A stretch of DNA of 64,000 nucleotides from Bacteroidales bacterium. GTDB lineage: Bacteria; Bacteroidota; Bacteroidia; Bacteroidales; P3. Both the position numbers and the translations under genes were made by a program. Below, in pieces: positions 1 through 64,000 of the stretch (within the stretch, counting starts at the first letter, position 1; each line of letters starts with the position of its first letter). The stretch covers positions 186,001 through 250,000 of the forward strand of contig JAFURZ010000007.1 in NCBI GenBank assembly GCA_017480785.1. Direction: 5' to 3'. Below the pieces are notes generated by a model that was not told the DNA's origin, searched no databases, and was given only the letters and a program-made list of their open reading frames with translations.

Positions 1-2
1 TG

Positions 3-761
3 GCATTTATGGCAGCGGCTAACGCTCAGGTGGTGATAGGCATTCAGGGTGGCTATCACTGGCAGAAGAACACACAAACTTTCGATACCGAGAACTATAC
101 CCAGTCGGACAACTGGCTTGGTGGCCTCCAGCTGGGCTACATGGTGACGCCGAGGCTGTATGTGGGTGTGGCCGGCAACTATCAGAACTTCAGTGCCGAC
201 ACGTTCTACCTGCACAGCGCCCTTGTGTTCGAGGGAATGCCGCGCGTGGTCGACAACCGTCAGCTCCTGATGCATCAGACGGGTTGGACGGTGGCGCCGC
301 AGGTGAAATGGGAGTTCCTGAAGTATGGAAACATGCACTTCCACCTGTTGCTGCAGGGAAATGTGACGTCGATGGGCTACCGCTACCTCGACGAGAGCTT
401 CAACACCCCGTTCCGCAACAATGGCGAGTACCTGGAGATGCCTCAGACCAACGACAGCATCAAGTCGTTCTCCTGGGGTGTGAGCCTGCGTCCGACGCTG
501 ACCTATGAGTTCTCGCGCCACCTGAGCGCCGAGCTGAGCCTCGACTTCCTGAGCATAGGCTATATCGACGCCAAGACGACCGATGACCACCTGACGCCGC
601 ACTACGACAACGAAGGTGCATTGGAATATGAGGACGGTAACATCGTGATGCTCCCGACAACCCGGCGGGTGCGCACCATCTATGCCGGCCTGAACACCCT
701 GATGGAGACCCTCCGCTGGGAGAGCCCCATGCTGCGTCTGGGATTTAACTGGACTTTCTAA
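3..761 (+). CDS. outer-membrane beta-barrel protein, 5' end outside window
   Basis: The reading frame is open from the first bases of the window, so the start codon and most of the signal peptide are missing. The visible part begins with a signal-peptide tail (Ala-Ala-Ala-Asn-Ala-Gln), giving a likely cleavage site after Ala. The mature region has alternating aromatic and polar residues, many Gly/Tyr/Trp, and ends in Asn-Trp-Thr-Phe. A terminal Phe is the usual Bam-complex recognition signal of outer-membrane barrels. No enzymatic motif is seen. The next gene starts 3 bp after its stop, so they are probably co-transcribed. It could be an OmpA- or porin-like barrel; the ligand is unknown. Confidence 0.75.
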   Translation, partial: AFMAAANAQVVIGIQGGYHWQKNTQTFDTENYTQSDNWLGGLQLGYMVTPRLYVGVAGNYQNFSADTFYLHSALVFEGMPRVVDNRQLLMHQTGWTVAPQVKWEFLKYGNMHFHLLLQGNVTSMGYRYLDESFNTPFRNNGEYLEMPQTNDSIKSFSWGVSLRPTLTYEFSRHLSAELSLDFLSIGYIDAKTTDDHLTPHYDNEGALEYEDGNIVMLPTTRRVRTIYAGLNTLMETLRWESPMLRLGFNWTF

Positions 762-764
762 GCC

Positions 765-2339
765 ATGTACACCGATACCGAAGGGCTGTACATAGCCCAT
801 TGCGAGGAGGGGGCATTGTCTCTCGTAGGGAAAATGGCCAACCGTCACGGCTTGATTGCCGGTGCGACGGGTACGGGCAAGACGGTCACGCTGCAGGTGA
901 TGGCCGAGACCTTCTGCCAGGCGGGCGTGCCCTGCTTCATGGCCGACATGAAGGGCGACCTGAGCGGCATCAGCCAGGCCGGCCAGATGAGCGGCTTCAT
1001 CGAGAAGCGCAAGGACGAGTTCGGGGTGCCGCACCCCGAGTTCCAAGCCTGCCCCGTCAGGTTCTTCGACGTGCTGGGTGAGCAGGGACACCCCATCCGT
1101 GCCACCGTGAGCCAGATGGGTCCGCAGCTGCTCAGCCGCCTGCTGGGCCTGAACGAGACTCAGGACGGGGTGCTGAACATCGTGTTCCGCATCGCCGACG
1201 AGCGCGGCCTGCTGATTCTTGACATGAAGGACCTGCGCGCGATGCTCGACTATGTGGCAAAGCACGCCAAAGAATACACGACACAGTACGGCAACATATC
1301 GACCGCCACGGTGGGTGCTATCCAGCGCGCCCTGTTGCAGCTTGACGCCCAAGGGGCCGACCGTTTCTTCGGTGAGCCGAGCTTTGACATCTACGACCTG
1401 CTGCAGACCGAGGGGGGCAAGGGCATCATGAATGTGCTTGCCGCCGACAAGCTGATGCTGCAGCCCAAGCTCTATTCCACCTTCCTGCTGTGGCTCCTCT
1501 CGGAGCTCTACTCCACCCTGCCCGAAGTGGGCGACCAGGAGCTCCCGCGGCTGGTCTTCTTCTTCGACGAAGCCCACATGCTTTTCGAGGACACCTCGAA
1601 GGCGCTGGTCGACAAGATTGAGCAGGTGATACGGCTGATTCGCTCGAAGGGGGTGGGCATATACTTCGTGACCCAAAGCCCGACCGATATTCCCGAGAAC
1701 ATACTGGGCCAGTTGGGCAACCGTGTGCAGCATGCGCTGCGGGCCTATACGCCCAAGGACCAGAAGGCCGTGCGGGCTGCCGCCGAGACCTTCCGGCCCA
1801 ACCCTGCTTTCAAGACCGACGAGGCCATCATGGCCCTCGAGACCGGCGAGGCATTGGTGAGCCTGCTCGACGAGAAAGGGGCTCCCGGCATGGTGCAACG
1901 CGCCAAGGTGCTTTTCCCGCTGAGCCAGATAGGAGCCATCACTGAAAGCCAACGGGCCGACATCATCCGCAGCAGCCGCCTCTACGGGAAATACGACAAG
2001 ATGGTAGACCGGGAGAGCGCCTTCGAGATGCTCCTCAAGGAAAGCGAAGCAGTGGAGATGGCGGCACCTGCCGAGGTGCCCGAGGTGGCCGAAGCGCCGG
2101 TCGCCAAGACTACCGCCCCGAGCTCGAAGAAGAAAGGCATCGGCAGCAAGCTGCTGAAGGCCGTCTTCACCGCCGCCACCGCCACACTGGCCACCGCCGC
2201 AGGCACGGCGGTGAGCGACGCCGTGAGCGGCAAGAAGACCAAGAGCAGCAAGTCGATGGGGCAGAAGATAATCAAGAACACCACCAGCGCCGCTACCCGC
2301 ACCCTCACACGCGACATTCTGGGCAATCTGCTGAAGTAG
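765..2339 (+). CDS. HerA-like ATPase, DUF853 (YjgR) family
   Basis: A 524-residue cytosolic P-loop ATPase. The Walker A motif GATGTGKT lies at residues 33-40 and a hydrophobic Walker B ending in FFFDEAH lies near the middle, as in the HerA/FtsK-like DUF853 family (E. coli YjgR, about 500 aa). The family resembles the DNA-resection helicase HerA, but its physiological role is not established. The last 75 residues are rich in Lys, Ala, Thr and Ser and look disordered. The gene sits 3 bp after an outer-membrane protein gene and 5 bp before an M16 peptidase gene, so it is part of the same transcription unit, although no functional link is obvious. Confidence 0.85.
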
Positions 2340-2344
2340 AGAGA

Positions 2345-3592
2345 GTGGTCAGTTATGAGAAACACCGGCTTGACAATGGGCTGACGGTGCTGACCCACGA
2401 GGCGTGGGACACGCCGTTGGCTTCGGTGAATTTACTCTACAACGTGGGTTCGCGCGATGAAGACCCGCAGCGGACCGGCTTTGCCCATCTCTTCGAGCAC
2501 CTGATGTTCGGAGGCACTCCCGAGGTGCCCGATTTCGACGCCGTAGTAAGCAGCACGGGGGGTGAGGACAACGCCTTTACCTCCTGCGACTATACCAACT
2601 ACTATATGACCTTACCGGCCGAGGCCTTGACAACGGCACTCATGCTGGAGGCCGACCGCATGGCCCACCTCGACATCAGCCAGCGAGCCCTCGAGGTGCA
2701 ACAGCACGTGGTCACCGAGGAGTTCAACCAGCGCTACCTGAACCAGCCCTACGGCGACAGCTGGCTGTTGCTCAGGCCTCTGTGCTACACCGTCCACCCC
2801 TACCGCTGGCCCACCATCGGAGCCGACATACGGCACGTCAGTGAGGCTTCGTTGGACGATGTGCGCTCGTTCCACAGCCGTTTCTACCGCCCCGACAACG
2901 CCATCCTGGCTGTCGCCGCTCCCATGGAGCACCGCCAGATGCTGCAACAGGTAGAAGAGGCATGGGGAGCAGGGATTGCCATGCACGGCGAGTGGACCGG
3001 TGGGCGAAGGGACTATCCCCTGGAGCCCGAGCAGACGGCAGCCCGGTTCCTCCGCGTGGAACGCCCTGTTCCGGCGACGAAGGTCTATCTGGCCTACCCC
3101 ATGGGCGACCATCGGAGCGGCCGTTTCCGTGCCTGCGACCTTATCAGCGACATTCTGGGCAACGGGGCCTCAAGCCGCCTGCACCAGCGGCTGGTCGTGG
3201 AGCAGGGGCTTATGACCGAAGCCGACGCCAGCATCAGCGGCGAAGCCGGCCCCGGCCTGCTGGTGCTCAGCGGACGGCTCCGCGACGGCGTGACGGCCGA
3301 CCAAGGTGCCGAGGCACTGCGCCGCGAGGCGTGGACACTGGCGACAGAGGGTGTGGGCGAATACGAGCTGCACAAGGTCCAGAACAAATACGAGAACACC
3401 TTCGTCTTCTCACAATACAAGGCTTCGGACCGAGCTTTGGCGCTTTGCCACTATACTTGGCTGGGCGACACAGAGCTGGTGAACCGCGAGCCGGAGGAAT
3501 ACCACCGCGTGACACCCGCCCTGCTGCAAGAGACCGCCCGCATGGTATTCAATCCCCAACATGAGAACCTCTTATATTACGATAGAATATGA
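2345..3592 (+). CDS. M16 family zinc metallopeptidase
   Basis: A 415-residue protein with the inverted zinc motif HxxEH of the insulinase/processing-peptidase family: His48, Glu51 and His52 in the stretch AHLFEHLMFGG. A downstream acidic ligand is plausible in VVTEEFNQRY. The length fits a one-unit M16B peptidase. No signal peptide is visible, so it may be cytosolic or lack a recognisable export signal. It starts with GTG; no nearby ATG gives a better N-terminus, because the family begins with a short strand followed by L-x-N-G-L, which is present at residues 9-13. Its stop overlaps the next start by 4 bp (ATGA), suggesting translational coupling. Confidence 0.88.
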   Translation: MVSYEKHRLDNGLTVLTHEAWDTPLASVNLLYNVGSRDEDPQRTGFAHLFEHLMFGGTPEVPDFDAVVSSTGGEDNAFTSCDYTNYYMTLPAEALTTALMLEADRMAHLDISQRALEVQQHVVTEEFNQRYLNQPYGDSWLLLRPLCYTVHPYRWPTIGADIRHVSEASLDDVRSFHSRFYRPDNAILAVAAPMEHRQMLQQVEEAWGAGIAMHGEWTGGRRDYPLEPEQTAARFLRVERPVPATKVYLAYPMGDHRSGRFRACDLISDILGNGASSRLHQRLVVEQGLMTEADASISGEAGPGLLVLSGRLRDGVTADQGAEALRREAWTLATEGVGEYELHKVQNKYENTFVFSQYKASDRALALCHYTWLGDTELVNREPEEYHRVTPALLQETARMVFNPQHENLLYYDRI

Positions 3593-4566
3593 AACTAACG
3601 GAAAGAATAAAAGGGTTGCTGCAACGCTTCGTGGACTGGGTCCGGAGCGTCAACTGGCGTCACGTGTGCCGCCAGATAATAGACAAAATCGGCGACGTGA
3701 TGCATTTGATATTCTTCCAGTGGCTGCTGCCGAAGAAGTATCGGAATATCACCAAAAAAGAGTTATTCACCATCATCTTCAAGAGCGACACGCCAGCGGG
3801 CAAGAAGTTCGACGTATGGCTGCTGGTGGCCATCATCGCCAATATCCTGCTCATCATCCTCGACAGCCTCTTCGGCACCACCACCACCATCACCACAGGT
3901 GGCGACAAAGGGGTCTCGTTCTGGATTATGAAAGGGCTGCTCTGGGCCTTCACGCTGCTCTTCACCTTTGAATACTACCTGCGCATCTACTGCCTCAAAC
4001 GGCCGCTGCGATACGTCTTCTCCTTCTGGGGCATCATCGACTTCATCAGCATCTTTCCCGCCTACCTGAGCCTCTTCTGGCCCACGGGACAGGCCCTGAC
4101 GGTACTGCGCCTGCTGCGCACCATGCGCATCTTCCGCATCTTTCGCCTCGAGCGCTTCCAGGAGGCCAGCACCATGCTTCTCAATGCGCTCAAGAACAGT
4201 GCCCTCCGCATCATCGTCTTCATGCTCTTCGTACTGGTGGCCGCCATCATCATGGGCACCCTCATGTTCTCCATCGAAGGCGGTGTCAACCCGGCTTTCG
4301 ACAACGTGCTGAGCGGCATCTACTGGGCAGTGGTGACCATCACCACAGTAGGCTACGGCGACGTGGTGCCGGTAACGGTGGCAGGCCGCTTCGTGGCTGT
4401 GCTGGTCATGCTGCTAGGTTACTCCATCATAGCGGTACCGATGGGCATCGTGGCTGGCGAGACCATACATGAGCATCAGAACAAAAAGAAGAAACGCCAC
4501 ACCCTGCGCGTGGTGGAAGACATGGAGCGCGACTTTAAGGAGGAAGAGGAAGCCATCCGCAACTAA
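3589..4566 (+). CDS. voltage-gated potassium channel (Kv-like)
   Basis: A 325-residue inner-membrane protein with six predicted membrane segments. The S4-like helix carries regularly spaced arginines (LRLLRTMRIFRIFRLERF), typical of a voltage sensor. The pore loop holds the K+ selectivity filter TVGYGD at residues 253-258, preceded by TTI. The C-terminus is short, charged and coiled (EHQNKKKK..., acidic end), with no TrkA-N/RCK domain. It should form a tetrameric K+ channel. The start overlaps the preceding peptidase gene by 4 bp. A charged N-terminal region of about 75 residues precedes S1. Confidence 0.92.
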   Translation: MKLTERIKGLLQRFVDWVRSVNWRHVCRQIIDKIGDVMHLIFFQWLLPKKYRNITKKELFTIIFKSDTPAGKKFDVWLLVAIIANILLIILDSLFGTTTTITTGGDKGVSFWIMKGLLWAFTLLFTFEYYLRIYCLKRPLRYVFSFWGIIDFISIFPAYLSLFWPTGQALTVLRLLRTMRIFRIFRLERFQEASTMLLNALKNSALRIIVFMLFVLVAAIIMGTLMFSIEGGVNPAFDNVLSGIYWAVVTITTVGYGDVVPVTVAGRFVAVLVMLLGYSIIAVPMGIVAGETIHEHQNKKKKRHTLRVVEDMERDFKEEEEAIRN

Positions 4567-4587
4567 CCGTCATCCCCGCTTCAACCA

Positions 4588-6951
4588 ATGAGAAAGACAA
4601 TCATACTACTCCTGTTGCTGCTACCCCTCGCCGTGCTGGCACAAACCGTAAGCGGTACCATCAGCGACGCCACCACCGGCGAGACACTCATCGGCGCCAC
4701 CATCCTTGAAGAGCAGAGCGGCAAAGGCACCGTCAGCAACGCCCAGGGGCGCTTTTCGCTGACCTTGAAAGCCGACACTGCCCATCTGCGCATCAGCTAC
4801 ATCGGCTACCAGACAGAATACCATACGGTGACGTTGCGCGGCGACCGCAAGCTCGACGTGACGCTCCATCCCTCGGTCGAGCTGGAGGAGGTGACCATCA
4901 CCGCTGAACGCATCAACAGCCCTCAGGCAAGCCAAATGAGCGCCATCGAGGTACCCGTGGAACAGCTGAAGCTCGTTCCCGTCATCTTCGGTGAGACCGA
5001 CGTATTGAAAGCCATCCAGCTACTTCCGGGTGTACAGAGTGGCACTGAGGGCATGAGCGGTATCTACGTGCGTGGCGGCGGTGCCGACGAAAACCTCTTC
5101 CTTCTCGACGGCGTACCTCTCTATAACGTAAACCATCTGGGAGGCTTCTTCAGCGCCTTCAATGGCGATGCTGTCAAGAATGTCACCCTCTACAAAGGCT
5201 CCTTCCCCGCCCGTTTCAGCGGTCGTATCTCCAGCGTACTGGATATCACCACCAACAATGGCAACGACCGCGAATGGCACGGTGGGGCATCCGTAGGGTT
5301 GATGAGTGCCAAGTTCAACATCGAAGGCCCGATTATCAAAGAGAAGACCACCCTCAGCCTGTCCCTGCGGCGCACCTACGGCGACCTCCTGCTCCAACCC
5401 CTCATCATGGCCGTGGCACTTTCCGAGACCGAAGGCCAAGGCACCGCCAACGCCGGCTATTATTTCTACGACCTCAATGCCAAGGTAACCCACCAGTTCA
5501 ACGACCGCTCGCGCCTGTATTTCATGTGGTACTCCGGCGACGACGAGGCCTACATGCGCATGCGCACCAATGAGTATGAATTAGGCAAGGAACACATCAA
5601 ACTCGGCTACCAATGGGGTAACCTGGCCACCTCGGTTCGCTGGAACTATGAACTCACGCCCAAGCTCTTCATGAACGTCACCGGGTCCTTCACCCGCTAC
5701 CGACAACACCTCGACCTCGGCGTCGAGGAGGAGTGGACCGACGAGGGGCAGCTCTACAACGAGCAGGCCGATGTCTCCCTCCGGTCCGGCATCAGCGACT
5801 TCTCGGGTCAGGTCGACTTCGACTTTGCCCCCACGCCTGACCATGCCATCAAGTTCGGCACCACCTTCACCCACCATCTCTTCCGGCCACAGGTAACCTC
5901 TGTCCAGGCTTCCTCCACTGGGGAAGAGGCGTTCAACCGCACCGTGGGCGAAAGCAATGTCTCCGCTGGCGAGATATCAATCTATGCCGAGGACGACTGG
6001 AGTATCACTGACGCACTGAAGGTCAACGGGGGCTTGGCCCTGACCGGATTCGTGGTGCAGGATTGCTTCTACCCCTCCCTGCAGCCCCGCCTCAGCGGCC
6101 GACTGCTGCTCACCGACGACCTGTCGCTCAAGGCAGGCTACAGCTACATGACACAGTACATGCACCTGCTCTCTAACAGCAACATCTCGCTCCCCTCCGA
6201 CCTCTGGGTACCCGTCACGGCCCGCATCGAACCCATGAACTCACACCAGGTGGCCGCTGGCGTCGTCTACACCTGGCGCTCACTCATCGACTTTAGCGTC
6301 GAAGGCTACTACAAGTGGATGAACAACCTGCTGGAATACAAGCCCGGCGCCACCTTCCTGGGCAACGGCACTGGCTGGGAGGACATGGTCTGCATGGGCC
6401 GTGGATGGGCCTACGGCATCGAGTTCCTGGCACAGAAGAGCTTCGGCGATATCACCGGCTGGGTAGGCTACACCTGGAGCCGCACCATGCGCCAGTTCGA
6501 CACCCCGGGCGAGGAACTCAACGGCGGCCTACCCTTCCCGGCCAAGTATGACCGCATACACGACATCAGCATCACCCTGCAGTACAAGCCCAACAACCGC
6601 TTCGACGCCGGCATCACATGGGTCTACAGCACCGGCAACACCGCCACCCTGGCCCTCCAGGAAATCGAGGCGGACAACTACTATGGCGCCCTCGACTTTG
6701 TCGAGAGCCGCAACAACTTCCGCCTGCCGGCCTACCACCGCATGGACGTGAGCGTCAACTTCCACAAACAGAAGAAACACGGCGTGCGCACCTGGAACAT
6801 CAGCATCTACAACCTCTACAACCGCCAGAACCCCTTCCTCATCTATCCCAAGACCACCTACAACTACCGCGACAATTCCACCTACACCGGTCTCTACCAA
6901 CGCTCGTTGTTCCCCATCCTGCCGTCCATCTCATACATCTATAAATTCTAA
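4588..6951 (+). CDS. TonB-dependent receptor with carboxypeptidase-like N-terminal domain
   Basis: A 787-residue outer-membrane transporter. It has a signal peptide (Leu-rich, ending LAVLAQ), then a carboxypeptidase-D regulatory-like Ig fold (about residues 20-100), a plug domain with the typical IYVRGGGADENLFLLDGVP stretch (about 110-220), and a long barrel ending in Tyr-Lys-Phe. There is no SusD partner. Instead the next gene, 4 bp downstream, encodes a DUF4249 lipoprotein, a pairing common in Bacteroidetes and thought to form a two-component uptake system of unknown substrate. Energy would come from a TonB protein such as the one encoded at 38 kb. Confidence 0.92.
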   Translation: MRKTIILLLLLLPLAVLAQTVSGTISDATTGETLIGATILEEQSGKGTVSNAQGRFSLTLKADTAHLRISYIGYQTEYHTVTLRGDRKLDVTLHPSVELEEVTITAERINSPQASQMSAIEVPVEQLKLVPVIFGETDVLKAIQLLPGVQSGTEGMSGIYVRGGGADENLFLLDGVPLYNVNHLGGFFSAFNGDAVKNVTLYKGSFPARFSGRISSVLDITTNNGNDREWHGGASVGLMSAKFNIEGPIIKEKTTLSLSLRRTYGDLLLQPLIMAVALSETEGQGTANAGYYFYDLNAKVTHQFNDRSRLYFMWYSGDDEAYMRMRTNEYELGKEHIKLGYQWGNLATSVRWNYELTPKLFMNVTGSFTRYRQHLDLGVEEEWTDEGQLYNEQADVSLRSGISDFSGQVDFDFAPTPDHAIKFGTTFTHHLFRPQVTSVQASSTGEEAFNRTVGESNVSAGEISIYAEDDWSITDALKVNGGLALTGFVVQDCFYPSLQPRLSGRLLLTDDLSLKAGYSYMTQYMHLLSNSNISLPSDLWVPVTARIEPMNSHQVAAGVVYTWRSLIDFSVEGYYKWMNNLLEYKPGATFLGNGTGWEDMVCMGRGWAYGIEFLAQKSFGDITGWVGYTWSRTMRQFDTPGEELNGGLPFPAKYDRIHDISITLQYKPNNRFDAGITWVYSTGNTATLALQEIEADNYYGALDFVESRNNFRLPAYHRMDVSVNFHKQKKHGVRTWNISIYNLYNRQNPFLIYPKTTYNYRDNSTYTGLYQRSLFPILPSISYIYKF

Positions 6952-6955
6952 CGCC

Positions 6956-7909
6956 ATGAAGAGAACACTCATACCTCTACTATTCAGTATATGTTTGATG
7001 ACAGCCTGCGAGAAGCAGATTGACATTGACGCAGGCTATCAGGAACCCAAACTCGTCATAGATGCCATAGGCACTACCGACACCCTTCTTTCGGTGAACA
7101 TCACCGAAAGCCGCCCCATCTTCGGTGCACATAGCAGCAGCGAGGGCTTCCCACCTGTCACCAATGCCACCGTCAACCTCACCGCCAATGGCGTCATCTA
7201 CACCGCCAGTCGTGAGGACAACCATTACCTCTTCCCCTACACTCCCCAGGGAGGTGACCAGCTGTCGCTGCAGATTGATGTGCCGGGACATCCCTCCGTC
7301 AGCGCCATGACCACCGTCCCCGCCGACCCTCTCATCGGCGAAGTAGCCTTCTCCGACTATGACGATGGCTACGATCTCACCTTCCGCATTCCACTCACCG
7401 ACCGCGCCAACAGCACCGACTACTACCTTATCACCATGCACCACTACGACACAATCTTCGAGACTTACTATATACAGGACAGTGTGCCCATCCACGATAC
7501 CATATATAACCACGACGCCTACTTCTATTGCGACGACCCGCTTGTTGTCACCGACGTCAGTGTGCTCGACATGATTGGAGAATACGGCATTCCCTCCTTC
7601 TTTGGTGAGACGATGCTCTTCACCGATGAGCGCATGGACGGTCAGTCGCACACCATCGAAATCAAATGCAACAACCCCTACTACAATCTTCCTTATGAGG
7701 TACACATCACCTTTGTCATTGAAGTAGCAAGCCTTAGCCGCGATGCTTACCTCTACCTCAAGACACTCCAGAGCGCCCGGGAAAGCTCCGACATGCTCAA
7801 CCTCTTCTCCGAACCCGTGCAGATTCACTCCAACATCGACGGCGGCATCGGCATCTTTGCTATCAGCAACCGCCGCGTCTTCACCCATCACACCGACAAC
7901 CTGCCATGA
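6956..7909 (+). CDS. DUF4249 surface lipoprotein
   Basis: A 317-residue protein with a lipoprotein signal peptide ending LMTAC, so Cys18 should be lipidated. The mature N-terminus (EPKLVIDAIGTTDTLLSVNITESRPI) and a beta-rich body match the DUF4249 family. Members are encoded next to TonB-dependent receptors and are presumed accessory lipoproteins, in a role analogous to SusD. It starts 4 bp after the receptor gene and overlaps the next gene by 4 bp (ATGA). The substrate cannot be deduced. Confidence 0.85.
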   Translation: MKRTLIPLLFSICLMTACEKQIDIDAGYQEPKLVIDAIGTTDTLLSVNITESRPIFGAHSSSEGFPPVTNATVNLTANGVIYTASREDNHYLFPYTPQGGDQLSLQIDVPGHPSVSAMTTVPADPLIGEVAFSDYDDGYDLTFRIPLTDRANSTDYYLITMHHYDTIFETYYIQDSVPIHDTIYNHDAYFYCDDPLVVTDVSVLDMIGEYGIPSFFGETMLFTDERMDGQSHTIEIKCNNPYYNLPYEVHITFVIEVASLSRDAYLYLKTLQSARESSDMLNLFSEPVQIHSNIDGGIGIFAISNRRVFTHHTDNLP

Positions 7910-8874
7910 CCCGCATACTCATAGCCGACCGCACCCATCCCATATTGGAAGAGCGCCTGCGCCAAGCAGGCTTCGACGTCCGCGTCGAAGCCGACCACGA
8001 CTACCACTCGTTGATACACGCCGCCGAAGGCTACGACGCACTGGTGGTGCGCAGCAAGGTGATTGTCGACCGAGCCTTCATTGACGCCTGCCCGTCGCTG
8101 CGCTGCATAGGCCGCGTGGGGGCCGGCATGGAGACCATCGATGTAGCCTACGCCGAGGAGAAGGGCATCCGCTGCCTGAACAGTCCCGAAGGCAACCGCG
8201 ACGCCGTCGGCGAGCACACCGTGGGGCTGCTCCTCGCCCTGCTCAACAACATCGCCCGCGCCGATGCCGAGGTGCGCCACGGCCATTGGCGCCGCGAGGC
8301 CAACCGCGGCCACGAACTGCAGAGCCTCACCGTAGGCATCATCGGCTTCGGCAACATGGGCCGTGCCTTCGCCCAAAGACTGCAAGGCTTCGGCTGCCGG
8401 ATATTATATTATGATAAATATCTAGAACATCTAGACAATCCAGAACTTCTAGAAAAAGCAGAACGCGTCTCCCTGGAGACCCTGCAGGCCAGGGCCGACG
8501 TGGTCAGCTTCCACGTGCCCCTGACCGACGAGACGCGCCACTACCTCGACACCGACTTTATCAAGACAATGCACAATCCTTTCTACCTCCTCAACACCTC
8601 GCGCGGCGCGGTGGTCGACACCGAGGCCCTGGCCGACGGGCTGGAGAGCGGCAAGGTGCTCGGCGCAGCGCTGGATGTGCTGGAGTACGAAAACATGCAG
8701 GCCGACAGCCTGGCCGACATACCCGAGCCGCTACAACGTCTGATGGAGAGTCCCCGCACCGTGCTGACCCCCCACGTGGCGGGATGGACCGTCGAATCGA
8801 AGTACAAACTCGCCGCCGTCCTTGCCGACAAAATAATCAAAACCCTAAACTTTAATCCCAGAACCACTGAATGA
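7906..8874 (+). CDS. D-2-hydroxyacid dehydrogenase (phosphoglycerate dehydrogenase-like)
   Basis: A 322-residue NAD-dependent dehydrogenase. The Rossmann motif GFGNMG lies near residue 147 and is followed by the acidic NAD-selective position in ILYYD. The catalytic triad is visible: Arg in NTSRGAVVD, Glu in the DVLEYE region, His in TPHVAGW. It lacks the ACT domain of long SerA enzymes, so 3-phosphoglycerate, hydroxypyruvate or another 2-hydroxyacid are all possible. No serC is adjacent. Odd feature: bases 8420-8455 are AT-rich and consist of four 9-nt repeats in frame (translated LEH, LDN, PEL, LEK), unlike the rest of the gene. Confidence 0.85.
   Translation: MTRILIADRTHPILEERLRQAGFDVRVEADHDYHSLIHAAEGYDALVVRSKVIVDRAFIDACPSLRCIGRVGAGMETIDVAYAEEKGIRCLNSPEGNRDAVGEHTVGLLLALLNNIARADAEVRHGHWRREANRGHELQSLTVGIIGFGNMGRAFAQRLQGFGCRILYYDKYLEHLDNPELLEKAERVSLETLQARADVVSFHVPLTDETRHYLDTDFIKTMHNPFYLLNTSRGAVVDTEALADGLESGKVLGAALDVLEYENMQADSLADIPEPLQRLMESPRTVLTPHVAGWTVESKYKLAAVLADKIIKTLNFNPRTTE
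8420..8455 (+). repeat. in-frame 9-nt repeat inside dehydrogenase gene
   Basis: Four consecutive 9-nt units, ATCTAGAAC, ATCTAGACA, ATCCAGAAC and TTCTAGAAA, with TCTAGA occurring three times. The patch uses CTA and other codons rare in its GC-rich surroundings, and the AT-rich flank begins near 8400. It encodes a surface-loop-like acidic stretch just after the dinucleotide-binding beta strand. Confidence 0.8.
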
Positions 8875-9410
8875 TTATCGTAGGCAACTCCATTGTATCC
8901 GACGACGTGGCCGACCAACGCTTCAGCTGCGACCTGGCCTGCTGCAAGGGTGCCTGCTGCGTCGACGGCGACAGCGGCGCCCCGCTGCTGGAAAGCGAGG
9001 TGGCCGAGCTGGAGCGGGTGCTGCCCGATGTCATGCCGCTGCTGACGCCCGAAGGACGGGCCGCCGTCGAGCAGCAGGGCGTGGCCGTACGCGACACCGA
9101 CGGCGACCTCGGCACACCGCTCATCGACGGCGGAGCCTGCGCCTTCGCCACACGCACCCCCGACGGCACCGCCCTCTGCGCCTTGCAGCACCTCTACAAG
9201 CCCGTCAGCTGCCACCTCTACCCCATCCGTGTCGAGGACTACGGCGAATTCACCGCGGTCAACTACCACCGCTGGGACATCTGCCGCTGCGCCCTCGGCC
9301 ACGGCGAGCCCCTCTACATCGCCCTGCGCGAACCCCTCATACGCCGCTTCGGGAGCGAATGGTACGAAGAATTACTGGAACAGATAAACCTAAGAGAAAC
9401 AAATGGATAA
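8871..9410 (+). CDS. DUF3109 cysteine-rich protein
   Basis: A 179-residue protein that starts on an ATGA overlap with the dehydrogenase gene. The N-terminal cluster CDLACCKGACC (residues 17-27) and later CHLYPIRVEDYGEF...YHRWDICRCA match the DUF3109 family, which is related to YkgJ-type putative zinc- or iron-chelating proteins. No signal peptide or membrane segment is present, so it should be cytosolic. The biochemical role is unknown. Its end overlaps lspA by 8 bp, so translation is probably coupled. Confidence 0.85.
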   Translation: MIIVGNSIVSDDVADQRFSCDLACCKGACCVDGDSGAPLLESEVAELERVLPDVMPLLTPEGRAAVEQQGVAVRDTDGDLGTPLIDGGACAFATRTPDGTALCALQHLYKPVSCHLYPIRVEDYGEFTAVNYHRWDICRCALGHGEPLYIALREPLIRRFGSEWYEELLEQINLRETNG

Positions 9411-10056
9411 AAAGAAGATTACACGACTGGTCATCATTCTTATGGCCGCCATCCTGGTCGTGGACCAGGTGGTGAAGTTCCTAGTCAAGACCCACATGCA
9501 GATAGGCGAGGACATACCGCTGATAGGCACCTGGTGCCGCCTGCACTTCGTCGAGAACGAGGGCTTCGCCTTCGGCACCGCCATCGGCGGCGTCACCGGC
9601 AAATACATACTCACCCTCCTCCGCATCGTTGCCTCAGGATTCATCGCATGGCTCATTGCCAAATACATCCGCGAAGGGCAACGCCGTCCGCTCATCATCT
9701 ACCTCACACTCATCCTGGCCGGTGCCGTGGGCAACATCATCGACAGCTGCTTCTACGGCCTCATCTTCAACGAAAGCTACTACAGCGTCGCCACGCTCTT
9801 CCCACCCGAAGGAGGCTACGCGCCATTCCTGCAAGGACGCGTGGTCGACATGTTCTACTTACCTCTGTTTGAGGGCACTTGGCCGCTTTGGGTGCCTTTG
9901 GTGGGCGGACAACGCTTCGAATTCTTCAGCGCCATCTTCAACGTGGCCGATTCGGCGGTCACCATCGGCGTCGTATGGCTGCTGATTGACCAACTTTTTA
10001 TCGCGCCAAAACACTCTAAATCAGACGAAACAGAGGACGCCGAAACAGAAAGCTAA
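9403..10056 (+). CDS. lspA: lipoprotein signal peptidase II
   Basis: A 217-residue integral inner-membrane aspartyl protease that removes signal peptides from prolipoproteins. Catalytic aspartates are in GNIIDS and FNVADS, and an early conserved Asp/Asn region reads LVVDQVVKFLVK. Several membrane segments are visible. It is longer than the 160-170 aa of proteobacterial LspA because of an insert between the two aspartate motifs (about residues 120-180), which is usual in Bacteroidetes. Many lipoproteins encoded in this window would be its substrates. Last gene of the 0-10 kb cluster. Confidence 0.95.
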   Translation: MDKKKITRLVIILMAAILVVDQVVKFLVKTHMQIGEDIPLIGTWCRLHFVENEGFAFGTAIGGVTGKYILTLLRIVASGFIAWLIAKYIREGQRRPLIIYLTLILAGAVGNIIDSCFYGLIFNESYYSVATLFPPEGGYAPFLQGRVVDMFYLPLFEGTWPLWVPLVGGQRFEFFSAIFNVADSAVTIGVVWLLIDQLFIAPKHSKSDETEDAETES

Positions 10057-10063
10057 AAAAAAA

Positions 10064-10095
10064 TTTGGCCAGTTTGTGAAAAGTTAGTAATTTTG
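10064..10095 (+). promoter_or_regulatory. promoter of tRNA-Phe
   Basis: TTTG at 10064-10067 and TAATTTTG at 10088-10095, 20 bp apart, match the Bacteroidetes -33 (TTTG) and -7 (TAnnTTTG) boxes. The tRNA starts 17 bp downstream. Confidence 0.8.
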
Positions 10096-10112
10096 CACCC
10101 GATTTGAGAGAT

Positions 10113-10188
10113 GGCGTCGTAGCTCAGTTGGTAGAGCGAAGGACTGAAAATCCTTGCGTCACTGGTTCAAATCCAGTCGATGCCACCA
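10113..10188 (+). tRNA. tRNA-Phe (GAA)
   Basis: A 76-nt cloverleaf. The acceptor stem GGCGTCG pairs with CGATGCC (one G-U), the anticodon loop is CTGAAAA with anticodon GAA, the T arm contains GGTTCAAATCC, and the CCA end is encoded. Confidence 0.97.
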
Positions 10189-10192
10189 TCAG

Positions 10193-10226
10193 GAAGAGAC
10201 TCACACCGTGAGTCTCTTCTCTTTTT
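10193..10226 (+). terminator. rho-independent terminator after tRNA-Phe
   Basis: Perfect 12-bp stem GAAGAGACTCAC / GTGAGTCTCTTC with an ACC loop, followed by TCTTTTTC. It begins 5 bp after the tRNA CCA end. Confidence 0.9.
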
Positions 10227-10449
10227 CTCCCCCCCCACTCTCCACGCTCCTCGCCCGTCCGACTTACCAAGGACTTATCATCGACTTACCAAGGACTTAT
10301 CACCGACTACCACGGTGGTAGTACAAAGGTCACTTAAACGACTGTAAACAAAGTGTCTACGGGTTCACTAGAAAGAAAGCCTTTCCGAATTATCCATCCG
10401 ATTCATTTTCAGCTGTTTCCGTTTTGACTCAAAAAAAGTGTCACAAAAG
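10227..10449. repeat. gene-free stretch with a 22-bp direct repeat
   Basis: No gene is visible. Two near-identical 22-nt units (10261-10282 and 10283-10304, one difference), each made of the words GACTTACCAAG and GACTTATCA, are followed by a short palindrome around CTACCACGGTGGTAG (10307-10321). The rest of the stretch shows nothing recognisable. Confidence 0.75.
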
Positions 10450-10479
10450 TTTGCGGGAACGATTTTTTTTGTATCTTTG
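10450..10479 (+). promoter_or_regulatory. promoter of the TM1266-hydG operon
   Basis: TTTG at 10450-10453 and TATCTTTG at 10472-10479, 18 bp apart, fit the Bacteroidetes -33/-7 pattern. The first start codon is at 10520. Confidence 0.75.
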
Positions 10480-10519
10480 CATTGTCAAACCATTGTCTAA
10501 TCCAAAAGCCTAACACCTG

Positions 10520-10768
10520 ATGGAGAAGCGAATAGGAACAATTACGATACTCATAAAGGAGCGTTTGCAGTCTGCAAACATCAACCAGATTCTATCTGAA
10601 CATGCGGATATTATCCTCTGTCGGCAGGGACTCCCCTTCCACGACAGCGGGGTGGCCGTCATCTCGCTCATCGTCGAGGGCACGGTGAACCAAATCAACG
10701 CCCTCACCGGCCAGCTGGGCCGCCTGCCGCAGGTGGAATGCAAGGCCGTCGTCACCAAGAACAATTAA
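10520..10768 (+). CDS. TM1266-family putative iron-only hydrogenase system regulator
   Basis: An 82-residue protein with a ferredoxin-like ACT/NikR-C type fold: RIGTITILIKERLQSANINQILSEHADIILCRQGLPF followed by VISLIVEGTVNQINALTGQLGRLPQVECKAVV. This is the TM1266 family, repeatedly encoded with [FeFe]-hydrogenase maturation genes and named a putative hydrogenase system regulator. It has no DNA-binding domain, so any regulation would be by metabolite or protein binding. hydG begins 20 bp downstream, supporting the assignment. Confidence 0.85.
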   Translation: MEKRIGTITILIKERLQSANINQILSEHADIILCRQGLPFHDSGVAVISLIVEGTVNQINALTGQLGRLPQVECKAVVTKNN

Positions 10769-10788
10769 TCCAAAAACATACATCCATT

Positions 10789-12219
10789 ATGAAACATCAG
10801 AACTTCATAGACCGTGACAAGCTCTACGGCATGATAGACCAGCCGGCTCCGACCGAGGGCGAGCTGAACGACATCCTCAACAAGGCCCGCAAGCTGAAGG
10901 GGCTGAACCTGCAGGACGTGGCCCACCTGCTGAACGTCAAGGACGAGGGCGGCATTCAGAAGATACTCGACACCGCCGAGTACTGCAAGGACGAAATCTA
11001 CGGCCGCCGCCTGGTGCTTTTTGCTCCCATCTACACGGGCAACGCCTGTGTGAACAACTGCGTCTACTGCGGTTTCCGCCGCGACAACAAGGCCCTGAAG
11101 CGCAAGGTGCTGACCCTCGACGAGATTGAGACCGAGACCCTCCACCTGCTGCGCATGGGCCACAAGCGGGCCCTGCTCATCTGTGGCGAGAGCCCCCGCA
11201 ACGATGCCAACTACATGGTCGAGGCCATCCGCCGCACCTATGCCGCCCGCGACGAGAAGGGCAGCTCCATACGTCGCATCAACGTCGAGCTGGCACCCAT
11301 GAGTGTGGAGGACTATGCCAAGCTCAAGGCCGAGAAGATAGGCACCTACGTCTGCTTCCAGGAGACCTACGACCCGGTGGAGTACGCCAAGTTCCACCCC
11401 GCCGGCACCCCCAAGGCCGACTACCTGTGGCGCCTCACCTGCATGGACCGCGCCCAGGAAGGCGGCATCAACGACGTGGGCATCGGCGCCCTGTTCGGAC
11501 TGGTGGACTACCGCTTCGAGATTCTCGCCATCATGGAGCATGCACGCCACCTTGAGGAGGACTACGGCTGCGGTCCCCACACCGTCAGCTTCCCCCGCAT
11601 CGAGCCCGCCGAAGGCACCCCCTTCAGCCAGCGCGAGAACATACCCCATCCCGTCAGCGACGAGGACTTCATGAAGATAGTGGCCATCATCCGCATCGCC
11701 ATGCCCTACACCGGCATCATCATCTCCACCCGCGAGCGGCCCGAGCTGCGCGACCAGCTGGTGCGCTACGGCGCAAGCCAAATCAGCGCCGCCAGTGAGA
11801 CCAACCCCGGCGGATACGACGAGGAGGGCGACAAGACCGCGGCCAAGCCCTACGAGAAGACCGGCAACACGGGCGCTCAGTTCACCCTGGGCGACCACCG
11901 CTCGCTCGACGAGGTCATCTCCATGATGATTGACGGCGGATACATCCCCTCGTTCTGCACCGGCTGCTACCGCAAGGGACGTGTGGGCGCCGACTTCATG
12001 GACCTCGCCAAGCCCGGCCTCATCAAGGAATACTGCAAGCCCAACGCCATGTTCACCTTCCGCGAGTACCTCGAGGACTACGCCTCTCCCGCCACCAAGG
12101 AGAAAGGGCTGCGCCTGCTGAAAGAACTCACCCAGACCTTCCCCAAGGAGGAGCTCAAACGCCGCGTCGAAGGCAACCTCTGCAAGATAGGCGAAGGCGA
12201 GCGCGACCTGTACTTCTAG
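10789..12219 (+). CDS. hydG: [FeFe]-hydrogenase H-cluster maturase, radical SAM tyrosine lyase
   Basis: A 476-residue radical SAM enzyme that cleaves tyrosine to p-cresol, CO and cyanide for the diiron subcluster of the H-cluster. The SAM [4Fe-4S] motif CVNNCVYC has Cys87, Cys91 and Cys94. The C-terminal auxiliary cluster motif CX2CX22C (Cys390, Cys393, Cys416) separates HydG from the related thiazole enzyme ThiH. An upstream in-frame extension to 10738 would overlap the preceding gene; the ATG at 10789 is preferred for its typical start. hydE, hydF and the hydrogenase itself are not in this window. Confidence 0.96.
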   Translation: MKHQNFIDRDKLYGMIDQPAPTEGELNDILNKARKLKGLNLQDVAHLLNVKDEGGIQKILDTAEYCKDEIYGRRLVLFAPIYTGNACVNNCVYCGFRRDNKALKRKVLTLDEIETETLHLLRMGHKRALLICGESPRNDANYMVEAIRRTYAARDEKGSSIRRINVELAPMSVEDYAKLKAEKIGTYVCFQETYDPVEYAKFHPAGTPKADYLWRLTCMDRAQEGGINDVGIGALFGLVDYRFEILAIMEHARHLEEDYGCGPHTVSFPRIEPAEGTPFSQRENIPHPVSDEDFMKIVAIIRIAMPYTGIIISTRERPELRDQLVRYGASQISAASETNPGGYDEEGDKTAAKPYEKTGNTGAQFTLGDHRSLDEVISMMIDGGYIPSFCTGCYRKGRVGADFMDLAKPGLIKEYCKPNAMFTFREYLEDYASPATKEKGLRLLKELTQTFPKEELKRRVEGNLCKIGEGERDLYF

Positions 12220-12272
12220 TCCGGGGCTGACCGATTCAAGACCGAACAACCAATCACCTAAAAGACAACAAC

Positions 12273-12995
12273 ATGAAAAGAATTCTTTTAACCATTGCCC
12301 TCGTGGCATTCGCATTCAGCGCCAACGCCCAGTGGGTGCTGGGAGGCAACGTGGCATTCAACCACAACGGCACCGCCACCGAAGGCCTCTACGAGGCAGC
12401 CACCACATCGTTCAGCCTCCAGCCCAAAGCGGGTTACCGGCTGAACAAGCAGATGCAGGTGGGCCTCCAGGCGGGTCCCTCCTATCTCTATACCCGCACC
12501 TATGACGACACCGGCGACAACGAAGACTATTCCTCCAGCACCCGGTTCATCTGGCAGGTGGCGCCCTACTTCCGCTACAACATGGTTTCGTGGCAGAACT
12601 TCACCATCTTTGCCGAAGCCAAAGTAGGAATGACCTTCGCACCCAAGAGCTCGTGGTACAACAACACCACCGGTGCCGAAGGCGACGACAACACCAGCAG
12701 CTTCGGACTAACGTTCAACGTGGTGCCCGGCCTGAACTATGCCCTCACGAAACACTTCTCGATTGACGCCTACGTAGACCTGTTGGGCCTGTACTACAAC
12801 TACACGGCGACGACCGTCACCAACGCCCTCGGCACCGAGACCACCTCCACCAGCCACAGCTACGGGCTGCTGGCCGACATGGACGCCCGGCCTCTGATTG
12901 GCTACACCTCCGAGGACATCGGCCCCACCACCATTATGACCGGTCTCGAAGGGCATCTCACGCTCATCCGCATCGGCTTCAACTACTGTTTCTGA
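12273..12995 (+). CDS. porin-like outer-membrane beta-barrel protein
   Basis: A 240-residue protein with a clear signal peptide (MKRILLTIALVAFAFSANA, cleavage before QWVLGG). The mature part alternates polar and aromatic residues, has many Tyr and Gly, and ends in FNYCF with terminal Phe. This fits the small outer-membrane beta-barrel (OmpW/OprF-like) superfamily. No ligand is suggested. It lies 53 bp after hydG but is probably functionally unrelated, and is followed by a strong terminator. Confidence 0.8.
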   Translation: MKRILLTIALVAFAFSANAQWVLGGNVAFNHNGTATEGLYEAATTSFSLQPKAGYRLNKQMQVGLQAGPSYLYTRTYDDTGDNEDYSSSTRFIWQVAPYFRYNMVSWQNFTIFAEAKVGMTFAPKSSWYNNTTGAEGDDNTSSFGLTFNVVPGLNYALTKHFSIDAYVDLLGLYYNYTATTVTNALGTETTSTSHSYGLLADMDARPLIGYTSEDIGPTTIMTGLEGHLTLIRIGFNYCF

Positions 12996-13010
12996 CCGGG
13001 ACGCGTTACC

Positions 13011-13053
13011 AACAAGGGGAGTAACCCGCACGGGTTACTCCCCTTGTTCTTTG
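13011..13053 (+). terminator. rho-independent terminator after porin gene
   Basis: A 17-bp stem whose left arm starts AACAAGGGGAGTAACCC, a GCAC loop, and a perfect right arm ending at 13048, followed by CTTTG. The last stem bases already provide a TTCTTT stretch. Confidence 0.85.
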
Positions 13054-13063
13054 ACAGTTGGCA

Positions 13064-13117
13064 TGCATTTCAACTTGACTTCGACTTGAAATCAAGTTGA
13101 AGTCAAGTTGAAATGCA
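13064..13117. repeat. 54-bp palindrome between convergent genes
   Basis: Two 26-nt arms around a 2-nt centre. The outer 19 bp (13064-13082 with 13099-13117) match perfectly and the inner part has one mismatch. Each arm repeats the words CAACTTGA / GACTTGA. It lies between the end of the porin gene and the end of luxS. It has no T-run, so it is not a classic terminator. Confidence 0.85.
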
Positions 13118-13133
13118 GTGAAAGCATTGACAA

Positions 13134-13628
13134 TCAGGCGTCGGCAAATACCTTGCCGTCGGCAAGGGTTACCTGCAGCTTGGTGTATTCGCAGTGGAAG
13201 TCGTCACGCAGCCTCCTCAGGTAGCGGCGGCACTCCCAGTGGCACATGGGCAAGTCGTGAAGGAGGTAGTTGCCGCAGGTCTCGGGGGTGGTGGCGGGCA
13301 CCTCGGTCTGGGTCAGTATCCACTCCAGGCATTCGATGGTAAGGCGGCGCATATCCTCCACGCCGTAGCGGCCGGTCATAATGACATACATGCCCGTCAT
13401 GCAGCCCATGGGGCCCACATAGACGACATCGTCCTTGGCTTCCGAGTTGCGGAACCAGGTGGCCATCAGGTGCTCCAAGCTGTGCATGGCCGCAGGAGCC
13501 ACGGCGGGTTCGCGGTTGGGCTCGGTGATGCGCAGGTCGAAGGTGGTGAAGCCACGGTCCTCACGCGAGACATAGATGCCTGGTTTGAGGTGGGTATGGT
13601 CGATAGTAAAACTCTGTATTACCTCCAT
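13134..13628 (-). CDS. luxS: S-ribosylhomocysteine lyase
   Basis: A 164-residue cytosolic metalloenzyme converting S-ribosylhomocysteine to homocysteine and the autoinducer-2 precursor DPD. The signature HSLEHL gives metal ligands His49 and His53 and base Glu52. The third ligand is Cys118 in ETCGNY, and the catalytic cysteine is Cys76 in GPMGCMTG. Length and motifs are complete. It follows mtnN by 49 bp on the same strand, which is the usual Pfs-LuxS order of the activated methyl cycle. Confidence 0.97.
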   Translation of the reverse strand: MEVIQSFTIDHTHLKPGIYVSREDRGFTTFDLRITEPNREPAVAPAAMHSLEHLMATWFRNSEAKDDVVYVGPMGCMTGMYVIMTGRYGVEDMRRLTIECLEWILTQTEVPATTPETCGNYLLHDLPMCHWECRRYLRRLRDDFHCEYTKLQVTLADGKVFADA

Positions 13629-13630
13629 AG

Positions 13631-13676
13631 TTTTAAGGTCTTTATGGACCTTAAGGACTCAAAGGACCTTAAGGAC
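13631..13676. repeat. word-repeat hairpin between mtnN and luxS
   Basis: TTAAGGTC at 13633-13640 pairs with GACCTTAA at 13647-13654, followed by a second GGACCTTAAGGAC at 13664-13676. The same word thus occurs in direct and inverted form, allowing alternative hairpins in the mtnN-luxS transcript. Confidence 0.7.
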
Positions 13677-13677
13677 G

Positions 13678-14343
13678 TTATACTTTCTCTAGAAAACTCT
13701 TCACGAAGTGGAAGGAACGGTCGCACATGGAGGCGAGGAACTGCTCCCACTGCAGCTGGTGGTCGTCGGTGCGGCCCGGGGTGTCGCTGATGACGCGCAG
13801 ACTGAGGAAGGGCACCTGCTCCAGGTAGCATGTCTGGGCGATGGCGGCGCTTTCCATGTCGCAGGCCAGCCCGTCAGGGAAATGGCGCTTGATGGTGTTC
13901 TGCCGTTCGCGGTCGGTGATGAACTGGTCTCCGGTGCAGATAAGACCTGTCATACGGCGCTCACCGTCGGCAAGCGGAACGGCGAGGGCAGCATCGAGCA
14001 GGTGACGGTCGGCATCGAAGCGGGTAGGCAGACCCTGCACCTGGCCACGCTGGCAACCGAGACCGCTGCCGCAGTCGACATCGTGGTAGACGGCCTGCGT
14101 GGCCGCCAGTATGTCCATGAGGTTCATCATCGGGTCGATGCCGCCGGCGAGACCGGTGCTGATGATGGCATCGGGATGGTGTTCGGCAATAAGGCGCATG
14201 GTGCCCACGGCGGCATTTACCTTGCCGATGCCGCACTGCCAGAGTACAATGTCGTTGCCTCCCAGGCGACCGCTGTCGCCGCCTATTGCATCGTGCATCT
14301 GACGATACTCGATGTCCATTGCTATAATGACTCCTATCTTCAT
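13678..14343 (-). CDS. mtnN: 5'-methylthioadenosine/S-adenosylhomocysteine nucleosidase
   Basis: A 221-residue nucleosidase of the PNP/UDP fold. It starts MKIGVIIAMDIEYRQM, with the family Glu replaced in register by Asp/Glu residues near 10-12, and carries GIGKVNAA, STGLAGGI and the active-site region SAAIAQTCY preceded by MES (DMESAAIAQ). It removes adenine from S-adenosylhomocysteine and methylthioadenosine, feeding LuxS encoded directly downstream. Confidence 0.92.
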   Translation of the reverse strand: MKIGVIIAMDIEYRQMHDAIGGDSGRLGGNDIVLWQCGIGKVNAAVGTMRLIAEHHPDAIISTGLAGGIDPMMNLMDILAATQAVYHDVDCGSGLGCQRGQVQGLPTRFDADRHLLDAALAVPLADGERRMTGLICTGDQFITDRERQNTIKRHFPDGLACDMESAAIAQTCYLEQVPFLSLRVISDTPGRTDDHQLQWEQFLASMCDRSFHFVKSFLEKV

Positions 14344-14361
14344 CTGTGGTTATTTTTGCTG

Positions 14362-14369
14362 CAAAGATA
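14362..14369 (-). promoter_or_regulatory. -7 box of mtnN-luxS
   Basis: TATCTTTG on the minus strand, 18 bp upstream of the mtnN start. A clear TTTG -33 box is not visible at the usual spacing. Confidence 0.65.
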
Positions 14370-14456
14370 CGCTTTTTTTCACGATTTGCGCCCCTTCGCA
14401 TAATAATATTTTTTAACGTCCGTTACATTAATTGATTACAGCAACACCGAAATCAG

Positions 14457-15686
14457 ATGAAACGTTGGTTCAGAGTTATCCTCATCTCCATTTTCTCGCT
14501 TGCGGCCGTCAGTCTGGTGGTCATCCAGCTGGTACAGACGCGGCGCACCTTTTCCATCAGCGACAACATGTTCAACGTCGGCGTGACCAGCGCCATGGAC
14601 GAGGTCATCAAGCAGCTCAACAGCGAGGTGTTTCAGACCGACGCGCACCCCGCCACCGCCTTCAACTACCAGGAACTCGACTCGCTGATTGCCGAGGAAC
14701 TGTTGCTGGCCGGTATCGACCTGCACCCCGTGGTGGGGCTCTACGACGGTTCGCAGGGGTCGTTCCTCTACACCTCCGACCCACGGCACGAGGACATGCT
14801 TGAGGAGTCGCCATACCGCTACAGTTTCCGCCCTATCGGCGTCATCTCCTCCAACCAGTTTTTCATCATCCTGGCCTTCCCCGGCAACCTGCTGCCGAAG
14901 ATTGACAGCAGCCTGTACCTCTACATGAGCCTCTTCCTCGTCGTTGTCATCGCCGTGCTCTTCCTCATCTCGGTGCGCACCATTGCCAACCAGCGCCGCC
15001 TCGACCAAATGAAGAACGAGTTTATCAGCAACATGACCCACGAGGTGAAGACCCCCATATCGACCATCTCGCTGGCCTGCGAGATGCTACAGGACAACGA
15101 AGTGGCCCAGGACGCCGCCTCGCGGTCGAACTTCGTGGGCATCATCGCCGACGAGAACCAGCGCATGCGCATCCTCGTGGAGACCATCCTGCAGAGTTCC
15201 AAGATGTCTAACCGCAACGTGAGCCTCAACCTGACAGAGGTGAACATCAACGACATCATCAACAAGGTGGCGCAAAGCTTCCACCTCTCGCTGGCCAATC
15301 GCGGCGGACAGCTGGAGACCCACCTCGATGCCGTGCCGCCCACACTGGTGGCCGACGAGCTGCACCTGTCGAACATGATATACAACCTGGTCGACAACGG
15401 CATCAAGTACTCTACCGAAGCGCCCCATATCATCGTATCTACACGCCGCGAAGGCGACAAGCTGCTCCTGAGCGTGCAGGACCACGGCGTGGGCATTGCC
15501 AAGAGTGACCAGAAGCACGTCTTCGAGAAGTTCTACCGTGTCTCGACCGGCAATGTGCACAACGTGAAAGGCTTCGGTATAGGGCTCAACTACGTGGCCC
15601 AGGTGGTAAAACTGCACCACGGCACGATTGCTCTGGAGAGCGAACCGGGCCGTGGCGCCACATTCACGATTACCCTTAACGGGTAA
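14457..15686 (+). CDS. sensor histidine kinase, orphan
   Basis: A 409-residue membrane kinase. Two membrane segments (about residues 8-28 and 152-172) flank a sensor domain of about 120 residues with no recognised fold. The HisKA domain has the phospho-acceptor His195 in NMTHEVKTPIS. The HATPase domain has the N box NLVDNGIKYS, the G1 box DHGVGIA and the G2 box GFGIGLNYV. No HAMP domain and no response regulator gene are adjacent, so its partner is encoded elsewhere. It ends only 3 bp from the convergent peptidase gene. Confidence 0.92.
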   Translation: MKRWFRVILISIFSLAAVSLVVIQLVQTRRTFSISDNMFNVGVTSAMDEVIKQLNSEVFQTDAHPATAFNYQELDSLIAEELLLAGIDLHPVVGLYDGSQGSFLYTSDPRHEDMLEESPYRYSFRPIGVISSNQFFIILAFPGNLLPKIDSSLYLYMSLFLVVVIAVLFLISVRTIANQRRLDQMKNEFISNMTHEVKTPISTISLACEMLQDNEVAQDAASRSNFVGIIADENQRMRILVETILQSSKMSNRNVSLNLTEVNINDIINKVAQSFHLSLANRGGQLETHLDAVPPTLVADELHLSNMIYNLVDNGIKYSTEAPHIIVSTRREGDKLLLSVQDHGVGIAKSDQKHVFEKFYRVSTGNVHNVKGFGIGLNYVAQVVKLHHGTIALESEPGRGATFTITLNG

Positions 15687-15689
15687 AGA

Positions 15690-17141
15690 CTATCTCACTA
15701 CAAACTTGCCATAGGCATCGCCCATGCGGTAGACATAGACACCGGCGGGCAAGGCATCGACGCGCAACGTGACTGCGCCGTCGCCAGCCTCCACACGGCG
15801 GCTCTCGACCAAGCGGCCGCTGACGCTGTAGACCTGCAACTCGGCAGCATCAAGGGTGCTGTAGGGCAGGGTGACGCTGAGGGTTGCGGGGTTGGGATAG
15901 GGACTGCCCAGCAGGGTGTTGTCCTCCACCTCGTCCACTCCCACTATAGGTACATCGGTGGAGTCGGCTGGCGGTATCATATTGGTGATGACAGACTGGT
16001 TCAGTCTGAAATTGTATCCCTGGCCCGAGATGGTCAGATTATTGGTAACGAGGTTGTAGAAAGCGTTGCCGACACCGCCCCACCCCCAGTTCATGTGGTA
16101 CACGGACGTGTCGTTGTCGTTGTATCCGTCACATACCCAGGCGTGACCGCTGGCATGTTCGCCGGTACCATCCGACGAACCCGACATGTACAGTGGACGG
16201 TTCCGCAAAAGATCGCGCCTGACAGTACCGATGAAGCTTGTGTCGTTTCCAGAGCTGCGACGACTGACGATGGTACCGAGGGTGTACTTCATATTGTTCC
16301 TCATGCCCGACCTGGCGTTAACGTCAGTACTTCCACTAAGTTCACTGCCAAACTGCATCTTCACACTCATGCCGACATAGAAAGCGAGGCGAGACACCTG
16401 CTCACGGCGTTCCTGAGTGGTGGATACCTTGACTTCAAGAGGCATGATGGAGTAATCGAGCGAAGGTACCGTGTCGAAGTTGATGGCCATACGGGCATTG
16501 TTGTCACGGCTGTTGTAGTAGACCACTGTGCCTTTGGGCTTCACGGGGAACTTATAGTAGTAGCATATCTGAGCAAGCGCCGTGGCCACACAACCCGTAG
16601 GAGCCACCGAGCCGTCAATGACAGGGCTGAAGATATTGTAATCGGTGCCACTGGAGCCCCCCTGGTCCCAACGGGTTTTGAGCAGGTAGACAGACGCCTT
16701 GCTGCCCTTTAGGCTGTGGGAGGACAACATTTTCCATTCCGGACTGTCGTCAAGCCCTTTTTCATTGTCGAAATTCTGGTATTCACACACCATTTCATTG
16801 TAATCGTTCAACCACGCCTCCTGCGCCGGAGCCATCCTACCGTCGAAGACCTCTTCGTCGGTGTAGGCCACAACAGGATGTATTACCGTGGTGGCAGCCA
16901 TGATAATCCAGCCTTGGGTGGGCGCGGTGAAAAGATACATCGACGGGATTCCGAGCGTCTCATTGTTCCACTGGTAGGACAGCGTGAGTTGTTCGGCGGT
17001 GATGCGTGAAAAAGTGGTGTTGTGCTGCAGATAGTGGGCGGCGGCATCCTTGGCTTGGTCGACCGACACATTCTCTGCCTGCACCATCGGCGCGGCAATC
17101 ATTGCAACTGCCGTCAGCACTGAGCAAACTAGACGTTTCAT
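15690..17141 (-). CDS. C10 (streptopain-like) peptidase with T9SS sorting domain
   Basis: A 483-residue secreted cysteine peptidase. It has a signal peptide (MKRLVCSVLTAVAMIAAPMVQA), a Spi/inhibitory-like propeptide (about 25-130) and a C10 catalytic domain with nucleophile Cys184 in PTGCVATALAQ and His333 in SGHAWVCDGY. A C-terminal type IX secretion type A sorting domain covers about residues 410-483 (YPNPAT..., GVYVYRM...). Relatives are streptopain and Porphyromonas periodontain/interpain-type enzymes. The final Asn/Trp region NWGWGG is present. It lies downstream of two DUF3857 genes on the same strand. Confidence 0.92.
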   Translation of the reverse strand: MKRLVCSVLTAVAMIAAPMVQAENVSVDQAKDAAAHYLQHNTTFSRITAEQLTLSYQWNNETLGIPSMYLFTAPTQGWIIMAATTVIHPVVAYTDEEVFDGRMAPAQEAWLNDYNEMVCEYQNFDNEKGLDDSPEWKMLSSHSLKGSKASVYLLKTRWDQGGSSGTDYNIFSPVIDGSVAPTGCVATALAQICYYYKFPVKPKGTVVYYNSRDNNARMAINFDTVPSLDYSIMPLEVKVSTTQERREQVSRLAFYVGMSVKMQFGSELSGSTDVNARSGMRNNMKYTLGTIVSRRSSGNDTSFIGTVRRDLLRNRPLYMSGSSDGTGEHASGHAWVCDGYNDNDTSVYHMNWGWGGVGNAFYNLVTNNLTISGQGYNFRLNQSVITNMIPPADSTDVPIVGVDEVEDNTLLGSPYPNPATLSVTLPYSTLDAAELQVYSVSGRLVESRRVEAGDGAVTLRVDALPAGVYVYRMGDAYGKFVVR

Positions 17142-17217
17142 TACTTGTGTTATTAATTATTGTTTATATTTGTTGTTTCCTTCTATTTTGTATTCCTGGC
17201 AGGTGGTTTCTTGCATT

Positions 17218-18690
17218 TCACTGCTTGGCGCGGAGCAACACCTCGTCGGTTTCCTGCCATAGTGCCAACAGCTGGCGGTAATGGCTGTAGTCGCTCACTG
17301 GCACCACCGTCTGCTCGAGCTTGAGCTTGCGTACTACGCGCAGCTTCTTGCCGCTTTGCTTGACCATGACCTGCACGCTTCCCACCCCCTCGAACGAGAG
17401 ACTGCGGTCTATTCCTCCGACCAGCTTCACGCCTTTGGGGAGCAGGTAGGTGACGTCGCTGTTGATGTCGCACGCCGACGACTGAAGAGGGGCACTGCGG
17501 ACAATGGCCAGATTGGAGGCCTTGACGGCAGGACTGCCGGAGATGGCGGGCATGCGGAAGTGGAAGAAGCCGTCCCCAAGGGTGTCGAGTGTGGCATCGT
17601 AAGTGCCGCTGAGGGAGATGGACTTCACCTCGTCCTTGGCCTCGCCATAGAGGGCCATGGCGCCTTTGTGACGCACACCGAGACGGTATTCGAGCGTGTC
17701 AATCATCACTCCCACCTCATCATAGGCATCGCCGATGACACGGGCCGAGTAACCCACCTCGTTAAGCATGGCGGCCAAGAGGACAGCCTTGTCGGTGGCG
17801 GTACCGCAGCCCGTCTGCCACACCTCTGCAGCGGTGGAGTGCACGTAACCGAGTTTGGCGGGCTCGATGTCGTTGAGGTGGATATTGTCAATTACATAAT
17901 TCTGAATAGCCACAATGTTCTCGCGAGCGTTCCGGCTGTCAATCAGCTTATAGGCCACGTCCTTTGCCATCGAAAGGCCTTGCCGGTCGAAAGCTGGGGC
18001 GAACTCGGGCACCCCATTGTAGAAGTGCAGCATCGGGTAAAGCAGTTCCTTGACAGGCAGGTAGCTGTCCACATACGACTGCGGGACGTTGATGGCTGTC
18101 AAGGTAAGGCTGCTGTCGGTCTGCTCGACCGTCGGCTTGAATACAAACACCTCGGGGTCTGCCAGCCTGACATTCAACTCCTGCGTACCAGGCACCCTGA
18201 CACTTACCTCCAACCGTTCCACCGGGCACTCGCGCACCAGGTCGAGGGTTTGGTTCAGCAGGCTGTAGTGGCGATGGATGGTGTAGTCGACCACGATGGT
18301 GCAGCCCAGCTCCATGCCGGTGTGTACCATAGCAAGCTCACGCAGATGATTGAACCGGCCGCAATCGGCGCATTGCGACGGCAGTTGGTAGACGAAGGCA
18401 TTCTGCGGCATCTCCACACGGGTACCGTCCTTTTGCAGGGTGTACACCTCGTTGACAGTCAACTCCTCGAGCTCGGGGTTGTAGACCACAAACGTCTCTC
18501 CCTTGTCGGCATAGGCCACCAAGGCGCGGTTGCGGAGTATCTGCACCTCGTGGCGATAATGGTAGTCGCTGGTGCCATCGGCATTGACAGTCCACTCCTG
18601 CCGCAGGAGCTTATACACAGCATCGGGCTGCTGGGCATATACAGCGGAGCCAAGAAGAGTAGCGACGGCGAGTATAAATATCTTTTTCAT
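17218..18690 (-). CDS. DUF3857/transglutaminase-like exported protein
   Basis: About 490 residues with a signal peptide starting MKKIFILAVATLLGSAVYAQ. The N-terminal half fits DUF3857 (beta-sandwich, Tyr-rich DGTSDYHYRHEVQILRNRALVAYADKGE...), and the second half a transglutaminase-like fold with the Cys of QTGCGTATDKAVLLAAML in the expected position. An alternative start at 18705 overlaps the stop of the upstream gene (TAATG); I prefer 18690 because it gives a clean signal peptide. It forms a tandem pair with the upstream relative. The periplasmic substrate is unknown. Confidence 0.8.
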   Translation of the reverse strand: MKKIFILAVATLLGSAVYAQQPDAVYKLLRQEWTVNADGTSDYHYRHEVQILRNRALVAYADKGETFVVYNPELEELTVNEVYTLQKDGTRVEMPQNAFVYQLPSQCADCGRFNHLRELAMVHTGMELGCTIVVDYTIHRHYSLLNQTLDLVRECPVERLEVSVRVPGTQELNVRLADPEVFVFKPTVEQTDSSLTLTAINVPQSYVDSYLPVKELLYPMLHFYNGVPEFAPAFDRQGLSMAKDVAYKLIDSRNARENIVAIQNYVIDNIHLNDIEPAKLGYVHSTAAEVWQTGCGTATDKAVLLAAMLNEVGYSARVIGDAYDEVGVMIDTLEYRLGVRHKGAMALYGEAKDEVKSISLSGTYDATLDTLGDGFFHFRMPAISGSPAVKASNLAIVRSAPLQSSACDINSDVTYLLPKGVKLVGGIDRSLSFEGVGSVQVMVKQSGKKLRVVRKLKLEQTVVPVSDYSHYRQLLALWQETDEVLLRAKQ

Positions 18691-18704
18691 AACTGATGTC
18701 TCCA

Positions 18705-20717
18705 TTATTTAGTCAATATCACAGGGGTTTCAGCCACCTTCATCTGAGCCATTGCCGATGCACGGAAAGGCATCCAGTCCTGTGCATCGTAGACGCGCTT
18801 GCCAAAGACGGCCTGCTCGCCGAAGGTGAGCTTCGTGCCGTCGAGCTGGAAGCCACAGCCGAACGAAGCAGCGGGATTGGCCACGCCGTCCACCATGGGA
18901 TAGTGCAACTGCGAGGGGGCGAAGGGCAGCTCAACGGTCTCGCGAATATCGACCAACCGACTGCAACGGTCGCTGAAAGGCTGTGTGCGCTTCTCCTGAC
19001 TGAAGTCGAAGTTCAGGTGACCCATGGCGCGGCGGTAGAAGCCACGGGCCGACAGGGGCATGAACTCGACGACATCCTTGCCGACGGTGGCATAGTTCGG
19101 GATGAAGTAGGTGTATGTGATTGACACCGGCTGCTCCAAGTAGCGGTCGGGGTCGGTGTGTTGGATGTCCCTGATTTCAGCATTGGGGGCGATACGGAGC
19201 AATTCCAGCTCGAGATTGCGGCGCCACTCACTCTGGCGGGCACTGAAGACTCCACGCACGGCAGCATCGCTCTGTCCCTCAGCGGTGACAGTGATGGTGC
19301 CCGTGAGGCCACCATCCTTGTCTATACGACTCTCTCCGAGGATACGCACATAATGGTTCTCGGCGGGCGAGATGGGCGTTTCCATCAGGTCACACCCCTC
19401 GGCGGTACCAATCAGATAGCCCTGCTGCTGCTCGGCGCTGCTCCACAGTTCCCTCACATTGGGCACCCATGTCGGGTCAAGCATGCGGAACGAACCGTCA
19501 CGCAGCTGCACGGCACAGACCGAGTGGTTGAACTGGTCAGCCGGAATACGGTCGATGCGCTCGCCAGCCATGGTCATGGCGGCATAGGCCTTGAATCCGG
19601 CGGCGCGCAGGAAACCGATGAGCGTCGAAGCCTTGTCCTTGCACACACCGCAGCGGTCGGTAAAGTTCATCTCCTGGTTATGCAGCGTAAATCCTTCACC
19701 CTCGCCCATGGAAATGCCGGCATAGCGGATATTGTCGGCCACCCAATGGGTGAGACGGCTGATGCTATCCATCTCGTCCTTGGCCCCCACGAGCAGCTCG
19801 TTCACTTTCTTCCGGATGGCGGGGGTGGCCTCGAACGAACCGTAGTCCTCGTTCACACCGTAGAACCAGCGGCTCTTGGCCTCCCAATCGGGACTGGTGG
19901 AGAGGAGCAGCTTGCACTGCATGTCGTTATTGGCCAGGGCGCGTTGCTCGCGCTTGAGTGGCATGATGTCCTCTTTGTTCGTGAAGGTGTAAAGGCTGCG
20001 GCCTTCCTCGTCGGCCGCCTCGCGGCGAATGCTCAACTGGTCATTCAAGGGCATGCCCCCGAAGTACACCTGATAGCGCAAGTTCTTACTGTCGAGGATG
20101 TTCAACTGGTAAACCTTGTGTTGTATGGGCTCGTCGCTCCAGAATGGCACAATGTCGTAGAAGTGCCCCTTCATCGGAGGCACATAACGCTCGTCGCTCT
20201 CGGGCAAGGCTGCGAAGGTGCCGTTCAGTCCTTCACTATTGTCGGCCAAAAGGGCGTAGGTGTACCCCTTCTTGTAGGTCCACACCTCCAGTTCATCCAT
20301 TAAATCCAGGTGACCCACCTCGACCATCTTCTGGCTGGCACCCCAATAAATCATGCGGGCAGGAGCCACGTAGTCGTACACCGGCACGTTATTCTCGCGG
20401 CCGGGCCACACCAGCGTGTCAGTCTTTCCCGTAGCGACACGGTGTACCAGCACGTGGGTGATGTCACAATAGGCCGACAGCGGGTCGTAGTCCATCTTGA
20501 CAACGCTCAGGCGGGCGCATCCGGCAAACGACTGCGCCATAACACGCTTGTGGGTAAGCACATGGCTCAGGCCCGACTCTTCCATATAGACCCCCGTCGA
20601 GTCAAACAGCGTGAGGGTGTTCATGCCGGCATATTTACCCGGACGGGCATCGACCTGAGCACCGGCAGTCGCAACCAAAACCGCTGACAATATTAGAGTA
20701 GCAAACAGTTTCTTCAT
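18705..20717 (-). CDS. DUF3857 and transglutaminase-core exported protein
   Basis: About 670 residues, with signal peptide MKKLFATLILSAVLVATAGA. An N-terminal DUF3857 domain is followed by a transglutaminase-like core with TDRCGVCKDKASTLIGFLRAAGF (Cys), then a His region (FNHSVCAVQL) and Asp (MLDPTW), so the Cys-His-Asp triad is plausible. The C-terminus is a DUF2569/DUF3858-like beta domain. The start at 20717 is chosen because a -7 box lies just upstream at 20742-20749. The downstream gene is a shorter relative, so the pair probably arose by duplication. Confidence 0.82.
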   Translation of the reverse strand: MKKLFATLILSAVLVATAGAQVDARPGKYAGMNTLTLFDSTGVYMEESGLSHVLTHKRVMAQSFAGCARLSVVKMDYDPLSAYCDITHVLVHRVATGKTDTLVWPGRENNVPVYDYVAPARMIYWGASQKMVEVGHLDLMDELEVWTYKKGYTYALLADNSEGLNGTFAALPESDERYVPPMKGHFYDIVPFWSDEPIQHKVYQLNILDSKNLRYQVYFGGMPLNDQLSIRREAADEEGRSLYTFTNKEDIMPLKREQRALANNDMQCKLLLSTSPDWEAKSRWFYGVNEDYGSFEATPAIRKKVNELLVGAKDEMDSISRLTHWVADNIRYAGISMGEGEGFTLHNQEMNFTDRCGVCKDKASTLIGFLRAAGFKAYAAMTMAGERIDRIPADQFNHSVCAVQLRDGSFRMLDPTWVPNVRELWSSAEQQQGYLIGTAEGCDLMETPISPAENHYVRILGESRIDKDGGLTGTITVTAEGQSDAAVRGVFSARQSEWRRNLELELLRIAPNAEIRDIQHTDPDRYLEQPVSITYTYFIPNYATVGKDVVEFMPLSARGFYRRAMGHLNFDFSQEKRTQPFSDRCSRLVDIRETVELPFAPSQLHYPMVDGVANPAASFGCGFQLDGTKLTFGEQAVFGKRVYDAQDWMPFRASAMAQMKVAETPVILTK

Positions 20718-20741
20718 CGTTTTACATTCTTTAATAGAATG

Positions 20742-20749
20742 CAAAGATA
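20742..20749 (-). promoter_or_regulatory. -7 box of DUF3857 gene pair
   Basis: TATCTTTG on the minus strand, 24 bp upstream of the chosen start at 20717. It would drive the minus-strand genes down to the C10 peptidase. Confidence 0.7.
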
Positions 20750-20832
20750 CATCTTTTTTTGGAAATACGCGAAAAAACTTTTCCACCTCGTCAAAAATGA
20801 CGTGAAAAAACGCCACGCAAGTCGAACGGATG

Positions 20833-20861
20833 AAAAAAGAGGAACTCGATGCTCCTCTTTT
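20833..20861 (-). terminator. terminator after tRNA-Gln
   Basis: On the minus strand, AAAGAGGA pairs with TCCTCTTT over a 9-nt loop, followed by further T residues (TCTTTTTTC). It starts 2 bp after the tRNA end. Confidence 0.8.
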
Positions 20862-20862
20862 G

Positions 20863-20933
20863 TTGTCCTACCTGGATTCGAACCAAGACAAGCTGATCCA
20901 GAGTCAGATGTGCTACCGTTACACCATAGGACA
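20863..20933 (-). tRNA. tRNA-Gln (CTG)
   Basis: The acceptor TGTCCTA pairs with TAGGACA. The anticodon arm CTGA-CTCTGGA-TCAG gives anticodon CTG (codon CAG). The T arm contains GGTTCGAATCC. The CCA end is not encoded. The top base pair of the anticodon stem looks mismatched. Confidence 0.93.
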
Positions 20934-20963
20934 ATCGGTAATGCTTTTCCTCAAAAGCGGGTG

Positions 20964-20994
20964 CAAAAGTACTAACTTTTTCCGAATTGACAAA
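20964..20994 (-). promoter_or_regulatory. promoter of tRNA-Gln
   Basis: On the minus strand, TTTG (20991-20994) and TACTTTTG (20964-20971) are 19 bp apart, matching the -33/-7 boxes; the tRNA starts 30 bp downstream. Confidence 0.8.
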
Positions 20995-21007
20995 AAAAAA
21001 TTAATCA

Positions 21008-21078
21008 GAAAAACAAAAATGGGAAGTGGAAAGTTGTAATACAGCCATTTATGTCTGTAAAAAACTTTCCACTTCCCA
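21008..21078 (-). terminator. long hairpin terminator of receptor gene
   Basis: On the minus strand, 16 bp (21063-21078 with 21020-21035) pair perfectly. An inner TACAG/CTGTA stem is present, and TTTTTGTTTTTC follows. It lies 15 bp after the stop of the outer-membrane receptor gene. Confidence 0.85.
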
Positions 21079-21093
21079 CCATCCATTTCCCCT

Positions 21094-23724
21094 TTACAGG
21101 GTGTCGCCAGCCTCGCTGGAACCTTCTTTTGCGTCTTTTTCCAGTTCCATCTTACCGAAGCGGAGCGTGATGCCGGCCGAGATGTAGCGGCTGTTGGTCA
21201 TCTTGTTGTTGCTGCTGCTGAGGTAGTAGGGGTTGGTATTCTCGCTGGTGGAGCCGAAGCGGCCGCCCCAGTTGAAGATATCCTGCACGTTGACGAACAC
21301 AGAGAGCTTGCGCTTGAAGAAGTCGCTGCGCACACCCATATTGAGCGAATAACGGGCGCCGCGCGTGCTCATAAGGCCGAGGGTGGGCGAATTGTAGTTG
21401 GCCGAGAGGTGTACCTGATACTGGTTGAATACCTTGGCCCACGCATTGATTCTCACACTCCACGACCACATATCCTCCTCATCGTGCTTGGCCACGCCGT
21501 TGCGCATGTAGTCCATGCTGTAGCCGTAGTCGTAGACGTTGGCGTACAGACGCACATTGAAGAAGCCCGTGGGACGATAGGTCATGTTGAGGCTGGCCCC
21601 GTAACGCCACGAGGTGCCCATGTTGTAGGGGATGGAGTAGCTGACGATGCGGTCAAGATAGTTGTCGTACTCGGCATCGGTGAGCGAGCTGATTTCGTTG
21701 GTGCTCAGGCGACCGTATCCCTCGATGCCGATATTGCCGAAACGCTCGAAGTATTTCTGCCAGCCGGCCTCGACTGAGTGGGTGTAGCTGTCACGCAAGC
21801 CGTTGACGTTACCCGTGCTGTAGGAGTCGTCGCCATAGCGGCGGAAGGTGGAGACTTGCTGCGCACCGGGGCTGCTCATGCGCATAGAGTAGTTGAGCTT
21901 GAAGTTGTGCATGTCCTCGGTGCGGTAGGTGATGTGCACCGAGGGGCGGAAGAGCAGCGAGGGCATGGAGCCGCTGTCGGCGAAGTCCATAGCACTGCGA
22001 TAGCAGTAGTCCTCGTTGTCTATTCCCACACCGAGGCCGCTGCTGACGGTGAGGCCGCCCCAGCGGTGGGTCCAGTTGACGTCGGCATTGATGCTGGCGT
22101 CGGTACCGATGAAGTTGTAGCTGCGGAGGGTATCCACGAGGGTGCCCGTGCTGTCATTGTAGCGGTTGAAGTTGTTGTCCGAGTGGTTGAAATCGGCACG
22201 CAGACCGTAGCTGAGCTCGCCGTCCTTGGAGTAAGGCCTGTTGTAGCGGCCGTCGAAGCTGCCGCCATAGCTGTAGCTGCGGGTGAGCAGGTAGCGGTGC
22301 TCGTCAAGGTCGGTATAGGTGGTGTACATGCGATTGTACCACTGGTCGTCGGCATTGCGCGAGAGACGCGTATTGACACCCAGGCGCAGGTTGTGGCCTT
22401 CCTGGTCGTACTTCTTGGTGTAGTCGGCCCCCAGGTGTCCCATCATGGAGCGCGAGTTGTTCAGGTTGTCGATGCCGTAATAGAGCACGCTGTCCACCGG
22501 CTGCATGTAGAATATCTGCTGCGTGGTGCGGTCGCTGAACGAATGGTTGTAGTTGTAGAAGCCGCCACCATCGACCGACAGCTCACTCATGGAGTCTATC
22601 TCATAGTTGAGGCTGGCAAAGAAGTTGCCGCTGTAGGAACGGTTCTCGCTGCTCGAGGTGTCTCCCTGGTACATGGTGGTGTCGTAGCCATCGCCGGCGG
22701 CGTTGTCCTGCCGACGCATCGACCATCCTTCACCGGCATTCTTGCGGTCGCTGTAGCGTCCACTGGCGAACAGGTTGAAGCTCAGTTTTTCCTTGGCCCA
22801 CATGTAGCTGATCCAAGGCGAGACGAAAGGCTGGTTGCTCCCGTTGACGCCGAACGAGACAAACTGGTTGCTCTTGATATGGGCCGACGTGATGATGTTG
22901 ATGACGGCCTCGGCGCTGGTGGCGTATTTGGCCGACGGATTGGTGATGGTCTCGATGCGGGCCAGGGCGTTGGCCGGCAGGGTCTGCAGGTAGGTCTTCA
23001 GGTTCTCCTCGGTCAGTTTGGAGGGCTTGTCGTTAATCCATATCTCAACCGAGCTCACCCCGCGCAGCGTGATGTTGCCCTCCACGTCGACCTCCACGCC
23101 GGGGGCGTTCTGCAAGGCGTCTTCGGTGGTGCCGGTCTGTATGGAGGGGTCTTCGCTGACGTTGTAGACCATCTTCTCACCGTCCATGGCATAGAGGGGC
23201 TTCTCGGCGGTGATGGTCACCTCGTTCAGGGTGGTGGCACCGGGCAGGAGACGCAGGGTGCCGAGGGCGGTATTGTTGCTGACGGTGAACGGCACCATGC
23301 GGTTCTGGTAGCCGATGGCGCTGACGCGCAGCAGGTAGGCTCCCTGCGGCACATCGGTAATCTCGAACAGGCCATCGAAGTTGGTCGAGGCCCCCTTGAC
23401 GAAACTGGAGTCGACCGAGTCGAGCACAGCCACATTGACAAAGGCCAGGAACTCGCCGCTCACCGAGTCGCGCAACGAACCCACCACCTTGAAGGTATCT
23501 CCTTCCTTCACTTTCTTTTTCTGTTTCACCTGGCTGGCCTGCTTGCTGTCGCCCATCTGGCTCCAGTCCTGTCCAGGACGCGGAGGACGCCCGCCCTGGC
23601 CGCCTGCTGGCGGACGGCCGCCAGGGAAACCACCCGGCCCGCCGGGCTGCGCTTCTGCATACAAGGCCGACACCAACAGGGCCGACACCAACACTACGAT
23701 TCTCAATAATCCGGTTCTCTTCAT
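21094..23724 (-). CDS. TonB-dependent receptor-like outer-membrane beta-barrel family protein
   Basis: An 876-residue protein with a signal peptide (MKRTGLLRIVVLVSALLVSALYAEA), then a Gly/Pro-rich linker of about 26 residues (PGGPGGFPGGRPP...). A carboxypeptidase regulatory-like domain covers about 75-160 and a short plug-like region about 165-270 (GVEVDVEGNITLRGVSSVEIWINDKP). A large barrel of the outer-membrane beta-barrel family (PF14905-like) follows. No SusD or DUF4249 partner is adjacent. The C-terminus is not a terminal Phe but an acidic tail (KEGSSEAGDTL), as in some members of this family. The substrate is unknown. Confidence 0.85.
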   Translation of the reverse strand: MKRTGLLRIVVLVSALLVSALYAEAQPGGPGGFPGGRPPAGGQGGRPPRPGQDWSQMGDSKQASQVKQKKKVKEGDTFKVVGSLRDSVSGEFLAFVNVAVLDSVDSSFVKGASTNFDGLFEITDVPQGAYLLRVSAIGYQNRMVPFTVSNNTALGTLRLLPGATTLNEVTITAEKPLYAMDGEKMVYNVSEDPSIQTGTTEDALQNAPGVEVDVEGNITLRGVSSVEIWINDKPSKLTEENLKTYLQTLPANALARIETITNPSAKYATSAEAVINIITSAHIKSNQFVSFGVNGSNQPFVSPWISYMWAKEKLSFNLFASGRYSDRKNAGEGWSMRRQDNAAGDGYDTTMYQGDTSSSENRSYSGNFFASLNYEIDSMSELSVDGGGFYNYNHSFSDRTTQQIFYMQPVDSVLYYGIDNLNNSRSMMGHLGADYTKKYDQEGHNLRLGVNTRLSRNADDQWYNRMYTTYTDLDEHRYLLTRSYSYGGSFDGRYNRPYSKDGELSYGLRADFNHSDNNFNRYNDSTGTLVDTLRSYNFIGTDASINADVNWTHRWGGLTVSSGLGVGIDNEDYCYRSAMDFADSGSMPSLLFRPSVHITYRTEDMHNFKLNYSMRMSSPGAQQVSTFRRYGDDSYSTGNVNGLRDSYTHSVEAGWQKYFERFGNIGIEGYGRLSTNEISSLTDAEYDNYLDRIVSYSIPYNMGTSWRYGASLNMTYRPTGFFNVRLYANVYDYGYSMDYMRNGVAKHDEEDMWSWSVRINAWAKVFNQYQVHLSANYNSPTLGLMSTRGARYSLNMGVRSDFFKRKLSVFVNVQDIFNWGGRFGSTSENTNPYYLSSSNNKMTNSRYISAGITLRFGKMELEKDAKEGSSEAGDTL

Positions 23725-24012
23725 ATTACTTTATACATTTTCAGACCACAAAAACGTGAAATAACACTATTTAGTATGCCTTCCTTCATATTTATTGCAA
23801 AAATTATTTGCAAAAAAACGCATCCCGAGTGTAAGATTTCGGCCCCTCATGCGACTATTATATGGAAGCGCGTCGAAAACAAGATTTCAGCCAGAGGCTA
23901 ACATCCTCTTTTCGACCACGGTTTCTTTGCTGTTCTTTTACTGTTCTTTTAGAAAAGTAAAAGAACAGCAGCCAAACATATGATAATCAACAACAAAAAA
24001 CAGCATGTCAAT
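23725..24012. other. divergent intergenic region with TTCTTTTAC hairpin
   Basis: No gene is visible. Bases 23929-23941 (GCTGTTCTTTTAC) pair perfectly with 23957-23969, and a second copy of the same 11-nt word at 23941-23951 can compete for the same partner. Upstream, 23905-23925 reads ACATCCTC...ACGG, resembling the ends of the palindromes at 42.2, 50.7 and 61.6 kb. I see no full -33/-7 promoter for either neighbour. Confidence 0.65.
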
Positions 24013-24672
24013 ATGATGCAAAACTGTCTCACCCTCCGCCTTCTGCCGCTGTTGCTGGCGCTGGCTTCCTGTGGTATCGCCACGGCGCAAGAGTCTCAAT
24101 GGCAACCGTTTGGCGAGTTAACAGCCGGTGTACTCAAAACCAAGACCGCGACCCTGCCCACCTATGGCGCCACCGTCGGCTTGCGGCATGGCGACCTCAC
24201 CATCGGCCTGCGCTACCGCCTCGCAGGTTCCCCGTTGAAGGAAGCCGAGCCGATGCACGACCTGTCGGTGCTGTTGCAGACCAGCACGTCGCTCTCGCCA
24301 CGTCTCGAGCTCTTCGGCGGCGTGGCCACAGGCTTCGCCATCCAGCACAGCCAGTTGCTCTACAACCGCCCCCTGAGTGGCGACAACGCGATGGCTTTCA
24401 GCGCCGAAGTGAACCTGGGCGTGCGCTACTATGTGGCCGAGAACGTGGCGCTGACCTTCAGCATCGGCGTAGGCAGCCGACTGGCGGGCGACGACTGGCG
24501 CAAGCTGGTCTCGCAGCTGCCCTACGACCCGCGCACCATCCCCACCTACGCCACCGCCATGGGCGGCGTCACCATCGGCATACCGCCGCGGGTGAAGAAA
24601 ATCAACCTTCCGCCGCAGCTCATCGTCGAGGGCACGGCCCCCATCCTCACGGCCTACGACAATAAAATGTAA
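24013..24672 (+). CDS. outer-membrane barrel-like protein
   Basis: About 219 residues. The start at 24013 is chosen because it begins a normal signal sequence (MMQNCLTLRLLPLLLALASCGIATAQ); an open frame continues upstream to 23980. Either signal peptidase I cleavage after AQ or a lipobox LASC is possible. The body alternates hydrophobic and polar residues with GVGSRL and GLRYRL strands typical of small barrels. The C-terminus (IVEGTAPILTAYDNKM) is not a classic barrel end. No family can be named with confidence. It converges on the LRR lipoprotein gene across a large palindrome. Confidence 0.6.
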   Translation: MMQNCLTLRLLPLLLALASCGIATAQESQWQPFGELTAGVLKTKTATLPTYGATVGLRHGDLTIGLRYRLAGSPLKEAEPMHDLSVLLQTSTSLSPRLELFGGVATGFAIQHSQLLYNRPLSGDNAMAFSAEVNLGVRYYVAENVALTFSIGVGSRLAGDDWRKLVSQLPYDPRTIPTYATAMGGVTIGIPPRVKKINLPPQLIVEGTAPILTAYDNKM

Positions 24673-24691
24673 CGGCGAATTTTTCTTTTTT

Positions 24692-24843
24692 AACGGCAAA
24701 TTACTCGAATTACTCGAACGCTTGCGCAGGTTAGGAATTGTCAGCGAATTACTCGAATTGTCGAGACAATTAGTTGCGTCAATTCGAGTAATTCGCTCCA
24801 AATTGACCTGCGTAGCTTCGAATAATTCGAGTAATTCGCCGTT
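24692..24843. repeat. 152-bp palindromic element, family AACGGCGAATT (copy 1)
   Basis: The ends AACGGC and GCCGTT are inverted. Inside, the arms carry AATTACTCGAATT words and a central pair around CGAATTACTCGAATTG / CAATTCGAGTAATTCG. A secondary motif GCGCAGGTT / ACCTGCG flanks the centre. It lies between convergent genes. The same architecture recurs at 38631-38781 and 45847-45986. Confidence 0.9.
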
Positions 24844-24855
24844 TACTACAGCCGT

Positions 24856-25560
24856 TCACTTGACAACTATCTGTACCGAGTCGGAGACCGAGGCACGGAT
24901 GTCGCCGCCGTACTGCTCGGGCGTAACGAAGAGGGTGCGCAGCGGTGTGTCGAGGGCGTGGAGTTCATGCATGGCAGGGTTGCCCCGCAGGTCCACCTCC
25001 TCGATTTGCGTGCCTCGGATATAGAGCGTCGTCAGGCGCTGGCAGGGGGTGATGTCGATGGCCGTCAAGGGCGAGAAGATGCAGAGCAGCATCTCCACGT
25101 CGGGCATCGTCGCCAGGTCGAGGGTGTCGAGGTGGGTGTGGCTCAGCTGCACCCGCTTCAGCCGGCTGCGCTGTCCCACATCCAGCCGCCGCAACGGCAC
25201 ATTGAGGCAGTAGAGTCGTTCCAGCCGAGGCAAACCGCCGAGGTCCAGCTCGGCGATAGGGTTGTCGCTACAGGTGAGCTCCTCCAGCTGGGGGAACAGC
25301 TCGATGCCCTGCAGGCTGTGGATACCTTTACCGTAGCACTCCAGCGTGGTCAGCGCACAGCCCTTTTCGGTAGGCCTCACCTTCCGTCCTCCCACCTTCG
25401 CGGCATAGCCGTTCTCCGTCAGCCAGTTGCGGAACGCCTTGTCGGGCACTCGCGCCGTCTGGCGGCAGTCGCAGACCGCCCCGTCGCCGACGGGCCGCAC
25501 GGCAGTGCAGCCCGTCAGCAGCAGGAGGGTCAGTGCATACAGAAACGGTCTATTTTTCAC
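24856..25560 (-). CDS. leucine-rich-repeat lipoprotein
   Basis: A 234-residue protein with a lipobox ending LLTGC (Cys18). The body holds irregular leucine-rich repeats of about 21-23 residues (LEELTCSDNPIAELDLGGLPRLERLYCLNVPLRRLDVG...), typical of protein-protein interaction surfaces. It overlaps the end of the BlaR1-like gene by 11 bp and is the third gene of the blaI-blaR1 operon, so it may be controlled by that repressor. No enzymatic motif is present. Confidence 0.8.
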   Translation of the reverse strand: MKNRPFLYALTLLLLTGCTAVRPVGDGAVCDCRQTARVPDKAFRNWLTENGYAAKVGGRKVRPTEKGCALTTLECYGKGIHSLQGIELFPQLEELTCSDNPIAELDLGGLPRLERLYCLNVPLRRLDVGQRSRLKRVQLSHTHLDTLDLATMPDVEMLLCIFSPLTAIDITPCQRLTTLYIRGTQIEEVDLRGNPAMHELHALDTPLRTLFVTPEQYGGDIRASVSDSVQIVVK

Positions 25561-26758
25561 CGAGCTTGAAGATAATGGGGAGGGTGTAGTTCACCCGCAC
25601 GGGTTTGCCGTCGACGATACCAGGCTTCCACTTGGGCATGGCGTTGACCACGCGTAGAGCCTCCTCGTCGCAGCCACCGCCGATGCCGCGCATCACCTGG
25701 GCGTTGGTGACGCTGCCGTCGGCCTCAATGATAAACCGCACAAACACACGGCCCTGCACACCGTCGGCTTTGGCCTGCTCGGGGTAGCGGATGTTCTCAG
25801 CCAGATACTTGTAGAGTGCTTCAATACCGCCAGGGTATTGGGGGTCCACTTCGACAACGTCGAGGACAGCCTCTTCATTGTCGGGCAGCACAGATTCGCA
25901 CATAGGCTCGTCGGTTTCCTTGACTGTTTCCTGCGTAGTAGGCTTGCAGCCGACCATCAGCAGCAGTGCCGCCACAGGCAGCACGGCCAACAGTTTCCAC
26001 GCGCCGAAGCGCGTCTTTTGTTTGTTCATCATAACGATACGTTTTTTGATGTTAATACTTTGGAAATTATTGGTGATATGGCCATATCCTGTTCCAGTGG
26101 CCTGCCTGTAGAGCAGACCCAGATACCCCTCGCGGCCGTGGACGGAGAGCACCGCCTCGTCGGCCAGGTACTCGTGCACACGGCGCAACTCGCGCAGCAT
26201 CAGCCAAGCGAAGGGGTTGAACCACGCCACGCAGCACATCAGGCGCATCAGCAGCACGTCGAGGGTGTGCCGCTGGCGGACATGCACCTGCTCGTGGGCG
26301 AGGATGCATTGCAGCTCTTCCTCGGTCAGTCCGCGCGTACCTATAATAATATGGTTGAAGAAAGAGTGCGGCGAGGTGTTGTCGTCAAGCAACATGAGGC
26401 GTGGCTGACGGCGCAGACGCGCGACCTGCACGGCCAGCTGTCCGAGCAGCACGGCCAGCGCCAAGGCCACCCCTGCCAGGTAGAGCACCGCGGGAAGCAC
26501 CGTCGGGCGCTTTGGCGCAGCCGTTGGCGGGAGGGGCGCCACAGGGTCGACCGCGACAGCACCAACTTCCACCGCCGGTGCCGTCACAGGCAGTACCACT
26601 TCGGGCAGTTGCACCAGCGGATAGACAAGGCTGAAAAACAGCGCAATAATCAAGTACACGCGCGAAAGCTGCAACCAGCGGTCACGGCGGAAGGCCAGGC
26701 AATAGAAGCCGTAGAACAGCGCCGTGGCCAGGGTCGAGAAAAGCATCCAGTGTATCAT
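25550..26758 (-). CDS. BlaR1/M56-type membrane metallopeptidase with C-terminal TonB domain
   Basis: A 402-residue protein. The N-terminal M56 domain has four membrane segments and the zinc motif HEQVH (His155, Glu156, His159), with a downstream acidic ligand region EYLADEAVL. A further membrane segment lies near residue 250. Instead of a beta-lactam sensor, the C-terminus is a TonB-like domain (about 310-402: YPGGIEALYKYLAENIRYP...NYTLPIIFKL). Such BlaR1-TonB fusions are common in Bacteroidetes and are paired with BlaI repressors; the signal they sense is not known. The gene overlaps blaI by 4 bp. Confidence 0.9.
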   Translation of the reverse strand: MIHWMLFSTLATALFYGFYCLAFRRDRWLQLSRVYLIIALFFSLVYPLVQLPEVVLPVTAPAVEVGAVAVDPVAPLPPTAAPKRPTVLPAVLYLAGVALALAVLLGQLAVQVARLRRQPRLMLLDDNTSPHSFFNHIIIGTRGLTEEELQCILAHEQVHVRQRHTLDVLLMRLMCCVAWFNPFAWLMLRELRRVHEYLADEAVLSVHGREGYLGLLYRQATGTGYGHITNNFQSINIKKRIVMMNKQKTRFGAWKLLAVLPVAALLLMVGCKPTTQETVKETDEPMCESVLPDNEEAVLDVVEVDPQYPGGIEALYKYLAENIRYPEQAKADGVQGRVFVRFIIEADGSVTNAQVMRGIGGGCDEEALRVVNAMPKWKPGIVDGKPVRVNYTLPIIFKLGEK

Positions 26759-27120
26759 CGCTCCAGTTCTTTGGTGATGGCTTCGAGGTCTTCGAGCGAG
26801 ACCTCATTCTTGTCGACAAGGAAACTGACCAGCGCCCGTGGCGACGAGCCAAACCAGCGGTGGGCAATGCCACCCAGCATGCGCTTCATATACTCTTCGC
26901 GGCTGACGAGGGGATAGTAACGGTTCGAGCGGTTGAAGGTCTCGTGCCCCACGAAGCCCTTCTGCTCCAGGATACGCACTACGGTGAGCACGGTGTTGTA
27001 GGCCACACCGCCTCCAACAGCCTCAACAATCTCGCCGGCAAAGCCCCTCTCAATCTTCCAGATGGCCTGCATCACCTGCTCCTCGGCCTTGGTCAGTTCT
27101 TTTATCTCTTTTGTCTCCAC
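26755..27120 (-). CDS. BlaI/MecI/CopY family repressor
   Basis: A 121-residue winged-helix DNA-binding protein (LTKAEEQVMQAIWKIERGFAGEIVEAVGGGVAYNTVLTVVRILEQKGFVGHETFNRSNRYYPLVS) with a C-terminal dimerisation region. In this family, proteolysis triggered by the BlaR1-like partner relieves repression. It is the first gene of the three-gene operon with the BlaR1-TonB protein and the LRR lipoprotein. Expected target is its own promoter, but no clear palindromic operator is visible in the 10 bp to the next gene upstream. Confidence 0.93.
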   Translation of the reverse strand: METKEIKELTKAEEQVMQAIWKIERGFAGEIVEAVGGGVAYNTVLTVVRILEQKGFVGHETFNRSNRYYPLVSREEYMKRMLGGIAHRWFGSSPRALVSFLVDKNEVSLEDLEAITKELER

Positions 27121-27130
27121 TTTTATTTGT

Positions 27131-27760
27131 TTATTTGATTAACAGCAATTCTACAGCCAGCCTGCACCCAACAGACACCTTATCGTCAGGAATATTTCTA
27201 TAATCAGGACTTTGACTTCCATGATCATCCACTAGATTATACTTCATAAAAGGGGTAAGATTAATCACACACTTATTACCAATCCTTTTTGAAAAAGCCA
27301 CCCCAATCATAAGAGAAATCCCCATTTCCCTGTTATTCAGCAACCCTGATTCAGTAAAAGGCACTCCGTCTTGTGATTGGTGGTTGATTTTATAATCCAA
27401 TATCTGATTAAAAACAGCACCAGCAAGCACACCTCCTGATATATCCGAAGACCATGAAATAAAATTGACAGTGGCCAATATTGGGAAGTGGATGGATTTT
27501 AAATCATACGTTAGATCGCCAAAGTTAGTTTGAGCCTGTAGTAACTTGGTAGAATACCCAACACCCATACTTACTTTCACGTTCCGCACCTTATCCGAAA
27601 CCAACATTGAGAATCCATAGTTAAAGTCATTGGTCATATTGCGTCCTATAATGTAATAATAATAATCCGTTACAAATTCTGCGGATATGCAACCATTGTT
27701 CTGACCAAATACATCCAGTGCACCAAAGAGCAGCAGGAGGGGGAAAAAACTTTTCTTCAT
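27131..27760 (-). CDS. outer-membrane beta-barrel protein in AT-rich island
   Basis: A 209-residue protein with signal peptide MKKSFFPLLLLFGALDVFG, followed by a beta-rich body typical of small porin-like proteins (GFSMLVSD, SMGVGYSTKL, GGVLAGAVFN, ISLMIGVAFSKRIG). It ends RLAVELLLIK, not in an aromatic residue. Base composition is far lower in GC than neighbours and codon use is AT-rich, indicating recent acquisition. It is adjacent to a broken GH16 gene in the same island. Confidence 0.7.
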   Translation of the reverse strand: MKKSFFPLLLLFGALDVFGQNNGCISAEFVTDYYYYIIGRNMTNDFNYGFSMLVSDKVRNVKVSMGVGYSTKLLQAQTNFGDLTYDLKSIHFPILATVNFISWSSDISGGVLAGAVFNQILDYKINHQSQDGVPFTESGLLNNREMGISLMIGVAFSKRIGNKCVINLTPFMKYNLVDDHGSQSPDYRNIPDDKVSVGCRLAVELLLIK

Positions 27761-27785
27761 TTTTATTGTATAATAATTCGGTGCC

Positions 27786-28286
27786 TTATAACGCTTCCAT
27801 CTTGACTGTTGAACAAATATAGTATATATATACCTTTGGATATGTTCTTAAATTAGGCAACCCATCTGACAATATTTCATTATCAGGCTTCCATGAAATA
27901 GCTCTTCTTTGAACAGTTTCCTTTTTAGCAATTATTTTGAGTATACCATCTGAAACCTCAACGTTATCAAGAGTATTATACTCCTGAGTCTTACCACCAT
28001 TCCCATATAAGGCTCCCTGTGCCCACTGCTGTAACTCCCATCTAGAAAAATCAAAGGTATTACCATCAAAGTTATCTTCAAACACAAGTACCCACGGATC
28101 ATTATTACATTGATTAAATGTAGTATTAGGAATTACCGCTTTCCGATCACATAGGGTTTGTGCATAACAGATTGACGGATACATAAACACAAACATTCCT
28201 ATTATCCCCCCAGATAAAATTATTACCCGAGAAAAAAATAGGGCCGACTCCTTAACTACACTAATGATTATTCTTCTTTTTTTCAT
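27786..28286 (-). pseudogene. truncated glycoside hydrolase family 16 protein
   Basis: About 166 residues. A membrane/signal segment (about residues 17-43) is followed by the start of a GH16 domain: DPWVLVFEDNFDGNTFDFSRWELQQWAQGALYGNGGKTQEYNTLDNVEVSDGILKIIAKKE. Homology appears to stop after ILSDGLPNLRTY, where the frame runs into 18 unrelated residues and a stop. The catalytic E-x-D-x-E motif, which should follow about 60 residues later, is absent. The gene is therefore a remnant and cannot be active as a hydrolase. It is AT-rich and probably horizontally acquired. Confidence 0.75.
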
Positions 28287-28411
28287 AATCAACATGCATC
28301 ATTTAATTAAATTTATAGTTAAGTAACGAGATATCAAGTTCTATATTGTGCAAAGAATGAAAAATTATTTTATTCCAATTTAGGAATACTGTTTCTCAAC
28401 GAATTAAATGC

Positions 28412-28461
28412 TTGTTCTTCGGCTGTTCTTCGGTTTTTACCGAAGAACAGCCGAAGAACAA
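28412..28461. repeat. perfect 22-bp-arm palindrome of TTCTTCGG words
   Basis: Arms 28412-28433 and 28440-28461 match at all 22 positions around a 6-nt loop (TTTTTA). Each arm contains the 11-nt word TGTTCTTCGGC twice. It is 31 bp beyond the stop of the thioredoxin-fold lipoprotein gene and may terminate it, although no T-run follows. Confidence 0.9.
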
Positions 28462-28492
28462 CCAAAGAAATAGCGATAAAAAGGGGGCTGAA

Positions 28493-29233
28493 TTATCGGC
28501 ATTCCCCGTCGGGGGTGCAGACGCGGGGGGCGTAGGAGAGGGTGTCAACTTTGGCGTAGTCCAGTTCTGTCACTGGGACGGAGATGTCGCGGATGTCGGT
28601 GGGTTCGAGCTTGGCGGTGCCGTCGCCGTAGATGACGTATGTGAGCTTCATGCGGCCCTTGGGGTCGAGCATCGCGGTGGTGGGGGTGCCGTTGGGGCCG
28701 GTGATGAGCTGCGGCTGCGGAGCGAGTCCGTTGGTGATATTGTCCAGACGGTCGTCGGCTTCATCCCATCCCAACTCCTCGAAGTCCTCACCATAATGAA
28801 AGATAAGGTTCCACACCACCGTCCACATATTCTTCACCATCCAGGGGCGGTACTGCGGCAGGGTGTCGTTGATCCAGTAGCGGGGCAAATCGATGTGATA
28901 GCGGCGGAACACCTCGTCCATATACTGTGCCGAGCTGTAGTCGGTCTCCACAAAGTACCAGCGCACCAAGCTGCTGTCGCACTCGGCCATCTTCCTTGGA
29001 TAGACGTCACGCATGGCCTGCTCGCAGGGACCGCAGCACGAACTGGTGAGCACCACCACCTTGTAGTGCGTTGTGTCGGCGGCCACCATCTGCCGCAGCT
29101 GTTCCACAGTTATGGGTGTAAGGTTCTCCATCGCAAGCACCTTGCGGTAGTTCTTCACCGTAGGTTTCTGCATCATGCATCCCGACAAAAGCATACAGGC
29201 CAGGGTTGCGAGAATGAATGTATGTACTTTCAT
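28493..29233 (-). CDS. thioredoxin-fold lipoprotein
   Basis: A 246-residue protein with a lipobox ending LLSGC (Cys19). Residues about 57-75 read YKVVVLTSSCCGPCEQAMRD: a thioredoxin-like strand followed by CCGPC, a CxxC-type redox site at the helix start. The rest includes a WINDTLPQYRPWM region and a beta-rich end (KLTYVIYGDGTAKL). I infer a periplasm-facing, membrane-anchored thioredoxin-like protein, perhaps involved in thiol-disulfide exchange, but the divergent C-terminus prevents a subfamily call. It is a single-gene unit preceded by 70 bp of intergenic DNA. Confidence 0.7.
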   Translation of the reverse strand: MKVHTFILATLACMLLSGCMMQKPTVKNYRKVLAMENLTPITVEQLRQMVAADTTHYKVVVLTSSCCGPCEQAMRDVYPRKMAECDSSLVRWYFVETDYSSAQYMDEVFRRYHIDLPRYWINDTLPQYRPWMVKNMWTVVWNLIFHYGEDFEELGWDEADDRLDNITNGLAPQPQLITGPNGTPTTAMLDPKGRMKLTYVIYGDGTAKLEPTDIRDISVPVTELDYAKVDTLSYAPRVCTPDGECR

Positions 29234-29304
29234 ATATAGTAGTCGCTTGAAGAGGCAAAAACTTACACCCTGACTGAAAAAAAGTTTTCATCCGGGGGTG
29301 GTGG

Positions 29305-31098
29305 CTATCGCAATACTATGGTTTTGCGGGCCGGACGGTGGCCGACTTTGACCAGATAGACTCCGCTGGGCAACGCTTCGTTGCGTAGGCTGCGGCCCAT
29401 GGTGTCGAACACCTGCACGGTCTCGCCTTCGGCACCCTCGACCACGATGTGGTCACGAAGGGGATAGACCTTGATGTCGTCGGCGGGAATGTCGCCGATG
29501 GACTCGCAGTTCTCAACCATATTGTCAGCATACTGGCTCCAATAGGTGTCGTTGGTCCAGGCGGCCAGGTAGTCGCAGGGGACGTAGATACGGCCGATGC
29601 TGCCAATCTGGTCTAGCGGACCGGCACCCGTGACGGCGGGCGGTTCTCCAACGGTGAAATAGATATGCTCGAGGTTGGCGCCGCTGAACACAGCAGTGCC
29701 CATGGTGTCGACGGGGCCGTAGAAGATAACATACCGCAGGTTGTTGTTGCAGGCACCGAAAGCACAGTCGCCCACCCTCCTCAGCGGCATCGGCATGTTG
29801 AGTTCCGTGATGTGGGTGCTGCTCATCTGTCCCATGGCCCAGAAAGCATAGTCTCCAATCTCCTCAACATCATTGCCCCATGCGATGGAGCTGAGCCGGA
29901 TGCAGGAGTTGAAGGCCTCCTTGGGGATGACACGCAGCGAGTCGGGGATATCAATAGAAGTCAGCGCATAGCAGTGTTCAAACGCGCCTTGCCCCATGGT
30001 GAGCAACGTCTGTGGCATTGTGACGCTGGCCAGCCGGTCGTTCTCGGAGAAGGCTTTTCTGCCTATCGACCGCAAGTGGGCCGGCAGTGTAATGCTGGTA
30101 ATCTGACAGCCGTTGAAGCAGTTGTCGGTGATGTCGGTCACCCCCTCCGGGATGTCGACATTCCGCACCCAAGTGTTGTTCTCGAAACCACCGAGGACTT
30201 TTAGGTTCGGGTTCAGCGTCACCGTAGCGCCCGACTTGTGGCACGACACCAGCGTGTCGTAGCCGCTGCTGTAGACCATCAGGCCGTCCATCACATAATG
30301 GGTGTTGCCTTCGGCAATACTGAGGTGGTCCATCTGCGGGCAGTAGGAGAACGGACAGAAGCCGATGTGCGTCACAGTGGAGGGAATGACAATATTGTCA
30401 ACCGTTGCACAACAGTTGAAGGCAAAGTCGCCGATGCTCTCGAGCCCTTCGGACAGCGCCACAGAGGTGATATGGCCACAGAGGCCGAAGGCCATCGCAC
30501 CGAGATGCCTCACGTATTGCGGCACCGTGACGGCTCCGGTCACCCCGCTGGGCACGATACAGAGCGTCAGGCTGTCCTTGCTGTAGAGCCAGCCGTCGAT
30601 GGAACGGTAGCGGGGGTTGGCCTCGTCGACGGTGATACTCGACAGGTTCCTTGCCCAGAAAGAGCATTCGTCGTACTCCTCGAAGCAGGCCGGGAGGTGC
30701 AACGCCTCGACACTGGAGTAGAGGAAGGCGTGGTCGGCAATGGTACGCAACGAGTCGGGCAGCTGCAGCGTGGTCAGGGAGCAATCGTAGAAGCAATGCG
30801 ACCCGATGCTGCGGATGGTTGGCGGCAACGTCAGGCTGACAAGGCTGTGGCAACTCTCGAAAGCCGACTCACCCAGTGCCGTGACGGTGTAGATGGTGCC
30901 CTCATGCTCCACCGTCTGCGGTATGGCAATGGAACCGCTGTAGGGGTTGTCCTGCTGATAGTAATGCGACAACACTTCGACGTTCTGTTCCGAGGTGATG
31001 CCATACGTAATGCCATCCACTTCAAAGTATTGTGCCGATACGGAGAAGGGAAGGCAAAGCACTGCGAGGAGTGCCAGGAGGGATTTTGTGCGTGTCAT
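29305..31098 (-). CDS. BspA-type leucine-rich-repeat protein with T9SS sorting domain
   Basis: A 597-residue secreted protein. It has signal peptide MTRTKSLLALLAVLCLPFSVSA, then about 14 LRR_5 (BspA/TpLRR) repeats of about 23 residues with the recurring pattern I-x-x-x-A-F-x-x-C/N-x-x-L-x-x-I-x-x-P (about residues 60-500). A C-terminal type A sorting domain for type IX secretion follows (about 525-597, ending RPARKTIVLR). Such proteins are surface adhesins or matrix-binding proteins. It is monocistronic and lies between a lipoprotein gene and the rplI terminator. Confidence 0.92.
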   Translation of the reverse strand: MTRTKSLLALLAVLCLPFSVSAQYFEVDGITYGITSEQNVEVLSHYYQQDNPYSGSIAIPQTVEHEGTIYTVTALGESAFESCHSLVSLTLPPTIRSIGSHCFYDCSLTTLQLPDSLRTIADHAFLYSSVEALHLPACFEEYDECSFWARNLSSITVDEANPRYRSIDGWLYSKDSLTLCIVPSGVTGAVTVPQYVRHLGAMAFGLCGHITSVALSEGLESIGDFAFNCCATVDNIVIPSTVTHIGFCPFSYCPQMDHLSIAEGNTHYVMDGLMVYSSGYDTLVSCHKSGATVTLNPNLKVLGGFENNTWVRNVDIPEGVTDITDNCFNGCQITSITLPAHLRSIGRKAFSENDRLASVTMPQTLLTMGQGAFEHCYALTSIDIPDSLRVIPKEAFNSCIRLSSIAWGNDVEEIGDYAFWAMGQMSSTHITELNMPMPLRRVGDCAFGACNNNLRYVIFYGPVDTMGTAVFSGANLEHIYFTVGEPPAVTGAGPLDQIGSIGRIYVPCDYLAAWTNDTYWSQYADNMVENCESIGDIPADDIKVYPLRDHIVVEGAEGETVQVFDTMGRSLRNEALPSGVYLVKVGHRPARKTIVLR

Positions 31099-31170
31099 GT
31101 TGTTTGGGTTTTATGGGTTTTTATGCCTATATAATACCCACTTTTCGGGCCAAATCTGACACAGGGTATA

Positions 31171-31205
31171 AAAAAAACATCCCCGAATGACGGGGATGCT
31201 TTTTC
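31171..31205. terminator. bidirectional terminator after rplI
   Basis: CATCCCCG / CGGGGATG stem with loop AATGA, flanked by AAAAAAAA on the left and TTTTT on the right, so it can act in both directions. It lies about 55 bp past the rplI stop. Confidence 0.85.
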
Positions 31206-31259
31206 GAATATTAACCTGCAATGCCATACAGCGGGGTTTTCTCCGCCGCGGGGATGCGG

Positions 31260-31703
31260 TTACTCGGCGACGACCTCAAGGTTGAGTTCGGCCTTGATTT
31301 CACGGTAGACGTTGACCTTGGCGGTGTAGTTGCCGACGGTCTTGATGGGCTCGACGACAATGTCCTTGCGATCCACATCGTAGTTGTGCTGCTCCTTGAG
31401 AGCCTCGGCAACCATGATGTTGTTGACGCCACCGAAGAGCTGTCCGTTCTCACCCACTTTGACGATGAGCTTCACGGTCTTGCCGTTGAGGGCGGCCTGC
31501 TGGGTCTCGGCGTTCTTGCGGAGGGCTTCCTCCTTGTGGGCGCGCTGGCGCAGGTTCTCAGCATGGATTTTCTTGTTCACCGGGGTGGCAATGATAGCCA
31601 TTCCTTTGGGAAGGAGGTAGTTGTTGGCATAGCCATTCTTCACTTTGACGATTTCGTCTTTGTAGCCGAGGTTGGCCACATCCTGTTTCAGTATGATTTC
31701 CAT
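31260..31703 (-). CDS. rplI: 50S ribosomal protein L9
   Basis: A 147-residue ribosomal protein with the L9 N-terminal domain (MEIILKQDVANLGYKDEIVKVKNGYANNYLLPKGMA), a long helix and a C-terminal domain. It binds 23S rRNA. It is the last gene of rpsF-rpsR-rplI. An unusually good Shine-Dalgarno-like AGGAGGAAAG precedes it, which is rare in this window. Confidence 0.98.
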   Translation of the reverse strand: MEIILKQDVANLGYKDEIVKVKNGYANNYLLPKGMAIIATPVNKKIHAENLRQRAHKEEALRKNAETQQAALNGKTVKLIVKVGENGQLFGGVNNIMVAEALKEQHNYDVDRKDIVVEPIKTVGNYTAKVNVYREIKAELNLEVVAE

Positions 31704-31722
31704 CTATCTTTCCTCCTAGTTA

Positions 31723-31989
31723 TTATTTGAGACAATCGGCGACGTAGGGCATCAGGGCGATGTGACGGGCACGCTTGATGGCCTGCGAGACCTTCTTCTG
31801 GTACTTGTTCGAGGTGCCGGTGATGCGGCGGGGCAGAATCTTGCCCTGCTCGTTGACGAACTTCAGCAGGAAGTCGGCATCCTTGTAGTCAATATATTTA
31901 ATACCGAGCTTTTTGAAGCGGCAGTATTTCTTACGCTGGGTCTCCACTGCGATGGGAGTCAGATATTTGATTTCGCTTTCGTTAGCCAT
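31723..31989 (-). CDS. rpsR: 30S ribosomal protein S18
   Basis: An 88-residue ribosomal protein with the typical [60 protein letters not shown]. It binds S6 and 16S rRNA in the small subunit. It lies between rpsF and rplI, as in most bacteria. Confidence 0.98.
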
Positions 31990-31991
31990 AG

Positions 31992-32034
31992 TTTTTTCTA
32001 CTTTACTACTTTTCTACTTTTACTACTTTACTAC
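31992..32034 (-). repeat. TACTACTTT word repeat between rpsF and rpsR
   Basis: The spacer is built almost entirely of variants of TACTACTTT / TTCTACTTT in tandem, within the ribosomal operon and without an inverted copy. It would be transcribed as an A/G/U-rich single-stranded leader for rpsR. Confidence 0.75.
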
Positions 32035-32039
32035 ATGCC

Positions 32040-32411
32040 TTATGCCTCGGCGGGAGTTTCGACGGGAGCGGCTGCGGCCTCGGCCTTCTTGGCGCGCTTC
32101 TTCTCGTTGTAGGCCACGGCATGCTTGTCAAGACTGACGGTGAGGAAGCGGAGCAGACGCTCGTCACGCTTGTAGGCGACCTCGAGGTCATTGATGACGC
32201 TACCCTCGGCCTTGAACTCTATCAGATAATAGAAGCCGGTGGTCTTCTTGCGGATGGGATAGGCCAGCTTGCGCATGCCCCAATTGTTCTCGTACACAAT
32301 CTCTGCACCCTTCGAGGTGAGCAGGTCGGTGTACTTCTTTACCGTTTCCTTCATCTGTTCTTCAGACAAAACGGGAGTTGCAATGAAAACGGTTTCGTAC
32401 TGTTTTACCAT
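32040..32411 (-). CDS. rpsF: 30S ribosomal protein S6
   Basis: A 123-residue ribosomal protein (MVKQYETVFIATPVLSEEQMKETVKKYTDLL...). It has the ferredoxin-like S6 fold and an Ala/Lys/Glu-rich C-terminal tail. The start at 32411 is chosen because the open frame further upstream runs through the terminator of tRNA-Thr. S6 pairs with S18 on the ribosome platform. No promoter of its own is obvious, so read-through from the tRNA cluster is possible. Confidence 0.97.
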   Translation of the reverse strand: MVKQYETVFIATPVLSEEQMKETVKKYTDLLTSKGAEIVYENNWGMRKLAYPIRKKTTGFYYLIEFKAEGSVINDLEVAYKRDERLLRFLTVSLDKHAVAYNEKKRAKKAEAAAAPVETPAEA

Positions 32412-32446
32412 TGGTTTGTTTGTTGTTTTATTATTTGTTAATGTTA

Positions 32447-32484
32447 AAAACAAAAAGGCAGAACACCATGTTCTGCCTTGTACT
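32447..32484 (-). terminator. terminator after tRNA cluster
   Basis: On the minus strand, AAGGCAGAACA and TGTTCTGCCTT form an 11-bp stem with a TGG loop, followed by TTTGTTTTT. It lies between tRNA-Thr and rpsF and would partly terminate the tRNA transcript. Confidence 0.9.
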
Positions 32485-32492
32485 TTTTTTTG

Positions 32493-32565
<73 letters not shown>

Positions 32566-32595
32566 GGCTGGGGTTCACAAGTGTGACTGCTTTTG

Positions 32596-32669
32596 TCGGG
32601 GTGAGAAGACTCGAACTTCCGGCCTCCACGTCCCGAACGTGGCGCGCTAGCCAACTGCGCTACACCCCG
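32596..32669 (-). tRNA. tRNA-Pro (CGG)
   Basis: 74 nt. The acceptor CGGGGTG pairs with CACCCCG. Anticodon stem CCACG/CGTGG with loop TTCGGGA gives CGG. CCA is not encoded. Confidence 0.96.
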
Positions 32670-32674
32670 CGATT

Positions 32675-32750
32675 TGGTGTCCTGGCAGGGATTCGAACCC
32701 TGGACCCATTGATTAAGAGTCAATTGCTCTACCAGCTGAGCTACCAAGAC
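32675..32750 (-). tRNA. tRNA-Lys (CTT)
   Basis: 76 nt including an encoded CCA. The acceptor GTCTTGG pairs with CCAGGAC (one G-U). Anticodon loop CTCTTAA gives CTT. Confidence 0.96.
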
Positions 32751-32863
32751 ATTATTCTCTTTTTCGCTTGTGTTTTACGACAATTTCATTGGCCCTGAAA
32801 GGAGGGCGTATAGAACATGGACTTTGACATTGTCGTTCAATATTTCAAGTTTCTCTCTTTGTC

Positions 32864-32939
<76 letters not shown>

Positions 32940-32952
32940 ACTTTGCCTTTAG

Positions 32953-33035
32953 TACTCCGGGTGGGACTTGAACCCACACGCCCTTGCGGGCAAGGGATTT
33001 TAAGTCCCTCGTGTCTACCATTCCACCACCAGAGC
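32953..33035 (-). tRNA. tRNA-Leu (TAA)
   Basis: 83 nt with the long variable arm of a class II tRNA (TGCCCGCAAGGGCG). Anticodon stem AGGGA/TCCCT with loop CTTAAAA gives TAA. CCA is not encoded. The first acceptor pair is G-U. Confidence 0.94.
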
Positions 33036-33058
33036 TTCTCTCTCTGATTTAGGAGCCT

Positions 33059-33134
<76 letters not shown>

Positions 33135-33171
33135 ATCATTTTTGGCGCTCTCAATCTCTCAAAAGCGGGTG

Positions 33172-33202
33172 CAAAAGTACGAACATTTTTGAAACCGACA
33201 AA
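33172..33202 (-). promoter_or_regulatory. promoter of the six-tRNA cluster
   Basis: On the minus strand, TTTG (33199-33202) and TACTTTTG (33172-33179) are 19 bp apart. The box is followed by GCACCCGCTTTTGA, nearly the same sequence that follows the tRNA-Gln box at 20964, suggesting a shared tRNA promoter design. Confidence 0.85.
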
Positions 33203-33209
33203 ATTATTT

Positions 33210-35846
33210 TTACTTTTTCCCAACAATTTTTTTTATCTCGTTCAGTTTCAAAAGCGCCTCAATCGGCGTAAGTGTATCAATATCAATATCAATCAAAATA
33301 TTCTTTATCTCAAGAAGGGTCGGGTCGTCCAGCTGGATGAAACTGAGTTGGTAACCCTCCGGCGCGACGTTTTTTTGTCCTTTTATGACCTTGTTTTTGG
33401 TTTTTTGCCCCTCTTCGACCGTATGTTCGTTTTTCGATTCGAGCACCTGCAACATGGCGTCGGCCCGGTTCACCACCTGGGGGGGCATGCCCGCCAAACG
33501 GGCCACATGGATACCGAAGCTGTGCTCGCTTCCGCCAGGGACCAACTTGCGCAGGAAGATGACACGTCCGTCAATCTCTTTGACACTGACGTGATAGTTC
33601 CTAATGCGCTCATACTGACTCTCCATCTCGATAAGCTCATGGTAGTGGGTGGCAAACATCACTTTCGGACGGGCTTTATTATTGTTGTGCAGGTATTCAG
33701 TAATGGCCCAGGCAATGGAGATGCCGTCGTAGGTCGACGTGCCGCGTCCTATCTCGTCAAGCAATACAAGGCTTCGGTCGCTCACATTATTGAGGATACT
33801 GGCGGTCTCGTTCATCTCGACCATGAAGGTCGACTCGCCGCTACTGATGTTGTCGCTGGCACCCACACGGGTAAATATCTTGTCGACCAGACCGATAGTG
33901 GCGCGCTTGGCCGGGCAATAGCTACCAATCTGAGCCATCAGTACGATGAGAGCAGTTTGGCGCAGCAGTGCCGACTTACCGCTCATGTTGGGGCCAGTGA
34001 TTATCATTATCTGTTGTTGCTCTCGATTGAGCATCACGTCGTTGCTCACATACTGTTCTCCGGGAGGCATCTGTGTTTCAATGACAGGATGGCGCCCTTC
34101 AACGATTTCTATCTTATCGTCGTCGGTCAGCTCAGGCCGGCAATAGTTGCCCCGCAGGGCCACCTCGGCGAACGACTGCAGGCAGTCAAGGTTCGCCACC
34201 AACTGGGCATCGTACTGTACCGGCTGCACATACTCCGTCACCGCCGCCATTAATTGATTGTACAACTGTACTTCCAGAGCCAGCATGCGGTCCTCAGCAC
34301 CGAGTATCTTGTCCTCATATTCTTTCAACTCGGGCGTAATATAGCGCTCGGCATTTGTGAGGGTCTGTTTGCGCACCCATTCGGTCGGCACTTTGTTCTT
34401 GTGGGTGTTGTAGACTTCAAAGTAATAGCCGAAGATATTGTTAAAGCCCACCTTGAGCGAAGGGATACCGGTGGCCTCTTGTTCTTTCTGCTGCAAGGTC
34501 CTGAGATACTCTTTCCCCGAGCCCGCCATGTTGCGGAGCTCGTCGAGTTCGGCATCGACACCGTCGGCTATCACCCCTCCCCTCTCGACCTTGGCTGGAG
34601 GGTCCTCCTTCAACTCACGTCCGATACGGTCAGCCAGCATCATGCAGGGGTTCATCTGCTCTGACATACGTTGCAAGGCCTCGCTTCCGCATGCTACACA
34701 CAGCTTTTTCACCTCGTTTACCGCCTCCAGCGACCGCTTGAGCTGCAACATCTCGCGCGGACTGATGCGTCCGACAGCCGCCTTGGTAATCAGGCGCTCC
34801 AGGTCGCCGATGGACTTGATGTGTCTGGCCAGTTGCTGCCGCATGTCGGTCTCGCGCAGCAGCACGTCGACCACGCCCAGCCGTTCCTCGATAAGCGACC
34901 GTTCCTTGAGGGGCATCAGTATCCAGCGGCGAAGCAGGCGCGACCCCATAGGAGTGAGCGTCTCGTCGAGCACGTCAAGCAGCGTCCTCGCATTCTCATG
35001 CGGCGAGGCGATGAGTTCCAAGTTGCGCACCGTGAAACGGTCGAGCCACATATAACGGTCGCGCTCCACACGGCTCAGCCGCGTGATATTGGCCGTTTGA
35101 TTGTGCTGTGTATCCTGCAAATAGTAAAGCACGGCACCGGCAGCAATCACACCCAAGTCCAAATCCTCCACGCCGAAACCTTTCAACGAGTTGGTGCCGA
35201 ACTGTTTCAGCAGCAATTCACGCGCAAAGTCCGGGGCAAACACCCAGTCGTCGAAGGTATTGCAGTAGTATTTCTCGGCAAAATGTTCTTGGAACCAGCG
35301 CTGCCACTTACGTTGTAGCACCACTTCGGAGGGGTGGAAGTTGGTCAACAGTTTGTCAATGTACGCAAGGTCTCCCTGTGCCACGTAGAATTCACCTGTC
35401 GAGACATCCAGGAAACTGACGCCGTGCATCTTGTCGGTCAAGTGGAGACCACAGAGGAAGTTGTTTTCCCTGACCTCGAGAACCATGTCGTTGTATGCCA
35501 CGCCCGGTGTCACCAGCTCTGTGATGCCTCGCTTCACCAGCCCTTTGGCTGTCTTGGGGTCTTCCAATTGCTCGCAAATGGCTACCCGCAAGCCCGCCTT
35601 TACCAGGCGCGGAAGGTATTGCTCCAGCGCATGATAAGGCACACCGGCCAAATCGGTGTACTCGCCGCCGCCAGCCTTCTTGCGGGTCAAGGTGAGCCCC
35701 AGGATGCGTGAAGCCGTGCGGGCATCCTCACCGAAGGTTTCATAGAAATCGCCCACGCGAAACAGGAGTATCGCGTCGGGGAACTTCTTCTTCAGCTCGG
35801 TATGTTGCCGCATCAGCGGAGAACCTTCATCACTCTTCTTTGCCAT
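33210..35846 (-). CDS. mutS: DNA mismatch repair protein MutS
   Basis: An 878-residue mismatch-recognition ATPase. The N-terminal mismatch-binding motif is the Phe-x-Glu within GDFYETFGEDA (about residues 33-43). The connector, lever and clamp regions follow. Walker A GPNMSGKS is at residues 618-625, and Walker B and the signature STYDGISIAWAITEYLH are present. Length is normal for MutS1. It lies 30 bp after an ABC-F gene on the same strand, so both probably share a transcript starting before tonB. Confidence 0.97.
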   Translation of the reverse strand: MAKKSDEGSPLMRQHTELKKKFPDAILLFRVGDFYETFGEDARTASRILGLTLTRKKAGGGEYTDLAGVPYHALEQYLPRLVKAGLRVAICEQLEDPKTAKGLVKRGITELVTPGVAYNDMVLEVRENNFLCGLHLTDKMHGVSFLDVSTGEFYVAQGDLAYIDKLLTNFHPSEVVLQRKWQRWFQEHFAEKYYCNTFDDWVFAPDFARELLLKQFGTNSLKGFGVEDLDLGVIAAGAVLYYLQDTQHNQTANITRLSRVERDRYMWLDRFTVRNLELIASPHENARTLLDVLDETLTPMGSRLLRRWILMPLKERSLIEERLGVVDVLLRETDMRQQLARHIKSIGDLERLITKAAVGRISPREMLQLKRSLEAVNEVKKLCVACGSEALQRMSEQMNPCMMLADRIGRELKEDPPAKVERGGVIADGVDAELDELRNMAGSGKEYLRTLQQKEQEATGIPSLKVGFNNIFGYYFEVYNTHKNKVPTEWVRKQTLTNAERYITPELKEYEDKILGAEDRMLALEVQLYNQLMAAVTEYVQPVQYDAQLVANLDCLQSFAEVALRGNYCRPELTDDDKIEIVEGRHPVIETQMPPGEQYVSNDVMLNREQQQIMIITGPNMSGKSALLRQTALIVLMAQIGSYCPAKRATIGLVDKIFTRVGASDNISSGESTFMVEMNETASILNNVSDRSLVLLDEIGRGTSTYDGISIAWAITEYLHNNNKARPKVMFATHYHELIEMESQYERIRNYHVSVKEIDGRVIFLRKLVPGGSEHSFGIHVARLAGMPPQVVNRADAMLQVLESKNEHTVEEGQKTKNKVIKGQKNVAPEGYQLSFIQLDDPTLLEIKNILIDIDIDTLTPIEALLKLNEIKKIVGKK

Positions 35847-35876
35847 CTGCTATATATAATATTGATATAATCATTA

Positions 35877-37787
<1,911 letters not shown>

Positions 37788-37789
37788 CG

Positions 37790-38476
37790 CTATTGCAGGT
37801 TGAAGCTTACGGGCAGGTTGAACTGCACGCGGACGGCTTTACCACGCTGCTTGCCGGGCGACCATTTGGGCATGGACTTCACCACGCGGATAGCCTCCTG
37901 GCCACAGCCGCCGCCGATGTCCTTCAGCACACGCGGATTGGCAATCGAGCCGTCGCGCTCCACCACGAAGGTGACGTACACCTTGCCGGTGATGTTGTTG
38001 TCGCGAGCCAGCTGCGGGTACTTGATGTTGTCACGCAGGTACTTGTACAGGGCTTCCATGCCACCCGGGAATTCGGGGTCGTTCTCCACAACGGTGAAGA
38101 TTTGCACATCCTCTTCCTCTTCTTCCTCCTCAATCTTGACGGGGGTAATCTCGATGTTCTTGGTGTCGTCCGTAACCTCAGCGTTGACCACAAGTTCGTT
38201 CTTAATCTCGGCTTCGTCCTCGACAACCTCGAATTCGGTTGTCACCTCGGGCTGTTCAGGGGGTGGGGGTGGCGGCAGCTCTTCCTGCTGCGTCTGGATG
38301 ATAATCTCTTCCTGCTCTTCGCTGGCCACACGCTCAATGGCTTCCTTCTCCTCCTTGTCGTACGACTTCACGTTGAAGGCTACCAACGCGGCCACGAGAA
38401 TCACCACCAAACCTATCTCCAGATAGAGTCCCCGGCGGTTTTCGAGGTCGGCTTTGGGATTTTTCTTCAGTTCCAT
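37790..38476 (-). CDS. energy transducer TonB
   Basis: A 228-residue inner-membrane protein with one N-terminal membrane segment (LYLEIGLVVILVAALVAFNV). A Pro-rich segment (LPPPPPPEQP) and an acidic run (EEEEEEED) span the periplasm. The C-terminal TonB domain starts at about residue 140 (FPGGMEALYKYLRDNIKYP) and contains the strand RVQFNLPVSFNLQ. It energises outer-membrane receptors such as those at 4.6 and 21-24 kb. No exbB/exbD is adjacent. Only 2 bp separate it from the ABC-F gene. Confidence 0.93.
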   Translation of the reverse strand: MELKKNPKADLENRRGLYLEIGLVVILVAALVAFNVKSYDKEEKEAIERVASEEQEEIIIQTQQEELPPPPPPEQPEVTTEFEVVEDEAEIKNELVVNAEVTDDTKNIEITPVKIEEEEEEEDVQIFTVVENDPEFPGGMEALYKYLRDNIKYPQLARDNNITGKVYVTFVVERDGSIANPRVLKDIGGGCGQEAIRVVKSMPKWSPGKQRGKAVRVQFNLPVSFNLQ

Positions 38477-38630
38477 ATTATTGTTTTTTAATTATTTATT
38501 CAGCTTTTAGCGACTCTTTCGAGCCCTCTTTTCACACCGCTAAAATACGAAAAAAAACTAAATTACCAACAAGAAAATGTGAAAAACCTCATTTTTTAAC
38601 ATTTCTTTAACGGCCAGACGCAATACCTGA
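38477..38630. other. intergenic, upstream of tonB
   Basis: AT-rich leader with no gene. TATTTTAG on the minus strand near 38543-38550 is a 7-of-8 match to the -7 box and may be the tonB promoter. No other feature is visible. Confidence 0.4.
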
Positions 38631-38781
38631 AACGGCGAATTAGACGAATTGTTCGAAGCTACGCAGGTCAATTTAAGGCTAATTACTCGAATTGACGCAA
38701 CAAACAGCCCCGACAATTCGAGTAATTAGCCTACAATTCCCAACCTGCGCAAGCTTGGAGAAATTCAAGTAATTCGCCGTT
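38631..38781. repeat. 151-bp palindromic element, family AACGGCGAATT (copy 2)
   Basis: Ends AACGGCGAATTA and AATTCGCCGTT. The inner arms GGCTAATTACTCGAATTG and CAATTCGAGTAATTAGCC are perfect inverted copies around a 19-nt centre. Secondary pair ACGCAGGT / ACCTGCGC. It lies 11 bp beyond the stop of the helicase-nuclease gene. Confidence 0.92.
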
Positions 38782-38791
38782 AGAAAAGCCG

Positions 38792-41700
38792 TCACATCAC
38801 CGGCCGTACGCGGATGTCGGGCTTCAGGTAGATGAGCCAGCCGCTGACGTTGGGATATCCCATCACCGTCATGGCGCGGCAGTAGCGCCTCACCTGCCGG
38901 TCGTGCTCCTCGCCCACATCCTGACCCGTCTTGAAGTCGACCACCCATGTCTCGTCAGGCGTCAGCACCACGCGGTCTGGACGGCAGATACCCTCGTCGT
39001 CGCACAGGTCGCACTCCGTTTTCACCTCGTATCCCTCACGGAAGAAACGCTCTGTGTCGGCATGTGTCACCAGGCTGCGGGCCATCTCGCCCAGCCGTTG
39101 CCGCTGCCGTTCGTCGAGTTGCTCTTCCGCGGCCGTCTTGCCCACCGCAGCCTCCACGTCGCCGGCATGCCGCACCTGCGCCATCATGTCGTGCACCAGG
39201 TTGCCCAGCCGCACGCTCTCTTCCTGCATCGGCGACAGCGCGTGCTCCGCCGTCGACGCCACCTGCACCTTGGTGGTCCACTCGGCAAACGACAGGCGGT
39301 GCAAGGCCACTTCGGTGCGGTCCGACGCCGTCGCCTTCCTTTCGACATGCCGGAAGCCGGCATCGCCGAGCGACGGATGCTCGCTGTCCATAAACTCCTT
39401 GACCAGACGCGGATAGCTCAGCTCGTCCTTGCTCGTCTTGGGGGGCGTGGGGCAGACGAAGAACAGCTGCTCCTGCGGACGTGTCAGGGCCACATACAGC
39501 ACATTCAGCTGGTCCACCTCGTCCAGGCGCCGCTCCTCGTCGCGCACACTGTCGAACTGCGACGACCCTTCACGGCTGAGCTCCACGAAAGCCACCGGCA
39601 GCTTTCCTCCGACGTCGGTCTTCCCGTCGAGCTTCACCCACAACTTATACCCGTGGCTTGTCTGGGGCATGAAGGGGCAGATAACCACCGGCGCCTCGAG
39701 TCCTTTGGCCTTGTGGATGGTAAGCAGGCGCACCGCATCGACCCCCTCGGGACTGGCGGCCGACAGCTGGCGGTGCACGGTGTCGCCCAGGTCGGCGCTG
39801 GCGTTCTCGTCGAACCATTCCAAGAACTCGGCCACCCCCTGGTGGTGGCGCGAGGCGAAGGCCGCCACGCGGCCCAGCAGCGACCCGACGTAGGCCGTGT
39901 CGATGCCGTCGAGGTGCAACTGGCGCACCAGCTCCTCACAGCAGTCGTAGACATCCAGCGCCGACAGGTAGTCGGGCCTGAAGTCGAAGCCGCGGTGTTC
40001 GTCGCGCAGCAGTTGCGCCACGTCGACAACACCTCCCTCCAAGAAGGCATCGTGGTGGCAACTGGCCACCAGTCCCAGGTTGAAGAGGCGTTGCAGCAGG
40101 TCGGCGGCAGCCACTCTGTCGCCCGGGTCGTGGAGCAGTCGAAGCGCCGACACCACGGCCATCACGGCATGGCTGCGCACCAGGAAGAACGACTCGCTCG
40201 AGCTCACCTCGATGCGCAACTCTTCGCCATGGCTTTGCAGGTAGGTGCTCACCTGGTCGAGGTCCTTGTTGCTGCGCCCCAGCACCATGATGTCGCGCTG
40301 ACGGTAGCCTTGCTGCGTGACGAGACGCACAATCGTCCGGCGTATCTCCTCGCTGACAGCGTCGGCATCGGCCCCGTCGATGAAGGTCACCCCCACGTGT
40401 CCCTCCGGCACCCCGCGGGACGGCAGGCGCTGCCACAGCTCGGCATGCCCGTCGGCGTCGGGCGTGCCTTCGTATATCTGCTTTGCCAACGTGTTGCTGG
40501 CAAAGGGCTCGCGCTTCAGCAGCCAGGTGAAAAAGGCGTTGTTGAAATCCACTATGCTCGATGCGGTGCGGTAGTTGGTGTCGAGCGGCACAATGGAGCA
40601 GTTGCCCTCGGCGGCGAGCGTCTGCCCATGGAACGACGGCATGCCCTCCACGCGCGGCAGCGCCACAAACTGGCGCACGTCGCCCTGCCGGAAGCGGTAG
40701 ATGGCCTGCTTGCCGTCGCCCACCACCAGCGACTCATAGCGCTGGCTCACCCCGTTCTCCAGCAGCGGCACCAGGTTGTGCCACTGCAGCACCGACGTGT
40801 CCTGGAACTCATCAATCAGGAAGTGGTGGTAGCGGTTGCCCAGACGCTCGTAGATGAACGGTGCAGGCTCGTCGCAGACTATACTATTTATCAACTGGTT
40901 GAATTCCGAGAGGTGCACCAGCTCGTTCTCCTTGCAGTAGAGGTCGAGTTGTGCCTTCAACTGTCCCAGCAGGGCCAGCGAGTAGAGGTTCTTCTGCAAC
41001 ACCTGGCGCGTGTTGTAGTCGCGCAGGGCACTTCCCTCGTCGGGCGTCCGGCCGTCGGCCACACCCAGCATCGTGCGGGCCTGCTCGTAGAGCGGGTAGA
41101 GCTCGTCCATCAGGTCGCCGATGACATCCTGTTTATCCACAGCACATTTGGCACTGTGCAACTTACCGCTCTCGAAGGCGTTGGCCACCGATGCCGTCAG
41201 GGGGCGCAGATTGCCCGCCGCCAAGCCGCGGAAGAAACCGTAGTAGCCGTTGCGCCCGCCGGCGCAGTCGGCCTCCTCCACCCCCTCGCGCTGCAGCAGG
41301 GCCATCAGCGCCTGCCCGCAGCCGGTCGCCTCCTGCTCGAACCGTCGGCTGGCGGCTGTCAGCATTCCATGGAGGGCGACGAAATCGCCTATCTCCATCC
41401 CCTTGAGCAGCGACAGGTAGCCGTCGGTGCCCTCGCGGAACAGCTGCCGCGCCAGACGCGTGAGCTCGCCTTCGATGTTGTAGCCCTTCGAGTCCTCCAT
41501 GCGGCTCTCGGCAAAGGCGCGCACCACCCGCGTGAGTTCCTCGTTGCCGGGGGTGCCCACCAGCGACATCAGCTGCGCCACAGCCTGCTGTATCAGCTCG
41601 TCCTGCTCTATCATCACCTCGAAGTTGACCGGACGGTCCAGGTCGTGGGCGAAGGTACGCACAATGCGGTGCATGAAGCTGTCGATGGTGCACACCGACA

Positions 41701-42103
41701 AGTCGCTGTACTGGTGCAGAATGGACGAGTAGACCACCTCGGCCATCCAGCGCAGCTCGCCCTCGTCGAGCGGGTACCCTTCATAGGGGGGCAAGGCGTT
41801 CAGCGCCTCCAGCAGCGGGCGCCCCATGCGCGAACGCTCCGCATCGACGCCATACTCCGCCATCTGCTCCAGGTATTCCATCACACGGCTCTTCATCTCG
41901 CCGGCCGCCTTGTTGGTGAAGGTGATGGCCAGAATGCCGGCGAACTGGCGCCGCAGCACCCGCTCGGTCGCCGCACGGTCGGCACGCACGGCGGCACTCG
42001 GCACCGCCATGGCCAGCTTCAGATACTCCTTCACCAGCGTGAAAGTCTTGCCGCTACCGGCGGCGGCACGGCATATAACGAACGGATTATGTGGTTTCTG
42101 CAT
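38792..42103 (-). CDS. UvrD-type helicase with RecB-like nuclease domain (AddA-like)
   Basis: A 1103-residue SF1A helicase-nuclease. Walker A AAGSGKT is at residues 14-20, and Walker B with motif II lies in LIDEFQDTSVLQW. Motif VI-like LNVLYVALTRPQEQLFF is present. The C-terminus has the PD-(D/E)xK nuclease pattern GICRPDRVVLTPDETWVVDFKTGQ...YCRAM. This is the AddA/RecB architecture for double-strand break processing. An AddB partner is not in this window. An alternative start at 42112 adds three residues; the -7 box at 42131-42138 leaves a more plausible leader for 42103. Confidence 0.93.
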   Translation of the reverse strand: MQKPHNPFVICRAAAGSGKTFTLVKEYLKLAMAVPSAAVRADRAATERVLRRQFAGILAITFTNKAAGEMKSRVMEYLEQMAEYGVDAERSRMGRPLLEALNALPPYEGYPLDEGELRWMAEVVYSSILHQYSDLSVCTIDSFMHRIVRTFAHDLDRPVNFEVMIEQDELIQQAVAQLMSLVGTPGNEELTRVVRAFAESRMEDSKGYNIEGELTRLARQLFREGTDGYLSLLKGMEIGDFVALHGMLTAASRRFEQEATGCGQALMALLQREGVEEADCAGGRNGYYGFFRGLAAGNLRPLTASVANAFESGKLHSAKCAVDKQDVIGDLMDELYPLYEQARTMLGVADGRTPDEGSALRDYNTRQVLQKNLYSLALLGQLKAQLDLYCKENELVHLSEFNQLINSIVCDEPAPFIYERLGNRYHHFLIDEFQDTSVLQWHNLVPLLENGVSQRYESLVVGDGKQAIYRFRQGDVRQFVALPRVEGMPSFHGQTLAAEGNCSIVPLDTNYRTASSIVDFNNAFFTWLLKREPFASNTLAKQIYEGTPDADGHAELWQRLPSRGVPEGHVGVTFIDGADADAVSEEIRRTIVRLVTQQGYRQRDIMVLGRSNKDLDQVSTYLQSHGEELRIEVSSSESFFLVRSHAVMAVVSALRLLHDPGDRVAAADLLQRLFNLGLVASCHHDAFLEGGVVDVAQLLRDEHRGFDFRPDYLSALDVYDCCEELVRQLHLDGIDTAYVGSLLGRVAAFASRHHQGVAEFLEWFDENASADLGDTVHRQLSAASPEGVDAVRLLTIHKAKGLEAPVVICPFMPQTSHGYKLWVKLDGKTDVGGKLPVAFVELSREGSSQFDSVRDEERRLDEVDQLNVLYVALTRPQEQLFFVCPTPPKTSKDELSYPRLVKEFMDSEHPSLGDAGFRHVERKATASDRTEVALHRLSFAEWTTKVQVASTAEHALSPMQEESVRLGNLVHDMMAQVRHAGDVEAAVGKTAAEEQLDERQRQRLGEMARSLVTHADTERFFREGYEVKTECDLCDDEGICRPDRVVLTPDETWVVDFKTGQDVGEEHDRQVRRYCRAMTVMGYPNVSGWLIYLKPDIRVRPVM

Positions 42104-42130
42104 AACGTCCATGGAGTTGCTTTTCCGAGG

Positions 42131-42138
42131 CAAAGGTA
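42131..42138 (-). promoter_or_regulatory. -7 box of helicase-nuclease gene
   Basis: TACCTTTG on the minus strand, 27 bp upstream of the chosen start, matches TAnnTTTG. Confidence 0.65.
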
Positions 42139-42202
42139 CGAAGAAAAACACACTCCAGCAAATCCAGTTATCAACACCCATCAGCCCCGAAAACAAGCAC
42201 CA

Positions 42203-42320
42203 CATCCTCAGGGTTTTCGATTACAGTTCAACTTGAGTTCTACGGTAGTATTACGCTTTTTCAAGTTGAACTGTAGTTGAAATACTGTAATACTGCCGTA
42301 GAAATGGCAGAGGATATTGG
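42203..42320. repeat. interlocked palindromic element, family CATCCTCAGGGTTTTCGA (copy 1)
   Basis: Inverted pair C: 42222-42236 with 42261-42275 (TACAGTTCAACTTGA). Inverted pair B: 42239-42255 with 42286-42302 (around CTACGGTAGTATTACG). The order is C-B-C'-B', so the two stems cannot nest. A homologous copy in the opposite orientation lies at 50765-50865. The outer ends ATCCTC / GAGGAT are also inverted. Confidence 0.88.
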
Positions 42321-42429
42321 GGGCGGGGAGGGCTCTCTCCGAGGCTTATTCCGCAGCGATATTTGCTGTTTTTGATGCGTCATCCCTTATCATATATTAA
42401 AATATTTCCCGGCAATCCGATTTTTTTTG

Positions 42430-42437
42430 TATCTTTG
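42430..42437 (+). promoter_or_regulatory. -7 box of mutA transcription unit
   Basis: TATCTTTG, 37 bp upstream of the mutA start codon, preceded by a T-run. No TTTG -33 box at the expected place. Confidence 0.7.
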
Positions 42438-42474
42438 CCCTTTACAAGAGAGAATAAACAAACGATACAATATA

Positions 42475-44334
42475 ATGGAAGACAACAAGTTATTCAGCGA
42501 ATTCCCGCCCGTTTCGACCGAAAAATGGGAGGAAGTCATCAACAAAGACCTCAAAGGGGCCGACTACGACAAGAAATTGATGTGGCACACGATTGAAGGA
42601 TTCAACGTGAAGCCCTACTACCGTGCCGAGAACCTTGAGGGGCTGGACTACCTCGAGAGCAATCCGGGCGAGGTGCCCTTCACGCGCGGTCACCAGGCAG
42701 GCGGCAACGTGTGGGAGGTGCGTCAGGACATCCACGTGCCCGACCTGGCCGAGGCCAACCGCATCGCCCTCGGCGCGGTGGAGCGCGGCGCCACCTCGCT
42801 GGGCCTTTGCGCCAAGAAGGTGCAGTCGGTCGACGACCTGGCGGTGCTGCTGAAAGGCATCTATATCAACGCCGTGAGCATCAACTTCATGTGCTCCGAC
42901 GACTACCTCGGGCTGCTGAAACTCTATGTGGAATACGCCCAAAAGAACGGCTACGACCCGAAGGAGCTGTGCGGCTCGACCGACTTCGACATGTTCCGCT
43001 ACGCCCTGAAGCACGGACGCTTCCATCGCGGCGAAGAGGGCGACCTGGCCATGGCCAAGGAGCTGGTGGAGTATGCCCACGAGGCGCTGCCCAAGTTCCG
43101 CGTGCTGACGGTGGGCAGCAACGTGCTGCACAACGCCGGCGCCAACATCGTGCAGGAACTCGGTTTCGGCCTGGCCGCCGCCAACGAGCTGGTGGCCCGC
43201 CTGACGGACATGGGCTGCAAGATGGAGCACGTGGGCCGCTCGATAGTGCTGAGCGTGGGCGTGGGCAGCACCTACTTCATGGAGATTGCCAAGATACGCG
43301 CGGCACGCCTCCTGTGGAGCAAGATAGTGGAGCAGTACAAGCCCGAGTGCGACTGCCCCTACAAGCTCTTCATCAACGCCACCACGAGCCGCTGGAACCA
43401 GTCGGTCTACGACCCCTATGTGAACATGCTGCGCTCCACCACCGAGGCCATGTCCTCGGCCGTGGCCGGCGCCGACTCCATCAGCGTGCTGCCGTTCGAC
43501 AACGCCTACAAAGAGGCCGACGACTTCGGCTACCGCATCGCCCGCAACCAGCAGCTGCTGCTGAAGGAGGAGAGCTATCTGGACAAGATAGTGGACCCCG
43601 CCGCGGGCAGCTACTACATCGAGAACCTCACCGACGAGATTGCCAAGGGCGCCTGGGAGCACTTCCTGAAAGTGGAGCAGGCCGGCGGCTACTGCCAGGC
43701 CCTCCGCGCCGGACTGGTGCAGGACGAGGTGATGGAGACCGCCCGCAAGCGCGACCTCGACATCGCCACCCGCAAGACCACCATCCTCGGCACCAACCAG
43801 TACCCCAACCTGCTGGAGAAGATGGGCGAGAAGATAGAGAAGAACGGCGGCTGTTGCTGCGGCGGCGAGCAGGGCGACGAGGTGAAGGTGCTGCCGGAAT
43901 ACCGCGGCGCCGAGGCCTTCGAGCAGCTGCGCCTCGAGACCGAGCGGGCCGCCCGCCGGCCGAAGGTGTTCCTGCTGACCTACGGCAACCTGACCATGCG
44001 CAAGGCCCGCTCGGGCTTCGCCACCAACTTCTTCGGCGTGGCAGGCTACGAAATCATCGACAACCCGGGATTCGCCACCCCCGAAGAGGGTGCCAGGGCA
44101 GCCCTGGAGAGCGGCGCCGACGTGGTGGTGCTCTGCTCGAGCGACGACGAATATGCCGAGCTCACCGAACCCGTATGCAAGGCCCTCAAGGGCAGGGTGA
44201 AGAGCCTCGTCCTGGCCGGATTCCCCAAGGAGATGGTGGAAACCTACAAGGGCTACGGCATCGACGAGTTCATCCACGTGAAGACCAACGCCCTCGACTG
44301 TCTCACCAAGTTCCAGAAACTACTCCTGCAGTAG
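42475..44334 (+). CDS. mutA: methylmalonyl-CoA mutase small (beta) subunit
   Basis: A 619-residue protein with the mutase TIM barrel (FSEFPPVSTEKWEEVINKDLKGADYDKKLMWHTIEG...YYRAENL) and a C-terminal cobalamin-binding-like Rossmann domain (about 490-619). The cobalamin-ligating D-x-H-x-x-G is missing: the corresponding stretch reads KARSGFATNFFG. This is expected for the non-catalytic small subunit. It partners with the large subunit in succinyl-CoA/methylmalonyl-CoA conversion for propionate production. The large-subunit gene, normally directly downstream in Bacteroidetes, is not here; an LptF/G gene follows after 3 bp. Confidence 0.9.
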   Translation: MEDNKLFSEFPPVSTEKWEEVINKDLKGADYDKKLMWHTIEGFNVKPYYRAENLEGLDYLESNPGEVPFTRGHQAGGNVWEVRQDIHVPDLAEANRIALGAVERGATSLGLCAKKVQSVDDLAVLLKGIYINAVSINFMCSDDYLGLLKLYVEYAQKNGYDPKELCGSTDFDMFRYALKHGRFHRGEEGDLAMAKELVEYAHEALPKFRVLTVGSNVLHNAGANIVQELGFGLAAANELVARLTDMGCKMEHVGRSIVLSVGVGSTYFMEIAKIRAARLLWSKIVEQYKPECDCPYKLFINATTSRWNQSVYDPYVNMLRSTTEAMSSAVAGADSISVLPFDNAYKEADDFGYRIARNQQLLLKEESYLDKIVDPAAGSYYIENLTDEIAKGAWEHFLKVEQAGGYCQALRAGLVQDEVMETARKRDLDIATRKTTILGTNQYPNLLEKMGEKIEKNGGCCCGGEQGDEVKVLPEYRGAEAFEQLRLETERAARRPKVFLLTYGNLTMRKARSGFATNFFGVAGYEIIDNPGFATPEEGARAALESGADVVVLCSSDDEYAELTEPVCKALKGRVKSLVLAGFPKEMVETYKGYGIDEFIHVKTNALDCLTKFQKLLLQ

Positions 44335-44337
44335 ACA

Positions 44338-45420
44338 GTGAAGAGAATAGACAGTTACATCCTAGCCAAGTACATCAAGACCTTCTTGCTGGCCTTGGCT
44401 TTGATTATTGTCATCGTCATCACCTTCGACGTCAGCGAGAAGCTCGACAAGTTCATCTCCCACCACGCCACCTTCGGACAGGTGGTGACGGACTACTACT
44501 TCAACTTCATCCCGGGCTTCGTAAACCTCTACAGCCCGCTGTTCATCTTCATCTCGGTGCTCTTCTTCACCTCGAAGATGGCGGGCAACACGGAGATAAT
44601 AGCCATCCTGGGCTCGGGCATCAGCTACCGGCGCATGCTGCGGCCCTACCTCTACGGGTCGCTGATAGTGGCCGTGGTGGTGCTGCTGCTGGGCAACTTC
44701 GTCATTCCCCTTTCCAACCGGCACCTCATCGACTTCGAGGAGCAATATGTCAAGGCCAAAGCCACCAGCTACTACAGCAACCTGCATTTCCAGGCCGAGC
44801 CCGGCGTGCAGGTGTATGCCGAGAGCTACGACGTGAAGAAGCAGCGGGGCTACAAGTTCTGCCGCGAGGTGATAGACGACAAAGGGCAGATGAGACGCCG
44901 CGAGACGGCCGACATCATCCAGTACGACTCCGCCAGCTGCCTGTGGCGCAGCACGAGCTACACCCTCCGCACCATCGACGCACAAGGCAACGAGACCCTG
45001 AAGAGCAAGGCAACCGCCGATATAGACTACGGCATCGCGCCGGAGGACTTCGACCTGCTGTCAAAACGCATCGAGACCATGACGACTCCCGACCTGCTGG
45101 CACACATCGAACGCGAGACCATCCGCGGCACCGGCACCGTCAAAGAGGCCCAGATAGAGCTGTACCAACGCCTCCTCAATCCCTTGGCCATCATCGTGAT
45201 GACCTTCATCGGTGTGGCCATCGCCTCGCGCAAGACGCGCGGCGGCATCGGCATGCACCTGGCCATCGGCATCACGCTGGCCTTCGGCTTCATCGTATTC
45301 ATGAAGATAACCACCGTCTTCGCCACGGGCGGCAACCTGTCGCCCTTCATGGCCGTGCTGCTCCCACAGCTGGTCTTCGGCGTGGCGGCGGCATACCTGA
45401 TACATATTGCACCCAAATGA
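44338..45420 (+). CDS. LptF/LptG family permease (YjgP/YjgQ)
   Basis: A 360-residue inner-membrane protein: six membrane segments, three at each end, with a beta-jellyroll-like periplasmic domain between (about 130-260). It begins with GTG (VKRIDSYILAKYIKTFLLALALIIVIVITFDVSEKLDKF). The family forms the permease of the LptBFG exporter that extracts lipopolysaccharide from the inner membrane. Only one of the usual pair is present here. It overlaps the next gene by 4 bp (ATGA). Confidence 0.9.
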   Translation: MKRIDSYILAKYIKTFLLALALIIVIVITFDVSEKLDKFISHHATFGQVVTDYYFNFIPGFVNLYSPLFIFISVLFFTSKMAGNTEIIAILGSGISYRRMLRPYLYGSLIVAVVVLLLGNFVIPLSNRHLIDFEEQYVKAKATSYYSNLHFQAEPGVQVYAESYDVKKQRGYKFCREVIDDKGQMRRRETADIIQYDSASCLWRSTSYTLRTIDAQGNETLKSKATADIDYGIAPEDFDLLSKRIETMTTPDLLAHIERETIRGTGTVKEAQIELYQRLLNPLAIIVMTFIGVAIASRKTRGGIGMHLAIGITLAFGFIVFMKITTVFATGGNLSPFMAVLLPQLVFGVAAAYLIHIAPK

Positions 45421-45842
45421 CCATCAAAGAGACAGAACAACAGATTATCGACGAGTTCAGCAACTTCGACGAGTGGCTGGACCGCTACGCCTACCTCATC
45501 GACCTCGGGCGCGAATGCCCGCAGATTGACGAGAAGGACAAGACCGAGCAGAACCTCATCAAGGGCTGCCAGAGCCGCGTGTGGCTCAGCTGCTCCTACG
45601 ACAACGGGCTGCTCCACTTCCGCGCCGACAGCGACGCCGTCATCACCCGCGGCATCGTCACCCTCCTCATCCGCGCACTCGACGGGCACTCCCCGCAGGA
45701 AATCCTGGACGCCGACCTGGCATTCATCGACGCCATAGGCCTCAAGGAGCACCTCTCCCCCACCCGCTCCAACGGCCTCACCGCCATGGTGAAACAGATG
45801 AAGATGTACGCCCTGGCATATAAGATGAAAAACAACCAATAA
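45417..45842 (+). CDS. sufE: SufE-family sulfur acceptor protein
   Basis: A 141-residue cytosolic protein. SufE accepts persulfide sulfur from the SufS desulfurase; the acceptor cysteine is in NLIKGCQSRVWLSC (Cys at about residue 50), the family signature. The start codon overlaps the LptF/G stop (ATGA). It is followed by a 140-bp palindrome and then by a SufT-like gene, so two Fe-S assembly genes are neighbours although separated by the repeat. Confidence 0.93.
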   Translation: MTIKETEQQIIDEFSNFDEWLDRYAYLIDLGRECPQIDEKDKTEQNLIKGCQSRVWLSCSYDNGLLHFRADSDAVITRGIVTLLIRALDGHSPQEILDADLAFIDAIGLKEHLSPTRSNGLTAMVKQMKMYALAYKMKNNQ

Positions 45843-45846
45843 TTAT

Positions 45847-45986
45847 AACGGCGAATTATACGAATTATGCGAATTGTTACAGGTTCTGAATTAGAGGCTA
45901 ATTACTCGAATTGTTGCGCTAGCATTCGAGTAATTAGCCTGCAATTGACCTGCGCAAGCTTAGAATAATTCGATTAATTCGCCGTT
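45847..45986. repeat. 140-bp palindromic element, family AACGGCGAATT (copy 3)
   Basis: Ends AACGGCGAATTA and TAATTCGCCGTT followed by A8. The inner arms GGCTAATTACTCGAAT and ATTCGAGTAATTAGCC pair. The right flank CCTGCGCAAGCTT matches copy 2. The element begins 4 bp after the sufE stop and ends 16 bp before the SufT-like gene. Confidence 0.92.
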
Positions 45987-46002
45987 AAAAAAAACACTCT
46001 CC

Positions 46003-46320
46003 ATGGAGCCGACACAAGAGACAATCAAGAGCGCAGTGGTCAACTGCCTGCGCAACATCTACGACCCCGAGATACCGGTGAACATCTACGACCTGGGACT
46101 CATCTACAACGTCGACGTCGACGAGGCCCTGAACGTGAAGATACTCATGACCATGACGGCCCCCGACTGCCCCGAGGCGGAGTACATGTTCCAGGAGGTG
46201 AAGCAGATGGTGAGCTACATCAGCGGCGTGAAGTCCGTCGACGTGGAACTCACCTTCGACCCGCCATGGACCATGGACATGATACCCGACGACATCAAGG
46301 TGGAACTGGGTTTCATGTAA
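46003..46320 (+). CDS. MIP18/DUF59 family Fe-S assembly protein (SufT-like)
   Basis: A 105-residue protein of the DUF59/PaaD-like family: IYDPEIPVNIYDLGLIYNVDVDE...ILMTMTAPDCPEAEYMFQEVKQMV...VELTFDPPWTMDMIPDDIKVELGFM. The Cys in TAPDCP is the conserved position. Members such as SufT help mature or transfer Fe-S clusters. The nearby sufE and the more distant sufCD support this role. Confidence 0.9.
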   Translation: MEPTQETIKSAVVNCLRNIYDPEIPVNIYDLGLIYNVDVDEALNVKILMTMTAPDCPEAEYMFQEVKQMVSYISGVKSVDVELTFDPPWTMDMIPDDIKVELGFM

Positions 46321-46348
46321 AATCTCAACCAGAACTATTATATAAAGC

Positions 46349-46427
46349 TCAATCAGAACTAAAAGAACTATCAGAACAATTATCTATTGGACAGACAATT
46401 TCTTTTTGTTCTTTTCGTTCTGATTGA
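46349..46427. repeat. CAGAACTA word hairpin
   Basis: Bases 46349-46368 pair with 46408-46427 at 19 of 20 positions (TCAATCAGAAC... / ...GTTCTGATTGA). Words CAGAACTA and AAAGAACTA are repeated directly across 46330-46378. It lies between the SufT-like gene and the ABC permease gene. Confidence 0.8.
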
Positions 46428-46441
46428 AAATAAACAACAAA

Positions 46442-47515
46442 ATGAAGTTCTGGAGGAAACACACAGCCGCCGACCTCGCTGGCCGGTCGCTCGACCGGCA
46501 GGCCTGGCAGCGGTTCCGCTGCAACCCGCTGTCGGTGGCCAGCCTGGTGGTGATAGGGCTCTTCGCCCTGGTGGCCATCCTGGGCTACCTCATCACGCCC
46601 GACCCCACCCCCTTCAGCAACCAGCAGTACCTCGAGCTGGCCACCCTCAGGCCCGGCAGCCGCGCCACGATGCTCGTCACCGACATCGAAGGCCCCCTGC
46701 ACCGCCACATGCTCAAGGGCACCCCTCTCCCCTACCGCGTCACCCCCATCAAGGACTACAGCATCGTGCACGACAGCATCATCGCCACCCCCTACAACGG
46801 CGAGCCCATCGTAGTGGCGCAACGGGAGGCCCGCATCGAGCAGCGCACCTTCCTCCTCGGCACCGACGCCTACGGACGCGACGTGCTGAGCATGCTGATG
46901 ATTGGCTCAAGGGTGAGCCTGAGCGTGGGGTTCATCGCCATCGCCATCGCGCTGCTCATCGGCATCACCCTCGGCGCCTTGGCGGCCTACCACGGCGGAT
47001 GGGTCGACAACGTCATCATGTGGCTCATCAACGTGGTGTGGTCCATCCCCACCGTCCTCCTGGTCATCGCCATCACCTTCGCCCTCGGCAAAGGCTTCTG
47101 GCAGATATTCGTGGCCGTGGGCCTGACGATGTGGGTCGACATAGCCCGCGTGGTGCGCGGCGAGGTGCTCAGCATCAAGGAGAAGGAATACGTCGAGGCC
47201 ACCCGTGCCCTCGGCTACAGCACCTTCCGCACCATCTTCCGCCACATACTGCCCAACTGCCTCGGCGCCGTGGTCGTGGTGGCGGCCTCCAACTTCGCCA
47301 GCGCCATACTCCTCGAGGCGGGCCTCAGCTTCCTCGGCATCGGCGTGCAGCCACCCATGCCGTCGTGGGGCATGATGGTGAAAGAGAACTACGGCTACAT
47401 ACTCCTCGACAGCGCCTACCTGGCCCTCCTCCCCGGCCTGGCCATCATGCTCATCGTACTGGCATTCATGCTCCTGGCCGGAGGCCTGCGCGACGCCCTG
47501 GACGTGAAACAGTAA
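46442..47515 (+). CDS. ABC transporter permease, OppC/DppC family
   Basis: A 357-residue inner-membrane permease. An N-terminal OppC_N segment (WQRFRCNPLSVASLVVIGLFALVAILGYLI) is followed by the binding-protein-dependent transport domain, with the EAA loop EYVEATRALGYSTFRTIFRHILPN near residue 240. This should import peptides or nickel-type ligands together with a DppB-like permease, ATPases and a binding protein. None of those genes is adjacent, which is common in Bacteroidetes. A TTG start 18 bp upstream is possible, but the ATG at 46442 is preferred. Confidence 0.9.
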   Translation: MKFWRKHTAADLAGRSLDRQAWQRFRCNPLSVASLVVIGLFALVAILGYLITPDPTPFSNQQYLELATLRPGSRATMLVTDIEGPLHRHMLKGTPLPYRVTPIKDYSIVHDSIIATPYNGEPIVVAQREARIEQRTFLLGTDAYGRDVLSMLMIGSRVSLSVGFIAIAIALLIGITLGALAAYHGGWVDNVIMWLINVVWSIPTVLLVIAITFALGKGFWQIFVAVGLTMWVDIARVVRGEVLSIKEKEYVEATRALGYSTFRTIFRHILPNCLGAVVVVAASNFASAILLEAGLSFLGIGVQPPMPSWGMMVKENYGYILLDSAYLALLPGLAIMLIVLAFMLLAGGLRDALDVKQ

Positions 47516-47521
47516 CGGCGT

Positions 47522-47588
47522 TCTTTCGCCACCACCGAAAGACATCTTTTGCCACTACCAAAAGATATTTTTTGCCAGTATCAAAAGA
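47522..47588 (+). repeat. three 23-bp-spaced palindromes overlapping a promoter
   Basis: Copies at 47522-47542, 47545-47565 and 47568-47588, exactly 23 bp apart. Each is a 21-bp imperfect palindrome of the form TCTTTTGCCACTACCAAAAGA. The third copy contains the -33 box TTTG (47571-47574). They precede the DUF4143 ATPase gene and follow the permease stop by 6 bp. Confidence 0.85.
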
Positions 47589-47601
47589 AGTTGTATCTTT
47601 G
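47571..47601 (+). promoter_or_regulatory. promoter of DUF4143 ATPase gene
   Basis: TTTG at 47571-47574 and TATCTTTG at 47594-47601, 19 bp apart, the canonical Bacteroidetes spacing. The start codon is 22 bp after the -7 box. Confidence 0.85.
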
Positions 47602-47623
47602 CATCGCAATAAAGCGATACGCC

Positions 47624-48829
47624 ATGATACTCAAACAGCAAATTATCCAAGTGATAGACAACCAGATACACTGGTTGAGAAACAACGACAGAGGAATCCT
47701 CAGGGAGCAAAGAGAAACCCTGAAAGCCATTCCCGGCTTTGCAACAATCATCACTGGCATACGGCGATGTGGGAAAAGCACGCTTCTCATGCAGCTCATG
47801 TCACAACATCCGCAGAGAGAAACCCTCTACCTTAACTTCGAGGACATACACCTCATCGGATTCAACGCCGGCGACTTCCGGCAATTACACGATGTCATCA
47901 CCGAGAGGAAGGCACAGCTCCTGTTTTTCGACGAGATACAGCTGGTGAATGGATGGGAGCTGTTCATCCATCAAATTCTGCGGGAAGGATACCTGGTGTA
48001 TATCACCGGCTCCAACGCCTCGATGCTCAGCGTAGAACTAGGGACCAACCTCACCGGCCGACACCTCTCGTTCGAGCTCTTCCCTTTCTCCTACAAGGAA
48101 TTCCTCCAGTTCACCCGTCAACGGCAAGGAGAGAAAAGCTTTGTCGACTACCTGAAAAAGGGAGGCCTGCCTGAATATCTGGCAAACCTCGACACCCGCA
48201 TTCCTGCCACCATGCTCGACGACATCCTGGTCCGTGACATCGCCATCAGGCATAGCCTACGCAATATGGAGCCCCTGAAGCGACTGGCCCTATACCTGCT
48301 CACCAACACGGCCAACCTCTTCTCTGGCAACAGGCTTGTTTCCATCGTCGACAACGGAATAACCACCTCGACAATACTTGAATACATCGACTACATGCGC
48401 GATGCATACATCATCGACACCATCGGACAATACTCCACCAACATGCGCGCCACGACACGAAACCCCAAAAAGGCCTACGCCTTCGACACAGGGCTCTCCC
48501 ACGCCGTAAACCTCTCCGGGTCCGACGACCTGGGCCACCTGTTGGAGAACTACCAGTTCCTGCAACTGCGCAAAAGGGCAAAAGACCACATCTTCTACTA
48601 CAAGGGGCAAGGCGAATGCGACTTTGTGGTGACAGGGAACAACAACACCCCCCAAGAGCTCTACCAGGTGTGCCTCAACCTGACCAACGAGAACCTCAAC
48701 AGGGAAATCGGCGGACTGCGTGAAGCCATGAGGGAGCTGCATGTTGCGGAAGGCCATATCGTCACCCTGGGCAGCAGCGACACCCTCACTGTCGAGGAGG
48801 GGGTGATAAAGATAGGCAGGGCGTATTGA
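47624..48829 (+). CDS. AAA ATPase with DUF4143 domain
   Basis: A 401-residue protein. The N-terminal AAA_14 domain has Walker A GIRRCGKST (about residues 44-52) and Walker B LLFFDEIQLV, plus sensor region ITGSNASML. The C-terminal DUF4143 has the PD-(D/E)xK-like pattern IFYYKGQGECDFVV. The start is fixed by the promoter 22 bp upstream. The family is abundant and variable in Bacteroidetes and Archaea and its function is unknown. It stands alone as one transcription unit, and the three palindromes at its promoter suggest specific control or self-regulation. Confidence 0.92.
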   Translation: MILKQQIIQVIDNQIHWLRNNDRGILREQRETLKAIPGFATIITGIRRCGKSTLLMQLMSQHPQRETLYLNFEDIHLIGFNAGDFRQLHDVITERKAQLLFFDEIQLVNGWELFIHQILREGYLVYITGSNASMLSVELGTNLTGRHLSFELFPFSYKEFLQFTRQRQGEKSFVDYLKKGGLPEYLANLDTRIPATMLDDILVRDIAIRHSLRNMEPLKRLALYLLTNTANLFSGNRLVSIVDNGITTSTILEYIDYMRDAYIIDTIGQYSTNMRATTRNPKKAYAFDTGLSHAVNLSGSDDLGHLLENYQFLQLRKRAKDHIFYYKGQGECDFVVTGNNNTPQELYQVCLNLTNENLNREIGGLREAMRELHVAEGHIVTLGSSDTLTVEEGVIKIGRAY

Positions 48830-48865
48830 TAAAGTATAAAAAATATTAAAAAGCGAAGTTTTTTC

Positions 48866-48894
48866 TTGTATGTCAGAAAAAGTTCGTAATTTTG
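48866..48894 (+). promoter_or_regulatory. promoter of lipoprotein gene
   Basis: TTG at 48866-48868 and TAATTTTG at 48887-48894 with 18 bp between. The downstream GCACCCGCTTTTGAGA is nearly the sequence that follows the tRNA promoters in this window. Confidence 0.75.
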
Positions 48895-48941
48895 CACCCG
48901 CTTTTGAGAAGGAAATATTAACCCAAAAACAATAAAAAACA

Positions 48942-49610
48942 ATGAAGAACATTTTCAAATTCTTAGGCATTGCCTTGATGGCAAGCGCAATGATGGTCGC
49001 CTGCGGCGAGAAGGAAAACACCGACCCCACCGACACCACCCCCACCGTTAACCCCACCCCCGATCCCACTCCCGCCACCGCCAGCATTGACGTGACCTTC
49101 GGCGCCACCCAGTGGAGCACCGATGCCAACTCCGCCGCCCTGCTTTACACCGGCTACATCAGCCAGTACAATGTCATTGAGGCCCGCGTCTTCAAGACCG
49201 CCCAACAGTACCCCTTCTTCGACTACACTGGCACTATCACCGGCGGCACCTACGAGCTCAGCGCCACAACCGGCATCCAGAATGAAGGTACCGACAGTGC
49301 CTACGTTTACTATTCCTGGCCCAACGATGCCAGCTACATCAGCATCTTCTACGCCGATGACAACTACTTCGCCTATAGCACCAACAGCCAGGGTAACGCC
49401 ATCTACACCGGCGACTGGCACCCCGTTACCGCCAAGGTCACCATCAACGCTTTCGATGCCAACACCCTGAAGACCACCTTCAGCATCGAGGCCACGATGT
49501 ATGACTACGAGAGCTGGTACTACATGGAGGTCAACGACGCCACCGATGCCGACACCAAGACCTTCAAGGCCACCATCAACGACTACCAGTTCACCAACTG
49601 GACCAAGTAA
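48942..49610 (+). CDS. hypothetical lipoprotein
   Basis: A 222-residue protein with lipoprotein signal MKNIFKFLGIALMASAMMVAC (Cys21). A Thr/Pro linker (about 25-46) precedes a single beta-rich domain rich in Tyr, Thr and Ala (VTFGATQWSTDANSAALLYTGYISQYNVIEARVFK...). I do not recognise the family. The leader is nearly shared with the next gene and with 51289-51735. A surface or periplasmic role is inferred from the signal only. Confidence 0.7.
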   Translation: MKNIFKFLGIALMASAMMVACGEKENTDPTDTTPTVNPTPDPTPATASIDVTFGATQWSTDANSAALLYTGYISQYNVIEARVFKTAQQYPFFDYTGTITGGTYELSATTGIQNEGTDSAYVYYSWPNDASYISIFYADDNYFAYSTNSQGNAIYTGDWHPVTAKVTINAFDANTLKTTFSIEATMYDYESWYYMEVNDATDADTKTFKATINDYQFTNWTK

Positions 49611-49635
49611 GCAAACCAACTAAGACAGCAACAAG

Positions 49636-50031
49636 ATGAAAAAAACATTCAAATTCGCCGCCGTTGCTTTGATGGCCTGCGCCATGCTGGTTGCCTGCAA
49701 GAACAACAGCACCGAGGCCACCGACACCATCCCCGCCGACACTATCCCCGTCGAGGCCGTGATGGAGGCCGAGGAGGAGATTGACACCGTCGCCGTTGTC
49801 GAGGAGGTCAAGCCCGCCACCAAGGTCACCAAGAAGAAAGACCAGAACGCCGCCCCCGCCGAGGCCACCACTGCCAAGACGGACATCAATGGCAACACCA
49901 ACGCCGCCGGCAGAGCCTCTGTAGCAAGAGGCCCCAAAGAGGCCACCAACAATGGTGCTGTCGGAGAAGAGGCGACCAAGGTCACTGCACCGACTAGCAA
50001 CACCAATCCCGCTGCCCGTGGAAAACGCTAA
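49636..50031 (+). CDS. small low-complexity lipoprotein
   Basis: A 131-residue protein with lipoprotein leader MKKTFKFAAVALMACAMLVAC (Cys21), the same layout as the preceding gene. The mature part is acidic then basic low complexity (Ala, Thr, Glu, Lys, Val) with no fold recognised, probably disordered. It lies 25 bp after the preceding gene, so they may be co-transcribed; a hairpin follows it. Confidence 0.65.
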   Translation: MKKTFKFAAVALMACAMLVACKNNSTEATDTIPADTIPVEAVMEAEEEIDTVAVVEEVKPATKVTKKKDQNAAPAEATTAKTDINGNTNAAGRASVARGPKEATNNGAVGEEATKVTAPTSNTNPAARGKR

Positions 50032-50062
50032 AGTGTTTTTCCTTCCAGCGTAAAAACCAAAC

Positions 50063-50099
50063 AAAGAGAGTCCGTACAACAAAGGTACGGGCTCTCTTT
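50063..50099 (+). terminator. hairpin after small lipoprotein gene
   Basis: AAAGAGAGTCCGTAC pairs with GTACGGGCTCTCTTT (one G-U) over a 7-nt loop. Only TTT closes the stem, so termination may be weak. Confidence 0.7.
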
Positions 50100-50114
50100 A
50101 ATATAACGCAAGCC

Positions 50115-50609
50115 ATGAAAAAGACACCCGTCATCATCGCCCTGTCCCTGCTGGCGTTTGCAGCCTGCAAACACGAGGACCCCCTGCTCCACAACGCGCA
50201 GAAATACATCCAGGCCCTGGCCGACTACGACTTCGAGGAAGCCCGGCGCTATGCCACCCCCGAGACCTACGAGATATCACTGAAATACTTCGAGGAATCG
50301 GTCATGCCCGGACTGGACTCCTCGTTCCTTGAACACAACACCCCCGCCACCATCAGGATAGACTCCGTCGCGTTCCTGTCCGACACCCAAGCCACGGTCT
50401 ACTACAACAAAAAGACCCCCCTCACCAATGCCAACGCCACGGCCGACATGCGGCTCCGCGACGGCCAATGGCTGGGGCACCTGCTCGTCAGCCCCATCTC
50501 CTTCCACATCACCAACAGCGATAGCGACAGCCTCGCGCAACGTCCGCTCCAACAGCAAATCGACTACTCGAAAAGGGCACCGCGGAAGAGGACTCCCGCC
50601 AAGGAATAG
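50115..50609 (+). CDS. hypothetical lipoprotein, DUF4878-like
   Basis: A 164-residue protein with lipobox LAFAAC (Cys18). The mature domain fits an NTF2/lumazine-binding-like small fold: AQKYIQALADYDFEEARRYATPETYEISLKYFEESV...VYYNKKTPLTNANATADMRLRDGQWLGHLLVSP. This resembles DUF4878-type lipoproteins. The role is unknown. It converges with the DUF4296 gene across a large repeat region. Confidence 0.65.
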   Translation: MKKTPVIIALSLLAFAACKHEDPLLHNAQKYIQALADYDFEEARRYATPETYEISLKYFEESVMPGLDSSFLEHNTPATIRIDSVAFLSDTQATVYYNKKTPLTNANATADMRLRDGQWLGHLLVSPISFHITNSDSDSLAQRPLQQQIDYSKRAPRKRTPAKE

Positions 50610-50636
50610 CCCCCCCCTCTCCCCCCGCACCCTCCG

Positions 50637-50763
50637 CCCCACATCCCCTCGGCCATTTCCACGGTTGTTCTTTTACTGTTCTTTTACTGTTCTTTTACTA
50701 AAAAGCGTAATACTACCGTAAAACGACCGAAGAACAGCCGGCGAACACCCTGAGGATGTGGGG
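50637..50763. repeat. element with CCCCACATCC ends and TGTTCTTTTAC array
   Basis: CCCCACATCC at 50637-50646 is inverted as GGATGTGGGG at 50754-50763. Inside are three exact 11-nt tandem units TGTTCTTTTAC (50666-50698), then CGTAATACTACCGTA (50706-50720) and a GAAGAACAG segment complementary to the array word. No gene. Confidence 0.8.
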
Positions 50764-50764
50764 A

Positions 50765-50865
50765 TTTCTACGGTAGTATTACGGTAGTACGACTACAGTT
50801 CGACTTGGAAAAAGCGTAATACTACCGTAAAACTCAAGTCGAACTGCAGTCGAAAACCTTGAGGA
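50765..50865. repeat. interlocked palindromic element, family CATCCTCAGGGTTTTCGA (copy 2, minus orientation)
   Basis: Read on the minus strand it aligns along its length with 42203-42305 at roughly 85-90% by eye. Pair B: 50768-50783 with 50814-50828. Pair C: 50797-50807 with 50835-50845. In pair C one A:T of copy 1 is G:C here on both sides, a compensatory change. It lies between convergent lipoprotein genes. Confidence 0.88.
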
Positions 50866-50871
50866 TATGGG

Positions 50872-51210
50872 TTACCGGGGCCCAGCCGCGCGGGCTTCGA
50901 GGCGGGCGACGACCGAGTCCTGTATGGCCTGGTAGGCGTCGAGGTGATGCGAGTAGTAGTCGAGGCTGAGCTCGACCTGGCGGCGGGTGATGCCGTGGGC
51001 CTCCAGGATGCTGTCGTAGCCTTGGTAGAGGCGGTCGGGCATGGTGTCGTAGCGGTAGCGGGTGCCGACGGCATAGATGCCTTCCTGGAGGTAGGCGTCG
51101 GCAAGGAAGGCGGTCATCTGCCCGTGGTCGAGCACGCCGTCGGGCAGGGGGTTGCGGTGGCATGCGGCGACGAGGAGCAGCAGCGGGAGCAGCAGGGCGG
51201 TCTTTTTCAT
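50872..51210 (-). CDS. DUF4296 lipoprotein
   Basis: A 112-residue protein with lipobox LVAAC (Cys17). The body PDGVLDHGQMTAFLADAYLQEGIYAVGTRYRYDTMPDRLYQGYDSILEAHGITRRQVELSLDYYSHHLDAYQAIQDSVV matches the helical DUF4296 family of Bacteroidetes. The function is unknown. It is preceded by 78 bp that contains the terminator of the next minus-strand gene. Confidence 0.8.
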   Translation of the reverse strand: MKKTALLLPLLLLVAACHRNPLPDGVLDHGQMTAFLADAYLQEGIYAVGTRYRYDTMPDRLYQGYDSILEAHGITRRQVELSLDYYSHHLDAYQAIQDSVVARLEARAAGPR

Positions 51211-51231
51211 TGCGGATGGCGGTTCAGGGAC

Positions 51232-51270
51232 AAAAAAAGACAGGCCCGGCCTGTTGGCGACGGACCTGTC
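51232..51270 (-). terminator. terminator of cysteine-containing lipoprotein gene
   Basis: On the minus strand, GACAGGTCCG and CGGGCCTGTC (one G-U) form a 10-bp stem, followed by T7. It starts about 18 bp after the stop of the gene at 51289. Confidence 0.85.
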
Positions 51271-51288
51271 TGTGTGGCATGCAAGAAG

Positions 51289-51735
51289 TTATTTCTTCTT
51301 GGTGAGTTGCTTGGAGAGCTCGGCGGCGCCGGCTTTGATACCCTCGTTGGCGGCTTCCTTGACGGCAGCGGTGGCTTTCTCCTTGACACAGCTGTTGAAC
51401 TCAGCCTCCATGGCGGCCTTGAACTCGTCGTTGTCCTGGTAGGCGGCGTAGCTCTGGGCGATGATGCTCTTGATGCAGCTCTCGACGCTGGCGGCGTCGG
51501 TCTTGTAGCAGTTGCACTTGGCCTGGCCAGCCTCGCGGGCGGCGTTGAGCATGGCCTCGTGCTCGGCATCGCTCATGGTGGCAGCCTCGACGGGAGCCTT
51601 CTCGCAGCAAGCGGCCTCCTCGACGGTGGCTTCAACGGTGGAATCGACAGCCTCTTCAGCGGTCTTGTGACCACAGGCAACGGTCATGGCGGCGACGAAA
51701 AGGGCGCAGCCAACAAAAGTCAGAACTTTCTTCAT
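51289..51735 (-). CDS. hypothetical lipoprotein, helical
   Basis: A 148-residue protein. The start at 51735 gives a lipoprotein signal MKKVLTFVGCALFVAAMTVAC (Cys21) and fits the promoter at 51787. The mature part is Ala/Glu-rich and helical with CC, CNC and later single cysteines, and ends KQLTKKK. No family recognised. The leader resembles those of the genes at 48942 and 49636. Confidence 0.7.
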   Translation of the reverse strand: MKKVLTFVGCALFVAAMTVACGHKTAEEAVDSTVEATVEEAACCEKAPVEAATMSDAEHEAMLNAAREAGQAKCNCYKTDAASVESCIKSIIAQSYAAYQDNDEFKAAMEAEFNSCVKEKATAAVKEAANEGIKAGAAELSKQLTKKK

Positions 51736-51786
51736 TTTACTGTTTTTTAAGGTTATACAATTGTTTCTATCTTTTCTTTCCGAAGG

Positions 51787-51794
51787 CAAAAATA
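51787..51794 (-). promoter_or_regulatory. -7 box of lipoprotein gene
   Basis: TATTTTTG on the minus strand, 51 bp upstream of the start at 51735; it excludes use of an upstream in-frame ATG at 51789. Confidence 0.7.
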
Positions 51795-51887
51795 CAACTA
51801 TTTGGCTAAATATTAAAGGACTATATTGTTAAATGATATTAAAAGTCGTTTCAGGGTGGTTCCGCTGGGGAGAGGGCATAAAAAAAG

Positions 51888-51962
51888 TGGGAGTAACAGG
51901 GATCGAACCAGTGACCTCCTGCTTGTAAGGCAGGCGCTCTGAACCAGCTGAGCTATACTCCC
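51888..51962 (-). tRNA. tRNA-Val (TAC)
   Basis: 75 nt. The acceptor GGGAGTA pairs with TACTCCC. Anticodon stem CCTGC/GCAGG with loop CTTACAA gives TAC. CCA is not encoded. Confidence 0.96.
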
Positions 51963-51980
51963 ATGGTTTAAATCGGGGTG

Positions 51981-51988
51981 CAAAGATA
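51981..51988 (-). promoter_or_regulatory. -7 box of tRNA-Val
   Basis: TATCTTTG on the minus strand, 18 bp before the tRNA, followed by GCACCCCG as at the other tRNA promoters. Confidence 0.75.
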
Positions 51989-52013
51989 CACACTTTTCGC
52001 CATACGGCAAAAT

Positions 52014-53861
52014 TTATTTCTCAAAGGACTGCATGTCAACCAATTTACGGTAGATGCCGTCGGCCGAGACGAGCTCTTCGTGGGTGCCCTGTTCCACAAT
52101 ACGGCCATGGTCGAGGACGACGATGCGGTCGGCATGTCGGATGGTGGCCAGGCGGTGGGCGATGACGACGGCGGTGCGGCCGCGCATGAGGGCGTCGAGC
52201 CCCTGCTGCACCTGCTGCTCGGACTCGGAGTCGAGGGCCGAGGTGGCCTCGTCGAGGAGGAGGATGGGGGTGTTGCGCAGCACGGCGCGGGCAATGGAGA
52301 GGCGCTGGCGCTGGCCGCCGCTGAGGTTGAGGCCGCGGTCGCCGATGACGGTGTCGTAGCCGTCGGGCAGCGACATGATGAAGTCGTGGGCGTTGGCCAC
52401 GCGGGCGGCCGCCTCTATCTCGGCCTGGGTGTAGCCCTGCGAGCCGAACGAGATGTTGTTGGCCACCGTGTCGTTGAAGAGTATGCAGTTCTGGCTGACG
52501 AGGCCGAAGAGGGCACGCAGCGAGTTGATGTTGGCCTCCTTGATGGGGTTGCCGTCGATGGTGATGAGGCCCTCGGTGCAGTCGTAGAAGCGGGGCAGGA
52601 GGTCGACGAGGGTGCTCTTGCCGGCACCCGAGGGGCCTACCAGGGCGATGGTCTTGCCATGGGGGATGGTGAGGCTGACATGGTCGAGCACCGTGTGGCG
52701 CTCCTTCGCGGTGGAGCCCTGCGGGGCCTCCTCGTAGCTGAAAGAGACGTCGTGGAGCTCGATGGCGTGGTGGAATCCGTCGAGGACCTTGGCGTCGGGG
52801 GCTTCGAGGATGACCTCGTCGGCGTCGAGCACCTCGAGGAAGCGTGCCGCCGAGGCGGAGCCTTTCTGCAGGCTGTTGTAGGCCTTGACAATGGCCTGGA
52901 TGGGCGGTATGAGGCGGGCAAAGACGATGACGAAGAAGATGAACACCGAGGGATGGATGCTTCCGTCGATGACTTGCCAGCCGCCAACGATAAGGATGAA
53001 GACGAGCGCCAGGGTGCCGAGTATCTCGGAGAGGGGGCTGGAGAGCTCGCGGCGGCGCGTCACCCGCACCATGGAGCGGGCATAGTCGGCGTTGAGGCGC
53101 CGGAAGCCCTGCTCCCGCCGCTCCTCGCGTCCGAACGACTTGATGGCCCTCAGGTTGGCCAGCGACTCGTCGAGCCAGGCGAAGAGTACGCCCAGGCGCG
53201 ACTGGCCGAGCTGCGAGTTGCGCTTCAGGCTGCGCCCTATGCGGGCGATGAGCCATACCCCCACCGGCAGCACCACCAGGAAGAGCACGAAGAGGCGCCA
53301 CGAGACAAAGAGCAGCATGAAGGAAAAGACAATGACGTTGACCGGGTCCTTGACGAGCGACTGGAGGGTGCTCACCACACTCCACTCCACATCGAAAAGG
53401 TCGTTGGCCATGCGGCTGATGAGGTCGCCCCGCCGTTTGCGGTTGAAGTAGCTGATGGGGAGGATAGTGACGCGCCGGTAGATGTCGTTGCGCAAGTGCT
53501 CTATCATCCCGTTGCGGATGGTGCTGAGGAATGCCAGGGCGAGGTAGCGGAAGAGGTTGCTCAGCAGCGAGCAGGCCAGGTAGCCGCCCGCCACAGCCAA
53601 CAGGCACGGCCACAGGCCATAGACCCCGCGCCAGCCGTGCAGGTGCCAGAAGGCCCAGTCGGTCAGGGCCTGCTGGTTCAATGCGAAGGCAGGCTGCGTG
53701 GCGGCGACCTCGCCGGTGCCGAACAGCAGCTCGACGAAGGGCACTATCATCACGTAGGACCCCAGGTTGAAGAGTATGTGCAGCACATTGAAAAGAACAT
53801 TGCAGCCAATCTGCCATGGGTAGTAGCGCAGGTAGCGGAATATGCGGAGGATGGGCTTCAT
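52014..53861 (-). CDS. ABC transporter, MsbA-type lipid exporter
   Basis: A 615-residue fused permease-ATPase. Six membrane segments lie in about residues 15-330, and the ABC domain has Walker A GPSGAGKST, signature LSGGQRQRLSIARA and Walker B ILLLDEATSALD. The architecture and length fit MsbA, which flips lipid A-core, though drug or lipid exporters of the same class cannot be excluded. The start at 53861 overlaps the upstream OmpA-like gene by 4 bp. It is the last gene of the suf-containing operon. Confidence 0.88.
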   Translation of the reverse strand: MKPILRIFRYLRYYPWQIGCNVLFNVLHILFNLGSYVMIVPFVELLFGTGEVAATQPAFALNQQALTDWAFWHLHGWRGVYGLWPCLLAVAGGYLACSLLSNLFRYLALAFLSTIRNGMIEHLRNDIYRRVTILPISYFNRKRRGDLISRMANDLFDVEWSVVSTLQSLVKDPVNVIVFSFMLLFVSWRLFVLFLVVLPVGVWLIARIGRSLKRNSQLGQSRLGVLFAWLDESLANLRAIKSFGREERREQGFRRLNADYARSMVRVTRRRELSSPLSEILGTLALVFILIVGGWQVIDGSIHPSVFIFFVIVFARLIPPIQAIVKAYNSLQKGSASAARFLEVLDADEVILEAPDAKVLDGFHHAIELHDVSFSYEEAPQGSTAKERHTVLDHVSLTIPHGKTIALVGPSGAGKSTLVDLLPRFYDCTEGLITIDGNPIKEANINSLRALFGLVSQNCILFNDTVANNISFGSQGYTQAEIEAAARVANAHDFIMSLPDGYDTVIGDRGLNLSGGQRQRLSIARAVLRNTPILLLDEATSALDSESEQQVQQGLDALMRGRTAVVIAHRLATIRHADRIVVLDHGRIVEQGTHEELVSADGIYRKLVDMQSFEK

Positions 53862-55561
53862 TGCAGGCGGATTTGAGATTGCTTGATATCGGTGCCGCCA
53901 CGGGCTGTCAGCCGTTCGGCCCTGATGCCCTTTTGCCGCAGGCTGTCGACCGCCGCCTGGGCGTCGGCCGCCTTGGGGCTCTCGACGACGATATGCACCC
54001 GGGGATGCTCCACAAGCCACTCCTTCAAGGCGTCAAGGGCGGGCTCAGACAGCGCTATCGCCGTCAGCGAGTCGGCCTGCCTCACCGTCCTGCCGTCCAG
54101 GTCCCGGGCCTTGCCGCAGAGGATGACGGGCAGCGGACCGTCGATGAGTACCGCAGCAGTATATTGTTCAGAGAGCATCAGCACGGTATCACGGTGCTCC
54201 GAAGCCAGATGGATGCGGCACAGGCGCATGGGCTCCGGCCGTGCGGCGGGGTAAAGGTCGAACAGGAAGACGTCGCTGCTGCGGGCGTCCTCCGGCTTGG
54301 CGGCATAGTAGGCCTGACGGCCGTCGGCCGTGACTCCGAAGGACACGGCATCGTCCTCGCCGTTGATGGGCAACCCCAGGTTGGTGGGGCGGTTGCCGTA
54401 GGGGTCGGCGAGGTCGGAGAAGTAGACGTCGTAGCCGCCGAAGCCCTGCCACCCGTCGCTGAGGAAGTAGAGCGTGCGCCCGTCGGCAGCCAGGAAGGGG
54501 GCCTTCTCGTTGCCGGCGGTGTTGATGTTGGTCCCTAGGTTCTCCGCACGACTCCAGTCGCCGTTCTTCAGCCGATGGCAACGCCAGAGGTCGATGCCGC
54601 CGGCCCCGCCTTTGCGGTTGGAGGCGAAGATGAGCGTGCGCCCGTCGGCGCTGACGGAAGGTTGCGATTCCCAGGTGCGGTCACCGTTCACCTGCGGCCC
54701 CAGCGGCTCGGGCTCCTGCCACACTCCCTCCACGCACCGCACACGGTAGATGTCGCTGTTGGCATAGCCCCCGCTGTTACGAATGACGGAATAATAAAGC
54801 TCCGACCCGTCGGCCGTGAGGCTGACCATGCCCTCCGGGTCACCGCTGTTGAACGGGGGCGGCAGCTCCACGCCCTTGCTGAAAGCCGTGTCGCCCAGCC
54901 GCTTGCTGCTGTACAGGCGCCACTGCTTCTGCTCCAGTTCCCGGCTGTAGAAGGTGCGCTCCGACGATACCGGGACCTCCCTGAGGTAGTAGAAGGTCTG
55001 CCCGTCGGGGCTGAGGTAGGGCAGCAACTCGTTTTGGCGCGAGCTGACGCCCTCCACCCGACGTGGGTCGAACGGAGCCATATTGAGCATTGCCTCGGCC
55101 AGGAAGCGCGACCAGTAGAGGTAGTTCGACGCCTCCTCATAGACGGCCATCCAGGCGGCATTGTCCGTGCCGTTGGAAAGTTGGAAGTAGCGGTCGAGCT
55201 CGGCCACCGCCTCGTCGAACCGGTCGTCGGTGTAGTGTACGAGACCCATGTAGTAGTGGGCCAACGCATCGGGGTAGTCGGGGTCGAGCTCTATGCATCG
55301 GGTAAAGTAACGGCGGATGGCGGCGGTGTTGAAGCCGTCCTTGACAGCCGTCATGCCGAGCCAGAACTGCACGTCGGCCGACTTGGGGTTGCGTCCCGCC
55401 AGGCGGCGCAGCTGCTGTGCAGCCTCACGGTACTGGTGCTTCCCGTAGCAAGCCACGGCCTTCTCGTAGGCTGCCTTGTCGCCCTGCTTCACACCGCACC
55501 CCTGCCCCATCGCCATCAGCGGCAGGCAGACAAGCAGCAGCAGGTGTACGAGGCGACGCAT
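53858..55561 (-). CDS. TPR, beta-propeller (PD40) and OmpA-like protein, possible PorE-type T9SS component
   Basis: A 567-residue exported protein. Signal peptide, then TPR repeats (about 25-150), PD40/WD40-like propeller blades (about 180-400; recurring SADGRTLIFASNRKGG, LAADGRTLYFLSDGWQGFGGYDVYF), a short beta domain, and an OmpA-like C-terminus (about 490-567: ALDALKEWLVEHPRVHIVVESPKAADAQAAVDSLRQKGI). This order resembles PorE of the type IX secretion system, an outer-membrane-associated peptidoglycan binder. The lipobox is weak (MGQGC). Start overlaps sufD by 1 bp and end overlaps msbA by 4 bp. Confidence 0.72.
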   Translation of the reverse strand: MRRLVHLLLLVCLPLMAMGQGCGVKQGDKAAYEKAVACYGKHQYREAAQQLRRLAGRNPKSADVQFWLGMTAVKDGFNTAAIRRYFTRCIELDPDYPDALAHYYMGLVHYTDDRFDEAVAELDRYFQLSNGTDNAAWMAVYEEASNYLYWSRFLAEAMLNMAPFDPRRVEGVSSRQNELLPYLSPDGQTFYYLREVPVSSERTFYSRELEQKQWRLYSSKRLGDTAFSKGVELPPPFNSGDPEGMVSLTADGSELYYSVIRNSGGYANSDIYRVRCVEGVWQEPEPLGPQVNGDRTWESQPSVSADGRTLIFASNRKGGAGGIDLWRCHRLKNGDWSRAENLGTNINTAGNEKAPFLAADGRTLYFLSDGWQGFGGYDVYFSDLADPYGNRPTNLGLPINGEDDAVSFGVTADGRQAYYAAKPEDARSSDVFLFDLYPAARPEPMRLCRIHLASEHRDTVLMLSEQYTAAVLIDGPLPVILCGKARDLDGRTVRQADSLTAIALSEPALDALKEWLVEHPRVHIVVESPKAADAQAAVDSLRQKGIRAERLTARGGTDIKQSQIRLQ

Positions 55562-56490
55562 CAGAGGCGGGTGACATCAATCTCGAAGTGGGCGTCGGGC
55601 CCGTTACAGGGGTTCTTGCAGGCTATGGCGCAGTCGGCACACGAGGTCAGCTCGCCATGCAGACGCTTCTTCACCATATCGCCCACGGCATCGCGCAGAC
55701 TCTCTATGGCGATGTTGCGTATCACTTCGTCGCAGAAGGCGTAGCTGAGCATCGTCACCGCCGTGCGCTGGCTGATGCCTCGCGTCATCAGGTAGAACAT
55801 GGCCTGCTCGTCGAGCTGGCCTATTGTCGAGCCATGCGAACACTTCACATCGTCGTTGTATATCTCCAGGAAGGGGCGCGTGTCGACATGAGCCTTGTCG
55901 GTGAGCAGTATGTTGCGGTTGGTCTGGTAGGCCTCGGTCTTCACGGCACCGTCCTGCACCAGCACGTGCCCGTTGAAGCGGGCCCGGGCTGCGTCGTCGA
56001 CGATGCCCTTGTACAACTCGCGGCTCTGGCAGTGGGGCTTGGCATGCTCCACGAAGATGTAGTTGTCGCACTGCTGTTCGCGGTCAATCAGGTAGAGCCC
56101 GTCGGCCTGAAGCGCGCAGTGTTCACCCTGCATACGCACCACCACGTTGTTGCGCACATGCCCTCCGCCGAGGGTGAGGGTGCAGAGGTCGGCCGAGGCA
56201 CCCTCCTGCATCGTCAGCTGCAAGTCGGTGAGGTGGCGCTCGGGGGTGTTCATCCCCTGCAGGCGATAGAGGGTGAGCTGGGCGCCGGCACCCAAGCTGA
56301 CAGCCAGGTTCTCTTCGTCATCCATGATGCTGTAGCCGTTGCCTTCGCGAAGCATGAACATCGGGGCATCGGCGGCATTGCAGAGCACCACGACGCACTT
56401 CTCGCCATCGCCTACAGCCACGTGCCGCTGCGGCGCCTGGGTGCGCCAGCTGTCGGTCCACACATCGGGCAGTTGGTCTTTCCTTATCAT
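55561..56490 (-). CDS. sufD: Fe-S assembly protein SufD (short form)
   Basis: A 309-residue protein with the SufBD beta-helix core (VVRMQGEHCALQADGLYLIDREQQCDNYIFVEHAKPHCQSRELYKGIVDDAARARFNGHVLVQDGAVKTEAYQTNRNILLTDKAHVDTRPFLEIYNDDVKCSHGSTIGQLDEQAMFYLMTRGI). The Cys and His of CSHGSTIG are the conserved ones. It is shorter than the usual 400-450 residues, lacking part of the N-terminus, and ends in a Cys-rich tail (SCADCAIACKNPC). It pairs with SufC (4-bp overlap); sufB is not adjacent. Confidence 0.9.
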   Translation of the reverse strand: MIRKDQLPDVWTDSWRTQAPQRHVAVGDGEKCVVVLCNAADAPMFMLREGNGYSIMDDEENLAVSLGAGAQLTLYRLQGMNTPERHLTDLQLTMQEGASADLCTLTLGGGHVRNNVVVRMQGEHCALQADGLYLIDREQQCDNYIFVEHAKPHCQSRELYKGIVDDAARARFNGHVLVQDGAVKTEAYQTNRNILLTDKAHVDTRPFLEIYNDDVKCSHGSTIGQLDEQAMFYLMTRGISQRTAVTMLSYAFCDEVIRNIAIESLRDAVGDMVKKRLHGELTSCADCAIACKNPCNGPDAHFEIDVTRL

Positions 56491-57245
56491 TGTCCCAACT
56501 CCTCTTTAATCCAGTCGTAGCCCTTCTCCTCCAGCTCCAAGGCCAACTCCTTCGGACCGGTCTTGACGATGCGGCCCTCGTAGAGCACATGCACAAAGTC
56601 GGGCACTATGTAGTCGAGCAGGCGCTGGTAGTGCGTGATGACGATGGTGGCGTTGTCCTTCGACCGCAGCTGGTTGACGCCGCCGGCCACGATGCGCAGC
56701 GCGTCGATGTCGAGGCCGCTGTCGGTCTCGTCCAGGATGCTCAGCGTCGGATTGAGCATCGCCATCTGGAATATCTCGTTCTTCTTCTTCTCGCCGCCGC
56801 TGAAGCCCTCGTTCACCGAGCGGTTGGCCAGGTTGGTGGTCATCTCCACCACCTTCTTCTTCTCCTCCATCAGCTTGAGGAACTCCGACCCGCTCAAGGG
56901 GTCGAGGCCGTGGTACTTGCGCTGCTCGTTGACGGCGGTGCGCATGAAGTTGGTGATGCTCACCCCCGGTATCTCCACCGGGTACTGGAAGCCGAGGAAG
57001 ATGCCCTCGCAGGCGCGCTGGTCCACGGGCAGGTCCAGGATGTTCTTCCCGTTGTAGAGCACCTCGCCAGCGGTGACAGTGTACTTGGGGTTGCCGGCCA
57101 CCACACCCGCCAGGGTGCTCTTGCCGTTGCCGTTGGGACCCATGATGGCATGCACCTCGCCGCGATTCACCTCAAGGTCGACACCCTTCAGTATCTCGCG
57201 CTCTCCTATCGAGGCATGCAGGTTACGTATTGAGAGTAATGACAT
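56487..57245 (-). CDS. sufC: Fe-S assembly ATPase SufC
   Basis: A 252-residue ABC-type ATPase. Walker A GPNGNGKST is at residues 36-44, the signature region FSGGEKKKNEIFQMAML is typical of SufC, and Walker B appears as LSILDETDSGLD. It powers the SufBCD scaffold for Fe-S cluster assembly. The first gene of a four-gene overlapping operon; a -7 box lies 60 bp upstream. sufB and sufS are not in the window. Confidence 0.96.
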   Translation of the reverse strand: MSLLSIRNLHASIGEREILKGVDLEVNRGEVHAIMGPNGNGKSTLAGVVAGNPKYTVTAGEVLYNGKNILDLPVDQRACEGIFLGFQYPVEIPGVSITNFMRTAVNEQRKYHGLDPLSGSEFLKLMEEKKKVVEMTTNLANRSVNEGFSGGEKKKNEIFQMAMLNPTLSILDETDSGLDIDALRIVAGGVNQLRSKDNATIVITHYQRLLDYIVPDFVHVLYEGRIVKTGPKELALELEEKGYDWIKEELGQ

Positions 57246-57304
57246 AGCATTATCGTTTTGAACGTTAATATATTATATTTACCGGGCCTGTTACAGCCAT
57301 TATG

Positions 57305-57312
57305 CAAAGATA
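57305..57312 (-). promoter_or_regulatory. -7 box of sufCD operon
   Basis: TATCTTTG on the minus strand, 59 bp upstream of sufC. No Fe-S-type operator is recognised. Confidence 0.7.
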
Positions 57313-57603
57313 CGCATTATTTTCGACATGACGACGAAAAAAGTTTCCGTTTGTCAATTCCGCCCCTCCGGCGACGCATTCCGTGGCCCTCGGACGGCCT
57401 CCAATATAAGGCCGTTTTCCGAAAAAGGGCAAAATCGACCCACGAAAGTACCCAACTTTCCCAAAAAAGTACCCAACTGTCCCACTCCGCCCACTGGCCG
57501 GCCGACCCTTCTTTTGCCCCTTTTCCGGCCTTCGGCAGGGGGGCTTGCTCTCCCTCGCGAAGAAAAAAAGTATGCACTTGCCGCGGAATTCAAAAAAAAG
57601 GTG

Positions 57604-57611
57604 TATCTTTG
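57604..57611 (+). promoter_or_regulatory. -7 box of SAM hydrolase-like gene
   Basis: TATCTTTG ends only 9 nt before the start codon at 57621, leaving almost no room for a leader. Confidence 0.75.
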
Positions 57612-57620
57612 CACCCGATT

Positions 57621-58394
57621 ATGAAAACGCCAATAGCTACACTGACAACCGATTGGGGCGAACGGGGCTTCTTTGCCGGCATGGTAAAAGGGGCGCTGAT
57701 GAACCTCGTGGAGGGCGTCCAGGTGGTCGATGTCACCCATGGGCTGAAGGCGTTCAACATCATGGAAGCCAGCTTCGTGGTGCGCCACGGCTGCCTCGGC
57801 TTCCCCGCCGGCACCGTCCACATCATCGACGTAGCCTCGCAGCAGCCTTTCCTCGCCTTGCGGGCCCGCGGACAGTACTACATCTGCTCCGACAACGGCC
57901 TGCCGGCGCTCGTCTTCGGCGACGAAGTGGAAGAGGCTGTCAGCATCGCCACCCAGCCGGGCGGCATCTACAACTTCGCCGCCTACAACCTCTTCGTACC
58001 CGTGGCGGCGCGCCTCCTGAAAGGCACTCCCCTGTCCGACATCGGGCCGCGCCACACGCAGCTGCTGCAACGCCCGCGGGCCAACTACATCCAGCAGGGC
58101 GACTACTACCGCATCTACGTGCACTATGTCGACGACTACGGCAACGTCTACCTCGGCATGAGCTACCGCGAATTCGAGCAGCTGCGGCAGGGACGCCCCT
58201 TCGTGCTGCAGGTCAAGGAGATGACCGTCACCGAACTCACCCCCTCCTACCTGCGTGCCGACGGCGGCAGCGACCTCAACCTGCGCCTCACCGTCTCGGC
58301 CACCGGCCAGCTCGAGCTGGCCCTGCAGGACCACTCCCTCGCCGGCCTCGCCGGCCTCAAAGTCAACGAGAGCGTCCTGCTCCGCTTCAAATAA
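57621..58394 (+). CDS. S-adenosyl-L-methionine hydrolase/halogenase-fold (DUF62) protein
   Basis: A 257-residue enzyme of the SAM hydroxide adenosyltransferase family, which cleaves SAM with water to adenosine and methionine. The N-terminus TLTTDWGERGFFAGMVKGAL and VDVTHGLKAFNIMEASFVV matches the family start, and the catalytic-water region with Asp and the ICSDNGLPALVF strand are seen. The start is fixed by the family N-terminus. It may influence SAM level, relevant to luxS/mtnN encoded 44 kb away. The stop is 1 bp from the convergent DUF3078 stop. Confidence 0.9.
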   Translation: MKTPIATLTTDWGERGFFAGMVKGALMNLVEGVQVVDVTHGLKAFNIMEASFVVRHGCLGFPAGTVHIIDVASQQPFLALRARGQYYICSDNGLPALVFGDEVEEAVSIATQPGGIYNFAAYNLFVPVAARLLKGTPLSDIGPRHTQLLQRPRANYIQQGDYYRIYVHYVDDYGNVYLGMSYREFEQLRQGRPFVLQVKEMTVTELTPSYLRADGGSDLNLRLTVSATGQLELALQDHSLAGLAGLKVNESVLLRFK

Positions 58395-58395
58395 A

Positions 58396-59487
58396 TCACG
58401 CCTTCGGGGTCTTCCAGCTGAAGAACACCTGCACGCCGGCCATCTGGTAGATTTGCCAGTGGCCCCACTTGCCCATACCGCTGAAGTCGGTATCCCACTT
58501 GAGGTTGAGGGCGAAGTTGGCGGCGATATGGCTCGAGAAGCGGTAGTCAAGCTTCACCTCGAAGTCGAGGTCGGTTTCGAAGGCACGCTTGGCCAGCCAG
58601 CCTTTGGCCGACATGCCGTCCCACGTCTCTCCCTCGGCGAGGGTGTATTTCGAGTTGGCAGCCATCGCGGTGGCGTCATTGTCCCAAGCCATGTTGGACG
58701 ACTTCTTGTAGTCGTAGAAGAGCTCGGCACGGGCGTAGAGGTCGAGGCTGGGCAGGATGTCCTTCTTCAGGTACTGGGCCTTGATGTAGCTACCGAGGGC
58801 GAAGTAGGCATGGCTGAAGGTGGAGGGGTCGGCGGCATCGAAGTTGTCGGGCTGGATGACACCGTAGGTGCGGCCGCCGGCGATGAGCGAGTCGTTGACG
58901 ACGAAGGTGGTCTTACCGGTCAGGAACGAGAGCGACACCGACCAGGTCTCCTTCTTGTGCTCGAACGAGAGGGCGGTGGTCAGGTAGGCCGGGGCGAAGA
59001 AGCTGCTCACCATGGTCTGGGTCTGGTTGACGCCGATGCCGTCGTACTCGTAGCCGGCGCCGAACTGGGTCTTCAGGTTGGCCGTGAACGAGGCGCCCCA
59101 GCCCTTGTAGGCGTTCCAGCTGATGGCGCTGGTGAGGTCGATTTTATCGTTGCTCTTGCGCCGGGTCTCGAAGAGGCCGCCCACGCTGTCGGCGCTGCTG
59201 TTGTCGAGGTCCTGCCAGGCATAGCCGTAGGCCAGGTCGACCACGTTGTCCCACACGAACTTGGGGTGAGTGTACTTGTAGTTGCCGAAGAACGTCGCCG
59301 TGGCGTCAATCTGCGAGTTACCACTGGTGGACCAGTTGTTGAACATCGTCTCGCTGACTTTCAGCGCCGGGGTGCTGCTGGTCTCCCACTTGCCCGCGGG
59401 GGCGGCGGATTCGGCGGGTTCGTCCTGTGCCGAGGCCACGCCGGCCGTCAAAGCAAGGGCTGCCAGAATTGTAAAGAGTTTTCTCAT
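58396..59487 (-). CDS. DUF3078 outer-membrane-associated protein
   Basis: A 363-residue protein with signal peptide MRKLFTILAALALTAGVASA. The beta-rich body (WETSSTPALKVSETMFNNWSTSGNSQIDATATFFGNYKYTHPKFVWDNVVDLAYGYAW...) and C-terminal barrel-like strands ending GVQVFFSWKTPKA match DUF3078, a Bacteroidetes outer-membrane protein family of unknown function. The start at 59487 is chosen for the signal peptide; the open frame upstream overlaps recX. Confidence 0.88.
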   Translation of the reverse strand: MRKLFTILAALALTAGVASAQDEPAESAAPAGKWETSSTPALKVSETMFNNWSTSGNSQIDATATFFGNYKYTHPKFVWDNVVDLAYGYAWQDLDNSSADSVGGLFETRRKSNDKIDLTSAISWNAYKGWGASFTANLKTQFGAGYEYDGIGVNQTQTMVSSFFAPAYLTTALSFEHKKETWSVSLSFLTGKTTFVVNDSLIAGGRTYGVIQPDNFDAADPSTFSHAYFALGSYIKAQYLKKDILPSLDLYARAELFYDYKKSSNMAWDNDATAMAANSKYTLAEGETWDGMSAKGWLAKRAFETDLDFEVKLDYRFSSHIAANFALNLKWDTDFSGMGKWGHWQIYQMAGVQVFFSWKTPKA

Positions 59488-59522
59488 TGTATTGTATTGT
59501 TTATTTGTTAGTCTGTCACCGT

Positions 59523-60008
59523 TCAACCCAGCACGCGGCTGATATCCGACGAGCTGTAGCCCCGCGAGATGAGGAACGACACCATCTTGCGCTTCACCTC
59601 CATCGTCAACTCGCCGCCCAGGGCGTGCAGCTTCTTCTCCATCTCGTCGGCCATGATGCCGAAGTAGGTCTCGTCGTCCACCACCGCCATGCCCGCCTCG
59701 ATAACCTCCTTGGGCAGGTGCTTGGCACGCAGGTGGTAGAGCACCTTCTGCCGGCCCCACCGCTGCTGCACCAGCTTGCCCTCGCAGAAAGCGCGGGCAT
59801 AGCGCTCGTCGTTCAGGTAGTCCTCCGACCGCAGCCGCTCCACGATGGGCGTCACCTCGTCGGAGGCAGCGCCCCACGAGATAAGCTTCTGGCGCACACC
59901 GCTCTCGCACTGTTCGCTGAGGGCACAGTAACGGCGCGCACGGTCAAGCAGTGCGCGTGCGTTTTCCGTCAAAACGGAGCCCTGATGCGATGTCCTTTTG
60001 CTGTCCAT
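59523..60008 (-). CDS. recX: RecX-family regulatory protein
   Basis: About 161 residues from the ATG at 60008, with tandem three-helix RecX repeats (LDRARRYCALSEQCESGVRQKLISWGAASDEVTPIVERLRSEDYLNDERYARAFCEGKLVQQRWGRQKVLYHLRAKHL...). RecX inhibits or modulates RecA filaments. A -7 box TACTTTTG at 60017-60024 fixes this start and excludes the longer frame. recA is not in the window. The gene is 35 bp upstream of the DUF3078 gene and may be co-transcribed with it. Confidence 0.92.
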   Translation of the reverse strand: MDSKRTSHQGSVLTENARALLDRARRYCALSEQCESGVRQKLISWGAASDEVTPIVERLRSEDYLNDERYARAFCEGKLVQQRWGRQKVLYHLRAKHLPKEVIEAGMAVVDDETYFGIMADEMEKKLHALGGELTMEVKRKMVSFLISRGYSSSDISRVLG

Positions 60009-60016
60009 TTGGGCTG

Positions 60017-60024
60017 CAAAAGTA
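60017..60024 (-). promoter_or_regulatory. -7 box of recX
   Basis: TACTTTTG on the minus strand, 8 nt before the start codon, again implying a very short leader. Confidence 0.7.
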
Positions 60025-60077
60025 CAAATAAAACGCGACATGGCAAAAAAAAGTTTTCCTCCACACCGCGCAGGCCA

Positions 60078-61166
60078 CTACTCACGGCTGACCACCAGCC
60101 TCTTGGCGGCAGGGCCGAGGGGGGTGTGGAGGCGAAGCACATATACACCATCCGGCCACGTGTCGACACGGAGCGTATGGCCGGTGCCTGAAACCTGCTG
60201 TTCCATCAGCTTCTGACCCTTCGCATCATACACTTCCACGCGCGACATGCCGACGCTCGACACCACGCGCACCTCCGTCACCGCAGGATTGGGTGTCAGC
60301 GCCACAAAACGCTCCAGCCCCGTGGCAGCAATCCTCACGCTGTCGCCACCACCATGCGACGCGGTGTCGACATAGTCGTACCGATGCGTGGTATCCAGAA
60401 TGGGGAAGGCCAGGAATATCTGGCTCTCCTTTGCATATACCCAGTGATCATACTGGTACCAGAATAATCCGTTCTGGCACGTCGCCGGGCCCGGGCCAAT
60501 ATTCAAAGTGTTCCATGTTATGGGCCACGTGTAGAAAGGCCTGTCAGGGCACTTGTCCTCACGGTCGAAATTGTGGCATGTCATGCCTATATAAAACGTG
60601 TCGACAACCGTCACCGCACTGTCGAAGTACAACTCATAGAACGGCAACGGCGGAGTGGAACCCTCCATCCATTCACGCTCCCTGGTCCCCAGGTCGAGAT
60701 AATAGGACACAGGTGTTGTCTTAATGTTGAGCATAACCTGCTGCCCTTTCTGACGTACCGAGTCGCCCGAGGGTTCGTAGAGGCCCATATACTCGTAGGC
60801 CTGGTCGTAGCAGCTGGTGTCGCACATCATCGAAAGGTTGTGGTTATACGTCCCCGAATCAATATAGGGATGCGGCACGCCGTTTTCGTCATACACCTCA
60901 TACTCCCGTACCACCATCTCCAACGTCGACATGCTGACCGCCACCCCGTACACCTGCAACGAATCCTCGGAGTAAAACTGTTTCCCGCAGGCCTTCGGAT
61001 ACATATAAATGAAAGAATGGGCAATCACAGTATTCAACCTTGGGTCGATGTCTCGCCAACAGTTGTAGTAATAATACTCAGGCAACTGCGCGGAATGCAC
61101 CGTCACCTGCGCCGCCATCGGCAGCATTGCGCTCAGCAGCGACAATGACAACAACAACCTTTTCAT
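60078..61166 (-). CDS. secreted protein with T9SS type A sorting domain
   Basis: A 362-residue protein with signal peptide MKRLLLSLSLLSAMLPMAAQ, a Tyr/Asp-rich N-terminal domain of about 260 residues with several cysteines (CDTSCYDQ, CHNFDREDKC) and no recognised fold, and a C-terminal type A sorting domain (about 285-362: ALTPNPAVTEVRVVSSVGMSRVEVYDAKGQKLMEQQVSG...GVYVLRLHTPLG). It is predicted type IX secretion cargo. Monocistronic; its promoter -7 box is at 61197. Confidence 0.8.
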   Translation of the reverse strand: MKRLLLSLSLLSAMLPMAAQVTVHSAQLPEYYYYNCWRDIDPRLNTVIAHSFIYMYPKACGKQFYSEDSLQVYGVAVSMSTLEMVVREYEVYDENGVPHPYIDSGTYNHNLSMMCDTSCYDQAYEYMGLYEPSGDSVRQKGQQVMLNIKTTPVSYYLDLGTREREWMEGSTPPLPFYELYFDSAVTVVDTFYIGMTCHNFDREDKCPDRPFYTWPITWNTLNIGPGPATCQNGLFWYQYDHWVYAKESQIFLAFPILDTTHRYDYVDTASHGGGDSVRIAATGLERFVALTPNPAVTEVRVVSSVGMSRVEVYDAKGQKLMEQQVSGTGHTLRVDTWPDGVYVLRLHTPLGPAAKRLVVSRE

Positions 61167-61196
61167 AACCTTTATTTTTTTATTCACAAACTTTTG

Positions 61197-61204
61197 CAAA
61201 AATA
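61197..61204 (-). promoter_or_regulatory. -7 box of T9SS cargo gene
   Basis: TATTTTTG on the minus strand, 30 bp upstream of the start at 61166. Confidence 0.7.
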
Positions 61205-61285
61205 CAAAGAATTCCCGACATGGCAAAAAAAATTTCTTCCGCACAGGGCCAACGATTGAAAATTACCATATCGATGCAGCGACAA

Positions 61286-61474
61286 GAGCCTCGAAGAGGC
61301 TCTATTTCAATAACCCCACACGGAAGTGTGGGGTACATTCTGTCTCTTGCCAAGCGTCTCGAAGAGACGCGACAATGCTATCGGTCGCGTCTCTTCGAGA
61401 CGCAATTCTCGCGAGGGACTCAATAACCCCACACTTCCGTGTGGGGTTATTGAGATTGAGCCTCTTCGAGGCTC
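61286..61474. repeat. nested palindrome of about 189 bp
   Basis: Three pairs of arms match perfectly: 61286-61302 with 61458-61474 (GAGCCTC words), 61307-61334 with 61426-61453 (28 bp, ACCCCACAC words) and 61354-61373 with 61384-61403 (20 bp, GCGTCTC words). Each arm is itself a near-palindrome (for example GAGCCTCGAAGAGGCTC), so hairpins sit within a larger hairpin. It lies between divergent promoters and encodes nothing. Confidence 0.9.
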
Positions 61475-61601
61475 TTATCGGCCAAGCCGATGTCAGATTT
61501 GATGCGTATGCCCCAAACCATCCAGCAGCCGACACATCCGCGTCGCGCCCCGGGCAGGTGCCCCACCGACCCTCCGTTCGCGCCCTCTCCCCTCCCCACA
61601 T
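61475..61601. other. intergenic, nothing recognised
   Basis: GC-rich spacer between two palindromes; no gene, RNA or promoter is visible. Confidence 0.5.
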
Positions 61602-61710
61602 CCTCCGCCATTTTAACGGTAGTATTACGCTAGTATTACGGTAGTATTACGGTTTAAAAGCGTAATACTACCGTAATACTAGCGTAATACTACCGTTAAA
61701 ATGGCGGAGG
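61602..61710. repeat. perfect palindrome with 50-bp arms
   Basis: Arms 61602-61651 and 61661-61710 are complementary at all 50 positions around a 9-nt centre (GTTTAAAAG). The arm reads outward CCTCCGCCATTTTAACGG followed by three 11-nt units GTAGTATTACG / CTAGTATTACG / GTAGTATTACG. Its outer words recur at the ends of the elements at 42.2 and 50.6 kb. Confidence 0.95.
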
Positions 61711-61770
61711 TGACCCAGGGGGAAAAGGGGCCGGAATGCAATTATTTTTTGCCATGTCGGATTTTTTTCG

Positions 61771-61778
61771 TAATTTTG
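61771..61778 (+). promoter_or_regulatory. -7 box of starch-synthase-like gene
   Basis: TAATTTTG, 29 bp upstream of the start at 61808. Confidence 0.7.
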
Positions 61779-61807
61779 CATTTTGGATATATTATACACT
61801 TACCATC

Positions 61808-62629
61808 ATGGCGAAAGGAAGGATATTATTTGTAAGTCAGGAAATTATGCCGTTTTCTGAAGAGAGTGAGCTGTCGACGTTGGGCCGCTACCTGCCTGCC
61901 AAAACACAGGAGATGGGGCGCGAGATAAGGGTTTTCATGCCTAAGTTTGCCTCGGTCAACGAACGCAAGCACCAACTGCACGAGGTGATACGCCTCAGTG
62001 GCATGAACCTTATTGTGAACAACTGCGACCGCCAGCTCATCATCAAGGTGGGGTCCATCCCCACGGCGCGCATGCAGGTGTACTTCATCGACAACGAGGA
62101 GTACTTCATGGGGCGCCCGGCGGCGACCCTCGCGGGCGGCACCCTGGCCAAGGACAGCGACGAGCAGCTGCTCTTCTTCGGCCGCGGATGCCTCGAGGCC
62201 GTGCGCAAGCTGGCCTGGCAGCCGCACCTGATTAACTTCAGCGGCTGGTTCACCTCGATGATACCCTTCTACATGCGCCGCATCAACAAGGAGAACGCCT
62301 TCTTCAGCGGCACCAAGCTGGTCATCACCCTGATGGACGACAGCTTCAAGGGCCCCATCGGGGGCGACCTGGAGCGCAAGATGAAAGCCGACAACGCCAC
62401 GGCCAAGGACCTGCGCCTCTACGGCGAGGCCAACTACATGGGCCTGATGAAGTCGGCCATCACCTACTCCCAGGGCGTCATCATCGGCTCGAAGAACGCC
62501 AACCCCGAGCTGGTGGCCTTCGCCAAGGAGAACAAGCGCAACGTGCTCGACTACACGGAAGACCGCGACGAATTCTACAACCACATCAACAAGTTCTACG
62601 ACAGCATCATCGGAAGGATTGAGAGTTAG
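61808..62629 (+). CDS. short glycogen/starch synthase-like protein
   Basis: A 273-residue protein covering only the N-terminal GT5 half: ILFVSQEIMPFSEESELSTLGRYLPAKTQEMGREIRVFMPKF resembles the ADP-glucose-binding start KVLFVASEVAPFAKTGGLADVVG, but the Lys-x-Gly-Gly is replaced (SEESELSTLG), and the C-terminal GT-B domain is absent. I think such short proteins are encoded beside DUF4270 and panC in other Bacteroidales and have no proven synthase activity. It is followed by DUF4270 after 54 bp. Confidence 0.8.
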   Translation: MAKGRILFVSQEIMPFSEESELSTLGRYLPAKTQEMGREIRVFMPKFASVNERKHQLHEVIRLSGMNLIVNNCDRQLIIKVGSIPTARMQVYFIDNEEYFMGRPAATLAGGTLAKDSDEQLLFFGRGCLEAVRKLAWQPHLINFSGWFTSMIPFYMRRINKENAFFSGTKLVITLMDDSFKGPIGGDLERKMKADNATAKDLRLYGEANYMGLMKSAITYSQGVIIGSKNANPELVAFAKENKRNVLDYTEDRDEFYNHINKFYDSIIGRIES

Positions 62630-62679
62630 TTTACGGTTTACAGTTTACGGTTTACAGTTTATAAGTTTAAGGTTTAAAG
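62630..62679 (+). repeat. tandem 7-nt TTTACGG/TTTACAG array
   Basis: Seven consecutive units: TTTACGG, TTTACAG, TTTACGG, TTTACAG, TTTATAAG, TTTAAGG, TTTAAAG, ending 4 nt before the DUF4270 start. No inverted copy is present here. Confidence 0.9.
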
Positions 62680-62683
62680 CTGA

Positions 62684-63922
62684 ATGAAGAAACTACTTTT
62701 CCCCGCAGCCATACTGCTTCTGCTTGCCGTCACAGGCTGCACCGACGAGGAGTCGGGTCTGGGGTTGAACCTCGTGGATGGCAACACCCTCTACAACGGC
62801 CAGCAGGCCACCCTCACCGCCAACCGCGCCCTGAGTGTGCGCGACGACTCGCTGACGACCACCGGCTTCGACTATGGCGTCATCGGCAACTACCAGGACG
62901 CCACCTTCGGCAGCGTCAGCGCCACCCTCTACACCCAGATTGCCCTCGACCAGCACACCGGCAGCATCAACATAGCCGAGAACATCATCGACTCGGTTGT
63001 GCTCACCCTCGTGAAGGACCACACCTTCCCCGACAGCACGGCCTCCTACAACTTCCATTTCGAGGTGATGCGCCTCGCCGAGCCGCTGCTGACCGACACG
63101 GTCTACTACAGCTGCGACACCCTGGCGGTGGACCCGACGGCCAAATACTTCGACCAGACGGTCACCGTGACCCCCACCGACTCGATTGTGCGCCTCAAGC
63201 TCGACAACTCCATCAGCACCATCCTCAACCAGACCGGCACCGCCGAGGAGTTCATCAACGCCACCAAGGGCCTGCGCATCCGCATCACCGATGCCGGCAG
63301 CACCGGCATGCTGGGCATCAACTTCAGGGCCACAAAGACCTGCCTCACCGTCTATCACCGCTATAGCAGCGAAGACACCGTCGACGCGGAGTATCCCTTC
63401 CTGCTGGGCAACGGCACGGCTCACTTCATCCACTTCCACCACGACTATACGGGTAGCGTCACCGGTGGAGCCGACAGCCTCGACGGCACCACGGCGCTCT
63501 ACCTCGAGCCGCTGGGCGGCTACAATATGCTCGTCAGCTTCGACGACGCCGTCCGCACCTTCGCCGCGGCCCATCCCACCGCCGTGCTGCACCACGCCGA
63601 GCTGCTGCTGCCCGTCGCCTCGTCGGTGACACCGCCCGACCGCGTGCTGGCCGTCGGCAAGCGTGCCGAGGGCGACGAGGCCTACATCGACGACCTGATG
63701 ATGGACCTCATACACATGTCCCGCTTCGACGGCACCTACGACGCCAGCCGCAACTGCTACCGCCTGCGGGTGACCCAGCATGTGCAGGGCCTCCTCCGCC
63801 AAGGGGCCGACCCCGGCACCCTGCTCGTGCTCAACTCGCGCCGCAGCTCGGCAGCCCGAGCCATCGTCAACGGCCTCTCGGCCACCGACCACCCCCGCAT
63901 CGAATTAATCTACACCGAATAG
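62684..63922 (+). CDS. DUF4270 lipoprotein
   Basis: A 412-residue protein with lipobox AVTGC (Cys19). The N-terminal DEESGLGLNLVDGNTLYNGQQATLTANRALSVRDDSLTTTGFDYGVIGNYQDATFGSVSATLYTQIAL matches the DUF4270 family; a beta-rich body with VVLTL and IRIRITDAGSTGMLGINFRA follows. Members are abundant in Bacteroidetes and have no known function. It sits after the starch-synthase-like gene, an arrangement I recall from other Bacteroidales. Confidence 0.88.
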   Translation: MKKLLFPAAILLLLAVTGCTDEESGLGLNLVDGNTLYNGQQATLTANRALSVRDDSLTTTGFDYGVIGNYQDATFGSVSATLYTQIALDQHTGSINIAENIIDSVVLTLVKDHTFPDSTASYNFHFEVMRLAEPLLTDTVYYSCDTLAVDPTAKYFDQTVTVTPTDSIVRLKLDNSISTILNQTGTAEEFINATKGLRIRITDAGSTGMLGINFRATKTCLTVYHRYSSEDTVDAEYPFLLGNGTAHFIHFHHDYTGSVTGGADSLDGTTALYLEPLGGYNMLVSFDDAVRTFAAAHPTAVLHHAELLLPVASSVTPPDRVLAVGKRAEGDEAYIDDLMMDLIHMSRFDGTYDASRNCYRLRVTQHVQGLLRQGADPGTLLVLNSRRSSAARAIVNGLSATDHPRIELIYTE

Positions 63923-63934
63923 ACCCAACCGACC

Positions 63935-64000
63935 ATGAAGAGAATCATCCTCACCGCAGCATTGGCACTCGCGCTGCCCACGCTCCTCACAGCCCAGACC
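63935..64000 (+). CDS. start of an exported protein, 3' end outside window
   Basis: Only 22 codons are visible: a signal peptide MKRIILTAALALALPTLLTA followed by Gln-Thr. It begins 12 bp after the DUF4270 stop, so it is probably in the same operon. The product cannot be told. Confidence 0.6.
   Translation, partial: MKRIILTAALALALPTLLTAQT

Follow-up and report, generated by a model that had tools for sequence, protein, structure and literature searches.

The three palindromic repeats of the window (the whole stretch of 64,000 nucleotides analysed) probably belong, at roughly 60%, to a mobile hairpin element as its non-autonomous copies without an ORF; in full form this element would hold a GxxExxY nuclease gene in its loop. 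This reading is based on common arms, an intact ORF, an association of nuclease genes with word arrays, a match between word type and nuclease clade, and patchily occupied sites. The full element would consist of a single gene, for a Cas4/RecB-type PD-(D/E)XK nuclease, placed between two inverted arms, each built from repeats of a 9-nt word (for the window family, C-K-AATTA-NN). The nuclease may bind these words and cut at or beside the folded or extruded arm, and cutting would drive the copying of elements with the right word, with or without an ORF, into new intergenic sites by repair. Spread would then take place in trans, in a homing- or REPIN-like manner, and it is the nuclease that we infer to be the mover of the palindromes. 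Neither the nuclease-bearing copy nor the general association of nucleases with word hairpins was visible to the sequence-only reading of the window. The scheme offers a testable role for GxxExxY proteins (PF13366), a family nearly absent from the literature searched, joins palindromic repeats, short word arrays and 23S IVS-type proteins, and suggests compact nucleases with a specificity perhaps readable from the DNA word round the gene.

Palindromes of the window

All three palindromes were located where the sequence-only reading had placed them (Table 1); all are intergenic, between protein genes, and none lies in 23S rRNA. The element ends of the family read AACGGCGAATT, the left end of copy 1 being AACGGCAAATT, and extra element ends like AACGGCGAAT adjoin 4 of 15 copies. 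The inner arm pair described as common to the copies is indeed present, but the arm of copy 1 reads GCGAATTACTCGAATTG and not GGCTAATT... as proposed. With up to 3 mismatches allowed, the inner word AATTACTCGAATTG matches the window 15 times, against a shuffle mean of 2.3, and 14 of these matches fall inside the three elements. Compared with 200 dinucleotide shuffles, folding gave z values of -13.1, -11.0 and -9.4 for copies 1, 2 and 3, copy 1 having been trimmed by 2 bases and copy 2 by 1 base to a 150-base limit. The proximity of each copy to a gene stop, put at about 20 bp or less, is confirmed: copy 1 lies 19 and 12 nt from the stops of both convergent genes, copy 2 at 10 nt and copy 3 at 4 nt. 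An Rfam scan of the window at gathering score returned tRNAs only, with no known RNA at the elements.

Table 1. Palindromic elements of the window and their parts (n/a, strand not applicable)
Feature	Position	Strand	Context
Copy 1, ORF-less palindromic element, 152 bp	24692..24843	+	flanked by convergent gene pair
Copy 1, outer left word array	24692..24718	+	
Copy 1, outer right word array	24817..24843	-	
Copy 1, inner arm pair	24744..24796 (24744-24760 / 24780-24796)	n/a	
Lone extra element end AACGGCGAAT	24671..24680	+	overlaps barrel gene stop codon
Copy 2, ORF-less palindromic element, 151 bp	38631..38781	+	helicase stop 10 nt away
Copy 2, inner arm pair	38678..38730 (38678-38694 / 38714-38730)	n/a	
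Copy 3, ORF-less palindromic element, 140 bp	45847..45986	+	sufE stop 4 nt before
Copy 3, inner arm pair	45896..45939	n/a	

Spread of the family and its association with nuclease genes

The genome-wide search suggested in the earlier reading found the family at about 25 places in the 2.25-Mb genome of this gut bacterium, a count made by similarity search; among 37 genomes sampled from the genus, 14 have the family. Filled and empty sites could be compared at sites 2 and 3, where nearly all readable relatives are free of the family (27/28 at site 2, 26/28 at site 3), although these sites are too diverged for exact joints to be read. Occupancy is patchy between species, and the proposal of a spreading hairpin family without a transposase of its own is borne out by the number of places and by these absences. 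Some observations count against the preferred reading: these relatives, too distant for exact joints, showed neither a transposition event nor a target-site duplication or excised intermediate, and in eight genomes the palindromes are present with the matching nuclease absent from the assembly. Carriage by phage was considered and set aside; a viral contig pattern scan gave two relatives.

One copy elsewhere in the genome contains an intact 136-aa GxxExxY (PF13366) gene between the same arms as the window palindromes. The absence of a transposase, as originally described, is thus true of the three window copies, but the family does have an ORF-bearing member. This ORF (L011), the sole PF13366 gene of the assembly, scores 138 bits against PF13366 (curated cut-off 22) and 145 bits against TIGR04256 (curated cut-off 35), and by these profile matches it belongs to the GxxExxY / PDDEXK_3 family of Cas4/RecB-like PD-(D/E)XK nucleases. 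The predicted catalytic residues E22, E32, D62, E72 and K74 are kept in 85/85 GxxExxY sequences, and Q86 and Y90 in 84/85; with an intact frame and conserved catalytic residues, the product is a predicted nuclease. A sequence search of solved structures gave one match, at E 1, and with dS saturated in 44/45 pairs, selection was expressed as pN/pS only. Three species have the nuclease element at one and the same holA site; vertical descent may thus explain some of its history, a point against the preferred reading.

In the genus, 70 of 87 GxxExxY loci lie between inverted arms, as against 0-1 of 22-29 control genes. These arms consist mostly of words of about 9 nt, and the best repeat lag is 9 in 50/69 loci. 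The preferred reading is weakened by loci without inverted flanks at p<=0.01, both in the genus (17/87) and among named relatives (19/77), and by word pairs in unexpected orientation, which are not rare at the named loci (19/77 upstream, 25/77 downstream). The gene-in-arms layout recurs in named relatives under the titles Spirochaetes, Acidobacteria, Calditrichota and Cloacimonadota; enzyme and hairpin pairs of similar kind occur in several bacterial phyla. One GxxExxY locus (L234) belongs to the cultured Carboxylicivirga mesophila. Word type tracks nuclease clade, by a Mantel test (r 0.74) and by a contrast of clades made on whole protein clusters; what the Mantel result demonstrates is joint inheritance, and this is possible without recognition. 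In one genome, two pairs of close nucleases carry different words, and the protein by itself therefore does not determine the word. Within the word of the window family, the NN positions vary without covariation between the arms, and the arms therefore have the look of repeats that a protein binds, not of an RNA stem. Six arm words had no match in the literature searched. At one locus cut by a contig end (L068), the match start was off by 107 bases in the flank, residue, clade, lag and PF05635 analyses.

Competing explanations

The position of the three window copies less than 20 nt from a stop codon, and their strong folding, would suit selected cis-acting RNA hairpins that act on host genes by terminating transcription or stabilising the 3' end. 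Yet almost no readable relative has the family at the orthologous sites, and arm positions vary without covariation; of the 23 consensus stem pairs none is changed on both sides, which says little, since nearly all are invariant. The terminator role first proposed lacks support: on either strand the hairpin is preceded by T-rich and followed by A-rich sequence, whereas an intrinsic terminator has a GC-rich stem and then a T run, and terminator scans made no call at the element ends and one, at chance level, inside copy 2. Nor does settling at 3' ends hold as a rule, 3/15 copies lying between two 5' ends in a rough tally of ORF calls that for copy 2 used a spurious ORF on a side where a TonB gene has its 5' end. 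An RNA function of this kind is very improbable. Movement of non-autonomous REPIN/RAYT or MITE elements by a Y1 or DDE transposase would account for small, extragenic, palindromic, multicopy elements, and is favoured also by the three Y1 transposase genes of the 92%-complete assembly and by half elements at five loci. However, no window-family arms occur within 1.5 kb of these three genes, only isolated 11-mers with two mismatches; other palindromes flank them, which speaks against REP membership and led to rejection of the Y1 transposase as mover. In the genome similarity search, moreover, no protein gene but that of the nuclease was seen between paired window-family arms. We consider a transposase-driven origin improbable.

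The palindromes might also spread otherwise, by template switching in replication, by repair or by an unrelated transposase, with the nuclease gene a selfish passenger of the loop, as are IVS ORFs in rRNA hairpins. Tandem arm duplications do occur, and all 25 of the 25 tested PF05635 ("23S IVS") genes of the same genus lie between inverted word arms, in comparable hairpins built of other short words, which implies that different proteins ride in one kind of hairpin. A random passenger, however, would not be expected to show a word type that tracks its clade, or a repeat period that differs by protein family: 9 for GxxExxY, and 7 and 14 for PF05635, the latter being peaks of a mean lag profile round which single loci scatter. 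We regard this explanation as rather unlikely. The preferred reading, of palindromes mobilised by the nuclease, can tentatively be widened, at somewhat short of even odds, to an undescribed and widespread class of minimal mobile elements. In these, one small protein, a Cas4-like nuclease or, for a sister class, a four-helix-bundle protein of PF05635, would read a private short word arrayed as inverted arms round its own gene and mobilise swarms of gene-less hairpins in trans. Enzyme and array would drift jointly to new words, and one genome could thus hold several word families blind to each other.

Relation to known systems

Homing endonucleases of the PD-(D/E)XK fold are nucleases inside an element that the nuclease may spread, and the nuclease element resembles them in fold and in placement; it differs in having no intron or intein and many intergenic targets. 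A second comparison is with short word repeats, in which TAACTGA heptamer repeats are grouped with the cyanobacterial STRR. The heptamers of Beggiatoaceae and cyanobacteria, also found in five Bacteroidetes, are likewise short intergenic word arrays, but in the relevant passages of PMC4679880 they are direct repeats with no partner protein described, whereas here inverted pairs surround specific genes. MITEs, including that of Porphyromonas gingivalis, which contains a minisatellite (PMC4596501), are similarly small inverted-repeat elements of Bacteroidales with an inner repeat; a parent transposase was not found here by similarity search, and the parent-like element carries a nuclease instead.

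REPIN/RAYT (PMC3116915) comes close in its extragenic inverted-repeat doublets, non-autonomous and dependent on a separate DNA-cutting enzyme, and in the co-diversification of enzyme and palindrome. The enzyme here is, however, of the PD-(D/E)XK type and not a Y1 transposase, the arms are arrays of 9-nt words, the gene lies inside the hairpin, and arm positions vary without covariation, unlike the REPIN hairpin, in which compensatory changes are common (PMC3116915). The 23S rRNA intervening sequences with the S23/IVS protein, called selfish and of unclear function and origin in PMC4990558, resemble the nuclease element in that a long stem carries a small gene in its loop. The window family differs from them in being intergenic, in its many copies and in its protein family, but a link exists in the PF05635 genes of the genus, which do sit between inverted word arms.

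Palindrome family and its nuclease-bearing member

The three palindromes of the window hold up as the sequence-only reading had described them, with fold z-scores of -13.1, -11.0 and -9.4 (200 dinucleotide shuffles), and an Rfam search of the window returned tRNAs only, with no match at any of the three. A genome-wide search, which that reading had proposed for the inner arm, was run with copy 2 as query and revealed a multicopy family. The own genome (2.25 Mb in 19 contigs, 92% complete) gave 51 matches over the two strands, merged by us into about 25 places, namely 14 ORF-less two-ended elements (117-157 bp; alignment A1), one ORF-bearing element and about 10 incomplete ones, partial or half. 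The inner left arm is missing from one of the 14. Family matches were found in 14 of 61 genomes, comprising 14/37 within the genus (own genome counted) and 0/24 outside it. One-armed half elements occur at L014, L017, L020, L023 and L024, the last three adjoining a common block that contains GTACCCAACTT words, while whole elements or single arms are duplicated in tandem at L040, L043, L056 and L061 (arms at the latter two).

The ORF-bearing member, L011, encodes a protein that matches PF13366 (E 2e-40) and TIGR04256 GxxExxY (E 1e-42), a Cas4/RecB-like PD-(D/E)XK nuclease family, and is the sole PF13366 match in the assembly. The inner right arm (AAT TCG AGT AAT TAG) supplies its last codons, N-S-S-N-stop; in the ORF-less copies the same sequence forms the inner arm. 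On sequence it is close to certain that the elements of the window, which lack an ORF, are related to a hairpin that bears a nuclease gene. The GxxExxY nuclease likely reads the arm words, and we infer that it is the putative mover of the elements.

Coordinates of the palindromic elements and associated features
Feature	Position	Remark
Copy 1	window 24692-24843	convergent genes
Copy 2	window 38631-38781	helicase
Copy 3	window 45847-45986	sufE
ORF-bearing family member	C8:95506-96040 (L011 1032-1566)	same two arms as ORF-less copies, around 136-aa ORF
Extra lone element end	window 24671-24680	one of the 4/15 cases
Second palindrome family, GTAGTATTACG	window 42195-42300, 50655-50746, 50764-50870, 61602-61710	
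Nested GC-rich palindromes	window 61280-61480	
Heptamer arrays after holA	L374, L378, L380, L386, L392	first codons, where signal peptide would be

GxxExxY nucleases between inverted arms

Of 99 genomes sampled in the genus, 71 hold PF13366. At 90 GxxExxY loci, mostly the top entries of a list that was longer and cut off, and with a few of the last 20 picked because their genomes hold palindromes, the 350 nt before each hit were compared with the 350 nt that follow, reverse-complemented, against 100 dinucleotide shuffles. Three loci were too short; 70 of the remaining 87 scored above all shuffles (67/85 in another run on cleanly translated loci), versus 1/22 for ParE, 0/28 for sufE and 0/29 for the helicase C-terminus (controls drawn from 30 loci each). 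The median flank score was 19.5, against 9.5 in mismatched locus pairs, a harsher null whose 95th percentile reaches 22 because arms are common to different loci, and which was exceeded by 29 of the 87. An internal period of 9 was the best in 50 of 69 loci with arms long enough.

Across 72 loci at p<=0.05, protein distance and arm 6-mer distance are correlated with a Mantel r of 0.74 (top of 2000 permutations, 0.13). Counted over whole protein clusters, CGAAT-type word pairs occur at 19/25 loci in the cluster of the L011 ORF versus 4/41 in the largest other cluster, and AATC-type pairs at 6/25 versus 24/41. Three pairs of close nucleases (distance <0.35) share one genome, and two of them carry ACGAAT versus ACGGAT words; the third, near-identical tandem nucleases, has a word score of 0, probably from a wrongly picked arm. 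Arm words can thus change fast, and the Mantel result alone shows inheritance as a unit, not recognition.

Named genomes scanned with alignment A2 gave 532 relatives, of which the best 80 were taken and 77 loci were usable. Nearest among these best 80 are MAGs of uncultured Bacteroidales, many of them from the gut of ruminants and some evidently the same contigs as the genus loci; other titles include Lentisphaerae, Cloacimonadota, Acidobacteria, Calditrichota, Chlorobiota, Spirochaetaceae/Treponema and Deltaproteobacteria. Inverted flanks reach p<=0.01 at 58 of the 77 (the two Lentisphaerae loci reach just 0.07 and 0.02), and an inverted CGAAT-type pair lies on both sides at 37, versus 0.0006 in shuffles, with word pairs of unexpected orientation in 19/77 upstream and 25/77 downstream flanks. 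Among 12 loci set apart as non-Bacteroidota (11 on the strength of their titles, the other titled just "bacterium") the pair lies on both sides in four and on one side or both in eight; it is absent from the two tested spirochaete loci, which have other words. A viral-contig scan yielded two relatives.

Arm anatomy and site occupancy

In 30 outer arms from 15 own-genome elements, the sequence reads AACGGCGAATTANN-CKAATTANN-CKAA, the commonest base occurring in 11-15 arms at variable positions 13, 14, 22 and 23, in 16-22 at partly variable positions 16, 21 and 25, and in 26-30 elsewhere. At variable positions arms agree no better within than between elements (0.42 vs 0.39, permutation p 0.22; 20 elements, five of them from other species). 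What is conserved is therefore the word rather than its pairing, and this points to a word recognised by a protein. Pairing is near-perfect in most inner arms. The elements are preceded by T-rich and followed by A-rich sequence (0.58 and 0.57 vs 0.21 and 0.22), and an extra lone end, oriented like the near end, lies within 60 nt of 4/15 copies (control 0.03 per copy).

Comparison of filled and empty sites, likewise proposed earlier, found sites 2 and 3 without the family in nearly all readable relatives. After the helicase (28/30 loci could be read by eye; of the other two, one runs into a contig end and one lacks synteny) it occurs in the own genome only, and G009 and G117 carry words of another family. 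After sufE (28/30 readable) it occurs in the own genome and G035, with quite different inner sequences; sites without it are not always empty. Hairpins built from other words stand there in G088 and in G086, which is the closest relative judged by sufE (97% identity) and by helicase (76%). Among 30 holA loci, the nuclease element occupies three (own genome, G008 and G022, the last with its nuclease split over two frames), short remnants three, and 24 have none of the family. Several relatives carry heptamer arrays such as TTTTCAATTTTCAATTTTCAATTT in a receptor-like gene after holA.

Nuclease identity to the own genome showed no clear relation to host sufE identity (Spearman 0.16, p 0.67), a weak comparison of 10 hosts with one identity from a partial alignment. 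Matching nucleases (58% identity or more) occur in 6/37 genomes, every one with palindromes, versus palindromes in 8 of the 31 others (Fisher p 0.0013); in these eight the nuclease may have been lost, or missed by draft assembly. Settling at gene 3' ends, read from the window copies, fails as a rule for the family: flanking ends are 3'/3' at five copies, mixed at seven and 5'/5' at three of 15 (scripted ORF calls of 6, 6 and 3, with window copy 2 then corrected).

Other palindromes and known systems

The second palindrome family of the window is built on the 11-nt word GTAGTATTACG, with 94 word-pair matches in the genome and 0 in the reversed control; ten loci read comprise nine short-looped hairpins and one mixed form (L368). 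The nested GC-rich palindromes look like the ones that flank the Y1 transposase genes (L402-L404) and are perhaps the genome's real REPIN/RAYT system.

PF05635, the 23S IVS protein, matches in 97/99 genomes, up to 18 per genome, and its genes lie between short-word inverted arms genus-wide (e.g., L142-L171). Of 30 loci five were too short, and all 25 tested lie within inverted arms (p<=0.01). Averaged over loci, the self-match profile of these arms peaks at 7 and 14, with single-locus best periods of 7 or 8 in ten, 14 in four and 9-13 in 11.

No description of GxxExxY elements was found in the literature searched, a body that left out preprints and most subscription journals. The window family fits neither REPIN/RAYT, as the three Y1 transposase loci of the 92%-complete assembly carry other palindromes, nor 23S IVS, as the window copies lie between protein genes. 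These two are the nearest known systems in working, and the PF05635 hairpins are a sister system of the GxxExxY elements.
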